Below, piece after piece: positions 1 through 64,000 of a DNA stretch of 64,000 bases; positions within the stretch are counted from its first letter, which is position 1, and every line of letters begins with the position of its first letter. This DNA is from Paracyclopina nana (taxonomy: Eukaryota > Arthropoda > Copepoda > Cyclopoida > Cyclopettidae), in the NCBI GenBank assembly GCA_019096065.1, contig JAGUCH010000003.1, positions 6,200,001 through 6,264,000 on the forward strand, given 5' to 3'. The notes beneath the pieces were generated by a model, which did no database searches, was not told where the DNA came from, and saw only the letters and a program-made list of their open reading frames with translations. The translations under genes and the position numbers were made by a program.

Positions 1-140
1 TTGTAGGCTTTGCACAAATGCTTGTGCTCACCCTTCCAGTGAACCTTTTGGTGGTCTTTGTTGCAGTAGGCCACATCTCCGCAACCTCCACAGACCAGAC
101 TTGCTGGGGAACCACACTTACCACACGTGTCAATACCCAT
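1..140 (-). CDS. MYND zinc-finger protein, 5' end only (SMYD-like)
   Basis: Read on the minus strand from the ATG at 140-138, the frame stays open to the window edge (46 codons). It opens with Cys-x2-Cys (CGKCG), then CGGCGDVAYC, KDHQKVHW and HKHLC, giving the C-x2-C, C-x2-C, C-x3-C and H-x3-C spacing of a MYND zinc finger. An N-terminal MYND finger starting almost at the initiator Met is usual in the arthropod SMYD lysine methyltransferase group, where the finger binds proline-rich partners. The SET domain that would prove this lies outside the window, so other MYND proteins remain possible. The gene is transcribed away from the four-TM gene at 627, so the two share an upstream region. Confidence 0.75.
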   Translation of the reverse strand, partial: MGIDTCGKCGSPASLVCGGCGDVAYCNKDHQKVHWKGEHKHLCKAY

Positions 141-626
141 AACTGTAATTGTCACTATTTTTAGTTTACGTGCGGTGTGTGTACAAATTATGTTTAGTTC
201 AGCTATGTGCTGTGCTTTCTCAAACGAGTTTCATTCATGTATTCAAATCTTGGCGGAACAATCATTATGAAATGGAAAAAGTATAAATCATTTGGTTAAC
301 AGAAAAAAATCAATCACGAGCATAGTATTTTTTGTTTTGCTCTCAAGTCCATGACCTCCCCCATAATTGGCCATAAATAACAGTTCAGCAGAGTAAAAAC
401 AATTCTTGTGGAGAACAAAGTCGGTGCTAGATGTGCAAAAGTGAAACTAGCACTGTACTGAAGCAGCGCCTTATTCGTGCATCACCACGCGAAAAACCAC
501 ACACAGGCTCATGACTTGCTCACTTCACCGTCGTACTCAGAATTTCGGCTTAGTCATACTTACTAGCTAAAGAGCTCTACTGCAACAAGTGATCTACATT
601 TGGCACATTGAAGCAAAATTGTGAAA
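141..626. other. Intergenic, likely shared 5' region of divergent genes
   Basis: AT-rich sequence between the MYND gene (minus) and the four-TM gene (plus). No supported ORF or repeat was seen. It should hold both promoters, but I cannot place a convincing TATA/Inr pair. Confidence 0.4.
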
Positions 627-1966
627 ATGGAGGAGAAACGACACTGCTGCTGCTGCATTCCTTTACCGGATGGAGTCATGCTTGTCGGTATTTATGGCAC
701 AGCTTTTCATACAGGCCTCTTAATCATTCAGGTGAGAAATGGTGGGGAAAACCACTTGCAATCTAAAGTTAAAAAAATTGAGCCAGTATCTACTGCATGG
801 CCACATGCCAACTGCATTTAAAGATTTATGCTTAGCTGCGCTAATGATTGCATTTTTCACTGCAGTATGATGATGGCTTTTATTATCAAAGAATCGAAAT
901 GCGTGCCATCACTTCCTACAACACGAGCCTGATGTTCATAATTATCCTGTGTGTATTATTCAATTTTTTGCAGTTAACACACGGAGCTTCTTTGGCACCA
1001 GACCCCCAGCTACTGCACCCTCCCTTTGCGTCTGATATTGTCAGACTTTTACTCCTCACCTCGCACTTTTTGGGCATGCTAGTCAACCTATTACTCCGTA
1101 AGTTTCACCCCGATACGTCATGATGCAAAAATGAGTGATTTTTCATAATTATTCCAATGCAGTTCTTGGCATGTACTGGGGCAAAAGAAAGTACATGGTG
1201 CCATGGCTGATCTTACAAGGTTTTTTGGCAGGCATTTTGGCCTGCTTGGCGTGCTACTACATCACTCTGTTCCCCCTTAAAAACTCGTGTGGATCCTCGT
1301 CGTTAGAGGAAAAACAATCGACCATCGAAGGGCCTCTTTACTACATTAGTTCCACTAGAAGACAACAGGAAGAAGACTTGCGGCATCAAAGTGGAACGAC
1401 CTCATCATCGTGTCAACCACTTTTGTGGTACGGTGCCATCATGATTTTGTCACTTCTCATCCTATTCTACTACTTTTACATCGTGAATGTGAGTTAATCA
1501 CCATTTTTTGCCACCTTAGTTGCATAAAGCATAAAAGGCACATGCCAAAACCTTTTATCTCAACAACAATAGCAGCTATTGCCTCTTTTAAAAGCCTGTT
1601 GCACAGGTCATGACAAAAGGTATTTCCCTCATGGTACGTATTTTTGGATTACAGGAGTTTCTGGAACAACTAAAGTATGAGAAGAAACGCGTGAAGACAA
1701 TGTGGAAAATAGATATTGAGTTGAAAGAGGATCATCCATCATCTGATGAACTCGATGAGAACATTGAGCCAAAAGAGGACGAAGTCGTGGTTGTCCTAGA
1801 TGAAACTGAGCCAACGACCACGACAAGTAGCACGACAGTCAAGCAGGTCACTTTTCTCACCAATGAATCGAGCAGCAATGCTTCAGCAGAAGTTATCACG
1901 CCAAAGATGAAAAAAACTAGTCGAGTCGTTGGATGGCACGACACCGTCGAGATAATGGACTCATAG
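627..1966 (+). CDS. Four-TM membrane protein with long cytoplasmic tail (LAPTM/tetraspan-like)
   Basis: Exons are 627-731, 866-1097, 1163-1488 and 1655-1966. All junctions are GT-AG and the phases agree, giving 324 aa. The protein starts MEEKRHCCCC, then has four hydrophobic segments at about residues 15-33, 50-70, 88-110 and 120-145. A further strongly hydrophobic stretch (about 205-222, LLILFYYFYIV) may be the real fourth span, with a hydrophilic loop before it. The C-terminal ~100 residues are acidic and Ser/Thr-rich. A Cys cluster before the first span and the four-TM layout recall LAPTM4-type endolysosomal proteins, but no diagnostic motif proves it. The start is the ATG at 627; upstream in-frame sequence has no ATG. 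The next gene begins only 133 bases after the stop. Confidence 0.7.
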
Positions 1967-2099
1967 TGCTGTGAAGCCAGCATTTTTCCTGGTAGAGCCT
2001 GTAAAACCAGTGGAGCATCTCCGCATGGAATCTAGAAATATCAGAATTGGAATTCATCCTTTCCGCCGCCAGTCTTCAAGCATCTTTTGGAGGGGAAAC

Positions 2100-3028
2100 A
2101 TGTGGAGCTACTCTATTCTGGTTTCCTACCTTTTTATCCAATCCTGTCTCGGGGTCACCTTTTGCCCTTCTCATACGCCTGACAATCCAAAATGCATAGC
2201 AAACTCGTAAGTAATTGATGCGAGCTTTAACAATGGCGGGCTAATTAATGCTTGTTTCCTCAGCACACAGTACAAATGCGGGGTATTCTTTGAAAACCTG
2301 CCTGACAGGCCACCATTGTCTTGGATTGGAGCTTTGCCTGATATCTTCAGCAAAAAAGTAAAAAGAGGCTGCAACAAATTTGAAGTGTGGCGCTAAAATG
2401 ATGGATATGCTTTAATTTCTAGTCAGTGGCTGATTCTCCGTCCATCAGGCAAACGTTAAATGGGGCTACACCTGAGAGCTTTAACTTGAGTGATGATGAT
2501 TGCGATCAAGGCTTTGCTTTGGCCAACTCAAGGTGTTTCACTATTGTAAGCATATCAATGAAGTAACTACTCCAGACCTCACAGTTAATGTTAATATTAC
2601 AGATGGCTAGATTGAGATCTACTCCTTATGATAGCTGTGCCAAGAATGTCATCAATGATTTTGGGGGCAACACTTTAGGCAACATTTTGTGCCAAAAAAT
2701 GGCTAGGTTCTACAGGAATGACCCACCCGAAGAAGTGCTCAACACAGGAATCAAAGTATTACACAACCCAATGAGTAATATCATTTCAGTTTCAAGTAAA
2801 AATTATTTTCAGATTGGATTTTATCACTCCGAATGTGAAAGTGATTGGACTCCCACAGGAAACCCTGGAAGCCCTTTGAAGGCTGCAAGGCCTCTTTGCT
2901 GCATTAGAGATGAGGAAGACCCCAAAAACTTTTTGCAAGTGAAATGCCAAGGTCCAAAGGAGCCAATTCGATCATGCGCAGCTGACAATGAATCGGCTCC
3001 AGTGGATCCAATAGATGAAGATTATTAA
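2100..3028 (+). CDS. Secreted Cys-rich protein of unknown function
   Basis: Exons are 2100-2206, 2264-2357, 2423-2545 and 2603-3028, giving 249 aa with consistent phases. The second donor (GTAAAA) is weak, so that junction is the least sure. Residues 1-18 (MWSYSILVSYLFIQSCLG) form a signal peptide, and no other membrane span is seen. The mature part has about a dozen cysteines, including FYHSECESDW and a CC pair in RPLCCIRD, which suggests a disulfide-bonded extracellular protein. The C-terminus is acidic (DPIDEDY). I do not recognise the family. It follows the four-TM gene head to tail with very little space and no visible AATAAA between them. Confidence 0.65.
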
Positions 3029-3764
3029 TTGAGCTGTATTTGTGTGAATACATTCCCTCTTTTTGTTGCCGCATAATTAGTATTTGCTGCCTATAACTCA
3101 TTATTTCATATGTATAGCTTCAAAACAACTTGAACTACAAAACTTTTATGTACTCAAACGGCAAATGCTAAGTGAATACAGAAATACGCACCATTTTCTC
3201 TCAATGAAATACTTCATAAATACATTTCGGCTCAAATGTTCCCTCTTCAAGTTTACTCTGGGGTTCTTCAGCAGCTGAGAGCACTCTTTTCTAGGGCATT
3301 CTGAAATGAGCTAACGCACACCTTCCCATTTGCTGAGAGTAGCGCACTACTAAAGAAGAGAAAAACCACTTGCTGTTATCCTTTTAGAAGCTACTGATCT
3401 TCTACTGTCAAAATGAAGATGAGCTGCAGTGTTGCACCTGGCAATACAGCTCTCAGTGATTTCTAGCAATCTGACATCTTCACATCAAATCTGACTTGGA
3501 CAATTGCTCTCACAGATGGAGATCACTTAATATTATGATTGCCAGTTCATGCTCAAGTGAGACTTTGCTCGGCTGAAAGTCTCACCTTTTGGCCTCTTTT
3601 GGCCTTTGTGAGCAAGCAAATACACTCAAAGTGCACAACACTCCATCAAATTACTCTCACAGTCAGAGTGGAACAAGGAAGCTCAAAAGTTGAAGAAATG
3701 TGAAGCCTACGGTTGAACTATGGTATTCAGCTGCTCCAAGTAGGAGGGGAAATTGCTGTCCAAA
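3029..3764. other. Intergenic, no gene seen
   Basis: Sequence between the secreted protein and TMEM185. It is AT-rich with short TGGCCTC/TTTGGCC repeats near 3590-3605. I see no supported gene, RNA or transposon. Confidence 0.4.
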
Positions 3765-5122
3765 ATGCCCAGAAATAACTATGGAAGGGCGGATATCAAT
3801 TTTCGCTCGCTCTTCCAGGACTTTAATATGTCCAAGTTTGTGGTCTACTCCTCTTTGTTAGCCTTTTCTATGCTTTTTGCTTTAAAACTGGACAAAGCCA
3901 TCAATTGGTCATGGTGGTCTGTGTTCATACCTCTTTTTGTTTGGAAAGGCATTGCAGGTAATTTGCAGATGATCTCCTTAGTTTTTGCTCAAAGCATTTA
4001 CTATTTGTAATTAATTATAGTCATTGGAGCAATAGTGGGCTCTTTTGTATGGTGGAGAAGACCCCAGAACAGGCTCAATGCAGAGGAATACATTCAGTAC
4101 AAAGCTATGCTCATTAGCTTGGCTACTCATTTACTCTTGCTGATGTTTGAACTACTTGTGGCTGACAATATGGAGACAAACCGACATTTGTGGATTTTGG
4201 TGTTTGTCCCATTGGAATTCATCAGCCTGATCTCCATACCCATATGCATTTGGAGTGTTAGACACGACAGATCTTACGAGCTGGAAATATTCTGTGCTAT
4301 CAACATGCTCCAGTTTATTTTTTTAGCATTAAAATTGGACAGGTAAGACAGTTTTTACTTAACTTTGATGGGTGTTGCACTCTGTCATTCTTGCAGGATC
4401 ATCACATGGCCATGGGAAATTACTTTTGTGCCATTGTGGATTGTTTTGTGCATTTCACTCGTTGGAGTCTTGTACACAATCATTTTTGCTGGAATTTTGC
4501 TCAGGATGACAGAAATGAATGCTGAGCAACGGAGAACCTCAACCAACTCAGCTTTGGGTTAGTACAATTTGAAACGAAATTGCTGAAGACAGATGGACAT
4601 GATTTTACTCTTATAGGATATAGCTTTTTGGTGATACCACTGCTGGTGTTTCTTGTCATGATTACCAACAAATTGGATGGGTCGGTCAGAATCTCCTATT
4701 TTGCCTCTTGTGCTCCCCTCTATCTCACCTTCTTCACACTGATGATTGCTTCATTTGGGTCTCGCGGAGGTAATTTAATCATCATGCAGCCAATTAGCAG
4801 TTTTTTTTTAAATTTGATTGCAGGAAATCAATACTGGTTCGGCCTTCGCAAGCCTCCTTGCCAATTTCTTTTCGGCGTGTGTCCTTGTTTGCAATTGTTT
4901 GGCAATATCTCATACAGTCTGTATTCGAACAACGGAGGAAGGAATGTCAGTCACCCAGTTGGTACTCCATCCAGTGCTTCAACTTCATCAGGATCGTCCA
5001 GTCAAGAGTTGTCAGAAATCACATTGGTCTACATCAATCCTTCGTCTGTGTCGTCAAAAAAGAAAGCCAAAAAGTTAGACCATGCAGTAGTTCCTGCTCT
5101 GGCAATAGAAATGCCAGATTAA
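3765..5122 (+). CDS. TMEM185: TMEM185 family multi-pass membrane protein
   Basis: Exons are 3765-3957, 4021-4342, 4397-4557, 4617-4769 and 4824-5122, giving 375 aa against about 350 in vertebrates. Family hallmarks run the full length: FRSLFQDFNMSKFVVYSSLL at the start, then KAMLISLATHLLLLMFE, RHDRSYELEI, ITWPWEITFVPLWI, NAEQRRTSTNSAL, NQYWFGLRKPPCQFLF and the C-terminal IEMPD. About eight hydrophobic spans are seen. The family is conserved in animals; its biochemical role is poorly known. The C-terminal region has a Ser-rich insert (about residues 305-330) and a Lys patch before the conserved tail. It runs convergently toward the half-ZP gene with 349 bases between stops. Confidence 0.93.
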
Positions 5123-5471
5123 AAAAATTTTAATAGACAATAATTGTAACATAGTAAATGCTACTATTTTTAGGGGAAAAAACTAAAAAGAAGTCTTTCA
5201 TGACTTGATTTAAATTATTCTCAATATGATCCTACGAATAAGTACCAAAAGAAAAGGAGTTGCATGAATACGAGGTGCCATAAAAATGAAATCACCAACT
5301 GATCGGCAGCAAATAAAGAATATGGTTTTATGGAACAATTTTCTCCTAATATGTATTTCCTTTTCGCATTCATACGTGGTAGATCAGTGGCATATAGAAT
5401 ATTAGAGCTATAAGAACAGAATGCAGCATGCAACAAGTGTTAATGAGAGATTATTAGTGTTGTATGAATCA
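5123..5471. other. Convergent 3' intergenic region
   Basis: Holds the 3' ends of TMEM185 (plus) and the half-ZP gene (minus). AATAAA-like words occur on both strands (for example AATAAA at 5311). No other feature was seen. Confidence 0.4.
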
Positions 5472-7949
5472 CTAGTATCGGCGTTCTTGTCTGTATCCAG
5501 CAGCTCCGGATGACCTCTCTTGGTACTCAATGTAATGGTCAGCCTCCATGATCTCGGCACCGGATCGGTCTGCAGTGGAGGACACAGCCTGGGTGTAAGT
5601 GGACCCACTGTAGCCACTTCTGGTCTCCATGTGCTGGGCAGCATAACCGTAGTCAACCATGACCTCACTCATTGACCTAAATGAAAAAAAAAACCGTCTC
5701 TTCACCGCATAAGCGTATTTACTGGAATATTTATCACCTCAGCTCGTGAGCAGTCACACTTGACCCAGTGGTTTTTCTGCCTCCATATGTGGACGACTTG
5801 GATGACTTGTCATCACTTGACCGCCTCTCTTGATTGGCAGCATTGTTATCAATGATTCGAATGAGCACATCCCACTTTTGAGGATGGATGACTTCCCCAA
5901 TTTGCCTGTAATCCTTGAGCATCATCATTTTCTCAGTTGTGTGCGTTTCTTTCAATATGGTCTGGATCCTCTCGTCTGTCATGATGACTTCCCTTAGCTT
6001 GTACCTTTCTTCCTCTGTCAAAACTGAGCTCACATCATCGTCTTGATCAAACATGTAATCGGGCTCTTCCAGCACTCTGATCAGAACATCAAAGTTGTTT
6101 TTAGGGGGGCTTACGCGCATGTTAGCAGTGGCTCTCTCCACGATCACGGGAGTGATCAAATCGCTGTTCATCATGGCTTGATGCTGCTCGTGATTGATGA
6201 CTCTTTCAGATCTATGCTGATGGTCTTGATGCATCATGGTACGAGATTGATGCATTTGCTGAATTTCTTGCTCCAATTTCATCCGCTCCATCCGGACCTT
6301 CTCTTCACGCATGTTTTCCTCCTCCTCTTCCTGTCTTCGAATGATTCCCGCATCATTTAGGCCCAAGGTGAAATTAGTTTGCTCAGCAGTGGCCAATCGG
6401 AGTTTATCATGGTAGTAGTCAGAGACTTGGGAGTACTCGGACTCGGACTCAATTTCGGAGTGGTCAGAAAGGCCCTTGTTGTTGACCACTCTGACCCTGG
6501 CATGAACTGGGGGTGGTCCAGCCCTGGCCTCAGCTCTTCTGATCCGCTCCAGAGTCTCCAGAGTGTTGGTCTCGGTCCGCTCCAAAATGGTGGTCAAATA
6601 TTGCTCCTGAGCCTTGAGAACCAACTCAGACTCAGACGTTGCAGTGGACTCCACGTCGGAGTAGGCCCCCATATCCCTCTTAACCTTGGTCTTAATGTCA
6701 AATCCTGGCCTTGGAGGGGCATGCAGTTGGGCAAACACGGCTCCTTCTGGCAGCTCGAAAGGCATATCACTGTAGGCGGAGGTCAAGTCATCCTCCGAGG
6801 CTGTGCTGATGATGTCAGACTGGATTTCGGACCTTACGGATTCGGTCATTTCTTCAGATCCAGATGTCTCCTCTGCGTGAGCCCTTGGGATTTTGAGCCC
6901 ATCAAACATGGATATGGGCTCGCTGATTTTGGTGATTTCAGAGCCAATGCTTGACATTGGCCTCCTCTTCACCACCTTGATGTTACGTCTCTTCAGGCAA
7001 TAGTAAGAACAACCGATGCCCAAAAGGAGCAGGGCTAAGAAGATTATGGCACAAATGATGAGTAGAATTTCAAATTCCCTTAGGGGAGCCAGAGATCGCA
7101 CTTCATCTGCAGCAGGTAAGCTAGAAAAGGGAAGCATAAAAGTTGGATTATTTTCCATAAAGAATTCATCATTAATTTTTCTGAGATGAAATCATGCATG
7201 TGTTCTTTGTGGTGAACTTGGCCAACCGAACAACGCATCACATAGCATAAAAGCTATTAGTTTCCGGGCTTCCTCTCCGCAATTGTTTACACCTCATGAA
7301 TTATGATTGATCTGGAGCCTGTCTAAATTGTCAACCTAAAATAGTATGTACGTACATTAAGGGGCCAGGTATGGCAGGTGGCGGCACGATAGGTGGTGGA
7401 TACCGGCAGATTATGGTAATGACCTCATCGCCAACAATTTCAAAATTGGGGTGAAATCGGACAATGATGTTATTGGTGAACACTCTGGCTGGGCTCTGTC
7501 AATAATAAACCAAAATTAAACGTATATAGGTAAATAACAAAGATAGACAATCTTACTTGCAATGTTCCACATCCTTTCAAAGGCATTTTGATTTGGGCAG
7601 TGGTGGCGCCATCTCCCGTGATTTTGCACGCCGAGTTTCTGTCGTAATCAGCATACACAATTCCATAGAAAGGCTTGTCGAAAACCATGTCCACGTTCAT
7701 GTAGCCCGACGAGCAGTTGAGCACAGCCTTGGTCTTCTTGAGCATAATTGTAGCGGGGAGGTTATCCAATTCCGTTACAGAGCCGTTCAAGGTACCGAAA
7801 GCTGGCAGAATTCCCTCATCTTCGAGCTCGTACGTGATGGAAGGAGCTTGCTTGTCGTAGTTGCTTTGACCTAGAGCCATTTCTAGGATTGCCGCACTCC
7901 AAAGGGCAAAAAGCCACATCTTGAAAGGAAAATTCTTGCTAATTAGCAT
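5472..7949 (-). CDS. Half-ZP (ZP-N-like) single-pass membrane protein with long cytoplasmic tail
   Basis: Minus-strand exons are 7557-7949, 7356-7495, 5738-7120 and 5472-5676, giving 706 aa with consistent phases. Residues 1-27 are a signal peptide (FALWSAAILEMALG). The ectodomain is short (about 150 residues) with four Cys in ZP-N-like order (VLNCSSGY, SACKITG, KGCGTLQ, ITIICRYPPP) and a Pro-rich stalk. One TM follows (about 200-222, FEILLIICAIIFLALLLLGI), then KRRN and a ~480-residue charged cytoplasmic region with Gln/His/Met-rich coiled coil. The LAPLREFEILLIICA stretch is, as I recall, typical of arthropod ZP-type apical matrix proteins. The second half of a normal ZP domain (ZP-C) is absent. 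Likely role: linking apical extracellular matrix to the cell cortex (inferred). Confidence 0.82.
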
Positions 7950-9293
7950 GTTTCCTTCTCCTGTCTGTTATTTGTACAGATGATTCATTTCCTTTTGCAA
8001 ATTTCGTAAAATAAGTGGGTAGCAGCAAAAATAGCGTACGAAAATTGAAAAACAGGTTGCACAACAGGGAGTTTTGCAATTTCTTTTGAAAGAGTTTCTA
8101 CTGAGTTCCCCCTAATTACCTTTTTGTGCTTTTTTAGGGGCACCAAGCTGCTAAAGTTTTGTTGCTTGTGTTACATGCAGACTAAGGAACACACCTGGTT
8201 CCATAAAACCACAATATCTACCAGAACATTGTGGTCCTCAGTCATGATTAAAAGTCAGAAATGAAAGAAAACCGACGAAAGTCTTCAAATGCTTTAAGTA
8301 GATTTGACTGCAATCAAGCTTTCAAGGCCTATAAAGGCCTTTGCCACCCTCTTAAAAAACAGAACCAAGACGCCCACGTAAAACAACAACAAAGAAGCTG
8401 CTTGGCATAATTCTATCAAGTAACCTTACCTTGGAGTTGGCTGGTTTGAACCTGTGCCCCATGGCTTGGGAGCAAAGGCCTCGATAGCCTTGAAAACTGG
8501 GGCTGAAAGAGCTTTGGAGGCTGGTGATTACACAATTCTGAGAAATGCAAATCCCTTCAAAGTCTCATCTTGGGCCCAAACTGTAGCTGACTAAGTGAGC
8601 GGGAGCGCTAGCAAGGTCACACCTGGATTCATCCCACGAGGAACCAATCCACTGTGTTGCCTTAGCTCAAAGCCACCTTGTACGTATACGTACGTAGCCT
8701 ATCTTGCTGCACAGAGGAACGAAACACCTACATAAGGCAATATTTTAATTCCTGCTCAGAAAGCAACTTTTTTGAGAAGATTTGGCTTTGATAGCTATTA
8801 CACCTTAAAATAGCTAATGCAAAACCAGCAGAGTTGAAACTTGGAAAAAAATGTGTTTAACACTCACATAATTTTGTAGGCACAAATTGTTTATTTTATC
8901 CGCTAAATATTGCTTGACAATTTTCGCCTTTTTCAATTAGTAGGCCTTTTTGTGAGTCAAATTTCACAAGTTTATTGCTTAGCGTGATATATCAACATTA
9001 TTAGTCATATTTGCGCATCTCTGGAATTTGAGCTACTTCGAGGCACTAACGTACGGTTACATAGCATTAAGTCACAAAAATCGAAAAAAGAGCATCTTCT
9101 TAGGCAACCAATTACTGCGAGTATGTTCAAGAAACTACTCTTCTCAAATTAAATACACCAATGATGAAAAAGTATCTGATGCAGACTTAATAGGGACTTT
9201 TCATCAATTTATTCCCATTGTTCCATGATGCTCTGCTGATTGAGGAAATAAGGATCATAATGCGACAATAGTTGGCCTAATTACAACGGTTTT
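7950..9293. other. Intergenic, no gene seen
   Basis: Upstream of the half-ZP gene and downstream of TRIQK. AT-rich with a few homopolymers and a CGTACGTATACGTACG-like alternating word at about 8683-8695. One 66-codon open stretch (9028-9228) lacks any supporting signal. I see no gene, RNA or transposon. Confidence 0.4.
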
Positions 9294-9791
9294 TCATAAC
9301 TTTGAGCTTTGGTTGCTTGCATCCTCTTGTTTGTCCATAGACAGATACAAAATTCCGTACACAGCCATCATCAAAGAGAGGATGGAGAGGAGAACCAGAA
9401 TCTTAAAAAAAATATATGCAATGATTTAGAGCGTACGATACTGATGTAAAGGACGGCAACTGAAGTTTACATACAATTTCCTTGAAAGCTTTGGGAATCC
9501 TCTCCTTAGCTTCTGTTTGGTGCTTCACTTCTTTAAAGTGCTTTCGTTCCTTTTTAGAGTCTTGTTGAGCAATCTGTTCACAAAAAAGTTTCTTATGAAA
9601 AAGTGTTGATTCAGCCAGTTTAGTCAAAACTAGACCTTACGCAGCAAAAGTGTCTCTACTTACTTAGAAGCAAGTTTTTCGAATGCAAAGAAGCAATATT
9701 TGATTACCTTGCGCCTATATAAATCTATTGGAGGTGCTTGATATCCATCTTTCCCTGATTTCCCTACAGATCCAGAACCATTTCGACCCAT
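9294..9791 (-). CDS. TRIQK: TRIQK (triple QxxK/R motif protein)
   Basis: Minus-strand exons are 9708-9791, 9475-9573 and 9294-9401, giving 96 aa; each exon is a whole number of codons. It starts MGRNGSGS and has PPIDLYRRKIAQQDSKKERK, matching the MGRKDA, DQYRKQIGKQDYKK region of vertebrate TRIQK (86 aa). AKERIPKAFKE follows, then a single C-terminal TM (about residues 62-80, ILVLLSILSLMMAVYGILYL). TRIQK is a small ER membrane protein known for its spaced QxxK/R repeats; its role is not well defined. The two introns are 73 and 134 bases. It is divergent from the small membrane gene at 10135. Confidence 0.82.
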
Positions 9792-10134
9792 GACAAGCTT
9801 GGAGAAATCAGCTGTTAAAATGTTATGCTTTTCTTCCTTGCTGCAACTGTGCTACAGTACAACATTTGGTTTGAGCTCGCCAAGCAACTTGCCCTATATG
9901 AAATGCTATACTGTAAGGCAAAAATCAAGAGTCTCATTCAGGGGAACTTAAGAAAAGAAATACGCCAAACCTCTTATTAGCCATAGCTACTAACATTTTT
10001 TTTAAAAAAAAAGCTTATACATCTTCACGAGTAAGAGTTCTTGAATAGCTCCTTTCATTACTCGAAACAAGTGTAGTAAGTAGTCACGCTCTTTTAGTAT
10101 CAAAGAACATTTTTACAACACATACAGTCGCAAT
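9792..10134. other. Divergent upstream region
   Basis: Sequence of 343 bases between TRIQK (minus) and the small membrane gene (plus), with a poly-T/poly-A run at 9994-10011. It presumably holds both promoters; no clear core motif was identified. Confidence 0.35.
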
Positions 10135-10626
10135 ATGTCCACTGCAAAGGTGAACAAATTCAAATTGGCAACAGGAATTTTGCTCTTTGCTTGTGTCTTT
10201 ACATGGATTCTGATAAACGATGTACAATACCACATAAATTCAAGCAACGAAGATCAGTCATCTGATATGGCTACAATGACTGGTAAATCTTGCTAAATTG
10301 CAGCACCAATATTTTTTGCACAAAAAATAATAATAAAAATTGGTTTTTAAAGAAAAAAGGGCCTACGAAGTTTATAATCATCAAAATGAAGACGCTGAAT
10401 TCAAGGAAAAAGAATCAAGCAGTTTGTCACGATAAAAGTTAGGTTAATAAGTATTTGAATGCATTCACTTTTATTTTTAGCTTCATCAACGCTTTCATCA
10501 AGCTCTTCCACTTCGTACACATCAACAACTATAGAAAATTCTACTACCACATACTATGTGACTAAAGCTGAAAATGCAACCAAGACAAAAATCTCAAGCG
10601 AGCATTCAAAGGAACCAGAGGCATAA
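10135..10626 (+). CDS. Small single-pass membrane protein with Ser/Thr-rich region
   Basis: Exons are 10135-10282 and 10481-10626 (97 aa), joined in phase 1 with GTAAAT donor and TTTTTAG acceptor. After KVNKFKL comes one hydrophobic span at about residues 9-27 (LATGILLFACVFTWILI). The rest is hydrophilic and Ser/Thr-rich (STLSSSSSTSYTSTT) with NXS/T sites (ENST, NATK), as expected of a glycosylated type II ectodomain. A short open stretch inside the intron (10358-10436) could be an alternative exon. No family is recognised. Support is the coherent splice pair, the TM and the low-complexity ectodomain, so confidence is moderate. Confidence 0.5.
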
Positions 10627-10958
10627 ATTTCGAGATTTTTATCGAGTCACCATTTGTGGTTTCTGCAATTTATCCTCTTGAAAACCATTAGCAAAGCCTG
10701 CTGTAAGAAAAGATGAGCCTAAAAAACGAATACACTTCTATTAAAAGTGTATTTCCTGACGTTGCTAAATTAATAAACTAAAATATGTCAATTTTATAAA
10801 AGTTTGAAATATGAAATACAAGACCACAAACTCGATAAGGCCTATCTTTAACGCTAGTTCAGGGCTTCATTCCAGGATCAAGATACACCGAATTGTTTCT
10901 AAGCAAAGTAACTAGAAAATCCAGTAAGGTTCGGACTCTTGATCGCATAGGCAGCAAA
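10627..10958. other. Intergenic, short
   Basis: Sequence of 332 AT-rich bases between two same-strand genes. It probably holds the 3' end of one and the 5' region of the other. The frame upstream of the oxygenase ATG is open to about 10893 but has no ATG. Confidence 0.35.
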
Positions 10959-12357
10959 ATGGCCAAAGTTCTCTCCATTGACCTACCTATTATAGACTTT
11001 GCTCTTATTGAGCCTACAGGAGGTGGTGATACCAGAGCCCAAGAAGGCCAAAAAATTGTGGATGCCTTTACAAAATATGGATTTTGCCTCATTGCAAACG
11101 TTCCAAATTACAGCGAAGAGGAAGTTTGCAAGGCCATAAAGTAAGCCTAATAATTCTTCAAATATTTTTTTCAAATATTTTCCCATTTTAGGTGGTTTTA
11201 CTATGACACGTCTTCCGAGGAGCGTTTCGAGCAATTGGCGATGAAATCATTCAACAAGAACAACGGAAACTTGTACCGTGGACTTTTCCCACTAATTCCA
11301 GGAAAGTTGAGCTACAAAGAAGGATATGATATGGGTCCTTTTGATCACGGGGTCGAAAGTGATGAAGAAAGGAGAGAAAGGAACAAAAATCCCTTCTATG
11401 GAGATACGCCAAAACTCAATTTTCCTGACAGCCAGGAAAGGCAAAAGGAGGCAGGCAATTTTTACGAAGTGCGTAATTTTAAATGTGCATTTCACTAGAG
11501 TTGAAAAAAATATGAGAGTATATTTAGGTGATGAAGAGGCACGAGGAAGTGCTGAGAAAAGCTGCATTTACGATGATGTCACTGATTGCTGAAGCTGGAG
11601 GAGCAGCATCTAATTATTTTGCGGGACTATTCGAGCCTCGTTGCAATAGCACATACAGAACTATAAGATATCCCTCAAGAGACGTTGACAGCATTCCAAA
11701 AAATGCTTTCCTACCTGATGGCAGAAGTGAGCACAATAGTTAAATTCTAAAAACAGTGTATATATATAGACAATCTGCTTGTTATTGCAGCTATATCCAC
11801 CCCCGCACATCAAGATTCTGGATTTCTGACACTTTTGCAAACTTTCGGGTATCCTGGACTCGAGTTGCAGCTTGATGGAGTATGGTACTCCGTGCCTTGT
11901 CCCCAGGGCATGCTCGTTGTGAATGTTGGCGAGCAGTTGGCAGCTATGTCTAACAATCGATTTAAGGCCACCATTCACCGAGTTTTGGACATTGGCAAAG
12001 ACAGGTTAGCTAAGCTTGAAGCTTCTTAAAGAAGTGCTCTTCAATTATTCAATGCGCAGGTTCTCAAATCCGTACTTTTATGAGCCGTGTTTGGATGCTA
12101 ACATCAACATCAAAATCCCTGATGCACTATTATGGACCAAGGAAAATGTCAATGGTTTCGACGGGGAATTCTCCTATGGTTCGTTCTTGCTGAACAAGCT
12201 TCCTATCTACACTGAGTGGGACTATCTCATTGCCAACTTGCCCCAATTCATCGTTGACAAGTACTTGTCCAACCGGAAGGCGAAATTGGATTGTTGGGCC
12301 ACCAAGGAAGGAATTCAAATTGATGGAAAATCTTTTGACTCTAACGCGAGCAACTAG
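10959..12357 (+). CDS. 2-oxoglutarate/Fe(II)-dependent oxygenase, isopenicillin-N-synthase-like
   Basis: Exons are 10959-11140, 11192-11468, 11528-11726, 11791-12004 and 12060-12357, giving 389 aa. The N-terminal domain has LPIIDFALIEP, AFTKYGFCLIANV and KSFNKNNG, as in the DIOX_N/2OGD superfamily. The double-stranded beta-helix carries the metal triad His226-x-Asp228 (TPAHQDSGFLTLL) and His282 (KATIHRV), and the 2OG-binding Arg291-x-Ser293 (DRFSNPYF). GLELQLDG and GMLVVNVGEQL are standard core strands. All catalytic residues are present, so it should be an active cytosolic hydroxylase or desaturase. The substrate cannot be read from the sequence. Animal members of this plant/fungus-rich family are less common. 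The start is the first in-frame ATG. Confidence 0.88.
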
Positions 12358-12932
12358 ATGCTAAATGAACAAAAATGCAATTTGGCTAAAACAGTCACTT
12401 TATTAACACTTGTAGTCAGTGGGTCTGAAATGGTGCGACATTGGCAAAAATATATAGCTGAATTAGGCATAATAAGCGTTTGCGAAAATTAGTTGATATA
12501 TAGTATTTGTGTTTTCTGTAAATAGTCAAAGAGCCTCTTGGTTTAAGCACTGCTGCATGACCACGATCATAATTTTATCAATAACTGGCAAATTGTCAGC
12601 TGCTTAGAGGGCGTTGAAATCACTTGCGTGATCAGAACCAAATCGCAATGGTGACAGACTGCATAAGGTTTTCGGTGAAATGGCCTCATTTAAAATTGGG
12701 GACACATGGTGGCCATTTCACTGACCAGACAAGTGATTTTTTCAAGTATCAGCTTTAAGCAGCAGACATAAACTCTTCAGTCACATCTTAGTTACTATAA
12801 TAGTTTGAGTAGTGAGTTGGGAAACAGTGGGTATAGCAGCACAAAAGAAAGTAGTAATTTTGGGAAGGACGGCTTTGCCATGACAAAATGCAGAATCGAG
12901 ACCTTGCAAGGCTTTTTTGAAAAAGAGCAAAA
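12358..12932. other. Convergent 3' intergenic region
   Basis: Lies between the stops of the oxygenase (plus) and the spectrin-repeat gene (minus). No ORF, repeat or RNA is supported. Confidence 0.4.
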
Positions 12933-15018
12933 TTAAAGGTTCTCCACAAGCCTCTCCTTCTCCTTGAAGATGTTCTTGAGCTCTCCAAGAGTGGACTCCA
13001 TCTTTTCCAGAGAGAAAGACTGCTCAGAATCTGCTCCTCTATCCTTGGCAACCCAAGAGTTGAGCTCATTGACAGTGTTATCAAGCAACTTCCACTCCTT
13101 GACCAACGTGTCAGCCTTCTTCATCCATTCATCAGAGATGATCTTGACCTTGTCATACCTCTCCTTGAGTCCCTTGACCTCATCATCAGCCTCCTTGTGA
13201 GAGGTCATGTGGTTGGCGGCGGCAGCAGCCTCCTCCAAAATCTTGAGGTGTTTCAGGCAGTTCTTCTCAAAGTCTTGAACTGATGCAAACATGGCATTAG
13301 CCTCATCCAAAGTCTGAGGTTTGCTCAAGCCTTCTGCCGACTTCTTCTCAGCATTTTCAAGCCAAGGTCCGAACTCCTTGATGCCAGTTTTGTACTGAGC
13401 CCAGTATTTGACATCCTCGGAGAAGTTGTCGCACTCTTTGGCACATCTCGTGTAGAGGTCATCAACAAACTTTTTGATTCTGAGCAGCTCATCCTTGTAG
13501 TCTTGAGCATCTTTGGGGACGGTGTCACCTTGGGGCAAGAGCTCAGACTCAATTTGAATGTTCTTGTCGATGATATCAACCTTGGCTGCAATGTCTTCAC
13601 GGAGGTCCATGGTGTAGGAAACACGGTCCTCAGGAGTCATTTTGTCAGAGTTGTTCTTGATCTCATGCAACTGCTTTGTGGCATCCTTCATCCAAGAATC
13701 AATGTCCTTCAAGGTCTTGTCAAAGCTGTTGAGGCTGCTGACAAAGTCCTCGATCTTCTTAACCTTCTCCTCAAACCTGTCGATAACTGTCAGCTTTTCT
13801 GCCACAGCCTTGATTTCCTTTTTGACAAAGTCCTTCTTGTCCTCGGGAAGAGTCATGGTCATCACATCAAAGTTGTTCTGGATGCTCTTGTGGAGGTTGT
13901 CAATGGTGTTCTTGGTATCTTTGAAAATCTTTTGCCTCTTCTCGAGGTCCTCAAAAGCAGCTTGAAGGTTGAACCGCTTCTTGATTTTCTTAATTTCCTC
14001 CTCAGCCTTTTCGAACTCATTTGCAATGGTCTCAAGGCCATCAGCATAGCCCTCCCAGGCTGCCTTGGTGTTGTTCAGGAGTTGAAGGCGGGCAGAGGCC
14101 TTATCCTTGGTCTCATCCCAGCCATCCTCGATTCTCTTGACATGGCTGTCCAAAAACTTGGGCTTGCTGCAACAATGATAAATTGTCGGTGGACCATACA
14201 GCAATTAGCCCTAACATGGATGCCTAACATAGCTTGACTTTCTCTTATTATGCTCTACACATGACCGTAAGAAGATGTTTTCGTTTCCCCCCTTTGTTCG
14301 CATGTGCTTCATGCATTGAGGATAGTTGATGACTTTGCCATGCAACTTGACACCTCTTAATCTGAGGCGCAAAAATGTAAAAAAAGAGTGCACACTTACT
14401 CTGGATTTTCAAGGAGCTGCTTGCCCTTGCTGATGAGATCCCTGACAATGCCACGCTTGGTTTCCAGTTGGTTGAGCGACTTCTCTTGCCTCTCTATCAA
14501 CTCTTCTACATTTTCAATGCAGCTGGGAGCAATGTCGCGAGTGGAGCTGAGCATGATGCCATCCAGAAACTCAATGTGGGGCTTGAGCTCATCGCCATAG
14601 GCGTAGCATTTCCAGTACAAATCCACCTTGACCTGGGTTTTGAGCACAGTTGGGATCAGGTCCTCATGCTTCTTGATGATGTTGTCCAGTTTGTGAGCTT
14701 GCTCAGACCTCTCCTCTTTTCCTCGCTCAGCCATCAGAATCTCCAAGATTTGCTGGAGCCATTTCTTCACCTCAGCTCGCTCAAGATCTTTACATAGAGC
14801 CTAGAGCACGAATGCTAAGATTGACCCAACGTGGGGCATTGAAATTATTTTACGTGGAAGTTGTCTCTCTCGCGTTTGAACTCCGCTGAGGTGTAGACTT
14901 TGTCGGCCATGATTCTGGAGATGGACTTTTCAACATTCTCCATCCACTCCACCATCTTGGTTTGGCGCATGATGTAGACATCCTTGATGAAGGGGTAGTT
15001 TTCCTGCCAGAACGTCAT
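12933..15018 (-). CDS. Spectrin-repeat coiled-coil protein, Msp300/nesprin-like
   Basis: Minus-strand exons are 14854-15018, 14400-14800 and 12933-14166, giving 599 aa with consistent phases. The protein is almost wholly helical, with spectrin-type features: WQENYPFIKDV, KKWLQQILEILMAER, DLYWKCYAYGDELKPHIEF, SSTRDIAPSCIENVEELIE and repeated W..W spacings such as LDSWMKDA, WLENAEKK and LNSWVAK. From memory this matches the C-terminal spectrin-repeat segment of arthropod Msp300-type proteins, which link nuclei or organelles to the cytoskeleton in muscle. There is no KASH or calponin-homology domain, so it is a short stand-alone form or the 3' part of a longer gene. The start used (MTFWQEN) may not be the only one: the frame stays open upstream to a possible acceptor at about 15040. 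Confidence 0.7.
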
Positions 15019-16036
15019 CTTGGAGCTCTTATAGTTACCCTACAGGCTACAATGAAGTTGAGATGCTTACTTAAAATATTAGGAAGGATCAAGTTACCCC
15101 AAGTGACTATAAGTTCTAATTGGTCGAGGTCCGAGAGAGAGACTGAGGCTGTCATCGGAGTTGCCCTGGGTCTTTATTGTAGCTTTCCTTGGATGCCATC
15201 GTGCGTTGCTTAACCTCCACCCACACGATGTTATCTCAGTTGGGAAAGCTGCCTTGATCTCGCAACAATTGAAAGCAGCGTTCGACGTTTAATGGCATTT
15301 TTCAGCAGCTTGAGAGCAGTAGTAAATGCACATGATTATGCAGCATCAAACAGCCAACTATTTTCTGAAATTGATGGTGTGGTAAAGTCAGCCTCGGTAT
15401 GGTCATATTTTAGGCGAAGGCCTTGGGGTTTTTTTATCTGCTTTTTATGACGAGGATAAATCACTCAGTTCAGAGGGAAGTGACCTTAGCATTTTTTAAG
15501 GGCGTGCAAAAATCTAGGGAACGACCCGGCCTCTTTAATGTTCCGACCCTTGCTTCACTTGCTTGATACACGCATTGTGTAGGCGGGCCACGGAATCTTG
15601 AGGACAAAATTTGAAAGAAAGCTCCGATTGATGAAGCATTCAAGCCGAAACGCTCACCACAAATTGCTGACAAGGTAATCTACGACATGATGGAAAGTCA
15701 ATTTCATGCACTGCCATAGATGGAAAGCAGAAAAAGTAGAACAGAATGGCAGGCACTTTAAAGGTGCTCTGCAGCGATTGAAAGGGTCAACAATCTGGCC
15801 GTGGCCTGACCTCTCACTTGCTGCTGCTGCTGCGTGACAAAATTGCAGGGAATTCAGCAAATGTATGTCTTATCCAATGTGTGTGCAAGCAGAACAATTG
15901 CAGCGATTTCTTGGCAAGTTTGCGGTAAAAAACCTGGATCATTGCTACTGGAGTACAAATATACATACGCTGCTGCTACAACTAGGCTGCTGCTTTTTCG
16001 AAAGCCATCGCTATCTCAACTGCATTTATTTTTTAT
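15019..16036. other. Intergenic / possible 5' exons of the spectrin-repeat gene
   Basis: Upstream of the spectrin-repeat start. A minus-strand open stretch with an ATG near 15155 ends in a good donor (TGGG/GTAACT, about 15098), but its phase does not fit the next exon. It may be 5' UTR or an unrelated exon. CTG/GCT trinucleotide runs occur at about 15820 and 15970. No other gene was seen. Confidence 0.35.
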
Positions 16037-16812
16037 CTATATCTCATAGTTGCGGAATCTGCGTCTGATCTCGTTGTCTTCCCATTTCTCGGCCATGACC
16101 ATGGCGCCAATGGTGGACTCGCGTCGTACTGCAAATTGGCGTCTTCGCAAAGCCGTCACCGAGTCCACTTTATCATCTTTAACCTCCGATTTGTTTTCCT
16201 TGTTCTCCTCTTTGGAGCTAGACCACGTGGGCGGCGGGGTGGAGATGCGCAGCCCCAAATCTCCATAGGATGTGGGTGCGTACGAAGTGGCATCATCCTC
16301 AGCATGTTCCAGTCGCTTTTGCATTTCTGCCTCGAGCAAGTCATCCTCCTTGATAGGAGAGGGGTTCAGGGATATGGGCTCGTTGGCTGCCTCTTTGTGG
16401 GTGCCAACGCTGTCGAGCATCCTACCTGAAGTCTTGGGCGTGGCCCAGTGCATGGAAGCCTTGACGGAGTCTTTTAAGCCGCGCCACTGAGCAAAGCTCA
16501 TGCTTATGCCCGACGATCTCCATGCGTCGTACAACTTGCGCTCCTTGGGATCAACCAGGGTTTCCTTGGCCTTGGCAAAGATATGATGCGACTTTTATCT
16601 CGTGACCTGAATTGCTGTCAGCTTACCCTTAGAAGGAGCTGGAAATGAGCTTGACTCGAAGGCTCGCTGTTTTTGTCGGGATGAAAATCCCTGGCACGCA
16701 CTTTGAACTCAGCATTGATTTGCTCGGCGGACGCAGATGCGTCACAGCCCAGCAGCGCGTAGAAATCCTCGTCCGGATCAGCCTTGTAATTAAGGATGGA
16801 TTCCACGTTCAT
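16037..16812 (-). CDS. DNAJC12: DNAJC12 / JDP J-domain protein
   Basis: Minus-strand exons are 16627-16812 and 16037-16570 (239 aa) around a 56-base intron. The acceptor chosen (CCAAG/GCC) keeps the exact family spacing across the junction: [19 protein letters not shown]. The J domain (about residues 14-80) has [21 protein letters not shown] with the HPD motif, and [27 protein letters not shown] and the C-terminal [11 protein letters not shown] are JDP/DNAJC12 hallmarks. The protein is a cytosolic Hsp70 co-chaperone; in vertebrates it serves aromatic amino acid hydroxylases. The middle (about 110-200) is a variable acidic linker, longer than in the human protein. Confidence 0.9.
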
Positions 16813-17917
16813 CCTTTTGTCAGGCTTGCGGCCGAGAAGAAGCTACTACTGTGGCAAGAAGCCTTGCTTTCTTTTCGCGCTTATAATACAGAAGAGTCTC
16901 CCTTCCAACTGTTGCACTCTCGCACTTTTGGTTGACTGGGCTCGACTTTTCACCCAAGAAACTGTAGCAGGGCCGGTGGTCACTATATACTACGCTCTTT
17001 GGTCAGGCGATAAGATTTTTGACCATCGTGTATTCCGCGCCACTGACAGCAATGCATTTTTCAAAACCTGTCCGCTTAACATGGGCATTAAACCATGAGC
17101 GGCAAGAAACTTTTATGATCTTTTTCATCCACTGTGGTGGTGGACTGCGTAGATATGATGGGCCAGAAACTGGTCCAGCTTCAACATGCCAGTGGGCAAA
17201 ACGAAAGAAACATCAAACAACGAGCGCATGCGTACATATGCTTAAGAATGAGTGCCTATAATCGCAAATAAACCTAGCAAAAAGTTATTAATGAAAATTT
17301 CTTATAGTACTTATTTACAAGGTGCTAAAAGAATCTAAAAAATATTTAAAATTAAGTGTTAAAAAGAATGATCACTGAACACTCAATAGCAGTGATGGAA
17401 TTCGAAGACAAATCACAACTTCTCGGCTTGCTTTTCAAACTTTTCTTAGCTTTTGCTTGTGCTACAATAACAGGGCAAAAGTCACATCCAAAAACTACTT
17501 TTTTCTCTATTTTCTGGAATATTTGGCTATTTATTCAAAATCATGGCTATTTTGGTAAAATATTTTCTAGTTTAACTTGTTCGTTTTAAGCTCATAGATT
17601 TAAAATACGAAAAAGTAAAGCTATTTTTTCTAATTCGATCCATCATGGTCAGGAGTGGATATGATATGACTCATAATGTTCCAAAATTCCTTGACTTACG
17701 CGATAAAAAATGTACCAATTTGCTCCATAGATTATTTGTGCTTAAAGAGCTCTTTGAGAGTACTTTATTTGCTTTTTTGCTCCATAAATCGCCACAACAT
17801 AACACTTTTCAGCAAATGCGCTATTTTTTTAGGAATTGCTTCTTACGCTTACACGCACGCAAACAATGCAAAAATAATCTCCATTATTTGGATGTTGCTT
17901 GTCTTTTTCAAGCACTA
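16813..17917. other. Intergenic, AT-rich
   Basis: Upstream of DNAJC12, ending at the MITE. AT-rich with several open stretches (for example 17356-17589) whose composition is low-complexity and which lack splice or start support. No gene is called. Confidence 0.35.
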
Positions 17918-17919
17918 TA

Positions 17920-18638
17920 CAGTCTGTCCCGTAGATTTCTGTACACTTTGAAATCAAAAGTTTGTGTTAAAACTTCTGGAAATACTCAACACAATGGATA
18001 CTGTTGGAAAGCTTGAAACTTAAGCCATCTTTTTTAGTTTTGAGATTTTTAAAAAGTATTAATTCAAATTTTGATTTAGACCACAAAATTGATAGTTACT
18101 CCAAATTCATTCCCATTTTCACTGATTTTTTTGATGAAAAGTCACTTTCACAAAAAAAATTATTTTTTCAATTTCTCATGAAATTGGTTAAACATTTGAT
18201 CTTCATAAACAAAAAATCCCAAAGATGTGATGGTTAAAACACTAATTTTGAAACCATTTTAGTAGGCAGTGGCCTTATTGTCTTTTTTTTACTGAAAAAT
18301 ATCCTTTCCAATCATCCACCTTTCTGATGAGCCAGCGCAGTGCTGCAAGATTTTATTTCATGAAAAAATGTCAAAAAATAGCCAGGATTAGCTTAGCTGA
18401 AAATTTGGTCGATAATAGCCGATTTTGGCAAATTTGCTTTTTTGGGAGAAAAATTAAGGGTACCTCAGGAAAATTAAGTTTTCTCATTTTTTTACTTTTA
18501 ATTTCTTTTATCCATTGAAGCAAAAAAAGATGGCAAAAGATTCAAGCTTTCCAATGATATCCATTGTGTGTAATATTTCCCGAATTTGTAACACAAACTT
18601 TTGATTTCAAAGTGTACAGAAATCTACGGGACAGACTG
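17920..18638. mobile_element. TA-flanked MITE with ~105-base terminal inverted repeats (Tc1/mariner-type)
   Basis: The left end CAGTCTGTCCCGTAGATTTC (17920) reappears inverted at the right end, ending at 18638. The inverted similarity runs about 105 bases inward, through TGTACACTTTGAAATC and CAATGGATA to GGAAAGCTTGAA. Both ends are flanked by TA (17918-17919 and 18639-18640), the duplication made by Tc1/mariner transposases. The 719-base element has no transposase ORF, so it is non-autonomous. The arms differ at some inner positions, so the copy is not brand new. Confidence 0.88.
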
Positions 18639-18640
18639 TA

Positions 18641-18942
18641 TAGCAAACAGTTTCCTAAGAATGAGGATGAAACGCAAAATTTGAAGATTGCTTCGCAAAA
18701 CCTCCTAGAGTTTTTGCTGAACTAACCGAGTACCGAGCGCATCACATGCGCGCGCTAGCGCCAAGCCAATCAGCGCGCATTTTCAAAAATAAATAACTAT
18801 TCGCTAGCACAAATAAGCTATAGCAATATGCATGTTAACGTCCAGATTCCTCTCTCCCACTTACCCAAAATAAGAAAGGATCTGTTGCTCTCATTCAGCT
18901 GTTGCTTTCCTTTCTCCTGGATGGTTTGATAAAGAAAACTGC
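18641..18942. promoter_or_regulatory. Candidate upstream promoter of the peptide transporter
   Basis: A GC-richer patch at about 18740-18780 includes a CCAATCA box followed by GCGCGC, upstream of the putative alternative first exon at 18943. This is inference from composition and position only. Confidence 0.3.
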
Positions 18943-19041
18943 ATGACACAAATAACAATGGAATCTGCATTGAACGATTTAGATTCGGTGGAGGTGGAAT
19001 TTCCAGACGACGACGACGATCGCGCAGAATTGCTCACTTGG
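18943..19041 (+). CDS. Possible alternative first coding exon of the oligopeptide transporter
   Basis: An ATG at 18943 opens a 33-codon stretch with an acidic tail (EFPDDDDDRAELLTW) that ends exactly at a good donor (TGG/GTAAGC) in phase 0. Exon 2 of the transporter (20595) also starts in phase 0. The stretch could therefore replace the 29-codon exon at 19986-20072 and give a different cytosolic N-terminus. No other downstream exon in the right phase was found. It could instead be an unrelated short exon. Confidence 0.4.
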
Positions 19042-19985
19042 GTAAGCGAGGATATTTTTGCTAACAAAGCTTTATGCAGCCACTCTTTAAGCGAGTGGGG
19101 AAAAAGATACTTTTGAGCACTTGATCCGGCATTTTTCAAGCTCGTTCATACGAACGTATCCTTCCTGCTCGACAAGAACGAAAACGTTGACTAAACAGCG
19201 CACAACGCTGTGTCATTTCGCAAAGATATCAATCATGAACTTAAGGCATCCAGAAATAACCAAATTTGCGCTAGAAATCGAGTCATCTTTAAAACATGAT
19301 GCATTCATTCGTGGCGGTGACAATTTATAATTTACGGTATAAATAGTTACATGTTGAAAAAATGCTCAAAAAAGTACGAAGGACAAAAACACGAAAAAAT
19401 GAAATTCACTTGAGCACCGCATTACTCCATGAGTTGACGGATTTTTGTTGTTAACCTTGAGCTATAGGCCCAGCTCGGCCAGCTAAAAAAAGCTGCAACC
19501 GACTGATTGGCTAGACAATAGGCCGATTCCATTATGGGCATCAAGGGATGAAACCTTCCGAGGGGAATTTGACCGACAAGAATGTTTACGATAAGCTGAA
19601 AAATCATGACACCATATTCGCCACTTTTTGCAATCAAAAGGACCAACAACGTTCCTTTGTTCGGACGTGCTCACCATTAAATGACTCGGAAAAAAAGTGT
19701 TGCGCTGTTTAATGAAGGCGAGTGAATTGTTTATTCCAACTGTGTGTAGAGAAGCAACAATCATGCGTTTTCTTTTCCCGCTCTCAAATGAGGGTAATTG
19801 CAATCTTGAGGCATCTTCTACCTTGGCTAAACACTGACCTCCTCTTTGGAATTGAGCGCGAGCGCAAATTAGTCGCACACTTACGACGCGCGTTTCGGCT
19901 ACCTTTTCCGTTTAGTCTGTCCACTCCCCTTGATCGAGGTAGAACTATGAAATCAGAGTGAACACCCTTGATCAATAGCAGGAAA

Positions 19986-22900
19986 ATGTCGGATTCCACC
20001 GACATGGCGGTCAAAAATGACGAGAAACGTAAAGAGATCGACGAAGGTGCCCTGGGTGAAGAGCAGACCAAAGTAAGAATTTATCCATTATTCTCCGTTT
20101 GTTTACCATAGCAAAAAGTCGTCAAAGCGCCCCATCACAAACGGAAAAAAATAGAATGAAGTTTAGCCCACCATGGCATAAAACATGGCCAAACAGTGTT
20201 CAAGTAGCTATGACCTCTGCTAAAAAGTGTTCAAGGGTTTCAAAAAGTTGCCCTTAGGCTCCTCAGCGAAGCTGTTGGAATGCAGGTAAAACCCATGGCT
20301 CCAGGCATACGTACGAGCCGATCTTTTTATTTTCTACATCCTCCTTTTTTGGCAAACAGGCCTTAATGCACTTTTGAAAGATGCAAACAAAATCAAGAGT
20401 ATTTCTGTGGCTATTCAGCTTTTTTTTTGGTTATTAGTCAACCGTAGCAAGCTACAGGTTAACAGCTGCTATTGATGTAGTATCGTCCTTGGCAAAATTG
20501 AACAAAAAATACGACACACAGGACATGTCTACGGCGTTACAGTCTTGGAATGACAACTCCAACTTTAGATGTTGATTCAACTTTTGCATTTCAGCCCGTG
20601 AAGTATCCGAAGCAAGTGTTCTTCATCGTTGGAAACGAGTTTTGCGAGCGTTTTTCCTACTATGGCATGAAAGGTGAAATAAAGCATCCTCTCATAATAA
20701 CTAGCATCAAACTGCAATAACAACAACGTTGATCCCTTTGTTCCTCATCTGTAGCTGTGCTTGCCATTTACCTGAAATCAAAGCTACACTTCGGTGAAGA
20801 TACTGCGACCGTCATCTACCATACATTTTCTGGATTATGCTACACTACGCCCATCTTCGGAGCCATGCTCGCAGATCAGTTTTTCGGAAAATATCGGTGC
20901 GTTTGACGCTCGATGTAAGGAGGCGTCATTTCTCTAATGAATTTATGCTGCAGGACCATCATTTGGATTTCGGTGATCTATGTTCTCGGACATTTGTTGA
21001 AGACATTGGCTGCCATACCTACACTTTCCATACCTCCAGTGTAAGTGCAACTTTCTGCGTAATCACCTCTTCCATCATTTGTCATGGGGCTATTTTAACA
21101 CAGGGAATTTTCACTGCTTGGCCTACTTTTGATCGCGATTGGAACTGGTGGAATTAAGCCGTGCGTTGCAGCTTTCGGAGGAGATCAATTCAAGCTACCC
21201 GAACAGGAACGACAACTCCAAACGTTCTTTTCGGTGTTTTACTTCTCCATTAACGCGGGTTCATTGATTTCCACCTTCATCACGCCCATTTTCAGGTGAA
21301 CATAAAAGCATAGAAATTACGAATGCTGAAGCTAATCTTTAATTTTTCACAGACAAGATGTCCACTGTTTTGGAGATGAAACTTGCTACTCGCTTGCGTT
21401 TGGTGTACCTGCCATACTCATGTTCATAGCAACGATAATTTTGATCTTGGGCAGAAATATGTACGTCCACAAACCACCACAAGGATCAATTATCTTCAAA
21501 GTTTTTGGCTGCATTTGGGTAAGCCAGCATTCCAAGCGATTTCCTTTATTAATGGATGTTTTTAGACTACTTATCTATGTTTTTAGCTAGCGCTGAAAAA
21601 TAAGCTAACGAAAAAGTCTTCCGAGGATGTGGAGCATTGGCTGGATCGTGCCAAAGACAAGTACGAGCCACAGCTGATTCGAGACACCAAAATCCTCCTT
21701 CACATTATCGTCTTGTACCTTCCACTACCAGTGTTTTGGGCTCTTTTCGACCAACAAGTGTGCATCCGCTTAAAACTTTAAGGCTTCTTTTCACCTCGAA
21801 TATCTTATTTTCAGGGCTCGAGGTGGACTTTTCAAGCCACAAGAATGAACGGACAGCTGGGGAGCTACATCGTTAAGCCCGACCAAATGCAGCTAATTAA
21901 CCCAGCTTTGATTTTGATACTGATTCCAGTTTTCGACCAACTCATTTACCCTCTATTTGCAAAGTAAGCAGGCCAGGTGGGCTGGAAGGATCATTAGTAA
22001 AGCAGGCTATCTTTGCAGAATCAACTTCCTCAAAAGGCCGCTTCAACGAATGGTGACCGGAGGTCTTTTGGCAGCCGCTGCTTTCTTCATATCTGGCATA
22101 CTTGAGTGTCAGCTCGCGGTAGGGTTTTCAAGCTCGTATACAAGACGGCTCAATGATGTTGCATTTCTTTTCTCAGCACACATATGGAAACGTGCCGGCT
22201 AAGGGATTGTCTCATGCACACATCATGAATATCCTCCCCTGTGAGGTCAGCGTTAATATCACCGATGCGATTGGAGGCTACAACAAAACCTTCGAGGTGG
22301 GGGCGAATTCAAACAGTATTACATATGATTTGAATCAGGGCTTGTACGAAATCCACGTGACTACGCAGCCGTCGTGTAATGTCACAAATAAAGATATGAC
22401 AATTCCTTTTGACGCTAAGAGTGCAATGGTAAGCTATAACAATGAGTCGAGTAAAAATTCGGACATAATAGTCTTTTTCACAGGTATCCGGATTTCTGAT
22501 TCGGTCCAAAGGAAACAAGCTGGACATCATGGGACTAAGAGAACCGGATGAGCCCAAGAAAAGAGACGACGCTGCACCTCGATTCAAGTAACTAAAACAT
22601 ATGAAATGCTGAGAAAAATACCACCACCTCTTATTTGCAGGGTCATATTCAACACGGAGAAGGACGAGCCTCAAAAGCTGATTTTTAGACCAGAGGGAGT
22701 CATTCCCAATTCCGAGAGTGATGATCACTTCACGGTAGTCGAAACTGAATCCTCGTATGATGGCATCTCCGTCACTCCGTATGGATCCATGGGACCCGGA
22801 GCTTACGATGTCTACTGGAACGACGAAAAGATCCAGAGCATCGAAATCAGGCAAGGAGGCATCCATACTTTCATTGTGAACGACGGGCAAGAGTTTCTGG

Positions 22901-23431
22901 ATCTGTTACTCACTCCGGAGAACTCGGTGCACATCTTTTGGCTTTTCCCTCAGTATTTTGTCATCACCGTGGGTGAGATCATGTTTAGCATCACCGCACT
23001 CGAGTTCTCGTATTCTCAGGTGAGTCCTTTATCATTTTTTACGGACTATTACTAAGAGCTTAACACTTTCCATGTTAGGCTCCCGCCACGATGAAGGCCG
23101 TTTTGCAAGCCATCAACTTGCTGACAGTGGCTTTTGGAAACTTGATCGTGATCATCGTCGCTGAGGCAAAGGCATTTGATCAGGTGAGAATAGCAATTGA
23201 ATGATAGCATCATATCAGTGTGAATCCCATTTTCTTGAAATGCAGGCGAGTGAATTTTTCATGTTCGGCTGCTTGATGGTACTCGATATGGCTTTGTTTG
23301 CCTTCTTGGCTTACCGATACACCTACGTGACAGCCGCAGACAAGGAGGAGATGATGGCTGACGCGGATGTCGGCTCAGACATTCCCCTCAAGGAAAAGCC
23401 TTCCGCAGATCAGAACAAAAATGACTCCTAA
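19986..23431 (+). CDS. Proton-coupled oligopeptide transporter (SLC15/PTR2 family)
   Basis: Fourteen exons: 19986-20072, 20595-20673, 20755-20896, 20954-21040, 21104-21295, 21353-21518, 21587-21757, 21815-21963, 22019-22118, 22177-22428, 22484-22587, 22641-23019, 23079-23183 and 23246-23431. The product is 732 aa, close to the usual ~710 of animal PepT proteins. TM1 has the NEFCERFSYYG proton-coupling motif (ExxER). PTR2 signatures GGIKPCVAAFGGDQF and FYFSINAGSLISTFITP are intact. The large extracellular domain typical of animal SLC15A1/A2 (about residues 380-590, with N-glycosylation sites) is present, followed by the last TM helices. It should import di- and tripeptides with protons at a plasma membrane, probably of gut or similar epithelia (known for the family). 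Confidence 0.93.
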
Positions 23432-25116
23432 GAATGAACGAAAAAATGCACAAAAAGAAAATAAATGCATATTTTGTTAGCGTTTTCAGCTCCTTGAATC
23501 GATGCACGCCGCATGCATATGTTTTATTCAGCGCGGCAAAAAAAAAGCGGAAAAAGCAAAACATTGTACATACCGCAACTTGAAATGACTAATTTTCACG
23601 TGGAGCGCCGAAGAAAATACAATATAGTAAAATAATGCAATGTCGGCAGTTGCGCTTGTCCACGGTTGGTTAACGCAATGGGACTGCTAAATGCTAACGA
23701 GATCCAAAAGCGAACACTTTTCCTTTTCCCTGAGAACTTGCTCCATTGTGTAAATCCAACCCTTTTCAAAGCGATGCAACGCTTCACAAAGAAATGTCGA
23801 AGGTCCAGTGAAAACAGGTAAATGTTTTCATTATTCAAGGGATTCTTGCCTGCCCAGCCTGCTTGCCTGGCATGTAGCCTTAGTAGCTGCCTACTAATTT
23901 CAAATCACGCGGAAAATAGATACAATTGCCGTAACGCGGTGGTAATTTTCCGAAGGGGCCAATCATAATAGCGCTTTCGCGCAAAAAAAGGCCGTTGTTT
24001 CCTTAACGCAAATCAATTTAAAGTCGATTTTGCGAAGGATTTCCTTGCAAGTTGAAAGGACTACTTTCGCTGGAAGTCGCATGATTTGTAGTTGCAGCAG
24101 CAAGTAAGGCTATGCGGGAATCAAGCATATACGCTAGCTGGGACCTTCCACATGCAAGCGCAGGACGCGCGCGCGCGCGCATGCTTCATAGGTATATGGT
24201 ACTACATACAGCGAGGCTCGAAATTCGCATGACATCGTCTCTTCATTTCCTCCGAGGGTCATGCAAACCAAGAAGACAGCGTTTCCCACCTACGAGCGCA
24301 TCAACCATGATCATCATCGCATTTTGGCACGCGGAATCTTGACGCTTCTCGCTTACTTTTTTCGTTTCAAACGTTTGAATCAATTGGCATCATTCTAGGA
24401 AAACCAAGGATAGATCCGAACCAAAGGGTCTCGTTCGACCTTCGCCATTATGAAGGGGGTAAAAAGGAGCCGGCCCTAATTAAAACCGCGTACGTCATTC
24501 CAGGAAAAGCGGGACATTTTTTCCCTGCCTTAGCTCGTTGATTTCCATTGTAAATGACGTCGGCCTGAGAATATCCCTCGGTTGGAAACGGTGGCCTTAC
24601 GGATGGATGCCTTGAAGGAAGGCGCGACGCGCGTATCACAAAGCGTACACGCTGTACTTTTCGCGCTACACTCCATTCCCTTCAGTCAGCTGAGGCCCTT
24701 TTTTCAGTCATTCCGTTGTGCAGCGTTATCCTGGAAATAGTGGCACATAGCACCTACTCAACCGAAGCCTCGCCACATACGAAATAATATGCTGCATTAG
24801 CTCGAAAAACGCAGCAGCCCTTTAGTGACAACTGTCGCCAATTACAAGCGAGCAACCATCGATTCCTCCAGTTATGGTAAATGGGATAATTAATCAGTTC
24901 CGCACCTCGTTACAGTGCACTAATTTTCCACGGTCGCGTTTTCTCCCACTTTCTTCATCAAAGCTGAAATTACGCGATTGCATACTTATTCCAAATATGA
25001 TGGAAACGTAATTAATGAACGCATAGCTATTCGCAAGACCGAGTTGAGTTTTCCCCCTTTTTTTCAGCAAGCATGAATTTTCATCGTTGATCAAGTCTTG
25101 AAAAAGTTCCACGAAA
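23432..25116. other. Intergenic with a (CG)n run
   Basis: A gene-free stretch of 1.7 kb. It contains an alternating purine-pyrimidine run of CG repeats at about 24165-24184, able in principle to form Z-DNA. Several short open stretches (for example 24448-24639) have no support. No transposon ends were seen. Confidence 0.4.
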
Positions 25117-28100
25117 ATGAGAGCGGGTTGGGCCGTGAAATGCGCCTCGTTGGTGGCATGCGGCCTCTTATTGTACGTCCTCGACATTGGCCTGCACATC
25201 AGCATTGCCTCGAAGTACTTGACCATGCAGGGCTGTCACAGGGGCGTCTCGCACACCTTCGTCGACTTCAAGCTCGACGACCTCATCGACCTGGACGAGC
25301 TGACGTTGGCAGTGTCCTCCAACGCCTCTCAATTGTCCTCCGAGGCCAGCTCGCAAGACATCGAGTCGAGGCTGTCGACTTTCCTCGAGAACAGCTTCTA
25401 CCTGCACTTGCGCGACAAAATCATCCGGATCCTGCCCCAGCATTGGATCAACCGGATCGTCAAAATTATCAGCTTTCAGGCCACCAAGTATCGGGGCAGT
25501 GACATTGCCAAAATGTGCAAACTCAATGGCAACGCGTATCCGTCGCTAGCCGAGATGGCTTTATACGTGTGTGACCTCTCCCTCAAGTCAAACAAGCACA
25601 ACGAGGAAGCAACGCGAGCCACCCGAGCTCTTACTGCCATGCTTGACGGTAAGGAAGTGCATGCGAATTTTGAATCATTAGGCGCCCATAACACGCCCAA
25701 ACAATTTTCGCAGATGACGCCACCGAAGATGCCCTCGTGGAAGCCATGGTCAAGTTTGACGTGCAAAAAATCATGAACATCTTGATCACCGATATTCTGG
25801 CCGGTGGGGACTTGAAGTTGGCCAAAGTTCTGGAGGAGGTGTTCTACCGCGTGTCTAGCACCTTTACGAATGCCGAAGATGTCAGCGTCATCATCGATTT
25901 GATATCGGATGAGCTGATCCAGAAGCACATAGGTGAACTCACCAACATCTTGTCCAACATCGATCCCAAATACCTCGAAGGCACCGCGAAGACCTTTGCC
26001 AAGATCGACCCGAACAATCTGCCCAAAATTGACAAGCTGCTAGGGAAATTGAACGTGACATTGGCCACGTTCATCATGGATCCTGGCGTTCTGTTCACCT
26101 TTTTCGGCGATCCGGAAAAGGCCAAAGTGATGATGGAAGTGCAGCAGCTTTTGCCCATTTTCACCCCTGAAGACATTGAAGGCGTTCTTAACGTGAAGCT
26201 GGCTTTTGACCCCATTCCGGATTCAGACAAGATCTTCGCAAAGGTCCTCAGCTTGCCAGGATCCGTGCTCAAAAAGATCTTCCAGGTGAACTTTTCCCCA
26301 GAGGAGTTGGAAGCGTTGAAAAAAGCTGCCGACAGGTTCATCGAGGATGAAGATACCCTCGTCCTCGTAGGCCTCGCTATCAAAGACCTTGACCTTTTGT
26401 CTCCTGCTGGCAGAAAGGCCTTTGTCGCAGGGTGCAAGCATGAGGCTTTAAAAGTCGAGTGTGTGGACACGAGCGTTGACCTTTGCTCGCAAGGCCACTT
26501 TTTGTACGGCCTTTGCACCATAGCCTGCGTGGCCTTGCCTGGGATCCTATTCGGACTGTCGGACTTTGTCAGCCAAAAAGGCTTCACGTTTGGGCGAGCC
26601 AAGAAGACGCCAAAATTGAAAGAATGGCCGATGGTGGTCAAATTGCTTGTTCTGCCATTCTACTTGGTTTTCATGGTTCCCTTCGTGATAATCATTACTG
26701 TTGTCAAGTAAGTAGATTGCCTTCAAATTCGCCTGGTTGTGCATAAATAGATTTTCTGTTTGATAAGCTACGTGAAATCGGTCATCGGATTAATCACGAC
26801 GAATCAGACACGTAACCTCTCCGCGGCCTCGATTTACAACGCCTCAACCAGCAGCGAAGAGGACACGCAAGCCAAACGAGAGAGGGAGTTTGATACTGTC
26901 AAGTTTCACAGCCTTGAAAGCCACGGAGAATCTTTCTTTCAAGTGATAACCCAAGTGTATTTCCTGTTTTTGCTCCTGATCCTAGGAACCGGTACAGTGA
27001 TAGCCGGGGTCAGCGCCGAGACTTTTTTCCAGGACATTTGTAAGCCCGCACTTTTTCATTTACTTTCAGTTAATGAGCCCTCTTTTTTTAGTTCCTCTAA
27101 CTGTGGCTTCGATTCTGACCTCACTGGTCAACTTCATGGTTACATCGTGGAGGCTGCAAGCCAAAGATCACATTGCCAAGGACGCTTCGGATCCGAGAAG
27201 CAACCAATTCAAGCACATGAGCCACCAAGGATTCGTGGAAAGCATGACTCACATCCTGTGGACATCTACGTCCATTCTTATTTACGCTGGCTCATTAGTG
27301 ACCATGAGTCTTCTGGGCTACATTGAGATGTTTTCCAGCTACCTAACGGAGACAGGTTTCAAGGCTGACATTCATCTGCTCCCGTTCCTGATCATCATCT
27401 CCACCATTCCGGTTAACATCGTGCTCTACTACTCCTATGTGGACAACGGGGATTCTCACAGCTTGGCGCACGCGATTCTCTCCTCCATTTCTCCCTGCAG
27501 GTGACAATGTTGCGGGCATTCTTCATAGCGCCCATATTAGGCATCAATTGCTCCTGTTGCAGATACCTCCATCGGGAAAACGTGAACAAAACCAGGCGGT
27601 TTTTGATCGGCAATCAAGTGACCAAGTGGTTGAGCCACATTCTTGCCTGGTTGGCCTACAGCATAGCCATGTTTGCCAACAACGACAAAGAAGAGACCGG
27701 CTTGTTGCGCTTGTTTCCTGTTCTCACCGCCCTGGTCACCATCCCACCCCTCTTTGGCGCCATTCATTGGGCAGTGGCCATAGAGCCCTCCTACGCCAAT
27801 GCGATCCAGAACGAAAAAGAGCAACCAGAGTCCATTGTCAGCCTCAGGGGCCAAACGAGCAAGCTTCAAATCATCTGGCAAATCCTGACGCTCATCACGC
27901 GATGCGTTTCCATGGCCTTGTTGGCCTTTGTCTACTACGAGCACTGGCTGGAGGTCGGCTGGTCTTCAGTGAGGCTGGCAGTGGTGGAGACCATTCCTTT
28001 CATGGTGGTGCTCATGCTGGGCAACGTGGCCATTCAGTTTGTCTACCACTTTGGCTCTCTGTTCGAGGGCCTGGTTGGCATTTTCATGCCCAACGGTTAC

Positions 28101-28532
28101 CTCAAGGTAACTCGATAGCATAATGCATAGCCAAATTACTGTAGCATACTTGGATTGCAGGCTCAGTTGCAATTCATGCAGGATAGCGATGGCAAGAAGA
28201 ACCGATGCCCGGTCAAAATGGCCAGCCATTACATCGTGATGAACGTGATTTGGAATGCCACAGTTCACATTTTGCTCTGGGTGGTTTTGTCCTTCTACTG
28301 CTGGGAGTGCACCAAAGTCCTGTCCCTGAACAAGCTCATCTACTGCTTCCCCATCGCGATATTCATCTGGGTACTGAACTTCCTGCTCACCATTTTCGTG
28401 TGGAGGAAATCCATACGACCCATCCTGGCTGCCGTGGAGCCCGTCAGGATGGTCCAAGAGAAAGATACCACCGCCAATGCTGCCACGGAGAGCAAATGGG
28501 AGTCGGAAAAAGCGTTCTCGACAAACCTTTAA
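25117..28532 (+). CDS. Large multi-pass membrane protein, tentatively XK-related
   Basis: Exons are 25117-25648, 25714-26707, 26768-27039, 27092-27500, 27563-28106 and 28161-28532 (1,040 aa). The fourth intron is uncertain: 27439-27500 would also keep the frame. TM1 is near residues 8-28 (ASLVACGLLLYVLDIGLHIS). A ~430-residue helical, TM-free region follows, then two spans (about 463-485 and 508-530). After a loop come at least six spans, including FFQVITQVYFLFLLLILG, IAIFIWVLNFLLTIF and IVMNVIWNATVHILLWVV. The YVLDIG start, FFQVITQVY near a span and ASILTSLVNF recall XK/XKR scramblase-like proteins. The resemblance is weak and the long insert is not typical. No enzyme motif is seen. Confidence 0.65.
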
Positions 28533-29273
28533 AACCTTATCATATCATATTCTAGTTGTGCGACACGACTGAATTATAGTAAATAGACGCTATTTGCTCA
28601 AGCATATATATTGTAAGTCAGCCCTTAAAAAACGTAATTATGCGACTGTCGCTGGAATTCTACGTAAATTGCCCTTCCTGATCAGATAACAGATAACTTG
28701 TTGTCGTCTGTGATTCCGCGTTTTCGGCTCATGAAAAGTTTCATTACGCTCGCGCTATTTCGTTCACACCGGTGGTCGAGCAAAGATAATTTTAGCAGCG
28801 ATATTTCACAATTTCTATTTGACATGAGAAGTGCGTCCTACCTTGTCCGCAGAATTCGATGACGAGATCCTTTTCGTGGCTGTTTAAAAATCACTGAATT
28901 TTGAGAGCTCCACAAGTCGTCCATTTTAAAGGTCAATTGTTGATATTTTGAAGAAGGCTTGAAATCACTTCAATGATTGCCGAATTAACTATGAGATTGA
29001 ATTTCAGCGAAATTCAGATTTTCTGCTTTCTGCCCGTACTCAGTGACTTCCACCAACTTGACAATGAGTGCTCTCAGCTGCCAGTGCACCCGCAGTGCAA
29101 CTATTAGTGATTGCTGAGAAAATTCCTTTCCGGAAAAATCTTGCTTTTAAAATGGCTACTGTAATTTTGTCGTTTTGAAATATCCTGACCATAAGAAAAC
29201 TTTTATTCGCATACATTATAAACTGCCACAATTATGAGTTGCATTTGCAATTCATTGAATTAATGAATTTAGT
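28533..29273. other. Convergent 3' intergenic region
   Basis: Between the multi-pass gene (plus) and the first Cys-rich gene (minus). No supported feature was seen. Confidence 0.35.
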
Positions 29274-29710
29274 TTATTTCCTAACAAAGTCAAGGTAGAA
29301 CGTGCAAAATTCGTCATTTCCAGTGGGCTGCCCCCACTTTGTGCAATCTCCACCAACTCCTATGGCATCGACGACTTCCCTGCAGCACTCACAACCGTAG
29401 AAGTAAGTCTAAAATTGGCAATTAATGATCTACACAAAATCATATTACCTTATTCAGGGCATAATTACTTGTGTGCAAAGGCAGCATCCGTTGTAGTTTC
29501 CTGCCTCGATGGGACAGTGAGTAACAAAGTAGTCTTCGACTTCAGCACACCAATCTTCTTCTAGGTAAAATAAATCATGATAATTACTTTGTCATTGAAA
29601 GGCTGTTGGTTATCACCTTTTGATTTTTGATCGTTTTCGCTCAGCTTGGCACTCCCATAAGAGGCTAAAGAGCAAAAGAAGGCTAGCGCTATTGCTGCAA
29701 CAAACTTCAT
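29274..29710 (-). CDS. Small secreted Cys-rich protein, paralog 1
   Basis: Minus-strand exons are 29617-29710, 29469-29560 and 29274-29408, giving 106 aa with correct phases. Residues 1-19 are a signal peptide (MKFVAAIALAFFCSLASYG). The mature part carries a fixed set of cysteines: EDWCAEVE, THCPIEAGNYNGCCLCTQ, GCECCREVVDAIG, GDCTKWG and FCTF. The same exon structure and pattern occur in the gene at 31354-31783, so the two are tandem duplicates. I do not recognise the family; function is unknown, with a secreted disulfide-rich role likely. Confidence 0.72.
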
Positions 29711-29874
29711 CTTAATATTGACTTAGTTTTGCGCTGAATCGATCCTCGTTATCATGCATTCGAGATCCAAGGATTTTTTTACAGCGCATATTGTGTGAGA
29801 TAAATATATATCACGCGAGAAATGAAACAAGACTACTGATACTTTGAACGAATTTACCGTGAATGAGTGAAATA

Positions 29875-30463
29875 CCCGGGTGCCGTCACCAAGGCCTAAA
29901 ATGAGGTGGGTTTTAGGATCTAAAATATTGGTGGATTTTAAGATCTAGCAAAGTGGGTTTCAAAGCCTACACTTTTCTGGATCTGGGTACTAAGATCTAA
30001 GTTGGAAAAAAAGTTGGAGTTTTTTAAGATCTAACAGTCACAAAAATAGAAAGCTTCAAGGAATTGCATGCATCACTAGTTTTCAAAACTACCTGTTAAG
30101 TGGTTTTACGCATTTTGAAGAAAAAATACATATATTTACGGAGAAAGTTAAAATATCAGGTTCCTACGAGTTTTCATTTGTAAGTCACTTTTAATTATGA
30201 AACTAACTTTTCAGAGCTTAAAGATCTTGAAAAAACAGTCAACTTGATTTAAAAAGCTAAGTATAATGAGGTGATGTTTTTCATTGTAGATCTTAAAACC
30301 CAGATGGTTAGATCTTAACATCCAACTATTAGGCATTAGTATCCAACCCTTTAGATCTTAATACACAGAGCAAAAAAATGTGTACGCTTTAAAACCCTCC
30401 ATGATTTTAGATCCTAAAACCTACCCCTATTTTAGGCCTTAATGACTTCTTCCAAATACCCTG
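29875..30463. mobile_element. TA-flanked MITE with long inverted repeats of TAAGATCTA-rich sequence
   Basis: Inverted arms of about 165 bases: left 29885-30040 and right 30285-30455. AAGGCCTAAAAT, GGGTTTTAGGATCTAAAAT and repeated TTAAGATCTA words are shared in opposite orientation. The outer ends read (C/A)GGGT and are flanked by TA at 29873-29874 and 30464-30465. No ORF is inside, so this is a non-autonomous element of a TA-inserting superfamily, different in sequence from the MITE at 17920. Confidence 0.75.
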
Positions 30464-30465
30464 TA

Positions 30466-31353
30466 TGTGCTAGTCAACCGGGCAATATTGACATTTTTGT
30501 AAGCTTCGTAACGGTTATAAGTCCTAGAGCACTGTATTTTGATGAGTAAAACGTTCTCAAAACTCAGTTCACAAAAACAGCCTAGAGGTGGCCGGCCGGC
30601 CTACGGTAGCATGACAACTGCCCATTTTTGTTCCACCGTTTTTTATGTTATGTTGTGCAATTTTTTATTCGCAATTTGGTAATTGTATCGAGAAACCATG
30701 AACACCTCAAATTTTCGTTCCTATCGGAGCTGTAGTTTGAGCTGTACCTTAGTAAATTTTGTCACAAAAAAGTTCAGCTGTTGTTAAGAACGAGATACTC
30801 TCATCAAATCTCAGTGCTCTAATAAGTCCCAATGATACTTTTCAATGCTCTAAATATATGCTATTTACCCTAAATTGAAAATATTGTAATATAGTCCAAC
30901 TGCCCTTTTGAAATATTAGATATCTTAAAAATATTGCCCATTAATAATGCAATCTAATTTAATCTTATCTTTATCCAAGTTTTTTGTTAAAGTTTTTGGT
31001 GCCTTCTAGCTGATCCAGGATATCTGCATGGTAGCCTATACATGGATAGAACTCTAAGTTAGCAAACTAGAGTGTTGATGAGTGACAACCAAAGTCACCA
31101 ACTGTGCAAAACTGGATATGATTTCGTCGCATGTGAAGAAAAGAGTCATGCCTCGCCAAATCTCAGCAAAATATAAGGATTTTCTCTTCACCAACGTATG
31201 TAGTGAACCCACCGCCATGCTAACTAAACTGTATATTTTAACAAAATTGAATAGAGTGCAAAAGTCAATCAAAATCCATAATTCCAAAAAAAATTTAATG
31301 GTCTTATAATCACATGCTGCTATTATTGTGTTTATAAATATCAATAATGATGG
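30466..31353. other. Intergenic, no gene seen
   Basis: AT-rich DNA between the second MITE and Cys-rich paralog 2. A GGCCGGCCGGCC word lies at about 30590. Open stretches at 31054-31344 on both strands are unsupported. Confidence 0.35.
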
Positions 31354-31783
31354 CTAGCAAATCAGCTCTGACTCATCTTTTGGAGTACCCCATTCTGAAC
31401 AGTTTGCGAGCAATCCAATTTCTTCAATGATTGGTTTACAGCATAAGCATTCAAAGTAATACAGCTATGATGTGGAGTAAAAATGCATCAACATGACTAA
31501 AATATCTCAAAAAAATAATTTAGCTACTCACATGGGTACACAAGCAACATCCTAGATAATCCCCTCTCTCAATGGGGCAGTTTGTTTCATTGGAACCAAA
31601 ATGAGGTACTTTGGTGCTGCACCATTCTTCTCCTGATAGTTTTGATCCTTTCTCTTTTTCTGGAAAAAAATAATATTCCGCGCTGTATTGATTTTATAGA
31701 CAGTGTTCTTTACCTGCAGAGCCTCTCAAAATAGAAATTGTGAATACAGTGACACAAAACGTTAATGCGATCGTATACTTCAT
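31354..31783 (-). CDS. Small secreted Cys-rich protein, paralog 2
   Basis: Minus-strand exons are 31714-31783, 31532-31659 and 31354-31464 (102 aa). Intron positions and phases are the same as in the paralog at 29274-29710. There is a signal peptide (YTIALTFCVTVFTISIL), then GEEWCSTK, TNCPIERGDYLGCCLCTH, FECLCCKPIIEEIGLL, ANCSEWGTP and a C-terminal Cys. All cysteines match the paralog in spacing while most other residues differ, which suggests an old tandem duplication under structural constraint. Function is unknown. Confidence 0.72.
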
Positions 31784-32084
31784 TTTTCAGTGCCTTGGCT
31801 TCAACTGGCTCTGATTTTCCATGTCTTCACTTAAACTGGTACTGATTTCAACAACTCGTTCATTCTGGTTGCAGCAGGTTACCATAAAGACACACATTTC
31901 ATTACCAGATTGAAAAGCGCCTAAAAATGTTTCTCTCGAGGTTTGTCAACTTCGAATCAAATTGCCTTAGAAATAAAGAACGTATGTCCTATTTTTTGAC
32001 GACTCGTTCTAAATCTCGGAGCGTTTTGTTTACACTTTATTTGTAAACTGCAAAATACAAATAAAATAGACTTCTTTCGTCAAA
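31784..32084. promoter_or_regulatory. Divergent upstream region of Cys-rich paralog 2 and SAP30BP
   Basis: Sequence of 301 bases between two divergently transcribed genes. It probably holds both promoters; no clear core element is assigned. Confidence 0.35.
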
Positions 32085-32930
32085 ATGTCAGGTTTGGCAT
32101 CTTTAACTGCCAATTACACAGATTCTGAAGATGAAGACCAGCATAACCATGACAGCCATGGTGAAGAGGAAGAAAATACCAGAGACTCTGTGACTTTTCC
32201 ACTTGGAAATCCTTCCCACTTAGTGAAATCAGCTACTGGAACGCCAAATTCAGAGGCTGGTTCTGCCAAGTCAACTCCCAAGCAAAAGCAGCTAGTTTCA
32301 TATGGTGACATTCAAGATGACAATGACGACAAAGATGCAGAGCCAGTTCCTATGGACTTGGAATCTGACGACGAAGCCAAAGAGACCGAAGATGCAAAGG
32401 AAAGCTTGAACAGATCTACGTCATTAGTTGAAGTCGATGCCTGGACAGATGGTGGAAAGTTACCCCCTGATCCCAGTGGGCTATGCTCGCCTCGTATTCA
32501 AGAATCGGTTAACAAGGCTTGGAGAAAGAAGCAAGATTACGGCTATGATATGAATGCCGTCATTCAGAGAAAGAAAGCCTTTCGAAACCCAAGTATTTAC
32601 GAGAAACTGATTCAGTTTTGCGAAATTGATGAGCATGGAACGAATTTCCCCAAGGACCTTTATGATGGCCATTTGTTTGGCAAAGAGTCCTATTATGATG
32701 AACTAGCGAAAGTGCAAAAAATTGACATGGAACGTAGAGAGAAGGCTGCGAAAGAGCGAACTGCTAAAATAGCCCCTGTAGCTGGTATGTCATCTTCTTC
32801 TTCATTGGCTAAAGAAGAGCCCAAGAGAAAGTCTAAATGGGACCAAATTGGGGCTGGTTCTGTTCAAGTTGTAAGAGCTTCTGGGTCAGCTTCTAAAAGT
32901 ATTCCTGCGTTTGGATCTTTAAAAAAGTGA
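32085..32930 (+). CDS. SAP30BP: SAP30-binding protein (SAP30BP/HCNGP family), intronless
   Basis: One uninterrupted 281-aa frame starts at an ATG in good context (GTCAAAATG). Residues 1-115 are acidic and low-complexity (LASLTANYTDSEDED). The conserved HCNGP domain follows: KLPPDPSGLCS, GYDMNAVIQRKKAFRNPSIY, EKLIQFCEIDEHGTNFPKDL and ERREKAAKERTAK, then RKSKWDQIG near the end. In other animals this nuclear protein binds the Sin3-HDAC subunit SAP30 and takes part in transcription repression and in splicing of short introns. The lack of introns contrasts with all its neighbours; an intact frame and a nearby AATAAA (32932) argue that it is functional. Confidence 0.92.
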   Translation: MSGLASLTANYTDSEDEDQHNHDSHGEEEENTRDSVTFPLGNPSHLVKSATGTPNSEAGSAKSTPKQKQLVSYGDIQDDNDDKDAEPVPMDLESDDEAKETEDAKESLNRSTSLVEVDAWTDGGKLPPDPSGLCSPRIQESVNKAWRKKQDYGYDMNAVIQRKKAFRNPSIYEKLIQFCEIDEHGTNFPKDLYDGHLFGKESYYDELAKVQKIDMERREKAAKERTAKIAPVAGMSSSSSLAKEEPKRKSKWDQIGAGSVQVVRASGSASKSIPAFGSLKK

Positions 32931-33468
32931 AAATAAACTGAAATATGAGCTTAACTAGTGGGCTCTAAAATGGGTGGCCGTACTTGGATCGACTAGGACA
33001 TACTGTCCCTGGATAGACTGCAACAGATCGTCCTTGGATAGACAGACAGAACTCATAGTCCCTGGATCGACGAGACGGATAGTCCTTGAATCGACTACTA
33101 TGACTTAGTAGGACCTAGGTGGACTAGAACAAACTGTGCTAGGATAGACTGACATAACTGACTGTCCCTGCATCAAAAACGGATCGTACTTGGATCGACA
33201 GCTAAATCGTACTGTAATTGCTGGAAAGCAGAAACAAACTGTCCCTGGATCGACTAAAACAGACTGTCCTTGGACAGACTGGCAGAACAGATTGTTTTCC
33301 CAGTCGATCCAAGGCTGACTAGTCATGACGATGCAAGTACTGTCTGTCTTTTGTCTATCCAAGGACGATCCGTTATTCGATCCAAGGACTGTATGTTCTC
33401 ATAGTCGATCCAAGGACGATTCATCTTGTCGATCCAAGTACATTTTGTTTTTCTTTTCTAACCAAATA

Positions 33469-33746
33469 TGATCGGAAAAGTCCTATCGCTACGTTAGCGC
33501 TCCAACCACGCAACCTGGAGGCCTCTCAACACTCAACTGTATCTTCTGCAGTTTACTCAGTCAAGTCAGCTTTACTATTTGTCAGCTTACCACTGAAAAT
33601 ATAGTCAGTTCACGTTTGTTTTCCACATCAACAAGTTGTCCGTTTATTCGACGCTTTTGTACAAAGTTCTTATTCAAGACTTTGGCTATATCCGCGGTTA
33701 AGGCAGATAACCTGAAGACCCAGTAGCTTCAGGCTTCTTCTTTTCA
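33469..33746 (+). repeat. Left (5') LTR of the small retroelement
   Basis: 278 bases, from TGATCGGAAAAGTCC to CTTCTTCTTTTCA. Its partner is at 37279-37556. Confidence 0.93.
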
Positions 33747-33760
33747 TGGCGCCCAACGTG
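33747..33760 (+). promoter_or_regulatory. Primer-binding site, tRNA-Lys type
   Basis: TGGCGCCCAACGTG starts directly after the LTR. It is complementary to the 3' end of Lys tRNAs, as in Lys1,2-primed retroviruses (from memory). Confidence 0.85.
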
Positions 33761-34881
33761 TTCAGGACCGGAGAACCGCGACCTTGAGTTTCGGCCCACC
33801 TGATACTTGGATCAGAGGTATAGTTGGAAATTTGAGCTCATTATTATCACGCTTTTGGCAGGTAATCAGACCTGCCCGACGCGTTCGTTCCGCCGGTATT
33901 AAACCCGCCAGACGCGATTTTTCGCCCTAAAAGCAGTCCCCCGTGATTACGGGGAAAAGACGCTAGGCGAGCTAACCACGCTTGGAGACTAAGTCGTAGT
34001 CTTCTGAGCGTCTGTTTGCGTCAAAAGGACGCCATTTTGGATTTGCGATTCTTGTATGAGCCGTAGCTTATATAAAAGCTGCATATAAGGCTGCGTGTCA
34101 GGTGACACCTTCTTGAATCGCTACTTTTGAGACTTTTTTGACGGGCTCCGGCTTCTCGAAAGCTGGGTCAAAGCTACGCGTCAGGTGACGCCATCAAAAA
34201 AGTCCCGCCACTTTTTGAATCTCGAAAGCCGTTTGGCACTGAGACGAGAATTCTAAGGCTGAGTAGTCAGCTGCGCTAAACCCACTTCCAGCAAGCAGTG
34301 CCACGAAGCAACGCGAGGAGACTAGAAGTGGGGAAATAACACCAAACCCGAGAATAACTCGCTAATCTTTCATTTTCTGTGATTACAGATAAAAGCGCTG
34401 CAATCGGGGCTCTACCAACTGAGCTATCGAAAGAACTCGATCACCCGAGGACAGCGGCAGAGGCAAGTGGCCAACAGCCCTCACGTGGGCATCGAGCAGA
34501 GTGGCCAAGACCCAAGGCAAAGACGAGTGGCAAGACATCGCCGCTACCGCATCCAAGCCGAACGTGTATTTTCCGAAAAACGGCGGAAACGGCGGCTATA
34601 GTGATAGACGGCGGCAAGGCACTCATGGCGACCCCCCGAAATAACCAAAATTGTCGAGTTCGGCAATGTGCAAATACTCAACTGCCGAATTCACCGGATT
34701 GGGATCTTAACCAGGCTTGAACAAGTACTGGTCCTTGACAAGGTCATAACAACCCGAGGAAGAAGAGATACAGAGAGGGATATAGTGAATTCCGAAGACC
34801 TGATCTCATTGTATTATTCAATTCATTGATTGTAAGCTTCAGCTAATAAAACCTTGTATTTGAATACCTTGAATATTCATT
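33761..34881 (+). other. Leader of the small retroelement
   Basis: A non-coding leader of 1.1 kb before the ORF. It contains two related palindromes (GTGTCAGGTGACAC at 34095-34108 and GCGTCAGGTGACGC at 34178-34191). It also contains a minus-strand tRNA-like word (GATAGCTCAGTTGGTAGAGC, about 34409-34428). No long gene is supported. Confidence 0.55.
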
Positions 34882-36129
34882 ATGGCTGGGCATGCTATGA
34901 ACCCTGAAAATTGGCAAGATTTTGTCAAAAGAGCTGATGCTAAAATACGAGCTCTTAAATTGTTGTATTTGAAGTGGATGAAAAAGCCCCCAAAATATTG
35001 GGAGGAGAACATTGAAGTACTTGTCCTCGAAGTGACACGGGCAAGAGAGGACATTGACAGGCTTGCAGGAGAGATCAGTGCAATGTTCCATGTGAATGTC
35101 AGCATAGATTCCATGATCTCAGATGGGAGTGCTGATGAGGTCAATCCAAATGACCCAAAATCTGAAGGAATAAGACTTGGTGGACAAATTCACCAATTAA
35201 GGAGAAATTTCTGGTCCAAGTATTTCCGCAGGACCTTAAGCAAGTATGAAAAAGAGCACCAAGATAAATCAGAGGTATCTGGTCATGATTCGATGACAAT
35301 GATCCTAGGTGACCTCAAAATGGCCAGATCTAGTCAAGCTTTGTCAACAAGCACTCCAAAAGACTCTGGAGACAGCTGGAGAGCTGTGGTAGCCAGCATG
35401 AATGCTGAATGTGAAAGCCTAGAACAAATGTACGTCAGATGGCGTAAGCTTGGCCAATCCCAATGGAAGAAAAGGATCCTAGAACTGATGCCGCTTGCAA
35501 AGCAGGCAAGGGAGGATGTCTACAGGCTTGAAAAGTTAGCAGGCGAGGCATTTGGTATGCATGATCCAGATGGTATGGACTCCTCAGATGAACTCATAAA
35601 GGAGGATGAGAAAAGAATGGCAGCAATATGTCTTCAGGAACGAGTCTCAAGGTTGAAATGCCGGAAGCGTTTTTGGTACAGGGAATTCCTGAGAATCCAC
35701 AATGCGAAATTGAGAGAAAACCCAGATTTGGAGACTGTTTCATTCACAGAATCAAGCTACAAGGTTGTTGCATTGCCTGGTGACCTTGAAGTCAAGGCTA
35801 TAAACTTGGCCCCAGTCAAGAATTTAGCCCTCAAAAAAGAGACAATGCGAAACCAGGATCTCAAGCAAGACTTAGTCATATTGGCTTCACAAGTGGAGAC
35901 TTCTGATCAGTCGGGATCACAAAGCCAAATCAAAGCAGAAAGTTTAGGCCAAAAAGAGCCAAAAGAGCAGCCTCAAGACTGGTCTGACAATAAGACTCAA
36001 GAGGTTGAGTTCATGCTGGATCAGTTAGGAAGTCCATGCGCCCAAAGAAGACTCAGGATTCAGGATTTGGGCCCAAAACCTAAGGTCAAAATTAAAATAT
36101 TGAGCACATCTAAGTCGATTGACAATTAG
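34882..36129 (+). CDS. Gag-like ORF with an internal duplication
   Basis: 415 aa from the ATG at 34882. Two homologous blocks of about 130 residues (about 10-125 and 170-285) share a pattern. Each has W..V, then L..(L/M)Y..W (LLYLKWMKKP and MYVRWRKLGQ), then TRAREDIDRLAGE and KQAREDVYRLEKLAGE. Each ends with QL(R/K)..FW(S/Y)(K/R)(Y/E)F (LRRNFWSKYFRR and LKCRKRFWYREF). The tail (290-415) is hydrophilic and Lys/Gln-rich. There is no zinc knuckle. The position, directly downstream of the leader in an LTR element, suggests a Gag-like structural or RNA-packaging protein, but the fold cannot be named. Confidence 0.6.
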   Translation: MAGHAMNPENWQDFVKRADAKIRALKLLYLKWMKKPPKYWEENIEVLVLEVTRAREDIDRLAGEISAMFHVNVSIDSMISDGSADEVNPNDPKSEGIRLGGQIHQLRRNFWSKYFRRTLSKYEKEHQDKSEVSGHDSMTMILGDLKMARSSQALSTSTPKDSGDSWRAVVASMNAECESLEQMYVRWRKLGQSQWKKRILELMPLAKQAREDVYRLEKLAGEAFGMHDPDGMDSSDELIKEDEKRMAAICLQERVSRLKCRKRFWYREFLRIHNAKLRENPDLETVSFTESSYKVVALPGDLEVKAINLAPVKNLALKKETMRNQDLKQDLVILASQVETSDQSGSQSQIKAESLGQKEPKEQPQDWSDNKTQEVEFMLDQLGSPCAQRRLRIQDLGPKPKVKIKILSTSKSIDN

Positions 36130-36234
36130 AGGACTGGTCATGCTGAAATGCTGAATGGCCAAAAGAATGACCAAACACGCGAGACTTCGTGTCCAAACTA
36201 AGCAAAAAAGTGCTTTATGGTAATGACTACCTGG

Positions 36235-36665
36235 GATTAAAAAGCATTGAAAAGCATGATCCCAAAGATGGAAAAAACATCTTACCAGTCTTTCAGCTAA
36301 AGCAAAAGACTATACAAAAGTTCGAATCTTAAAAAAGGCGCTCACTTTTGTCATAAAAGAGGCAAAATCAGAAGTTTTTTCAGACGTGAATTCTCACCTA
36401 AAGGAAGAATTTCATGCTTTTAATGCCAACGTTGACATATATGGCCTCATATGCGGGGAATCCCGATTTGAAAGCATGCACTTACAAATAAAAAAGGGCA
36501 TCGACATGGAGACTGAAAAAACATCCTGACCCGACTTTCAGCTGAAGCAAAAGTCGTCAAAAGTTCGAAATTTGAAAAATGCTCTCTCTTTTGGTAAAAA
36601 GATGCTCAGTCGGAAGTTTTTTCAAACGTGGATTCTCAACTAAAGTAAGAATTTAAACAGGGTTT
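36235..36665 (+). repeat. Tandem duplication of ~185 bases inside the small retroelement
   Basis: Block 1 (about 36245-36420) and block 2 (about 36495-36660) share GAAAAAACATC, TTTCAGCT(A/G)AAGCAAAAG, AAAAGTTCGAA and GAAGTTTTTTCA(G/A)ACGTG in the same order, diverged by point changes. There is no long ORF. Confidence 0.7.
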
Positions 36666-37270
36666 CCTAGGTTGAGTTTTTCATCTAAAATGCACTGGAC
36701 CCAGTGATGATAAAGGGTGCTAATCCGGAGATGTTCGGGCACCGAAACTCCTTAAGCTCAGACGTGAGCGAAAGACCAAAGCAGATACATGCACTGTATG
36801 CAGGGAATGAAACCCACGCAACAGGCTTATTAAATGAAATTTGAAAAGTAAATGTAGTCGCAATTGTGTAACAAGGAATTACAATGAACTTGTAATTGCG
36901 GGGAAGCATAACAAATTGCTCCCATCCCCAACCTATTTAAGCTCAGATGTGAGCGAGAAATGGAAAACCAATCCAGAGAAGCAGGCCTCCACCAAAGGCT
37001 GCAACTACGCCTCCATCAGCACCGAGAGCACTGCCAAGAAGAGTCTCAGTCAATCGCACCAGCAAATATTCCAAGGCTTCCACTCCTAAAAACCATCATC
37101 ATCCAATGGTCCCATTACTTTCAAAGGAGCACCACACTCAACCCCATGTTCAAAATGAAGCCTATGGAGACCAACACGTCAATGCTGGTTGCCAATTACA
37201 TCAAAGACTTTGGCACAAGACTCGGGAGCTTACTTTGGACTTTTCGGACAAGATTCAAGATTCCTTGAAT

Positions 37271-37278
37271 GCGGGGAA
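37271..37278 (+). promoter_or_regulatory. Polypurine tract of the small retroelement
   Basis: GCGGGGAA directly precedes the TG of the right LTR, the expected plus-strand primer position. Confidence 0.75.
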
Positions 37279-37556
37279 TGATCGGAAAAGTCCTATCGCT
37301 ACGTTAGCGCTCCAACCACGCAACCTGGAGGCCTCTCAACACTCAACTGTATCTTCTGCAGTTTACTCAGTCAAGTCAGCTTTACTATTTGTCAGCTTAC
37401 CACTGAAAATATAGTCAGTTCACGTTTGTTTTCCACATCAACAAGTTGTCCGTTTATTCGACGCTTTTGTACAAAGTTCTTATTCAAGACTTTGGCTATA
37501 TCCGCGGTTAAGGCAGATAACCTGAAGACCCAGTAGCTTCAGGCTTCTTCTTTTCA
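37279..37556 (+). repeat. Right (3') LTR of the small retroelement
   Basis: 278 bases, the same length as the left LTR and matching it by eye, followed by the AAATA target duplication. Confidence 0.93.
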
Positions 37557-37703
37557 AAATACATGTCAGTCCTGGTATATCCAAGGACTGTGTGTTCTGA
37601 CAGTCGGTCCAAGGATGATCCGTTTTGTCGATGCAAGGCCGGTTCGTCGTAGTCTATCCACGGACGATCCGTTGTCGATCCAAGGGTAGGAGTCCTCTAA
37701 AAT

Positions 37704-38383
37704 ATTGCTTTCATACGAAACGATCTAGCTTTAGGTTTTAAGGCTGTAACATGCTTATTTTTTGGAGCAAAACTCAATTGAATTGCATTGATGGGCTTTT
37801 TGTAAACGGCAGTTTTCAGAGTCTTTTGGGTGTAAACAGAACGTTTTCTCGCAAATTAAGTTATCCAGCTGGGTCAGTACTCAGTACTCAGTCGACACTC
37901 GACAGTCGAGTTGTTGCTGCTGCTGCTGCTGTTTTGAGCGCAGTGGTGACTGGTGAGTTCTCGCATCTCGGCGTGCAAAGCAATGGGATGAGTTAAGCGG
38001 AATGTCGTTGAGTGAGGCAAATATTTTAAGCTGGTTTCAGTGGTATTGTCATCAAAAGCAAAAAAGCGCCTATGTGTCATCTATCCTTAGCAAGGTAATC
38101 GATTTTGAAATTATTTTAATAGCCAGTTTTTCCAATACTCACTCGGGTATATCGGCCGTTAGGTTTTCTCAGTTGTCAGTTCATTCAAATGCTTCAATGA
38201 TATGAAATGAGTTCGTTAACCACTTTATGGCTTGAATGCCTTATGTCTCGTTAAAAAAGCATGCGCATTTTTTTAATGATCATTGGAGCAATTTGTAGCC
38301 AATATTCATCTGAATATGCCTAGTAAATGTTGCCACATTAGTAATTTAAACACTGACTAGTGAATACGTCCGCATTTCTTGCG
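37704..38383. other. Upstream region of the broken gene at 38384
   Basis: Holds a CAGTACTCAGTACTCAGTCG repeat and a GCTGCTGCTGCTGCTG run at 37914-37931. It presumably includes the 5' UTR or promoter of the next gene. No separate gene was seen. Confidence 0.35.
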
Positions 38384-39340
38384 ATGCGTCTTATTGTGGC
38401 GAAAAATCTTTTGACATGCATGTTATTTTTGGCATTTGCGTACATATCTTTTGACTCAATTTCTGAGCTAACCGAGGATAAAAACTCGGTATCTCTTCAA
38501 AAAGAAGTCGGGGGGAGCCAGTTTCCAGCGTTTGTAATTTGTCCGTTTGAATATGACAATCAAAGTGAAGCCATTGACAGTGATAAATTGTATGAAATTA
38601 TGGGAGCTTATGATGATCATAAGTTATATCCTGACATCACAGCAAAACTTTACAAAATCTACATGATGAATGAAAGGTAGCAAACCTAATTATTCACTCA
38701 CGTAATGCTTCTTCAAAACCTTATAAACCTTTTTAGCTACACTCTGACAAATGATGATATTTTGGAAAATGTTTTAAATGCTTCTTGGCATTCTGTTTGG
38801 CGAAAGTCTCTTAGCTTGAGCCTTGTCTCGATAAATGGATTGTATCTCTTACCTTGTACCACTTTGATGATACCGCATAACTTCTCGCCATATGACTTTT
38901 TTGTAGATACATTCTCTTTTCCCATAACTAGAGTTTGGAAAGTATTTTATTCCAGGTGGACATTTTTATTGACATGAGCAAATTCAATCTCATGACCATT
39001 GAAGTAATCGACAAAATGCAAGGAAAGAGTTTCAGCCAATTTCCTTGGAGTCAAACAATGTTTTTGCAGAGACAAAAGTTAACCGATTTCATGAAATTTT
39101 TGCTTTGCTTTTCAAGTAATCTCTTAGGTATTTGAGCAAATATTTAAAGCCTTTGAAGCATGTGAATAGGAACACCGCAAAAATACCTTGCTTTCAAAGA
39201 GACAAATACTGGTGCCAAGAAAATAAGCTGATGCTCAAAATCAATTGCAGATTCCCTTGGATTCAGCCTAATTCTGACATAAGTGAGCTTACCTAAAGAT
39301 CTGATTTTAGCGATAAAATGCTTTTTGGCTTCAGGACACT
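38384..39340 (+). pseudogene. 5' part of a membrane-channel-like gene (DEG/ENaC-like?), cut by the giant LTR element
   Basis: Exons that fit in phase are 38384-38676, 38737-38902, 38956-39077, 39170-39282 and 39311 onward. The last runs straight into the LTR at 39341. The N-terminal part has one TM (about residues 8-27, LLTCMLFLAFAYISFDSI), then GGSQFPAFVICPFEYDN, which is where DEG/ENaC channels have their FPAVTIC motif. Cys/Trp-rich ectodomain pieces follow (IPCFQRDKYWCQEN, INCRFPWIQP). The second TM and pore are missing. Exons 3-5 rest only on phase and pattern. The right side of the insertion is outside the window, so the 3' exons may survive beyond it. Confidence 0.45.
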
Positions 39341-40049
39341 TGGTGTACAATTCGTACTCTCTTCAGGAACCTAGGAAGGTTAAGCATCGGTCCCAAGTCC
39401 AGTACTCATTCGCAACACCGGAGCTGCCAGGTCTCACGAGCCGCTATGCAGAGGCCGCAGCCTCACGTACACAGCTTCTGGCAAGGAACCTCTCGGCACG
39501 CTTATGTACAGTTGACCAGTGGTTAAGGCTCGCCCTTTCACCCTGATCATTCCAGGGATCAGGATCTCGCTATGAGTCCGAGCACTAATATACTTCATTA
39601 AGGTCTGATGGTATTTTCTATTCATTAGCTGGCACAACACAACATAACAGCTGCTTCTAATCAGAGCTCAAAACAATATATATGACAATAAAGTTTCTTC
39701 TCTGCGGCTGTCTCTTCAGTGCTGCACACATCAAACTTGGTGAGGATCTTCAGGTTCCAGCTGCTGGCAGAGTTCACACGAGTCAACCTCTAGCTATAAA
39801 GTTGACATGTTGCTTCTCTGAGGTCCCCCGAAGAACTCCCCTCTACCTCGCCATCCTGCCTTGTCCTCCCAAGGCTAACCTCCCTTCACCAGGTAGCTTC
39901 ATCTTCCTTCCCATATTTCTGATGCAATCAATAGGGAGGTTGCGAGGTTATGGTTGATATTTTTGCGTTGAATAGTCATCTTCTTCTTCCTTCTATTTCT
40001 GTCATCCCATTTCCATATCATAACGCCATGATGAACTTGTCGTCCATCA
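39341..40049 (-). repeat. 3' LTR of the giant element
   Basis: Matches 63333-64000 over the 668 bases visible. The upper edge at 40049 is inferred: on the minus strand a TG there follows the purine-rich GGGCCGGGGTAA. The LTR would then run TG...CA and be about 709 bases. A TATATAT word lies on the minus strand near 39678. Confidence 0.85.
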
Positions 40050-40061
40050 TTACCCCGGCCC
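40050..40061 (-). promoter_or_regulatory. Candidate polypurine tract of the giant element
   Basis: Minus strand GGGCCGGGGTAA lies directly before the inferred LTR start. It is not an unbroken purine run, so it is only a candidate. Confidence 0.45.
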
Positions 40062-40163
40062 AAACTTTTTCAGCTTTTGTCATCATTTTATGAACTAAAA
40101 TATGAAAAAAGGTGACTAGATTGCTCAATATTAAATGATAAGTGATACAACAAAACTTTAGCC

Positions 40164-42197
40164 TTATACTAACGTAGCAGCTCCAAGTTTGTTTTTTCCA
40201 CACATCAGCCCCATTTCCATGGGGTCCTTTCCATTGTCAAGGCGTCTGGTATTAACCCGCCGGCGCCCAGTTCTTGGTTCAACATAATTAGGCTCTCCAC
40301 AGCATCTGCGGATTAGTGCCCGACGTTTCCACACTAGGATGCAGACTAACAAAATTATAATAAAGCCTGAAAGTGTGCTTATAATTAGTATGATTTTCCA
40401 ATGGTCAAACAAACCCAATGGCTCTTCCTCTGGAAACTTTGTAAAGAACTTCAAAATGTCACTTTCCCACGGGGAGTCTTCATACCCAGTACTATAACTT
40501 CCCATCGTGACCAGGCAATGGCTCAGCACTTGGTACGAGCCAGGCACTAAAGTTATGGAATTCTTAAAGTCATTTAAGCAAGTCCTGTTTATGGAAGTGT
40601 CCTTGATGACGTTCAGGAATCCCCTGTATTCCTGGCAAGCCACTTCTTCCAATGTATTATCAGTCAATGGGACCATGTTACACTCGGAAAAAGGGTCACC
40701 CAAGGCTAAGCCCAATAATAACTTGGCACACTGTTGGGCTCCATATGGCATTGTAACATGCTTATTACCACACACAGTGACATTGGCATCATGCATATAG
40801 CAATCTCCATAAATGGGTAGATCCTTAGTGACATAAGCCATATCTTTATATTTTGTTAAGAATGTGTCCGCTAACACTTGTCCATGAACACTTCTAGACA
40901 CTACTTTAAATGTCACTTCAGGTTCAGGATCCAAACTGTGGAAACTCATCATTCCCTGAGATACACTATCACCCACAACTTCAGTATTAGTTAGTGGATC
41001 ATACACACTATTAGTCACAGCTTGGTTCTCCAGATCACTAGCTATGTTAACTCGGGGCAGACTGAATCGCTTGTCAACCTGCCTAATGTTTCTAGCAAAG
41101 GTAACTATTTGTTCCACCATCGCTAGCACTTCCTGGTAATCTCCAGGCAAGTAACCAAGTTTTACAAATGCATCACTAACCTTTCGCAGCATGTGTACTG
41201 CTAAACTAATATTATCCGGAATGACCAGAAGTTTGACTTCCTTCATCATTCCTTCAGTAAATTTTGTAGTGCGACCAGCTTCAGCAAGGTTTTTAAGAGC
41301 AGTCAAAGCATGGTTGACCATACTTTTGGCCTTGGACAATTTATGGCTGATCTGGCCCTTATGATTAATGGCATATTTATGACGTACACAAATAGTTCCC
41401 ACCGAGCTTGTGCCGTCATAAAGATGTGACGAAGCCTCCACTAGTTTTTTGTCAGCAAACTTCCCTGTTATGCATGGGAATCCAGGTTTGATGGAAGCTT
41501 TAGGAACTTCTTTCCATGGAATTCTATCAAACGGAACATGTCCATCCAGTGAAACTGGAGTGTTCCCAATGAAACGAAACTTCAAGCAAAAAGTGAAGGT
41601 GGTCGCAGTATTAGAATCTGCTGCTTGAGTCAAGAGTTCTAATGTTCTGTCCATGTCACCTTGGTTTTCCGGAACAAACGAACTAAAATCAAGTCCTAGT
41701 GTCTTACACTCCTCATCCAATTTTGTTGGTGGAGCCTTAACACCCACATATTCTCTATCTTGGTAGGTCACTACGTCAGTGGGAGTCTGAGTGGTAGGAA
41801 CCTCCTCTGTTAACCGCCCCACACCATCCTCGAGCACATTCACCGAGTCGAGGGTCTTTTCAAGGAGCTGGCGGAAGTTACCAGTATCTATGATCATAGC
41901 CTTTTTATCAGGCTTAGGATGGTAAACCACGCGCACAGGGACCAAGGCATGCCCTTTGTGACATACCGGTCCATCTAATAGTGCATTAGATGCAGCCCGG
42001 CCGTTGATTATGGGCACAGACAAAGTCAAAAGCACAAGCACCAACATTATTAACTCAGCGAATGTCAAGCACAAACTGACTAGGCCCCAGGCCCACGCCG
42101 CCTTATATGTACAACAGGTACTTGTTTCGGGTAAGGCAAGCGAGCCAGCCTTCCCCACCAAACATTTATTAGTATAGTCAGGTGCGCACAAGACCAT
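40164..42197 (-). CDS. Env-like membrane glycoprotein ORF
   Basis: 677 aa from the ATG at 42197-42195; uninterrupted. There is a hydrophobic signal or anchor at about residues 33-62 (SLCLTFAELIMLVLVLLTLS). A ~520-residue ectodomain follows with paired cysteines (for example DCYMHDANVTVCGN and QQCAKLLL) and NXT/S sites. Near the C-terminus is a TM (about 600-622, IILIISTLSGFIIILLVCIL), then a basic tail (WKRRALIRRCC). Position between pol and the 3' LTR and this layout are those of retroviral Env proteins. I do not recognise the family and see no clear furin site or fusion peptide. Expression would need a spliced or separate transcript. Confidence 0.65.
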   Translation of the reverse strand: MVLCAPDYTNKCLVGKAGSLALPETSTCCTYKAAWAWGLVSLCLTFAELIMLVLVLLTLSVPIINGRAASNALLDGPVCHKGHALVPVRVVYHPKPDKKAMIIDTGNFRQLLEKTLDSVNVLEDGVGRLTEEVPTTQTPTDVVTYQDREYVGVKAPPTKLDEECKTLGLDFSSFVPENQGDMDRTLELLTQAADSNTATTFTFCLKFRFIGNTPVSLDGHVPFDRIPWKEVPKASIKPGFPCITGKFADKKLVEASSHLYDGTSSVGTICVRHKYAINHKGQISHKLSKAKSMVNHALTALKNLAEAGRTTKFTEGMMKEVKLLVIPDNISLAVHMLRKVSDAFVKLGYLPGDYQEVLAMVEQIVTFARNIRQVDKRFSLPRVNIASDLENQAVTNSVYDPLTNTEVVGDSVSQGMMSFHSLDPEPEVTFKVVSRSVHGQVLADTFLTKYKDMAYVTKDLPIYGDCYMHDANVTVCGNKHVTMPYGAQQCAKLLLGLALGDPFSECNMVPLTDNTLEEVACQEYRGFLNVIKDTSINRTCLNDFKNSITLVPGSYQVLSHCLVTMGSYSTGYEDSPWESDILKFFTKFPEEEPLGLFDHWKIILIISTLSGFIIILLVCILVWKRRALIRRCCGEPNYVEPRTGRRRVNTRRLDNGKDPMEMGLMCGKNKLGAATLV

Positions 42198-42313
42198 ATC
42201 TTACTTTATAATACCGTATATCTCGAGTCTAACCTACTTAGAACCCGAGGTCCATTTAGCAAGTTGATCAAAACTCATAATCCATATCTACACCAAAATC
42301 AAAATACATATGT

Positions 42314-43912
42314 TTAGAATTGGTCAACAAACTCATTTATCGCCGCTCCAAAGGACTTCAAGTCAGTTGATGATAGCGTCTCCATCTTGGCTACAATTAA
42401 TTGGCCCAATCGAGCCTTTTCCTTGTCGCCCTTGGTACGTTTCGCTTTTGGAGCTCCTTGTTTAATAGACATGGCCCCAGCAGATTGATTAGTCGCCGCC
42501 TCCAAGTAAGTGCGGGTACCTCGACGGTTTTTCTGTGGCCGATCCTGTATTTCGGCTACCTTCAGTGAGCGGGCCCCAGAGATGAAACGCATCGCTTGGG
42601 GGTTAGAGCGCTCAACTCGTTCCACAAACCTGCCCACCTCGCGGGGCAGCATGGCAGTCAAGTCGACCTTGATATCGATTCTTCGAGGAGCTTGGGCAAC
42701 CTCATGCATTAGGCAAGATGGGGTTCCAACGTGCAACTGGAAGTAAGGTGAGCTTACATCCATAAAAAGCCTGGCATTGGCAAAAGACCTATCCAGTGTT
42801 GGCTTCAGTTGAACAACGCCATGTTTAGCCAGATGCTTGGATACCACAACAGGTACTCTGGCACCGTCTCTTCCTTGGACATTGTAGACTGCGTAGCTAA
42901 GTGCAGAGGGGCTTTGAATCGCAGCCCAATCCCTTACATTCGTGCGTCGATGATAGGTGTCATTGAACGCAGCCTCCTTTGGCAAATTGAAGACTGGGAG
43001 CGTCCCCAACATCAAGAAAACCACCACAAAGTCTGGTAGCGGTCCTCCCTCGCTAACTGGCTTTAATTGTAACTCGAAGGTTTCAAAGTTACACACCTTG
43101 AGTGGGCGACGAAAGTCCGGTTGCTCCAGGACCTCACCATTGCACCGTACCGTGACGTCGAAGGCTCGTTCACGGCTAACCATCGGAGCATTGCTAACAG
43201 CCACTTTTAACATGGCTTCGTTATAGCCCCTCTGGACCAATTCCCGTACAGCCATTGCTTGACGGTTATAAGTCTTGACAGTATCCGGAAATGGAGGGCG
43301 GATCAAGTCCTGATACGCCACAGGATACCTTAGCCTCACAGCTTCATCCCCAAGGGGGAGCTCAACTATGCAAGGCCTCATCAATCTAGGGTCAGCACGG
43401 GCTACCTCACCATTGTGAGTAGGTGCTGGTCCTTCATCATCCTGATCCATTTTTTCAGTCAGAACTCTAGCATTAGGAGCCCGAGTCACAATTGCAACCT
43501 CATGTTCTACATTCTCATGGATAACCTGGTCACCAGAGTCCTTCCTTGGAGCATCCCCTCCTCTCACATGTAAGGGATGTCCCTCTGCCTCATCAGCTTC
43601 ATCGCCAGTTTGGGCATCAGCAAAGAGCGCCATCTGGTCTAACCCTGCACTTTCTTCATCCCAAAACTGGGCATTAGCCCGGTAGGCATCCTGATCGATT
43701 GCACCAGGGGCCACACCCTCAGGTACCTCTTCCATAAGCAAAGCCTCATGTTCATGATCCTCTATCTGCGGGATCATGACCACGTCAACCTTTCGGACTT
43801 CAACATTCTTTTTTGAATCCATCTCGTTTTCAGGCAAAGCTTCACCAAGTTTGGCAAGGCTGGGTAGGGTGGTATCAGCAGCAGTGTTCATCATAGACTG
43901 TAACCTGCTCAT
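42314..43912 (-). CDS. Orphan ORF of the giant element
   Basis: 532 aa from the ATG at 43912-43910 (MSRLQSMMNTAAD). Residues 1-165 are acidic and look disordered. Residues about 170-450 look folded (LRPCIVELP-like strands, DFVVVFLMLGTLPVFNLPK, RLFMDVSSPYFQLHVG). The last 90 are basic (RPQKNRRGTRTYLE, KAKRTKGDKEKARLG). An acidic head and basic tail could suit a nucleic-acid- or particle-binding protein, but I recognise no family. A TATAAAAG on the same strand (43924-43931) lies only 12 bases upstream of this ATG. If it is the real TATA box, translation may begin at Met7. Confidence 0.6.
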   Translation of the reverse strand: MSRLQSMMNTAADTTLPSLAKLGEALPENEMDSKKNVEVRKVDVVMIPQIEDHEHEALLMEEVPEGVAPGAIDQDAYRANAQFWDEESAGLDQMALFADAQTGDEADEAEGHPLHVRGGDAPRKDSGDQVIHENVEHEVAIVTRAPNARVLTEKMDQDDEGPAPTHNGEVARADPRLMRPCIVELPLGDEAVRLRYPVAYQDLIRPPFPDTVKTYNRQAMAVRELVQRGYNEAMLKVAVSNAPMVSRERAFDVTVRCNGEVLEQPDFRRPLKVCNFETFELQLKPVSEGGPLPDFVVVFLMLGTLPVFNLPKEAAFNDTYHRRTNVRDWAAIQSPSALSYAVYNVQGRDGARVPVVVSKHLAKHGVVQLKPTLDRSFANARLFMDVSSPYFQLHVGTPSCLMHEVAQAPRRIDIKVDLTAMLPREVGRFVERVERSNPQAMRFISGARSLKVAEIQDRPQKNRRGTRTYLEAATNQSAGAMSIKQGAPKAKRTKGDKEKARLGQLIVAKMETLSSTDLKSFGAAINEFVDQF

Positions 43913-44235
43913 TTCCACCCCTTCTTTTATAGCTCCCAAACAGGTAACCAACAGCGCCTCACAGCGTTATTATTACCATAATTTCTCCAGCACGTTCATA
44001 TTATAGTGCGCAATTTTCTTGTGGCCTGGGTGAATCATTTCTCCCCGCTGGATTTGTTGCTCTTGTCTCCAAGATGCTGAGTCAACAAATTCCACAGCTC
44101 AAGACTCGGTCTTGTGACATAGGACAAGCTCTCCTGCATAAAAGGCATTGCCCTGGACAGCTTTCACTTCAGTCTTAAGCAGTCCTTCAACCCCACCACT
44201 TTTAATAGGCCAACTTTTCGTCGACACTAAACAAG
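43913..44235. promoter_or_regulatory. Divergent promoter region inside the giant element
   Basis: The minus strand has TATAAAAG at 43924-43931, facing the orphan ORF. The plus strand has ATAAAAGG at 44138-44145 and the arthropod-type initiator TCAGTC at 44169-44174, 31-33 bases apart as expected, 62 bases before the ATG at 44236. The region would drive transcription both ways. Confidence 0.55.
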
Positions 44236-45324
44236 ATGGGATTTATGCAATTACCGGTTACCACACCAGTAACTCCAGCAACTACAACTCTCATGACTTC
44301 GAGCACCACAAGGCTGCCTCTAGTCACCACTACTCGCTGGAAGCTGCCCGAGTCCTGGACTCGGACCTCAACTTATTCTCCAGTGGCCGCAACTGAGGTT
44401 CCAGTGACCTCTACCGAGGTCACTGTCATGTCAACCACACCAGCTCCAGAAACTTCATCGTCTCCACCTGAACTAGTAGAGCCCAGGAGACCAATAGAGT
44501 CCCGTGAGGAGTCAGAACAAGACTTCTCAGCAGCCACTCCTCGTGGCGTCTTTGACTTTGAGCAATACGGGCTGCAAGACTGGATTGGCCTAGCAACCAC
44601 CATCACAGTCATTTTGGTAAGCAAGCTTTTCATCTCTTATTTAGTACCTCCTTTTCCAAGACTTATCCTCAACCACACAGAGGTAATATGCGCTTGTTAC
44701 TTTGCAGGTGCTGTTGATTCTCACTACATGCCTCTTGTACAAGCTGTACAAGAAATGCAAGAGCTGTTGCTTCTGCCGGGCTTGCATCGATAAGGTCAAG
44801 CATGAGGAACCAGTGGAATTGGAACCTCTGGCCCTGCCCCTGTTAAACCCATCGACCTCGGGCATTTATGAGACTTTGACCAGACGGCCCCTGCCCTCAC
44901 TCCCCGCTTTGCCTTCGGATTTCGAGGGGATGATCATTATGCGGGATGGAATGCCCACTTTTCAAGTGGCTTCTCTCCCTCGCCAGGCCTTTGTACCATT
45001 GGCACACGAGCCAGTTTATGACGTGTTGCGGCCAACGAGACAAGTAAGCCTCCTTTTCTGTTTCTCATTCTAAAGGGGTCAGAAGTTTACAATCAACTTT
45101 TGGTCCGAAAAGAAAGCAAACTCATCTCTCAATCTTACTATTTTTTATAATTGCAGGAACCCGAGAGACTAGCCCCCAGTTTGCAGCGCAAACGCAACAA
45201 ACGGCGCCGGAACAGGAGCCAATTTTATATCAACACCCCTCGGATTGCCGAAGCCACAATCCATGAGCTTCCAGATGAGGCCTCCAAAGGAGTGCCAAGC
45301 ACTTCCACAACGTCTCCCAATTGA
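44236..45324 (+). CDS. Antisense-strand spliced gene 1: mucin-like single-TM protein
   Basis: Exons are 44236-44616, 44708-45043 and 45157-45324, all phase 0, giving 294 aa. The N-terminal ~90 residues are Thr/Ser/Pro-rich (TTPVTPATTTLM), as in mucin-like ectodomains. One TM spans the first junction (about 118-140), followed by a Lys/Cys-rich juxtamembrane stretch (KKCKSCCFCRACIDK) that may be palmitoylated. The cytoplasmic part holds a Pro-rich motif (RRPLPSLPALP), YETL, and near the end a strongly basic run (KRNKRRRNR). No classical signal peptide is clear. It has its own TATA/Inr and two AATAAA signals (45409 and 45417). Accessory gene of the retroelement or captured host gene; function unknown. 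Confidence 0.65.
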
Positions 45325-45408
45325 AGATCACCGTTATGTTTCGTCGTGTTTAGCTTTCTGTTTTAGCACTATGTCATTGTTTTTATTTACATGAGCTTCA
45401 ACAGATCC

Positions 45409-45422
45409 AATAAACTAATAAA
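45409..45422 (+). terminator. Poly(A) signals of antisense gene 1
   Basis: Two AATAAA hexamers (45409-45414 and 45417-45422) lie about 85 bases after the stop. Confidence 0.65.
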
Positions 45423-45632
45423 AGCACTAATGCCCTAATAGTCCTATAACCATAACACAAGTTAGATACCGCCAAGTGTGGTAGTTACATCAACCAAGAA
45501 TGCCGGCATAGCAGTCAGGGCTGCTTTATGAGCTAACGCAATTATTCCATTTATTTTGGCACTTTTGGTTAACTTCTTACTCATATACGTAACAAATTAC
45601 TTGGTAGCGCCACAGTTAGCATTCTTTCCAAG

Positions 45633-46175
45633 ATGGCCCCATTTTTGGACGGTTTTTTCGTAAGTGCAAACAGAAATCTTCAAATTCCAGTGCAATCTTA
45701 TTCGTAAAACAACATTTTATGTTTTACAGTCTAAAGAACAATCAACAGCAGCAGCAGCAGCAACGGCTGCCCCCGCCCACCTTCCCGTCGAAGGGGGGCA
45801 GGCCGCGGCCGAGTCCGCGGTCCTGCTGCCCCAGGAGCCCGCAGGCCAGCTAGCGGGCCTTCAAGGCCAGACCTGCCAGGGGGATGGTGTTGTAAGTTCT
45901 TTTCGTAACGGATTAGATCCCTTTAGCGATCTTCCTTTTCATTGCAGGCCGAAGAGATTCTCTAGGGCATCGCCATAAACGTGGCAGCGGCGGCCGCCTA
46001 TTATGGGGTGGTGCTCCCGGGCTTGGTCTGGGTCAACCGGGCCAAGCCCCGGGGGCTGTACCGGCTCGTCAGCCGCTTCTGGGCCGAGCCAGAGGAGCTC
46101 CCCCGGGCGACCCGCTGGGTCCTCAGCCTCTGCGGGATCCCCGAGACCGAGGACCCCCTCGAGGGCGTGGTGTAG
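45633..46175 (+). CDS. Antisense-strand spliced gene 2: small GC-rich-coded Ala/Leu-rich protein
   Basis: Exons are 45633-45659, 45730-45891, and a third that can start at 45948 or 45966. With the first acceptor the frame ends after five codons at TAG 45963-45965 (68 aa). With the second acceptor, 18 bases on, the TAG is skipped and the frame runs to 46173-46175 (132 aa). The TAG itself supplies the AG of the second acceptor. Exon 2 is Ala/Gln-rich (STAAAAATAAPA); exon 3 codes a Trp/Leu/Arg-containing segment (VSRFWAEPEELPRATRWVL). Codons are strongly GC-rich, unlike the AT-rich surroundings. An AATAAA lies at 46316. Family unknown. Confidence 0.5.
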
Positions 46176-46315
46176 TAAGTGTCCTTATCAGGCTTAACGG
46201 AATTACCCTTGACACTGTTTTTATTCTTTCAGAACTGTCTGGATGCGAGGAGGGGCAACAGGGCGCACCCCCGGCCCACCTTCCCGCCGGGCCCGGCCTC
46301 ACCTCCCTTTCGGGC

Positions 46316-46321
46316 AATAAA
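46316..46321 (+). terminator. Poly(A) signal of antisense gene 2
   Basis: AATAAA in GGGCAATAAAGCC, after a last intron (46175-46232). Confidence 0.55.
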
Positions 46322-46942
46322 GCCAGTTTCGCCCTACTTTTGATATCTGAGTCATCGCACATCATTTCGCGTTTTCTGAGCTGAGCAACCTATTGTTTTG
46401 CTGACTCATCCATTCATTGCCAAAGCCTCAGCAAAAACTACGGCTTCTTCGAGTGCCGATTTGCTTTGCCTGCCTCATCTTATCATATCATATTTACACT
46501 AGCATGGCATAACTCGAGCCTTGCCGACTACGATATTCTCATGTTTGTGTATAGTAGCTTTGCATTTTCTCAAGCATCTTAACGAAAAGCTACATTTACA
46601 GCGTTTGTCACACACATTATAATTAGCTCCACAGGTAGAAAGCCATAGCAGATAATCAGAGGTTAAGGTCTTATCTCGTCACCTCACGTGAGCAGGTAAT
46701 AACAATAACCTTCTCGTACTCGGTTCAGCACTTGCACATAAAATTCTGTACGGTGCGACGAGTAGATTACTTTCCATATTAGCTATAATAAGGGGCGCTA
46801 TCGCCCAACAAAAATACGGGTGCGTGGAGGCATCCGAAATCAGGTGTCATAAGCAGAGAAAAGAAGAAAGTTCAAGCCCATAAACCAAGGGACTAGCCCC
46901 TGGAGCATCGCTTTATTCTTCTGATCCCAGATGCCTTACGCA

Positions 46943-49907
46943 CCTTAGCTCAAGCAAGGGGCAAAACCCAAGCTGAGACTAGGAACAAAAAGTGAACAAA
47001 AATATGGTCTGTATAGCACACACTGCGGTACCATCTTTCCATCAGTCTTATTTTCTCTTTTGGTAAAAGACGCAGTACATGTTAGCCTCGACGCCTTTCA
47101 AAGCTTCAGCAAGGTTCTCAATGCACATTAATAATAAGTCCACATTAAAGCACTGCTCCTTGGTTCTCATGCCTCTACGCTATAATGGCATGACATTACT
47201 GGTGTAATTTATGATTCACGATTACCACCCGTGGCGCCCCCTAGCACTAACACAGCGGTAATTTGTATTCATAACGTTTCGTTCTTAGACTGAGTGCTAA
47301 GATGATATTTGCATTCTCATTGGCGCATAAGAAGCATCGGTTATTATCATGAGCTCCTTTTCACATCAGCACGCTCAGAACTTTTCCAAGTCAATGCCCT
47401 CATATTTTACCTTTTAAATGATAGGGCTCACTTTTGAGCCCCACAAAAATTAACTGCCTTCGTGTAATTAGTGCCATTTGCCAAGAGCTCACTTATGAGT
47501 CTAACCTGAGTTGGAGAGGCAACTACTCAGCTTTATGGCCACTATTACGGCAGCGTCTCATTTGGCTTGTAGGGGGCAGAACCCCAAGCACAAAAAGAGT
47601 CACAAAGTTAAATGCCTTTATTGATGCACATTTTCTTTACGTACAATGTGGCGATAAGCTCCTCGTTTGCACACTTCTCAAGTTATAGCGTGCTACGTAG
47701 TTCTTATCCACAAAGCATGTGCGCATTCATGATCCCTCTAGGTCATATTTTGTTGATGAAGCAAATGGAAATAGTTTCTTTGCTACGCCTTCTGTATATT
47801 GCAAACTTTACTGTCCGCTCCAGCCACTCCTTCGGCTAGCGGCACCATCTAGCGAGCCTCACTGATGTATTAACCTTTATGCTCTTAAGGCGCAAGCAAG
47901 TAAAATGCCAGCGTACACAGTTTATCTCGCATCCTTTATCGCCATTATTAGCGACCATTTTGTTGGTGGGCAAGCTTACTTCTTTCACTGAGAAAGTTAT
48001 TTTCAGCTAAGTCTGGAGCCTCATTAACACGTTCCAGATCAGATCGCCCCCCTTTTTGCACCGTAGTCAAGCCCTAAAATCGAACGATTTACAGGAGGTG
48101 CAAAATTATAGTAGCAGCGTACAGTTTATACTAGCCTCCACGCTTAACATCATTGCTCATAAAACATGAATTTTTCCTCACGTTTTTTATAAGCATCATA
48201 AGTGTACATAGACCACACGTATTACATTATAATGGGCTCAAAGCCCTATAAAAATTGTGTGACTTTTAGCAGACAGCGGTCATATGGCCATAAGTTTATA
48301 TTAAGCGCTTTCTAACTGGAAGCTTTTAGTAAGCTTCCAGTGTACTGCTACATGACCGGCCACTGAATGCTACTGCACGGTACCTACTCCTGAGGACAGA
48401 ACCCCAGGAGCAGACAAGCACAAAGTAGTCATAAAATAATGGTTTGTTCGTACCAGTTTCTTTTAGCAATCACCAAACCATTTTCTCATTTACATTGAAC
48501 ATTCTCATACTTGTAGCAAGAATAGCCATTTTCAAGCCACCTGCAGTTACAGTAAAGATGGCTATATATTACAGCCCCAAGCACATACCTGCGAAGCTAT
48601 TTTTCAGGTTTTCGCTTTGCAGGCTGGCAGTAATTTCCAGGTATGGCATAGTCATCGAGTCAAGGAGCGCCCTCTGGCGCAAACCTCAGTACTATTAACC
48701 GCAACGTTTGTAACGTTTTAACCGCTTACTGTCTGCCGTACCATTACTTTTTATGGGCAGTGTCTGTCATTATTCTCATCTTCTAGCAAAACCACACAGC
48801 AGGGAAGACGTTCAATTATGTTTTTTGCCAAGCAATAACCATTACTCAACTCATGGCAGTTCATTGTCTGTTCAGAGGGGTCATTGTCCCTCATCGAACC
48901 CAAAACTTCTGGCTCGCTAAAAGCCAACTTTTAGGCGCAGAAATATAACCTGTTCGAGTACTATTTATTTGTTTCCATGCAATGGTAAACGAGCACACAC
49001 TGTTTATTGTTATCATTGTAAAGCTTTACATCATAGCTTCGTCTAGTTATCATTAAAGGCCCAAAATGGGGCCACTTAAAAATGTGCGCTTATTTGTGAC
49101 TGAGTACCAGTACAGATAGCTCGGTTATAGGACGGAAGAGCAAGAGCTACTAGAGCAATTATCGGCCTTTTTATAAGGCGTGTACTCTGCGGCATCAGTC
49201 ACATTTGCACTCAATCTGGTCCCAGGGCAAAACCATAGAACCAGAAGAGGAACAAAAAGATAATAAAGTATGGTCTCCAGTAGGTTCTAGCTCAATTCGC
49301 GACCAAGCATTATGATTTCTATCTTTGAATACCTGATCAGGTCCGGCTGTTTTCTATAAACTCCTTGCCAAACCTAGTATTGGTCCGGTCAACTTATTGG
49401 GCCATGCATAATGGCACCAATGACGTACTGTTTCAGGTACTAGTTTATTGCATAAAATATGTATCATCCATGCCACAGTTATAAGGGGTTAGTCACGCCC
49501 CCTGGTGGCTACGGCTACGTCACATACGTTGCAACCAGCACACTTTTACTAATGATTTCAGTGGTCACTGCACCCAGAATATCATAAACAGATTTTTTGA
49601 TATTAAGTCAGCTTTTTTCTATATAGAAGCTTGTTTAGCTGACAGAGCAAATACTTTAGCTTAGTTTACCTTGATGCTCAAATTTCCATACGTGTACATA
49701 TGTTGTAGGGAAAATTCTGCAAAGGCTACTCAGCATTTATTAGAATTTGGCAGAATTTTGACAAATCCAATCACTTTTGGATTTCTTTTGCTTGAGCATA
49801 ACTACAATATATATAGTTTGCAGTCTGCTTATTTTGCAAAATTATCTGCGAGTTTAGCGGAAACGTTTTTAATGTGGGCGCGGGCCCCTTAGTCTCTAGG
49901 TGGCGCC
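46943..49907. repeat. Diverged array: hairpin plus CTCF-like motif units
   Basis: Four hairpins with a GGG(C/A)(A)AAACC(C)-type core are at about 46944-46977, 47565-47589, 48387-48410 and 49215-49245. Each is followed by an A-rich tail (ACAAAAAG; later ATGGTCT or ATGGTTT in three). Each is also followed, about 270-276 bases on, by a CTCF-like word: GGCGCCCCCTAGCAC (47233), GGCACCATCTAGCGAG (47841), GAGCGCCCTCTGGCGC (48665) and ACGCCCCCTGGTGGCT (49495). A fifth motif, CTAGGTGGCGCCAC, is at 49896. Further short matches between units (AACGTTT after the motif, ATAATGGCA before it) suggest decayed tandem duplicates. Confidence 0.5.
48316..48340. other. Perfect 10-bp hairpin
   Basis: CTGGAAGCTT, five-base loop, AAGCTTCCAG. 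Confidence 0.7.
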
Positions 49908-50302
49908 ACACCCCTTATGTGATCGCACCCTGACGCGGGCCAGGATGTTATAATATAAGCACTGCGCTTTTCCTATTGGTGTGCTTTGATATAGCTTTAG
50001 GGCATACTGTGCCTTTGGAAGTCTTGGGCTGTCTTGGTCTAGACTTCAGCTTGCTTTAACAAGGGGGTAAAACCACTTCAAACTAGATGTGGTCGCGTCT
50101 GTTTTTAGGACGCCTCCAGTTTTTTGGAATTTTTAGTGACAGCGCGCACTCGCTCTCTGGCTTGTGCGTGCTCTGGCTCTGGGTACCCCCCCTACCCAAG
50201 AAGCTCAGGTTTTGGGAGGAAAATCCTTCCAAAACTTGGCAGTCTTCAGGTAAGTATCCTTTTGCTCAGTACTAATAAAATAATAATAATTTTTTAACTA
50301 AG

Positions 50303-50328
50303 CATGGCCACAGGACGCTGTGGCCATG
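50303..50328. other. Perfect 11-bp hairpin with GACG tetraloop
   Basis: CATGGCCACAG, GACG loop, CTGTGGCCATG. It lies just upstream of the duplicated structured RNA. Confidence 0.75.
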
Positions 50329-50340
50329 AACGTTTTTAAA

Positions 50341-50574
50341 GTTGCTTAATGCAACGTAATCGAGTATCGCGCTTGCTCTAGCCCAATTCGGGCAGAGCAG
50401 TGCATGAAGAACGGCGACCCGCTTGCAAGGGTGTCGCATCCTTCATTTTTGTCTTCTAATTTTTATTTTTAAAGTTGCTTAATGCAACGTAGGCTATTAT
50501 TGCGCTAGCCCACGCCCACCCATGGCTGGGCAGCGCTGCGATTAAAGAATGGCGACCCGTTCTTTTGATTCGCC
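50341..50574. ncRNA. Duplicated three-hairpin structured element
   Basis: Two copies (50341-50437 and 50474-50574, offset 133) each have the hairpin GTTGCTTAATGCAAC, a two-part stem and a GGCGACCC stem. Copy 1 pairs TGCTCT/AGAGCA and GCCC/GGGC. Copy 2 pairs GCGCT/AGCGC and GCCCA/TGGGC. Copy 1 closes GCGACCC/GGGTGTCGC; copy 2 closes GGCGA/TCGCC. The sequences differ but pairing is kept by compensatory changes, which points to selection on RNA structure. The class and the transcribed strand are unknown. Confidence 0.6.
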
Positions 50575-50748
50575 AATAATATGCTTCATATTGAAATGTC
50601 GATTGGCACTTCATCTGGAAGCTTGGCAATATTGTACAGTACACGCTCAGTTGAAAGAGCTGTACGTGGGACAAGAAGAAGTAGCCAAGAGGTGCTACTG
50701 AGCTCCCCTATTTTATTCTTGCTCTTTTTATCAAATCCATATAGTATG

Positions 50749-50776
50749 GAAGTATCAGGTGGCAGCCTGATACTTC
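50749..50776. other. Perfect 11-bp hairpin
   Basis: GAAGTATCAGG, six-base loop, CCTGATACTTC. Confidence 0.72.
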
Positions 50777-50959
50777 TCGTCCATGATGTTAAGAATTGAT
50801 GTGCCCTAATTGTTTAGCACACACCGTATTTTATCATTCATTTTATTTTTCCTTACACCACGTGCCAAGCGGCCGATAGTAGTGGTAATCCTTATGCGAA
50901 TGCCCTAGTTCAGTTCATTCTGAGGGTAGCGTACATTTCGCATTTTGATTCGTTTATAG

Positions 50960-50989
50960 CTTGAGTTTACCACCTTCGTGGAACTCAAG
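50960..50989. other. Two-part hairpin
   Basis: CTTGAGTT/AACTCAAG, then an inner CCAC/GTGG around CTTC, with two unpaired bases on one side. Confidence 0.7.
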
Positions 50990-51503
50990 CGTAGAATTCC
51001 AGCAATTATCCTTTATGCTGAACTTTTATATCGCCTCATTAAGATTTTATCAAAGAGGCGGTCAACTCTGAAGTCCATAATGGAAGCAAGATTTTTGCTT
51101 AATCAACCTTAATCAACCCCATTTGCACTTGCAGTCGCACACACTGGTATGGAGCTAGTCACACCAGATCTGCCCCCAAAAGGTTGCAAATGGTTTTCAC
51201 TTATCATCTTTTGGAGACAAAGAGTGTTTCCAGAATAAAGGTAGCAAGACATAAATGCCTTATATTTTATCATATTGTAACGCTGACGCCAGTGCTAATT
51301 GTGCTGGCTAAGCATTTCACTGATGAGTAAAAAAGTACACGAATTTGTAATCATTCGTGACATTTTGTTCGAGTTATTTTCAAGTTATAAGCTCGAAAAC
51401 TGTTCCACACATCGTACCATTCGCATCTATGCGTTGTTCAAGGGTTCCATTTGAACATAGCCACAGTGCATCAGGCACTTTAAAAATTTTATATTAATAT
51501 CAT

Positions 51504-51539
51504 CAGTGGGAGCGGCATAAAAGCTGCCTCCACTGATCA
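51504..51539. other. Hairpin
   Basis: ATCAGTGG/CCACTGAT with an inner GC-rich stem around CATAAAAG. A similar hairpin beginning ATCAGGG lies at 51684-51720. Confidence 0.65.
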
Positions 51540-51954
51540 CTTTGATCAACCCCACTTGCAACTTTTAATTGCCTAGGGGCAAAGCTTGGAAAGATTTTAT
51601 CATACATCTTATGCTAGCATTCTAAGTTACGCCAAATCAGATTTTTATTTGCATGACGTTCTTAGTATACTGGCTATAACAGTATCAGGGGCCTAATAAG
51701 AGGCTCCATTCCCTGGTGATGACATATTACCCTACACACTGATTTTGTTAAATCAGACGCAGCAATATTTTGTTCACTTTATTTCCATACTTTCTGGCAT
51801 TTGCCACGGGAGTATTTGGCCTTTGTGATCACGATTCCCCATATACATAAGTGCTTTATGGTACAAATGTATATACTTAGAAAGCATGACCATACTCGGT
51901 TATGGTTAAAGCAATAGGCAAAATATAACCTTTTTCTTTACACTTTTAGTATTC

Positions 51955-51979
51955 CATTACCAGTTACTAGCTGGTAATG
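51955..51979. other. Perfect 9-bp hairpin next to the pol stop
   Basis: CATTACCAG, seven-base loop, CTGGTAATG, about 100 bases beyond the pol stop codon. Confidence 0.65.
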
Positions 51980-52077
51980 TTTGTTTTCGTAAAAAGCATG
52001 GCCACCGTACTTACTATATGACAATGTGGCATCTTACGAATACCAAATAAAGACCAGATTCTGGTCATTTTATCAGA

Positions 52078-55000
52078 TTACTTGAATTGTTTATGTACTA
52101 GCAGATAAAGTTCATGGCGGTTCAGCCTCAACTTTTTCAGCTCTTGTACAAAACTATCATTCAAGTGGTCTAAGCCACCTGCTTCCAGGAACTTGGAGTA
52201 ATCTTGGACCGTTGCCACGTTAGTATCGTTCCTCCAAGCTGGAATGAACTTCTGTAAAATATATTTTTCATTAGGTTTTGGCCTGGGATTCCTGAACGAA
52301 TATTTGAGCCGCGCTAATTCACGTTCCTCAGGAGTAAGCGCAGAATCACGTGGATGTCCAGGATTATAGTGGATAGGTAATTTCCTATTATATTGGCGTG
52401 TTACCATCGCCTTATAATCTATCCTAGGTTTGTCTCGTAGCCCTTCACGAGGACGCTGGAGAATCCTTGGGGGCGTCGCAGCAGCAGCACCTTTTGGCTC
52501 AACCTCATTGCTGGCCTCTGGCACTGTGGCTTCCTTAATTGGCGACAACAATTCATCTTCCGGAGTACTAGTACTAGAAGACTCATTATCATTTTGTAAC
52601 ATATCAGTCTCGTATATTTGCTCCCGTGTGGGGGCTGATGGAATTATATTACTTTTTATACTCAGATCTCCATCCTCGTCCTTGTCATTCTTCCTTGGCG
52701 ACATAGAGAGTTTTTTCTTCAGTAATTGTGATCCTCGTTTAAAGGCATCTAAAAATCGGTTTTTTGTATCTGGAGAAAACTTTCTGTTCTCTGCCATCAC
52801 TTTAGACAAAGTCTCTTCAAAATCTCTCTCAGATTCAAAGGTTTCTAGCACATCAGCAATTGTAGGCTGGTATAGTGGCTGGCTGTCTATATATTCATCA
52901 TCTATGAATTCACCTACATTTTCTAGTGCCGAAGCTAGCGATTCAAGATCTGTATCAAACTTATCTTGATTTATGAGGAACGAGGCCTCGCTCACTACTT
53001 TTGAGATGTCAGCTTCCTCCTGTTCCGGGCTTTTGGGGCTAGGGCGTGGTGACCTTCGACCTCTAAAAGCACGAGGAACTGGACTGACATCATCGTTCAA
53101 TAGTGTCCTAGTCATGTTAGTAGGCGTACTTATTTGACTGGGGCTCCGTGGTCGAGTGGATTTCGGTACTTCGAGGAATACCTTCCCTTTAGCAGCCAAG
53201 TCCTCAAAAGTGGGTAAATCTTCCGATTGGAGAGACTTAAGCTCCTCGTAGAGGGTAGTCTCATATGTTTTGCTACTAGATTCGAGTAACTGGTCAATGA
53301 GTTTATCAGCTTTCTGTTCATCCGGAGAAAGGTACGAACCTTCCTTCATATGAGCAGAATCAGCAGAATCAATCACACCTTCGTTAGGCGGTGGTTTAGG
53401 TACATAATTGTCCCATTGCTGCTTAATAATCCTACGATTTTCCTCCTGGATGCGACGCACATCAGAGGGCTTAAACAAATCAGTAGCCTTCTTCCGCAGT
53501 ATAGATCCAGAATGTTTCAAGGTTTGGTGATCCTTTATGGTAGAAGTTCCTAGCGAAGAAGTAGCAGTAATAAGCTCTTCTGTTACATTGGAAGCCCATT
53601 CACTTTTCGCTTCATCTCGAGCGGCAATACTTTGTGACACTCGATTTCGTAACGCATACTCATTTACTTCAGGCTCATCCTCCTCTAAGAATTTAAGCAT
53701 TTCATTCCTGGAAAGACGTTGTAGCATCTCATCAGGGGTGTAAGGCCGCATGAGCAAATGAGTTATCTTTTCAGGTAAGAACTTATATAACTCATGAAAA
53801 CGGTATAATTTTACATGGTCCAGACTGACTTCACGAGTTAGTCCTTCATGCAAATAAGGTTTTACGGTCACAGTGGAGTGGGACCCCACATCAATCACCT
53901 CAAATAGATCCCGCATGAATTTGTACCCATGCTTATTTACAGGATGTTTAATAACTAAGACTAATGAACCAATTTCAGGTTTAAATGAAGGCCTTTCAGT
54001 GGCTTTCATTAGTTCAAAACGTCTTTGCTCTTCCTCATCATACTTCCTCATGACGTCCTGCCATTCAGCTTTATGTATGATGTCCTCACTTTCACTCAAT
54101 ATTTCAAAGACATCACGTCCAAGGTGGTAACCTGGCATTTTGTCAAAGAATAGAGAGAATGGAGTAGGTATTACTTTAACTCCATTCGGGTCAGTATATG
54201 ATAAATAAGTTAACGGACGGTTATTTATCGCATATACAGACAGTTTAAATACTTCACTCATAGGCCGCTTATATGACTTGGAGTTAAGTATCAAAGCATT
54301 TCTCAAGACACGGACACTGTTCTCAGCATAAGCATTTGAATGTTTGTTTGGGGACAGTGTTCTGTATTGGCACAATTCCTGTATTTTATACTTGTCAATC
54401 AGGCGCTGGAGGGCATGATTACTAGTAAGCTGCGCTCCATTATCAGCCAATAAGGTTTTAGGCACACCAAACAAGGAAGTTACTTCTTCCATAGCATTAG
54501 CCACCTCCTTGTAGGTGGAGTTTAGCAAAGGTTTAGCTATTATCATTTTCGAATAAACATCGATAATGACTAGGCATACTTTGGCATCTTTTCCTTTGAC
54601 TAAAGTTTGATCAAAGTAAGCAAGGTCAATCATAACAAGGTCAAAGGGCTTATCCGGAATACGGAATCTGCCCTTACCCACAAACCTTGTATTTGCTTGT
54701 CTATACAGTGCACAATGCATGCATGCACCTACAATTATTCTACTTATTCTAGCAGAATAAGTTGAGAACATAGACTGTGTAAACAAGGTATTCACCTTCT
54801 TACTTCCTAAATGGTTATGTAAGAGGTGAATACAGGCCATCAAGTAAACACAATTTTGCATGCTCATATACACTTTCGTGTTGGTGGCCTTCGTAAAAGG
54901 TAATTTTACATTCTTTCTAATAACAAGTAGTGCACAATCAATAACACGGTATCTAGCCGCTATACTGGTAGGTACCTCGTGCTCTGGAGTGAGAACTAAC

Positions 55001-58000
55001 ATGTTCACTAGTTTTTGTGTTTCCTCACAGTTTTGTTGCAAACGTATGAGAAGGTTGCGTGTAATTCCTGGTAAATGTACCGATATTTTACGCTTAACAG
55101 TGATTGCATCAACAATAACATTGTTTTCTATGTCAAAGACAGGAGATTCAGGGTTAGCTTCACCTTCAAATGAATGCGAAACCTCAGTTAACCTGTCAAC
55201 CTCATCATCATCCTTATGACGCGCATGAAGAATGGTGGAAGTATCATCATGAACAAAAGGCGGAGAGGAACCTATTAGTTCAACCCACTTGTCATTCAGA
55301 CATTGTAACCTTTTTTGTAGTAAAGACTTTGACATAGTACCTGAATTAACCAAAGTGTCAAACACATGTGTCAAAAGTTCCTGCGTGGTTATTACTTTAG
55401 AGGAAATTTCCGCCGGGAGTGGATAAACACCAGCATAAATGTCCTTCGTAATTTGTGATTGAATGGAATACGGTGCAAAGAACACTGTATTTCCCTCAGT
55501 TTGATGATACTTATTCAATAATATATCAACAATTTCAATCTCAGTTCTTGGCACAGCACGTATTTTCCATGCTACGGGCAAGGAGTATATTCTCGCTGCA
55601 AGTCTGTGCGTAAAAGCATCTTTACCAGTGAATGAGCTAGCCAGTATACTGGCAATGGATAGACAATCAGTTACTATCACTAACCGCTCATACGCAAAGA
55701 GTATACTTTTATAATGGTGTATCATCATTAATACACCTAAAGCTTCTCGCTGAAATGAGTGATAAGACAAGCACACTGACAATGGGAATCTAGCACTGTG
55801 AGCCCCAACACACACTGCCTTCCCATTGGCATCAATTTCCATAAGTAGAGCTGAGGTACTTATTACACCCGAGTCTACTACTAAATATGCTTCCTTGAAG
55901 TTAGGCAATGCCAAGGACATGCCTGTCTTTATTTCCTCTATAACCTTGTAAAAGCACTTTTCTTGAAAAGGGGAGAAGTTAAACTTCCCTGTTTTCCCTT
56001 GCTTAGTTGCCATTACATCCAATAGAGGTGCCGTGTAAGTGGCCATATTAGGACAATATTGGCTTAACCAGTTGGTCATACCAATGAACTTTTGTAATTG
56101 CTTCTTTGTAGAAGGCATTGGGAAGTCGTCAAATGCAGTCCTGTATTTATCAGGCATCCGCATCGTCATAACTCCATGCTCATCAATTTTTATGAGGTGT
56201 CCAAGGACTGTAGCTTCCTTGACCCCTAATTGAGTCTTTTTGATTTGTAATAATGCATTTAGTTCCCTTAAACTGTCAAACAGTTTCCTTAGATCACCTA
56301 AATGCCTCTTATAATCATCTAGAGTTGCCGGCTTCGGTTTTTCCGGATTCTTGCAAGAGACCAATAAATCGTCTACATAGACACAAGTGAAAGGTAATAT
56401 TTCAGGATTAATTGCCTGAATTAATAAAGATGAAAATTCTCTCACAGCCAAGGCCGTACCTTGCAATATAGCCTTACTTTTCAAATAAAGGCCTCTATAC
56501 CTAGAGCGTGGTGACGTCACAGCCAGGCAGCACATATCAGCACTGTCAGAATCAACAGGTAAATTGTCATATCCTGAGGTGACATCAAAAGATGACATCA
56601 AACAAGAGTTCGAAAGCATTCCTAACAATGTAGGAATAGGTGGAACAATATGTTCAGATGGCGTAAAGATCAGGTTCTTATTAAAGGACGTCAGGTCCAC
56701 TAATAACCTAGGTTTACGTTGTTTCATAGGTAACTTTTCATCGTTTGGCCTTGATGTTAAGAAGCAAGGGCAAGCAGAGTACCTATTTAAAGACTTATCT
56801 ACTATCTCAATTAGGCCAGAAGATAACATTAATGATATCTTCCTATCCACTTGGGTGGTTTCATATTCAGACATGTTAAACACCTTCGGCACCAGGGGTT
56901 TATTGTCCTTTAATTGAAATTTTACAGGGTCCACATTCCATAACCTAAAAGATCTCGGATCATCAGAGAAGATGTCCTTATATTCTATCAATATATTCCT
57001 GTATTCTTCCCTGACTTCCACTGGTATGTGGTCCAGGTCAAACTTTAAGACTGTGTCAAGTTCCAATGGAAAGGTGTAGCCAGCTACTCCATTTAGAACT
57101 CGATGTGGGTCAAATTCACTAGGGAACTGCAATAAAAGGTTATAAACCTCTTCATACAGTCTCTGATTCTTTGCCTCGTCTTGCGTTATTTCTAAAGAGG
57201 CTGACACTAAGTCCAATTCAGATGGGTTTTTAATTACCGTTTGCCTGACACAGAGATCTGCTATAGGGCCTTCATATATAGTAGTGTAACTTTTACACAC
57301 TATCTTAGATCCAGCACGCTTAGCCAGACAAAGGGCACAAGCACAATAGTCTGGCTTGAACTCAAAAGGTATAAAACCACCAAACTTTGTCTTTATATCC
57401 TCAAATGTAGATTCATGTGGATACATAGGCAAGCCCGATAGTAACAACAATGCAGAAGACACTGCTAAACACACCGGTTCTTCTACTGACACATCACCAT
57501 CCATTAAGGTTCTCACCCATATATTATCAGCCACACATTTGTATCGTAAATGGCCAAATATATTGTAAACTAAGGTAGCCATGTAACCAACATCCTTTGA
57601 ATTGGAGCAAGGCACATGAACCATTAGTTCTATGTCATTTGCTATCTTATACAAGACGGTGGGAGCACCCAAGACAGTGTATTCGTAATATTTATCATTT
57701 CCATTTCTTTGATAAGCAACAGGAAAGCAATCGTAACTATGAACCATGATAGTTAGTACCACTCTCTCCATGCCAGCCAGGTAATTTTCTATAGGAGTGA
57801 GAGCTATAGTCCTACATTTATCATGAACGTTCTTGTATTTCACCCAAACTACACTTAGTTTTTCAACTATAGTGTTGAGCTTCAAAATTATTCGCTTTTG
57901 TTCCCCAGACAATAATTTATCACTAGGGACAACAACTACCCATGGTAAGCTATTCCAGTTCCATTTACTGACAAATTCTATTAATAGGTCATCAGTGATT

Positions 58001-59559
58001 TCTTCAAAACCATCAGATTGGTTAGAGGCAATGAAGACATGATTCCAATGTCTGGTTAGCTTTTGTTTAACATTACCCTTTATGTGAACTTGTTCATTAA
58101 AGGTGTGCATATCAGTGAAAGCTAGTCCATTTATATCAACAAATTGCACCAATATATGTGTGTCAATAAACTCACAATAGCAAGTGTCCACTATATGGTT
58201 CAAAGACTTTAAACTGAGGTTTAACTTATGCACAATTTGGGTAGGCTTATAGCGTTGTTTCTTAACAATATTAGCCTTTCCTATGATAGAATGAGCCTCA
58301 ATGTAAATGGGCTCGTCGGAATTATTACCTATCTGCACTGGAAAAGTGCCCTTCCGGGTCACAGAAGTAACACATCCTTCAGCAGTGGCGCTGGTATAAT
58401 CCTCATCCGGACTAAATTCCAAACACTTATCATGAAAGCTAGAGTAAATGCTTTTACTTTCTGGCTTTACTTTAACTTCATCATAGTCCACTTCGGCGTC
58501 TGAGTCACCAAGACTGGGCTCAGCTACCAAAGGTATCTCATGCGGAAAGCTAGCATTAACTGTCACTTCCCTTCCAGGTAGCACAGTAATACTTTCATTT
58601 ATAGCTACAGGGTAGAACGCTTCCTTAGTAAGGACTAGGGGAATCTTCTTATATTTTATTCGCCCTGGGAAATCAATAAAATGACTTCCATCCCTACTAG
58701 TCAAGCGTATGTTATTATCTACTAATAACGAATTCCCAATCATAAGCAGGGTCTCACAGTCAGAGACTAAGAACACTGCTTGCCTAATCAGTACTCTATT
58801 ATTAAAGGCGACTTGCAGAACCACGCCTTCAGTGCTGGGAAATTCTTCCCCATTGAAATTCTTAATAAGATAATTGGTTTGAACTCGCGGTAATGAGTAA
58901 CCCAATTTTTCTTCAATTAACCTTACTAGCGTGCGAGATATGATTTGAACCATTGCTCCACTGTCAAATAAGGCATGAAGTCTTATCTGGCCTGTAACTT
59001 GGACAGGTATGTAGTACCTTTCGCACACATTGTGTAGTTTTAAAGAAAATACACTTAGCGTGTCATCATCTTTAACGATCCCTTCTGGCTGTACTTTTTC
59101 ATCCAGAGATTCAATGCAGCCAGCATTTAGCTTCGCCACATGTACAGGTACATCATACTTGTGGGATGTGTCTGCAAAAAGCCAGCACATACACAAGCAT
59201 GCCATTATTATAATGTATACTATCGCTACAGGCACGACTTGGTCATAACTGTTCAGCCACAGCCCCAAAGCTAGCATCACAATTACCCATAACAATATTC
59301 CTTTCCACATCCTAGGTGGGGTTAACCCATCTTTAGTCTCATTCATGTACTGAGAACCAGATATGGCCAAAACAATGGCACTTGAGGTTTTTTCATCAGG
59401 CCCCTTTGCGCAATGTTTTCTATTTTCTGAGAGTGCTTTTAGATGATCAAAATACACTCTCCCTACTTCTTTGTTACATTCTCCACGCATGAATGAGGGC
59501 AGAACATAACAATCATCATGTGTAGTGTCTGTTTTAGGTTCTTCTTCCATTTCAGACAT
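52078..59559 (-). CDS. pol: Pol polyprotein (protease, RT, RNase H, integrase), Ty3/gypsy-like
   Basis: 2,493 aa from the ATG at 59559-59557, which overlaps the gag stop. In order: two TM segments (about 87-130, IVMLALGLWL and VAIVYIIIMACLCMCWLF); an aspartic protease (LFDSGAMVQII, Asp199); ~500 residues of unknown fold; reverse transcriptase (FDVTSGYDNL, Asp992; YVDD 1061-1064; VLGHLI). Next come RNase H (VVDSG about 1229, REALGV, VTDCLS) and integrase with a His/Cys finger (HNHLG, CMHC) and Asp1645, Asp1706 and Glu1746. An SH3-like C-terminal fold follows (LFEVIDVG, VSLDHVKLY), then ~500 extra acidic residues. Gene order and RT motifs are Ty3/gypsy-type. No stops or frameshifts are seen and catalytic residues are present. 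Confidence 0.92.
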   Translation of the reverse strand: MSEMEEEPKTDTTHDDCYVLPSFMRGECNKEVGRVYFDHLKALSENRKHCAKGPDEKTSSAIVLAISGSQYMNETKDGLTPPRMWKGILLWVIVMLALGLWLNSYDQVVPVAIVYIIIMACLCMCWLFADTSHKYDVPVHVAKLNAGCIESLDEKVQPEGIVKDDDTLSVFSLKLHNVCERYYIPVQVTGQIRLHALFDSGAMVQIISRTLVRLIEEKLGYSLPRVQTNYLIKNFNGEEFPSTEGVVLQVAFNNRVLIRQAVFLVSDCETLLMIGNSLLVDNNIRLTSRDGSHFIDFPGRIKYKKIPLVLTKEAFYPVAINESITVLPGREVTVNASFPHEIPLVAEPSLGDSDAEVDYDEVKVKPESKSIYSSFHDKCLEFSPDEDYTSATAEGCVTSVTRKGTFPVQIGNNSDEPIYIEAHSIIGKANIVKKQRYKPTQIVHKLNLSLKSLNHIVDTCYCEFIDTHILVQFVDINGLAFTDMHTFNEQVHIKGNVKQKLTRHWNHVFIASNQSDGFEEITDDLLIEFVSKWNWNSLPWVVVVPSDKLLSGEQKRIILKLNTIVEKLSVVWVKYKNVHDKCRTIALTPIENYLAGMERVVLTIMVHSYDCFPVAYQRNGNDKYYEYTVLGAPTVLYKIANDIELMVHVPCSNSKDVGYMATLVYNIFGHLRYKCVADNIWVRTLMDGDVSVEEPVCLAVSSALLLLSGLPMYPHESTFEDIKTKFGGFIPFEFKPDYCACALCLAKRAGSKIVCKSYTTIYEGPIADLCVRQTVIKNPSELDLVSASLEITQDEAKNQRLYEEVYNLLLQFPSEFDPHRVLNGVAGYTFPLELDTVLKFDLDHIPVEVREEYRNILIEYKDIFSDDPRSFRLWNVDPVKFQLKDNKPLVPKVFNMSEYETTQVDRKISLMLSSGLIEIVDKSLNRYSACPCFLTSRPNDEKLPMKQRKPRLLVDLTSFNKNLIFTPSEHIVPPIPTLLGMLSNSCLMSSFDVTSGYDNLPVDSDSADMCCLAVTSPRSRYRGLYLKSKAILQGTALAVREFSSLLIQAINPEILPFTCVYVDDLLVSCKNPEKPKPATLDDYKRHLGDLRKLFDSLRELNALLQIKKTQLGVKEATVLGHLIKIDEHGVMTMRMPDKYRTAFDDFPMPSTKKQLQKFIGMTNWLSQYCPNMATYTAPLLDVMATKQGKTGKFNFSPFQEKCFYKVIEEIKTGMSLALPNFKEAYLVVDSGVISTSALLMEIDANGKAVCVGAHSARFPLSVCLSYHSFQREALGVLMMIHHYKSILFAYERLVIVTDCLSIASILASSFTGKDAFTHRLAARIYSLPVAWKIRAVPRTEIEIVDILLNKYHQTEGNTVFFAPYSIQSQITKDIYAGVYPLPAEISSKVITTQELLTHVFDTLVNSGTMSKSLLQKRLQCLNDKWVELIGSSPPFVHDDTSTILHARHKDDDEVDRLTEVSHSFEGEANPESPVFDIENNVIVDAITVKRKISVHLPGITRNLLIRLQQNCEETQKLVNMLVLTPEHEVPTSIAARYRVIDCALLVIRKNVKLPFTKATNTKVYMSMQNCVYLMACIHLLHNHLGSKKVNTLFTQSMFSTYSARISRIIVGACMHCALYRQANTRFVGKGRFRIPDKPFDLVMIDLAYFDQTLVKGKDAKVCLVIIDVYSKMIIAKPLLNSTYKEVANAMEEVTSLFGVPKTLLADNGAQLTSNHALQRLIDKYKIQELCQYRTLSPNKHSNAYAENSVRVLRNALILNSKSYKRPMSEVFKLSVYAINNRPLTYLSYTDPNGVKVIPTPFSLFFDKMPGYHLGRDVFEILSESEDIIHKAEWQDVMRKYDEEEQRRFELMKATERPSFKPEIGSLVLVIKHPVNKHGYKFMRDLFEVIDVGSHSTVTVKPYLHEGLTREVSLDHVKLYRFHELYKFLPEKITHLLMRPYTPDEMLQRLSRNEMLKFLEEDEPEVNEYALRNRVSQSIAARDEAKSEWASNVTEELITATSSLGTSTIKDHQTLKHSGSILRKKATDLFKPSDVRRIQEENRRIIKQQWDNYVPKPPPNEGVIDSADSAHMKEGSYLSPDEQKADKLIDQLLESSSKTYETTLYEELKSLQSEDLPTFEDLAAKGKVFLEVPKSTRPRSPSQISTPTNMTRTLLNDDVSPVPRAFRGRRSPRPSPKSPEQEEADISKVVSEASFLINQDKFDTDLESLASALENVGEFIDDEYIDSQPLYQPTIADVLETFESERDFEETLSKVMAENRKFSPDTKNRFLDAFKRGSQLLKKKLSMSPRKNDKDEDGDLSIKSNIIPSAPTREQIYETDMLQNDNESSSTSTPEDELLSPIKEATVPEASNEVEPKGAAAATPPRILQRPREGLRDKPRIDYKAMVTRQYNRKLPIHYNPGHPRDSALTPEERELARLKYSFRNPRPKPNEKYILQKFIPAWRNDTNVATVQDYSKFLEAGGLDHLNDSFVQELKKLRLNRHELYLLVHKQFK

Positions 59560-59561
59560 TA
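59557..59561 (-). promoter_or_regulatory. TAATG stop-start overlap between gag and pol
   Basis: The gag stop TAA (59561-59559) and the pol ATG (59559-59557) share one base. Such overlaps serve termination-reinitiation. No obvious slippery heptamer was seen just before it. Confidence 0.65.
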
Positions 59562-62045
59562 CCTTCGTGCTTGTCGCGACTTCCAGCACGGTAATCCATT
59601 TATGACCTTGTGTAATCCTTTACAAGATATACACACAGTGCCATCCTTTTTTAACTCATCCAGTGAAACACCTGGATAGTTTTCGCAACTTTTGGCATAG
59701 TGGGTCCCATTGCAGAACAGGCATCCACCTGTTTCGAACGGGTTCCCCGCCGGCAGCTTACTAATGTCGATATTAAAGGTAGCCGCAATTCTTTTAGATC
59801 GCTCAGCCTCAGTCTCGGCTTTTAACGCCGCTACTTCAGCAGTTTGGCGTTCCAATTCTGTATTCTTTCTAGCCAACTCACCATGCAGAGCACTTATTAT
59901 TTTGGCACTCTTTGAGCTAACATGTGACATCACTGATAGCATGCTAGCACTGTCCAAATTGTCCTCATCAACTTCAACCATAGCAAGATGGGCTTTGTGT
60001 TTAACAGCTGGGGCCATAGGTAGTCTAGCATCTCTAGCCCCTCTGTCTCGCTCAGTTTTCGGTATGTGGGTCCCCACATGGCCCCCAATTACCTTGACCA
60101 TCTCAGATAGAGCAGCCATGCTCCTCAGGGGCGTGCCTTGCTTCAACAAATGCTCATGGTATATATTGATATACCCTTGGTATTGTTGAGGCCAATGCCT
60201 TTTCAGCAGGGCATGCGCATCAGTGATTGTTTCAGAAATGGCATGTGCTTTGCCATCCCCATCCATAGAGTCTCTATGGATTCGCAACCTGAGTTTATAC
60301 AATTCCCTTACAGACTGGTCAAAAGTCTGGGTGGGATTCCTGATGATATTATGTATTCTTATAAACTCATCCACCTCCTGGACATTCTTGGTGTAAGCAT
60401 AGATGTCATTCCAAAGGATCTCTACGCCTTCACTTGCCACACCTCTGAAGTACTCAGCTGTGCTTGCAGTGGCCCCTTCGCATAAACCTTCAATTATAGC
60501 ATCATGGCTCCAATCATACCGGTGGGCCAGTGTACTTATTGTGCGCAAGAATTCTAACACACTATCAGCGGTATTAGAAGAACTTTGCATATCGAACCTC
60601 TTAGAGTACTTTGCTCTGATTTCCTTGAGAGCACTAGTATTGGCAAATTTCAGGTGCCCATTAGGAGGCAAAGGTATATAATCCTTATTGTATTTAGGAT
60701 CATACACACTTTTCGAATGTTCGGAGTACGAGGGAACCGCATAGCTCACCTCTGGGCTCTTTAAGTGACATTCCACAAAGATTTTGCGCTGCAATGCGGT
60801 GAACTCAGGCCTGGTCTGCAAAGCCTGAAATAGCTTTTGCATCTCAATGACCTTCTTTCCCGGAGACAAATCCGGATCCACCATTTGCAACACAACTCGC
60901 CTAGCAGATTCGACATCCACTATTTCGTTAATATTGATAGCTTCAATCCGTTCATCCAGTGGAGCATCTTCATGGTAGACCGACTCAGCAACTGGTATTA
61001 ATGAATCTTTGGACGCAGCATCAGCTAATTTCAAGACCCGTTCCAGATTTCGTTCGTAAATATCATTTGGGTCAGCCCCAAACATGTGCTTTGCAGTCAT
61101 TTGGGCAGTAGCTATTATTTTATTGGCAGTGCTCGCATCATGCAATGCAGTGTAATGGGCTCGCACCACACCTAAGTCATACGGACTCAAGGCCTTTCCT
61201 TTCAGCAATTTCATCACCGTGGTTTCTATCACCTTACCAGGGGGCAGAACCACCGAATTATTTAGGACAGTCAAGTCCTTCAAAGTCATTTTAGTAGAAG
61301 TGAGCAATGATTTTTGGCCATCTTGGAACCCAACCTTCTTGGGGATGGCCGACAGGTCCAATGACTTGTTTTTATTAGCATCCTTTGGCGGATCCTCCAC
61401 TGCAAACGAAGTGGAGATCACTAGTCCTTCTTCCTCATCAGGTTCTAAGAAGAAGTCAGGCCGTAATCCAAACAAAGCAGCAACAGCATCTAATCCTGTT
61501 GCTGGGTTAGTAAGTTTCTCTTTATTAATCATGGTACTCAGAGCTGTTATTATTGGCTCCAATTCCTCATTAGGGCTAGCAAAGTCCCCTTCACCAGCAT
61601 CAGTGGACCTGTTAAGAATGATCGTTTTCTTCTCCCTGAATGCTTTATTCAAATACTCCATACCAAAACAATAGAGGAGCAAAGCACACGTAGCCGAATT
61701 GCGATCAGGAGGGTCAATTGCATTGACATACCTGACCACCACCATAATCTGTCTAATAGGATCATCCTGGGGCATTTGCTCTATGATTTTCATAATATGC
61801 AAATCAAGAGAAAGGGGCTCCTCGGTGTTTAGGACAATAATTTGTGTAGCATTCCATGCTCTTACCACCTCTGTCTTGGTGACATTCAAGGTACCAGTAG
61901 ACGTTGGGTACTTGACCCACGATAGAAAATCCTTCACTGACTCCCTGCTTCCCCCAGTAGGAGTGCAAGGTTTCAGCAGTTTCTCCAATGCAATCTCAGT
62001 GACTTCCAAGTGCACTAAAAGTGCTTTTTTCAAATCACGAGACAT
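59559..62045 (-). CDS. gag: Gag polyprotein
   Basis: 828 aa from the ATG at 62045-62043. The N-terminal ~440 residues are a helical matrix-like region of unknown fold. A capsid-like segment (about 480-640) has VLEFLRTISTLAHRYDW, ILWNDIYAYTK and FDQSVRELYKLRLRI, in the style of Ty3/gypsy capsids. A coiled coil (about 730-770) precedes two C-terminal zinc knuckles, CLFCNGTHYAKSC (C-x2-C-x3-H-x4-C) and CISCKGLHKVINGLPC (C-x2-C-x3-H-x7-C). The spacing is not the canonical C-x2-C-x4-H-x4-C; the first resembles Bel/Pao-type knuckles. Gag is larger than most Ty3 Gags. Confidence 0.85.
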   Translation of the reverse strand: MSRDLKKALLVHLEVTEIALEKLLKPCTPTGGSRESVKDFLSWVKYPTSTGTLNVTKTEVVRAWNATQIIVLNTEEPLSLDLHIMKIIEQMPQDDPIRQIMVVVRYVNAIDPPDRNSATCALLLYCFGMEYLNKAFREKKTIILNRSTDAGEGDFASPNEELEPIITALSTMINKEKLTNPATGLDAVAALFGLRPDFFLEPDEEEGLVISTSFAVEDPPKDANKNKSLDLSAIPKKVGFQDGQKSLLTSTKMTLKDLTVLNNSVVLPPGKVIETTVMKLLKGKALSPYDLGVVRAHYTALHDASTANKIIATAQMTAKHMFGADPNDIYERNLERVLKLADAASKDSLIPVAESVYHEDAPLDERIEAININEIVDVESARRVVLQMVDPDLSPGKKVIEMQKLFQALQTRPEFTALQRKIFVECHLKSPEVSYAVPSYSEHSKSVYDPKYNKDYIPLPPNGHLKFANTSALKEIRAKYSKRFDMQSSSNTADSVLEFLRTISTLAHRYDWSHDAIIEGLCEGATASTAEYFRGVASEGVEILWNDIYAYTKNVQEVDEFIRIHNIIRNPTQTFDQSVRELYKLRLRIHRDSMDGDGKAHAISETITDAHALLKRHWPQQYQGYINIYHEHLLKQGTPLRSMAALSEMVKVIGGHVGTHIPKTERDRGARDARLPMAPAVKHKAHLAMVEVDEDNLDSASMLSVMSHVSSKSAKIISALHGELARKNTELERQTAEVAALKAETEAERSKRIAATFNIDISKLPAGNPFETGGCLFCNGTHYAKSCENYPGVSLDELKKDGTVCISCKGLHKVINGLPCWKSRQARR

Positions 62046-63307
62046 CCTTCCGTTTCGCTAAAGAGAGGTTCTCTTTAACTCAACTTGTCCTTTAGTTTCG
62101 TCAGAGAAGTTAATCTCTAAGACTCAACTAGGTTTTGTACTAAGTTAACACAAATGCTAACTTTTCGTACAGGGCTACGTCGCACGACTTAAAAGCACTA
62201 GGCCTCTAATCGCACTCAATTAAAAGCTAAAGCTTTTAATCGTAATACTGTTCAAAGCACAGTTAGCTTCCTACTTACGCCGGTCAAGTGACTCGGAGAA
62301 AAAGTTGCAATTACTATGACAAGTTTTATTTCAATGATTAGGACCACTTTTACCTAAGTAGTCTTCACCAAAGACCCACACGCACACAAATATACACACA
62401 CACACACAAGAATAAAGATGAGCACTTGCTCAGAAGAGATATTACCAAACCTAGGCACCAGATGTCCAACAGAATCCTAAGTGCCCACAAACTGAAAAAC
62501 AAGGGTTGCATTCACTTTTACCAATCCTGAACGCCACTATGCTGAGCAAGCTCAACAAAGTGAATGGAAAGAGAAAGAGGTACACACACACACACAGGTA
62601 TACGAAGCTCGCCCAGGCGCGCACTCTTTGCGCCCCAGAAGAGCCCTGGTCCAGAGCACCATACATTTTCCAAGGTGGCTTCCACCCCAAGCTCCATGCA
62701 CGCCCTACGCGCTCCAGGTTATTCGTTCTTCCATCTGCTTCAGCTTCTAACGGGTTCAACTTTCCAAAATGGCTCCCATCTTGAGCTCCATTGACCCATT
62801 AAAGCCCACAGGGGCAATGACACGCATGCCACCACCCGGCTACCATTTCCGGCTGCTTGGCTCCCATTTTCCAGCTTAAGACAAGCAAGGACGTCCCCAC
62901 GGGCCTTCTCCCTTAGGAAATGATAGTACCAAGCCACACAACATAGGAACTTTGTCTGGCTAGGGTCCATGGAATTTTCTTCACAAACTAGGGCCGTCCA
63001 TTCATAGATATAGTCTATTTAGGCACAACCTCTAAATGTGGCAACGGTGCGAAATGTACGTGTGCCTTTTTCATTGCATTTACCGCTAGACTACACATAG
63101 ACACTTCCACCGGGATGGCCTTCTTGGCTCGTCAGCCTCAGGACTTTTACAGTATTGACACACCCCAGTCGCAACTAAGGTGCCGCCTAACCATTGCAGC
63201 CTCGCCCTCGGCAATTCACAGCCACAAATGGGTAACTTCAGGACGCATCCATCCGTCTTTTTCCAGGACTTCTTTTGGTCTTCAAACCACTAGAGAGAGA
63301 GTGGCCA
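62046..63307 (-). other. 5' leader of the giant element
   Basis: 1.26 kb between the primer site and the gag ATG. It holds AC-repeat microsatellites (about 62382-62408 and 62582-62596). Short open runs on both strands look fortuitous. It probably contains packaging and splice-donor signals, none of which I can place. Confidence 0.5.
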
Positions 63308-63329
63308 TTCAATCCCTCCGGGGCCTCCA
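63308..63329 (-). promoter_or_regulatory. Primer-binding site of the giant element
   Basis: Minus strand TGGAGGCCCCGGAGGGAT, then TGAA, starts three bases inside the LTR edge. Its complement ends CCTCCGGGGCCTCCA and includes a T-loop-like TTCAATCC, as in the 3' end of a tRNA. The tRNA identity is not assigned. It differs from the Lys-type site of the small element. Confidence 0.65.
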
Positions 63330-63332
63330 AAA

Positions 63333-64000
63333 TGGTGTACAATTCGTACTCTCTTCAGGAACCTAGGAAGGTTAAGCATCGGTCCCAAGTCCAGTACTCA
63401 TTCGCAACACCGGAGCTGCCAGGTCTCACGAGCCGCTATGCAGAGGCCGCAGCCTCACGTACACAGCTTCTGGCAAGGAACCTCTCGGCACGCTTATGTA
63501 CAGTTGACCAGTGGTTAAGGCTCGCCCTTTCACCCTGATCATTCCAGGGATCAGGATCTCGCTATGAGTCCGAGCACTAATATACTTCATTAAGGTCTGA
63601 TGGTATTTTCTATTCATTAGCTGGCACAACACAACATAACAGCTGCTTCTAATCAGAGCTCAAAACAATATATATGACAATAAAGTTTCTTCTCTGCGGC
63701 TGTCTCTTCAGTGCTGCACACATCAAACTTGGTGAGGATCTTCAGGTTCCAGCTGCTGGCAGAGTTCACACGAGTCAACCTCTAGCTATAAAGTTGACAT
63801 GTTGCTTCTCTGAGGTCCCCCGAAGAACTCCCCTCTACCTCGCCATCCTGCCTTGTCCTCCCAAGGCTAACCTCCCTTCACCAGGTAGCTTCATCTTCCT
63901 TCCCATATTTCTGATGCAATCAATAGGGAGGTTGCGAGGTTATGGTTGATATTTTTGCGTTGAATAGTCATCTTCTTCTTCCTTCTATTTCTGTCATCCC
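63333..64000 (-). repeat. 5' LTR of the giant element, incomplete at the window edge
   Basis: Matches 39341-40008. About 41 bases are expected beyond the window if the LTR is 709 bases. Confidence 0.88.

What the first reader, a model, noticed from the sequence alone, without database searches (positions are those of the whole stretch)
39341..64000. A ~24.7-kb LTR retroelement with genes on both strands
Typical Ty3/gypsy elements are 5-10 kb and code on one strand. This copy has paired LTRs 23,992 bases apart, open gag and pol, two further large ORFs on the same strand, two intron-containing genes on the opposite strand, and a 5.7-kb structured non-coding region. It combines a retroelement backbone with a virus-like accessory gene block and looks recent. 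I know of giant LTR elements in other animals, but not of one with this ambisense layout.
Basis: partly seen in the sequence, partly recalled or inferred. Interest (0 to 1): 0.93.

Follow-up and report, generated by a model that had tools for sequence, protein, structure and literature searches.

The report
Giant two-strand retroelement in animal genome
A compact animal genome holds at least 15 very young copies of a virus-like jumping element, mostly about 24 kb long, that carries its usual retroviral genes on one DNA strand and a spliced membrane-protein gene, kept by natural selection, on the other strand.

Summary
The window ends inside a complete LTR element: LTRs of 709 bp (0/709 differences), 24,701 bp in all (39341-64041; 41 bases lie beyond the window), 4-bp target duplication AGTG, tRNA-Thr primer site, gag-pol-ORF3-env on the minus strand. 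It is no assembly duplicate: 15 of 15 paired-LTR copies examined have exact 4-bp duplications at different sites and 0-2 LTR differences. The one sister-family element measured (family 66% identical in Pol, 45% in Env) is 23.4 kb with its own duplication. The plus-strand block belongs to the element: it sits at the same place in all 15 copies and in the two sister copies read; frames, splice donors and codon-position pattern are kept (exon 2 dN/dS 0.11-0.37). Pol, Env and ORF3 are under purifying selection. Copies are mosaics, as retroviral template switching would give. Best reading: a Ty3-like, env-bearing retroelement family that is ambisense, with an intron-containing membrane-protein gene whose outer exon varies strongly between copies; introns survive because the genomic RNA is the opposite strand. 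Antisense genes are known in plant Retand elements and deltaretroviruses, giant elements in planarians; my searches found no description of this combination. The hairpin region is weakly supported; no RNA or protein was seen.

The parts
39341..40049 (-). 3' LTR, 709 bp, TG...CA; followed by target duplication AGTG
63333..64000 (-). 5' LTR (continues to 64041 outside the window), identical to the 3' LTR
   Evidence: with contig bases L009
63308..63329 (-). primer binding site, complementary to the 3' end of tRNA-Thr; a tRNA-Thr(AGT) gene of the same genome matches the 19-base pattern with 2 mismatches
40050..40070 (-). stretch ending GGGCCGGGGTAA directly before the 3' LTR (polypurine tract candidate), kept in 15 of 15 copies with small changes
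   Evidence: function by analogy
59559..62045 (-). gag: about 828 aa, two C-x2-C-x3-H-x4/7-C knuckles at the C-terminus; no Pfam match
52078..59559 (-). pol: about 2493 aa, PR-RT-RNaseH-IN, two hydrophobic segments before PR, tail of about 500 aa after IN; its ATG overlaps the gag stop (TAATG)
42314..43912 (-). ORF3, 532 aa, unknown protein, purifying selection (dN/dS 0.07-0.10 at dS above 0.2)
40164..42047 (-). env-like ORF, 627 aa: signal-like N-terminus, ectodomain with 12 Cys, hydrophobic segment 552-570, tail
   Evidence: no homologue found
44236..44616 (+). plus-strand gene exon 1: Ser/Thr/Pro-rich (52% over residues 8-95), variable between copies, ends in the first half of a hydrophobic segment
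44708..45043 (+). exon 2: second half of the hydrophobic segment, Cys/Lys cluster, YxxL and Pro-rich tail; dN/dS 0.11-0.37
45157..45324 (+). exon 3: Arg-rich (RKRNKRRRNR), ends in a stop codon
45730..45891 (+). exon A: Ala/Pro-rich, phase 0, related to the sister family (tblastn 3e-4)
45948..46174 (+). exon B: conserved in-frame UAG at 45963, then 69 codons 73% identical to the sister family
43967..44217 (.). non-coding block between ORF3 and the plus-strand gene: 11-13% divergent in six copies compared, while the exons beside it differ by 19-32% in five of them and 6-10.5% in the sixth (C2_13.5); promoter candidate
   Evidence: function inferred
46400..52077 (.). non-coding region with patchy conserved blocks, partly in another order in subfamily B

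Best explanation
A complete, recently integrated member of a family of giant Ty3-like LTR retroelements with an env-like gene, in effect endogenous retroviruses of an animal, whose genome is ambisense. Shown from sequence: LTRs, tRNA-Thr primer site, PR-RT-RH-IN order, 4-bp target duplications, purifying selection on pol, ORF3 and env, mosaic copies, and a plus-strand gene with kept splice sites under protein-level selection, in the same slot in two families. Inferred: the genomic RNA is read from the 5' LTR on the minus strand and gives Gag, then Pol by stop-restart at TAATG, while ORF3 and Env come from spliced subgenomic RNAs. The integrated DNA also directs a plus-strand transcript, from the conserved block at 43967-44217 or from the 3' LTR, which is spliced to a single-pass membrane protein with a mucin-like outer part and a cysteine-rich, YxxL-bearing inner tail; alternative 3' exons A and B may give a second form. 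Because the genomic RNA is the complement, these introns are not splice sites there and pass through reverse transcription intact. The outer part changes fast between copies, which fits a surface protein that meets host factors (attachment or interference).
For: LTR, target duplication, length. 15/15 paired-LTR copies with exact 4-bp duplications, LTR mismatches 0 (10 copies), 1 (4), 2 (1). Sister element C4:5013494-5036914, LTR 927 bp, 821/821 identical over the part compared, duplication GTAC. tRNA-Thr. RT nearest solved relatives Ty3 RT 1.5e-22 and Ty3 Gag-Pol 5.6e-22. dN/dS at dS above 0.1: pol 0.07-0.09, env 0.08-0.12, ORF3 0.07-0.10. Plus-strand gene: donor 1 found in 15 of 17 cassettes and donor 2 in 14 of 17; exon 2 dN/dS 0.11-0.37 over 10 pairs, exon 1 0.14-0.72 over the 20 of 28 pairs with finite dS; exon 2 shows no indel or only indels of length 3 in four of six copies compared; exon 1 matches the sister family at 1e-6 and 4e-4, exon B at 1e-32; exon B codon-position mismatches 13/8/30. 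Mosaicism: the window and C4_9.03 differ by 0-0.4% in env-ORF3-cassette but 2.7-5.5% in pol.
Against: No RNA or protein data. The plus-strand gene has no known homologue, its promoter is not identified, exon 2 shows no significant match to the sister family, and the donor patterns did not fit the two sister cassettes. In three of eight copies tried exon 2 could not be placed by the script, and in two of six (C4_0.84, C7) the DNA alignment to the window holds non-triplet gaps in exon 2. Exon 1 is frame-shifted in at least 2 of 15 copies (C1_8.55, C2_3.51). Env has no detectable relative and its model was useless (pLDDT 35), so 'envelope' rests on position and topology.
Confidence: 0.85

Rival explanations
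1. The plus-strand block is a separate insertion or captured host gene that happens to sit inside this one copy.
For: The block differs by about 30% between copies that are otherwise about 91-97% similar, as a recent swap would.
Against: All 15 paired-LTR copies carry a homologous gene in the same slot, and so do the two sister copies read; the variation is replacement of one gene by a related version, flanked by blocks of 88-92% identity.
Confidence: 0.03
2. The plus-strand exons are chance open frames in the antisense of a minus-strand or regulatory sequence.
For: No RNA evidence; no homologue in Pfam; two of 15 copies frame-shifted in exon 1.
Against: Third-position excess in the plus frame in 10 of 10 exon-2 pairs and in exon B, low dN/dS, triplet indels in four of six exon-2 comparisons, kept splice donors, and a hydrophobic segment split by intron 1.
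Confidence: 0.05
3. Non-infectious, purely intracellular giant retrotransposon: ORF3 and ORF4 are not virion or envelope proteins.
For: No similarity of either to any known envelope; structures not resolved.
Against: ORF4 has a signal-like N-terminus and one C-terminal hydrophobic segment with a basic tail, sits where env sits, and stays under purifying selection at dS up to 0.27. Each copy is very young while copies differ by dS of 0.14 and more in pol, which fits many cycles of replication outside these insertions.
Confidence: 0.25
4. Assembly artefact (duplicated LTR or collapsed repeats).
For: The right LTR touches the window end.
Against: The window end is arbitrary; the contig continues and the LTR ends at 64041 next to the target duplication; 15 independent sites agree.
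Confidence: 0.01

Closest known systems
Ty3/gypsy elements (Metaviridae), env-bearing errantivirus type (recalled as a kind)
   Same: PR-RT-RH-IN order, 4-bp target duplication, tRNA primer, envelope position of the last sense ORF
   Different: 24.7 kb, about 2500-aa Pol with a large PR-RT spacer and N-terminal hydrophobic pair, extra ORF3, plus-strand spliced gene, env without recognisable relatives
Burro giant gypsy elements of planarians (PMC6431247, passages read)
   Same: giant gypsy-like animal element with env-related and accessory parts
   Different: Burro packs gag, env and pol into one polyprotein of about 4,900-5,100 aa with BIR, BCL2 and other motifs; the text holds no 'antisense' or 'opposite strand'; none of those domains was found here
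Retand elements of plants (PMC11963269, abstract and passages read)
   Same: long pol-3'LTR region with coding ORFs antisense to gag-pol
   Different: plants; TRP28 and DNA-related domains; no sense ORF there with transmembrane regions; the word 'intron' does not occur in the text
Deltaretrovirus hbz / APH-2 and HIV-1 asp (PMC10186651, passages read)
   Same: spliced antisense gene (hbz, APH-2); antisense membrane protein with Cys and Pro motifs (asp)
   Different: there expression is from the 3' LTR and HBZ is a bZIP factor; here the gene has its own slot of about 2 kb that overlaps no sense ORF, with at least three coding exons
P0003 (2574-aa protein, ENA contig of 25,934 bases) and P0004 (3603 aa)
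   Same: P0003 38% identical over 2457 aa; both join the window in an RT-RH tree with full support
   Different: host and gene layout unknown; contigs not available to me

Membership tests
LTR retroelement, Ty3/gypsy type | paired LTRs TG...CA with short target duplication | tested here: met
   15 of 15 copies with exact 4-bp duplications
LTR retroelement, Ty3/gypsy type | tRNA primer binding site next to the 5' LTR | tested here: met
   tRNA-Thr
LTR retroelement, Ty3/gypsy type | Pol order PR-RT-RH-IN with catalytic motifs | tested here: met
   DSG 219, YVDD 1081, HLLHNH 1598, ADNG 1725, AENS 1765; Pfam RVT_1 and rve over their cut-offs, RNase H families below theirs; motif roles recalled
LTR retroelement, Ty3/gypsy type | RT groups with Ty3/gypsy rather than Bel/Pao or Retroviridae | tested here: inconclusive
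   Best solved relative is Ty3 and no Pao-type family in Pfam, but no Bel/Pao or errantivirus references were available; the tree of 18 rows puts window, sister, P0003 and P0004 on a long stem
Errantivirus | env of the baculovirus F type or another known fusion protein | tested here: inconclusive
   no Pfam match and no meaningful PDB match for Env or its alignment; remote fold relation not excluded since the model failed
Burro | single giant polyprotein with env between gag and pol and apoptosis-type domains | tested here: not met
   separate ORFs, env 3' of pol, no such domains
Retand (plant Tat group) | antisense ORF between pol and 3' LTR | tested here: met
Retand (plant Tat group) | TRP28 domain in the antisense ORF, flowering-plant host | tested here: not met
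   no Pfam match in the five exons; the host has wnt domains (0 of 14 control genomes, whose names were not shown)
Endogenous retrovirus in the functional sense | enveloped infectious stage | not testable with these tools
   needs particles and protein

The most novel reading that the evidence does not exclude
An ambisense lineage of giant retroviruses of animals, active now in this genome, in which a spliced antisense gene encodes a variable surface protein beside an envelope of unknown type; with P0003 it would be a separate, more widely spread group of env-bearing retroelements of about 25 kb.
Probability: 0.35. Interest if true: 0.93.

Novelty: new variant of a known kind. Interest (0 to 1): 0.82.

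Why it matters
LTR elements usually code on one strand because their genome is one RNA. Here a multi-exon gene on the other strand keeps its introns through reverse transcription, in two families, under protein-level selection: a natural version of the reverse-orientation trick used in retroviral vectors (that comparison is recalled). The family also gives a clean case of very young, mosaic copies, mostly about 24 kb, in a 92-Mb genome, which makes the questions of size limit, packaging, template switching and the role of antisense retroviral proteins directly testable in one animal.

Tried and rejected
Assembly duplication and nested insertion were tested and rejected. Gag-pol frameshift was considered; the junction is TAATG in the window and three other copies read, and TAA with an ATG six bases on in one sister copy, so stop-restart is preferred, by inference. 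Homologues of Env and ORF3: none at E 0.001 among the roughly 8,000 candidates scored for each out of 5.8 billion proteins; none in Pfam, NCBIfam or PHROGs at 0.1 for the window's proteins; for the alignments, lines of 0.14 (DUF1265, 3 of 11 Env rows) and 0.016 (an RNA polymerase subunit), taken as chance, and nothing for ORF3. Structure models of Env and ORF3 had mean pLDDT 35 and 41, so no fold search was run. Viral contigs gave nothing for Pol; Rfam and ARAGORN gave nothing in the window. Hairpin covariation was inconclusive.

Papers: passages read in PMC6431247, PMC5408684 (abstract too), PMC11963269 (abstract too), PMC4122922, PMC10186651; all others seen only as search listings. No description of an animal LTR element with a spliced antisense gene in its own slot turned up in searches, of which only the listed top papers were seen; most preprints and subscription papers are not covered.
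Full report
What is there. The window (contig C3:6200001-6264000 of a 91.95-Mb genome in 10 contigs) contains a complete LTR element on the minus strand except for 41 bases of its 5' LTR. Its LTRs are 709 bp, TG...CA, with no difference between them; the element is 24,701 bp and is flanked by AGTG on both sides. Three bases beyond the 5' LTR starts a primer site TGGAGGCCCCGGAGGGATTGAA. The genome has a tRNA-Thr(AGT) gene whose 3' end matches the 19-base pattern with 2 mismatches. That pattern occurs 71 times in the genome with up to 2 mismatches, one of these being the tRNA gene.

Sense genes. On the minus strand lie gag, a Pol of about 2493 aa, ORF3 and an env-like ORF. Pol carries PR, RT, RNase H and IN motifs in the Ty3 order, two hydrophobic segments before PR, a spacer of about 600 aa between PR and RT and a tail of about 500 aa. 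The gag stop and pol ATG overlap as TAATG in the window and in the three other copies read, and lie six bases apart in one sister copy. The best solved relative of RT-RH is Ty3 RT (1.5e-22). A 2574-aa protein from a 25,934-base ENA contig is 38% identical over 2457 aa; an RT-RH tree of 18 rows joins window, sister family, P0003 and, more deeply, P0004 with full support, on a long stem (P0004 is flagged there as a long branch). Env and ORF3 have no detectable relatives.

The family. The LTR search gave 46 rows: 30 rows form 15 pairs, 6 short rows belong to LTRs of three of these elements, and 10 are unpaired (3 nearly full-length single LTRs, 7 fragments). Thirteen of the 15 pairs are 22.7-24.1 kb apart, start to start; two are 33.3 and 36.5 kb apart. 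All 15 have an exact 4-bp target duplication; LTR mismatches are 0 in 10, 1 in 4 and 2 in 1. Twelve copies form subfamily A (LTR differences 0-4.4% between copies), three form subfamily B (10-13% from A). Broken copies exist: the env frame is open over its whole length in 9 of the 15, and the 832-codon gag frame is open without stops in 8 of the 12 subfamily-A copies. A sister family was seen as 39 gag rows of 45-47% identity (37 without stops; of 56 rows) and 34 env rows with an open 637-codon frame (of 67 rows). The one sister element whose ends were read is 23,421 bp, with 927-bp LTRs, 821/821 identical over the part compared, and the duplication GTAC; the ages of the other sister copies were not measured. 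Searches score only the best candidates, so these counts are lower bounds.

Selection and recombination. Between the window and other copies with open frames, pol dN/dS is 0.07-0.09 (3 copies, dS 0.14-0.22), env 0.08-0.12 (5 copies, dS 0.14-0.27; 0.48 on only 8 changes for the near-identical C4_9.03), and ORF3 0.07-0.09 (3 copies, dS 0.24-0.37) and 0.10 against subfamily B (dS 1.7); two near-identical copies give 0.00 and 0.15 on 1 and 9 changes. Against the sister family, and for Env against locus L020, silent sites are saturated and give no ratio. So the copies are separated by many selected rounds of replication while each insertion is young. Divergence jumps along the element: C4_9.03 differs from the window by 0-0.4% in env, ORF3 and cassette but 2.7-5.5% in pol; C4_0.84 differs by 0.6% in ORF3 but 4.1% in env and about 30% in the cassette exons that could be aligned; C2_0.09 is identical in the gag stretch but differs by 2.3-3.8% in pol. 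Template switching between co-packaged genomes is the simplest cause; gene conversion is not excluded.

The plus-strand gene. Three exons (44236-44616, 44708-45043, 45157-45324) with GT-AG introns of 91 and 113 nt, all phase 0. Intron 1 splits a hydrophobic segment: neither exon alone reaches the TM threshold, while the end of exon 1 has mean hydropathy 1.55 and the start of exon 2 has 2.5; that they form one TM is inferred. Of 17 cassettes compared (15 copies and 2 sister copies), the donor-1 pattern was found in 15 and donor 2 in 14; both sister cassettes were missed by the pattern. Exon 2, in 5 of the 8 copies tried (3 dropped because the script found no acceptor at the expected distance), has dN/dS 0.11-0.37 with a third-position excess in all ten pairs; exon 1 (8 copies, 28 pairs) has 0.14-0.72 in 20 pairs and is saturated at silent sites in 8. 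Two main cassette types differ by about 30% although the copies are otherwise about 91-97% similar, while the stretch before the ATG differs by only 11-13% in all six copies compared (in the closest of them, C2_13.5, the exons differ by 6-10.5%, so the contrast holds in five). The sister family matches exon 1 at 1e-6 and 4e-4, exon A at 3e-4 and exon B at 1e-32 with 73% identity over 70 residues, more than whole Pol (66%) or Env (45%), less than the RT-RH part of Pol (87%); exon 2 gave no significant match there, and its resemblance (hydrophobic start, Cys/Arg cluster, YDV motif, donor) is by eye. Exons A and B join in phase 0, and exon B begins with a UAG in frame in the window, one diverged copy and one sister copy; a second 3' splice site or stop-codon readthrough would get past it; which is unknown. 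The third-position excess of exon B is 13/8/30 against the sister copy and 3/1/7 against the diverged copy.

How it probably works. Movement as for a retrovirus: shown in sequence by LTRs, primer site, integrase and target duplications. Plus-strand expression is inferred. The introns are reversed in the genomic RNA and so would not be removed there, which explains how they persist. The protein looks like a single-pass surface protein with a mucin-like outside and a signalling-like tail; that its outside changes faster than its inside fits contact with host factors. Function beyond this is a guess.

The non-coding region 46.4-52.07 kb has no long frame of its own in the window. Blocks of 41-225 bp are 71-88% conserved in subfamily B, partly in another order. 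It is more structured than pol by z-score but not by hairpin number, and compensatory changes are few. I regard a set of structured RNAs there as possible, not shown.

Known kinds. Giant gypsy elements (Burro, PMC6431247), antisense ORFs in plant Retand elements (PMC11963269) and antisense genes of retroviruses (PMC10186651) are each known; the searches listed found no animal LTR element joining size, env-like gene and a multi-exon antisense gene in its own slot. I therefore call it a new variant of a known kind.

Noticed in passing
33469-37556: A second, unrelated short LTR element: 279-bp identical direct repeats 3.8 kb apart (278 bp from TG to CA), primer site TGGCGCCCAACGTG (tRNA-Lys by recall), 5-bp duplication AAATA by eye, one 418-codon ORF without Pfam match; looks non-autonomous.
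   Followed up: partly
45948-46174: Conserved in-frame UAG followed by GGC near the start of plus-strand exon B in the window, one diverged copy and one sister copy: alternative acceptor or stop readthrough.
   Followed up: partly
59557-59561: gag stop and pol start overlap as TAATG, suggesting stop-restart translation.
   Followed up: partly
59173-59310: Two hydrophobic segments at Pol residues 104-149, before the protease; P0003 has a similar hydrophobic pair by eye.
   Followed up: no
46819-51293: Patches of 41-225 bp conserved with subfamily B, in partly shuffled order.
   Followed up: partly
32070-32930: Host gene candidate, HCNGP-like family (Pfam), in one open frame.
   Followed up: no
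17915-18035 and 18523-18643: Inverted repeat of 121 bp, 90% identical.
   Followed up: no
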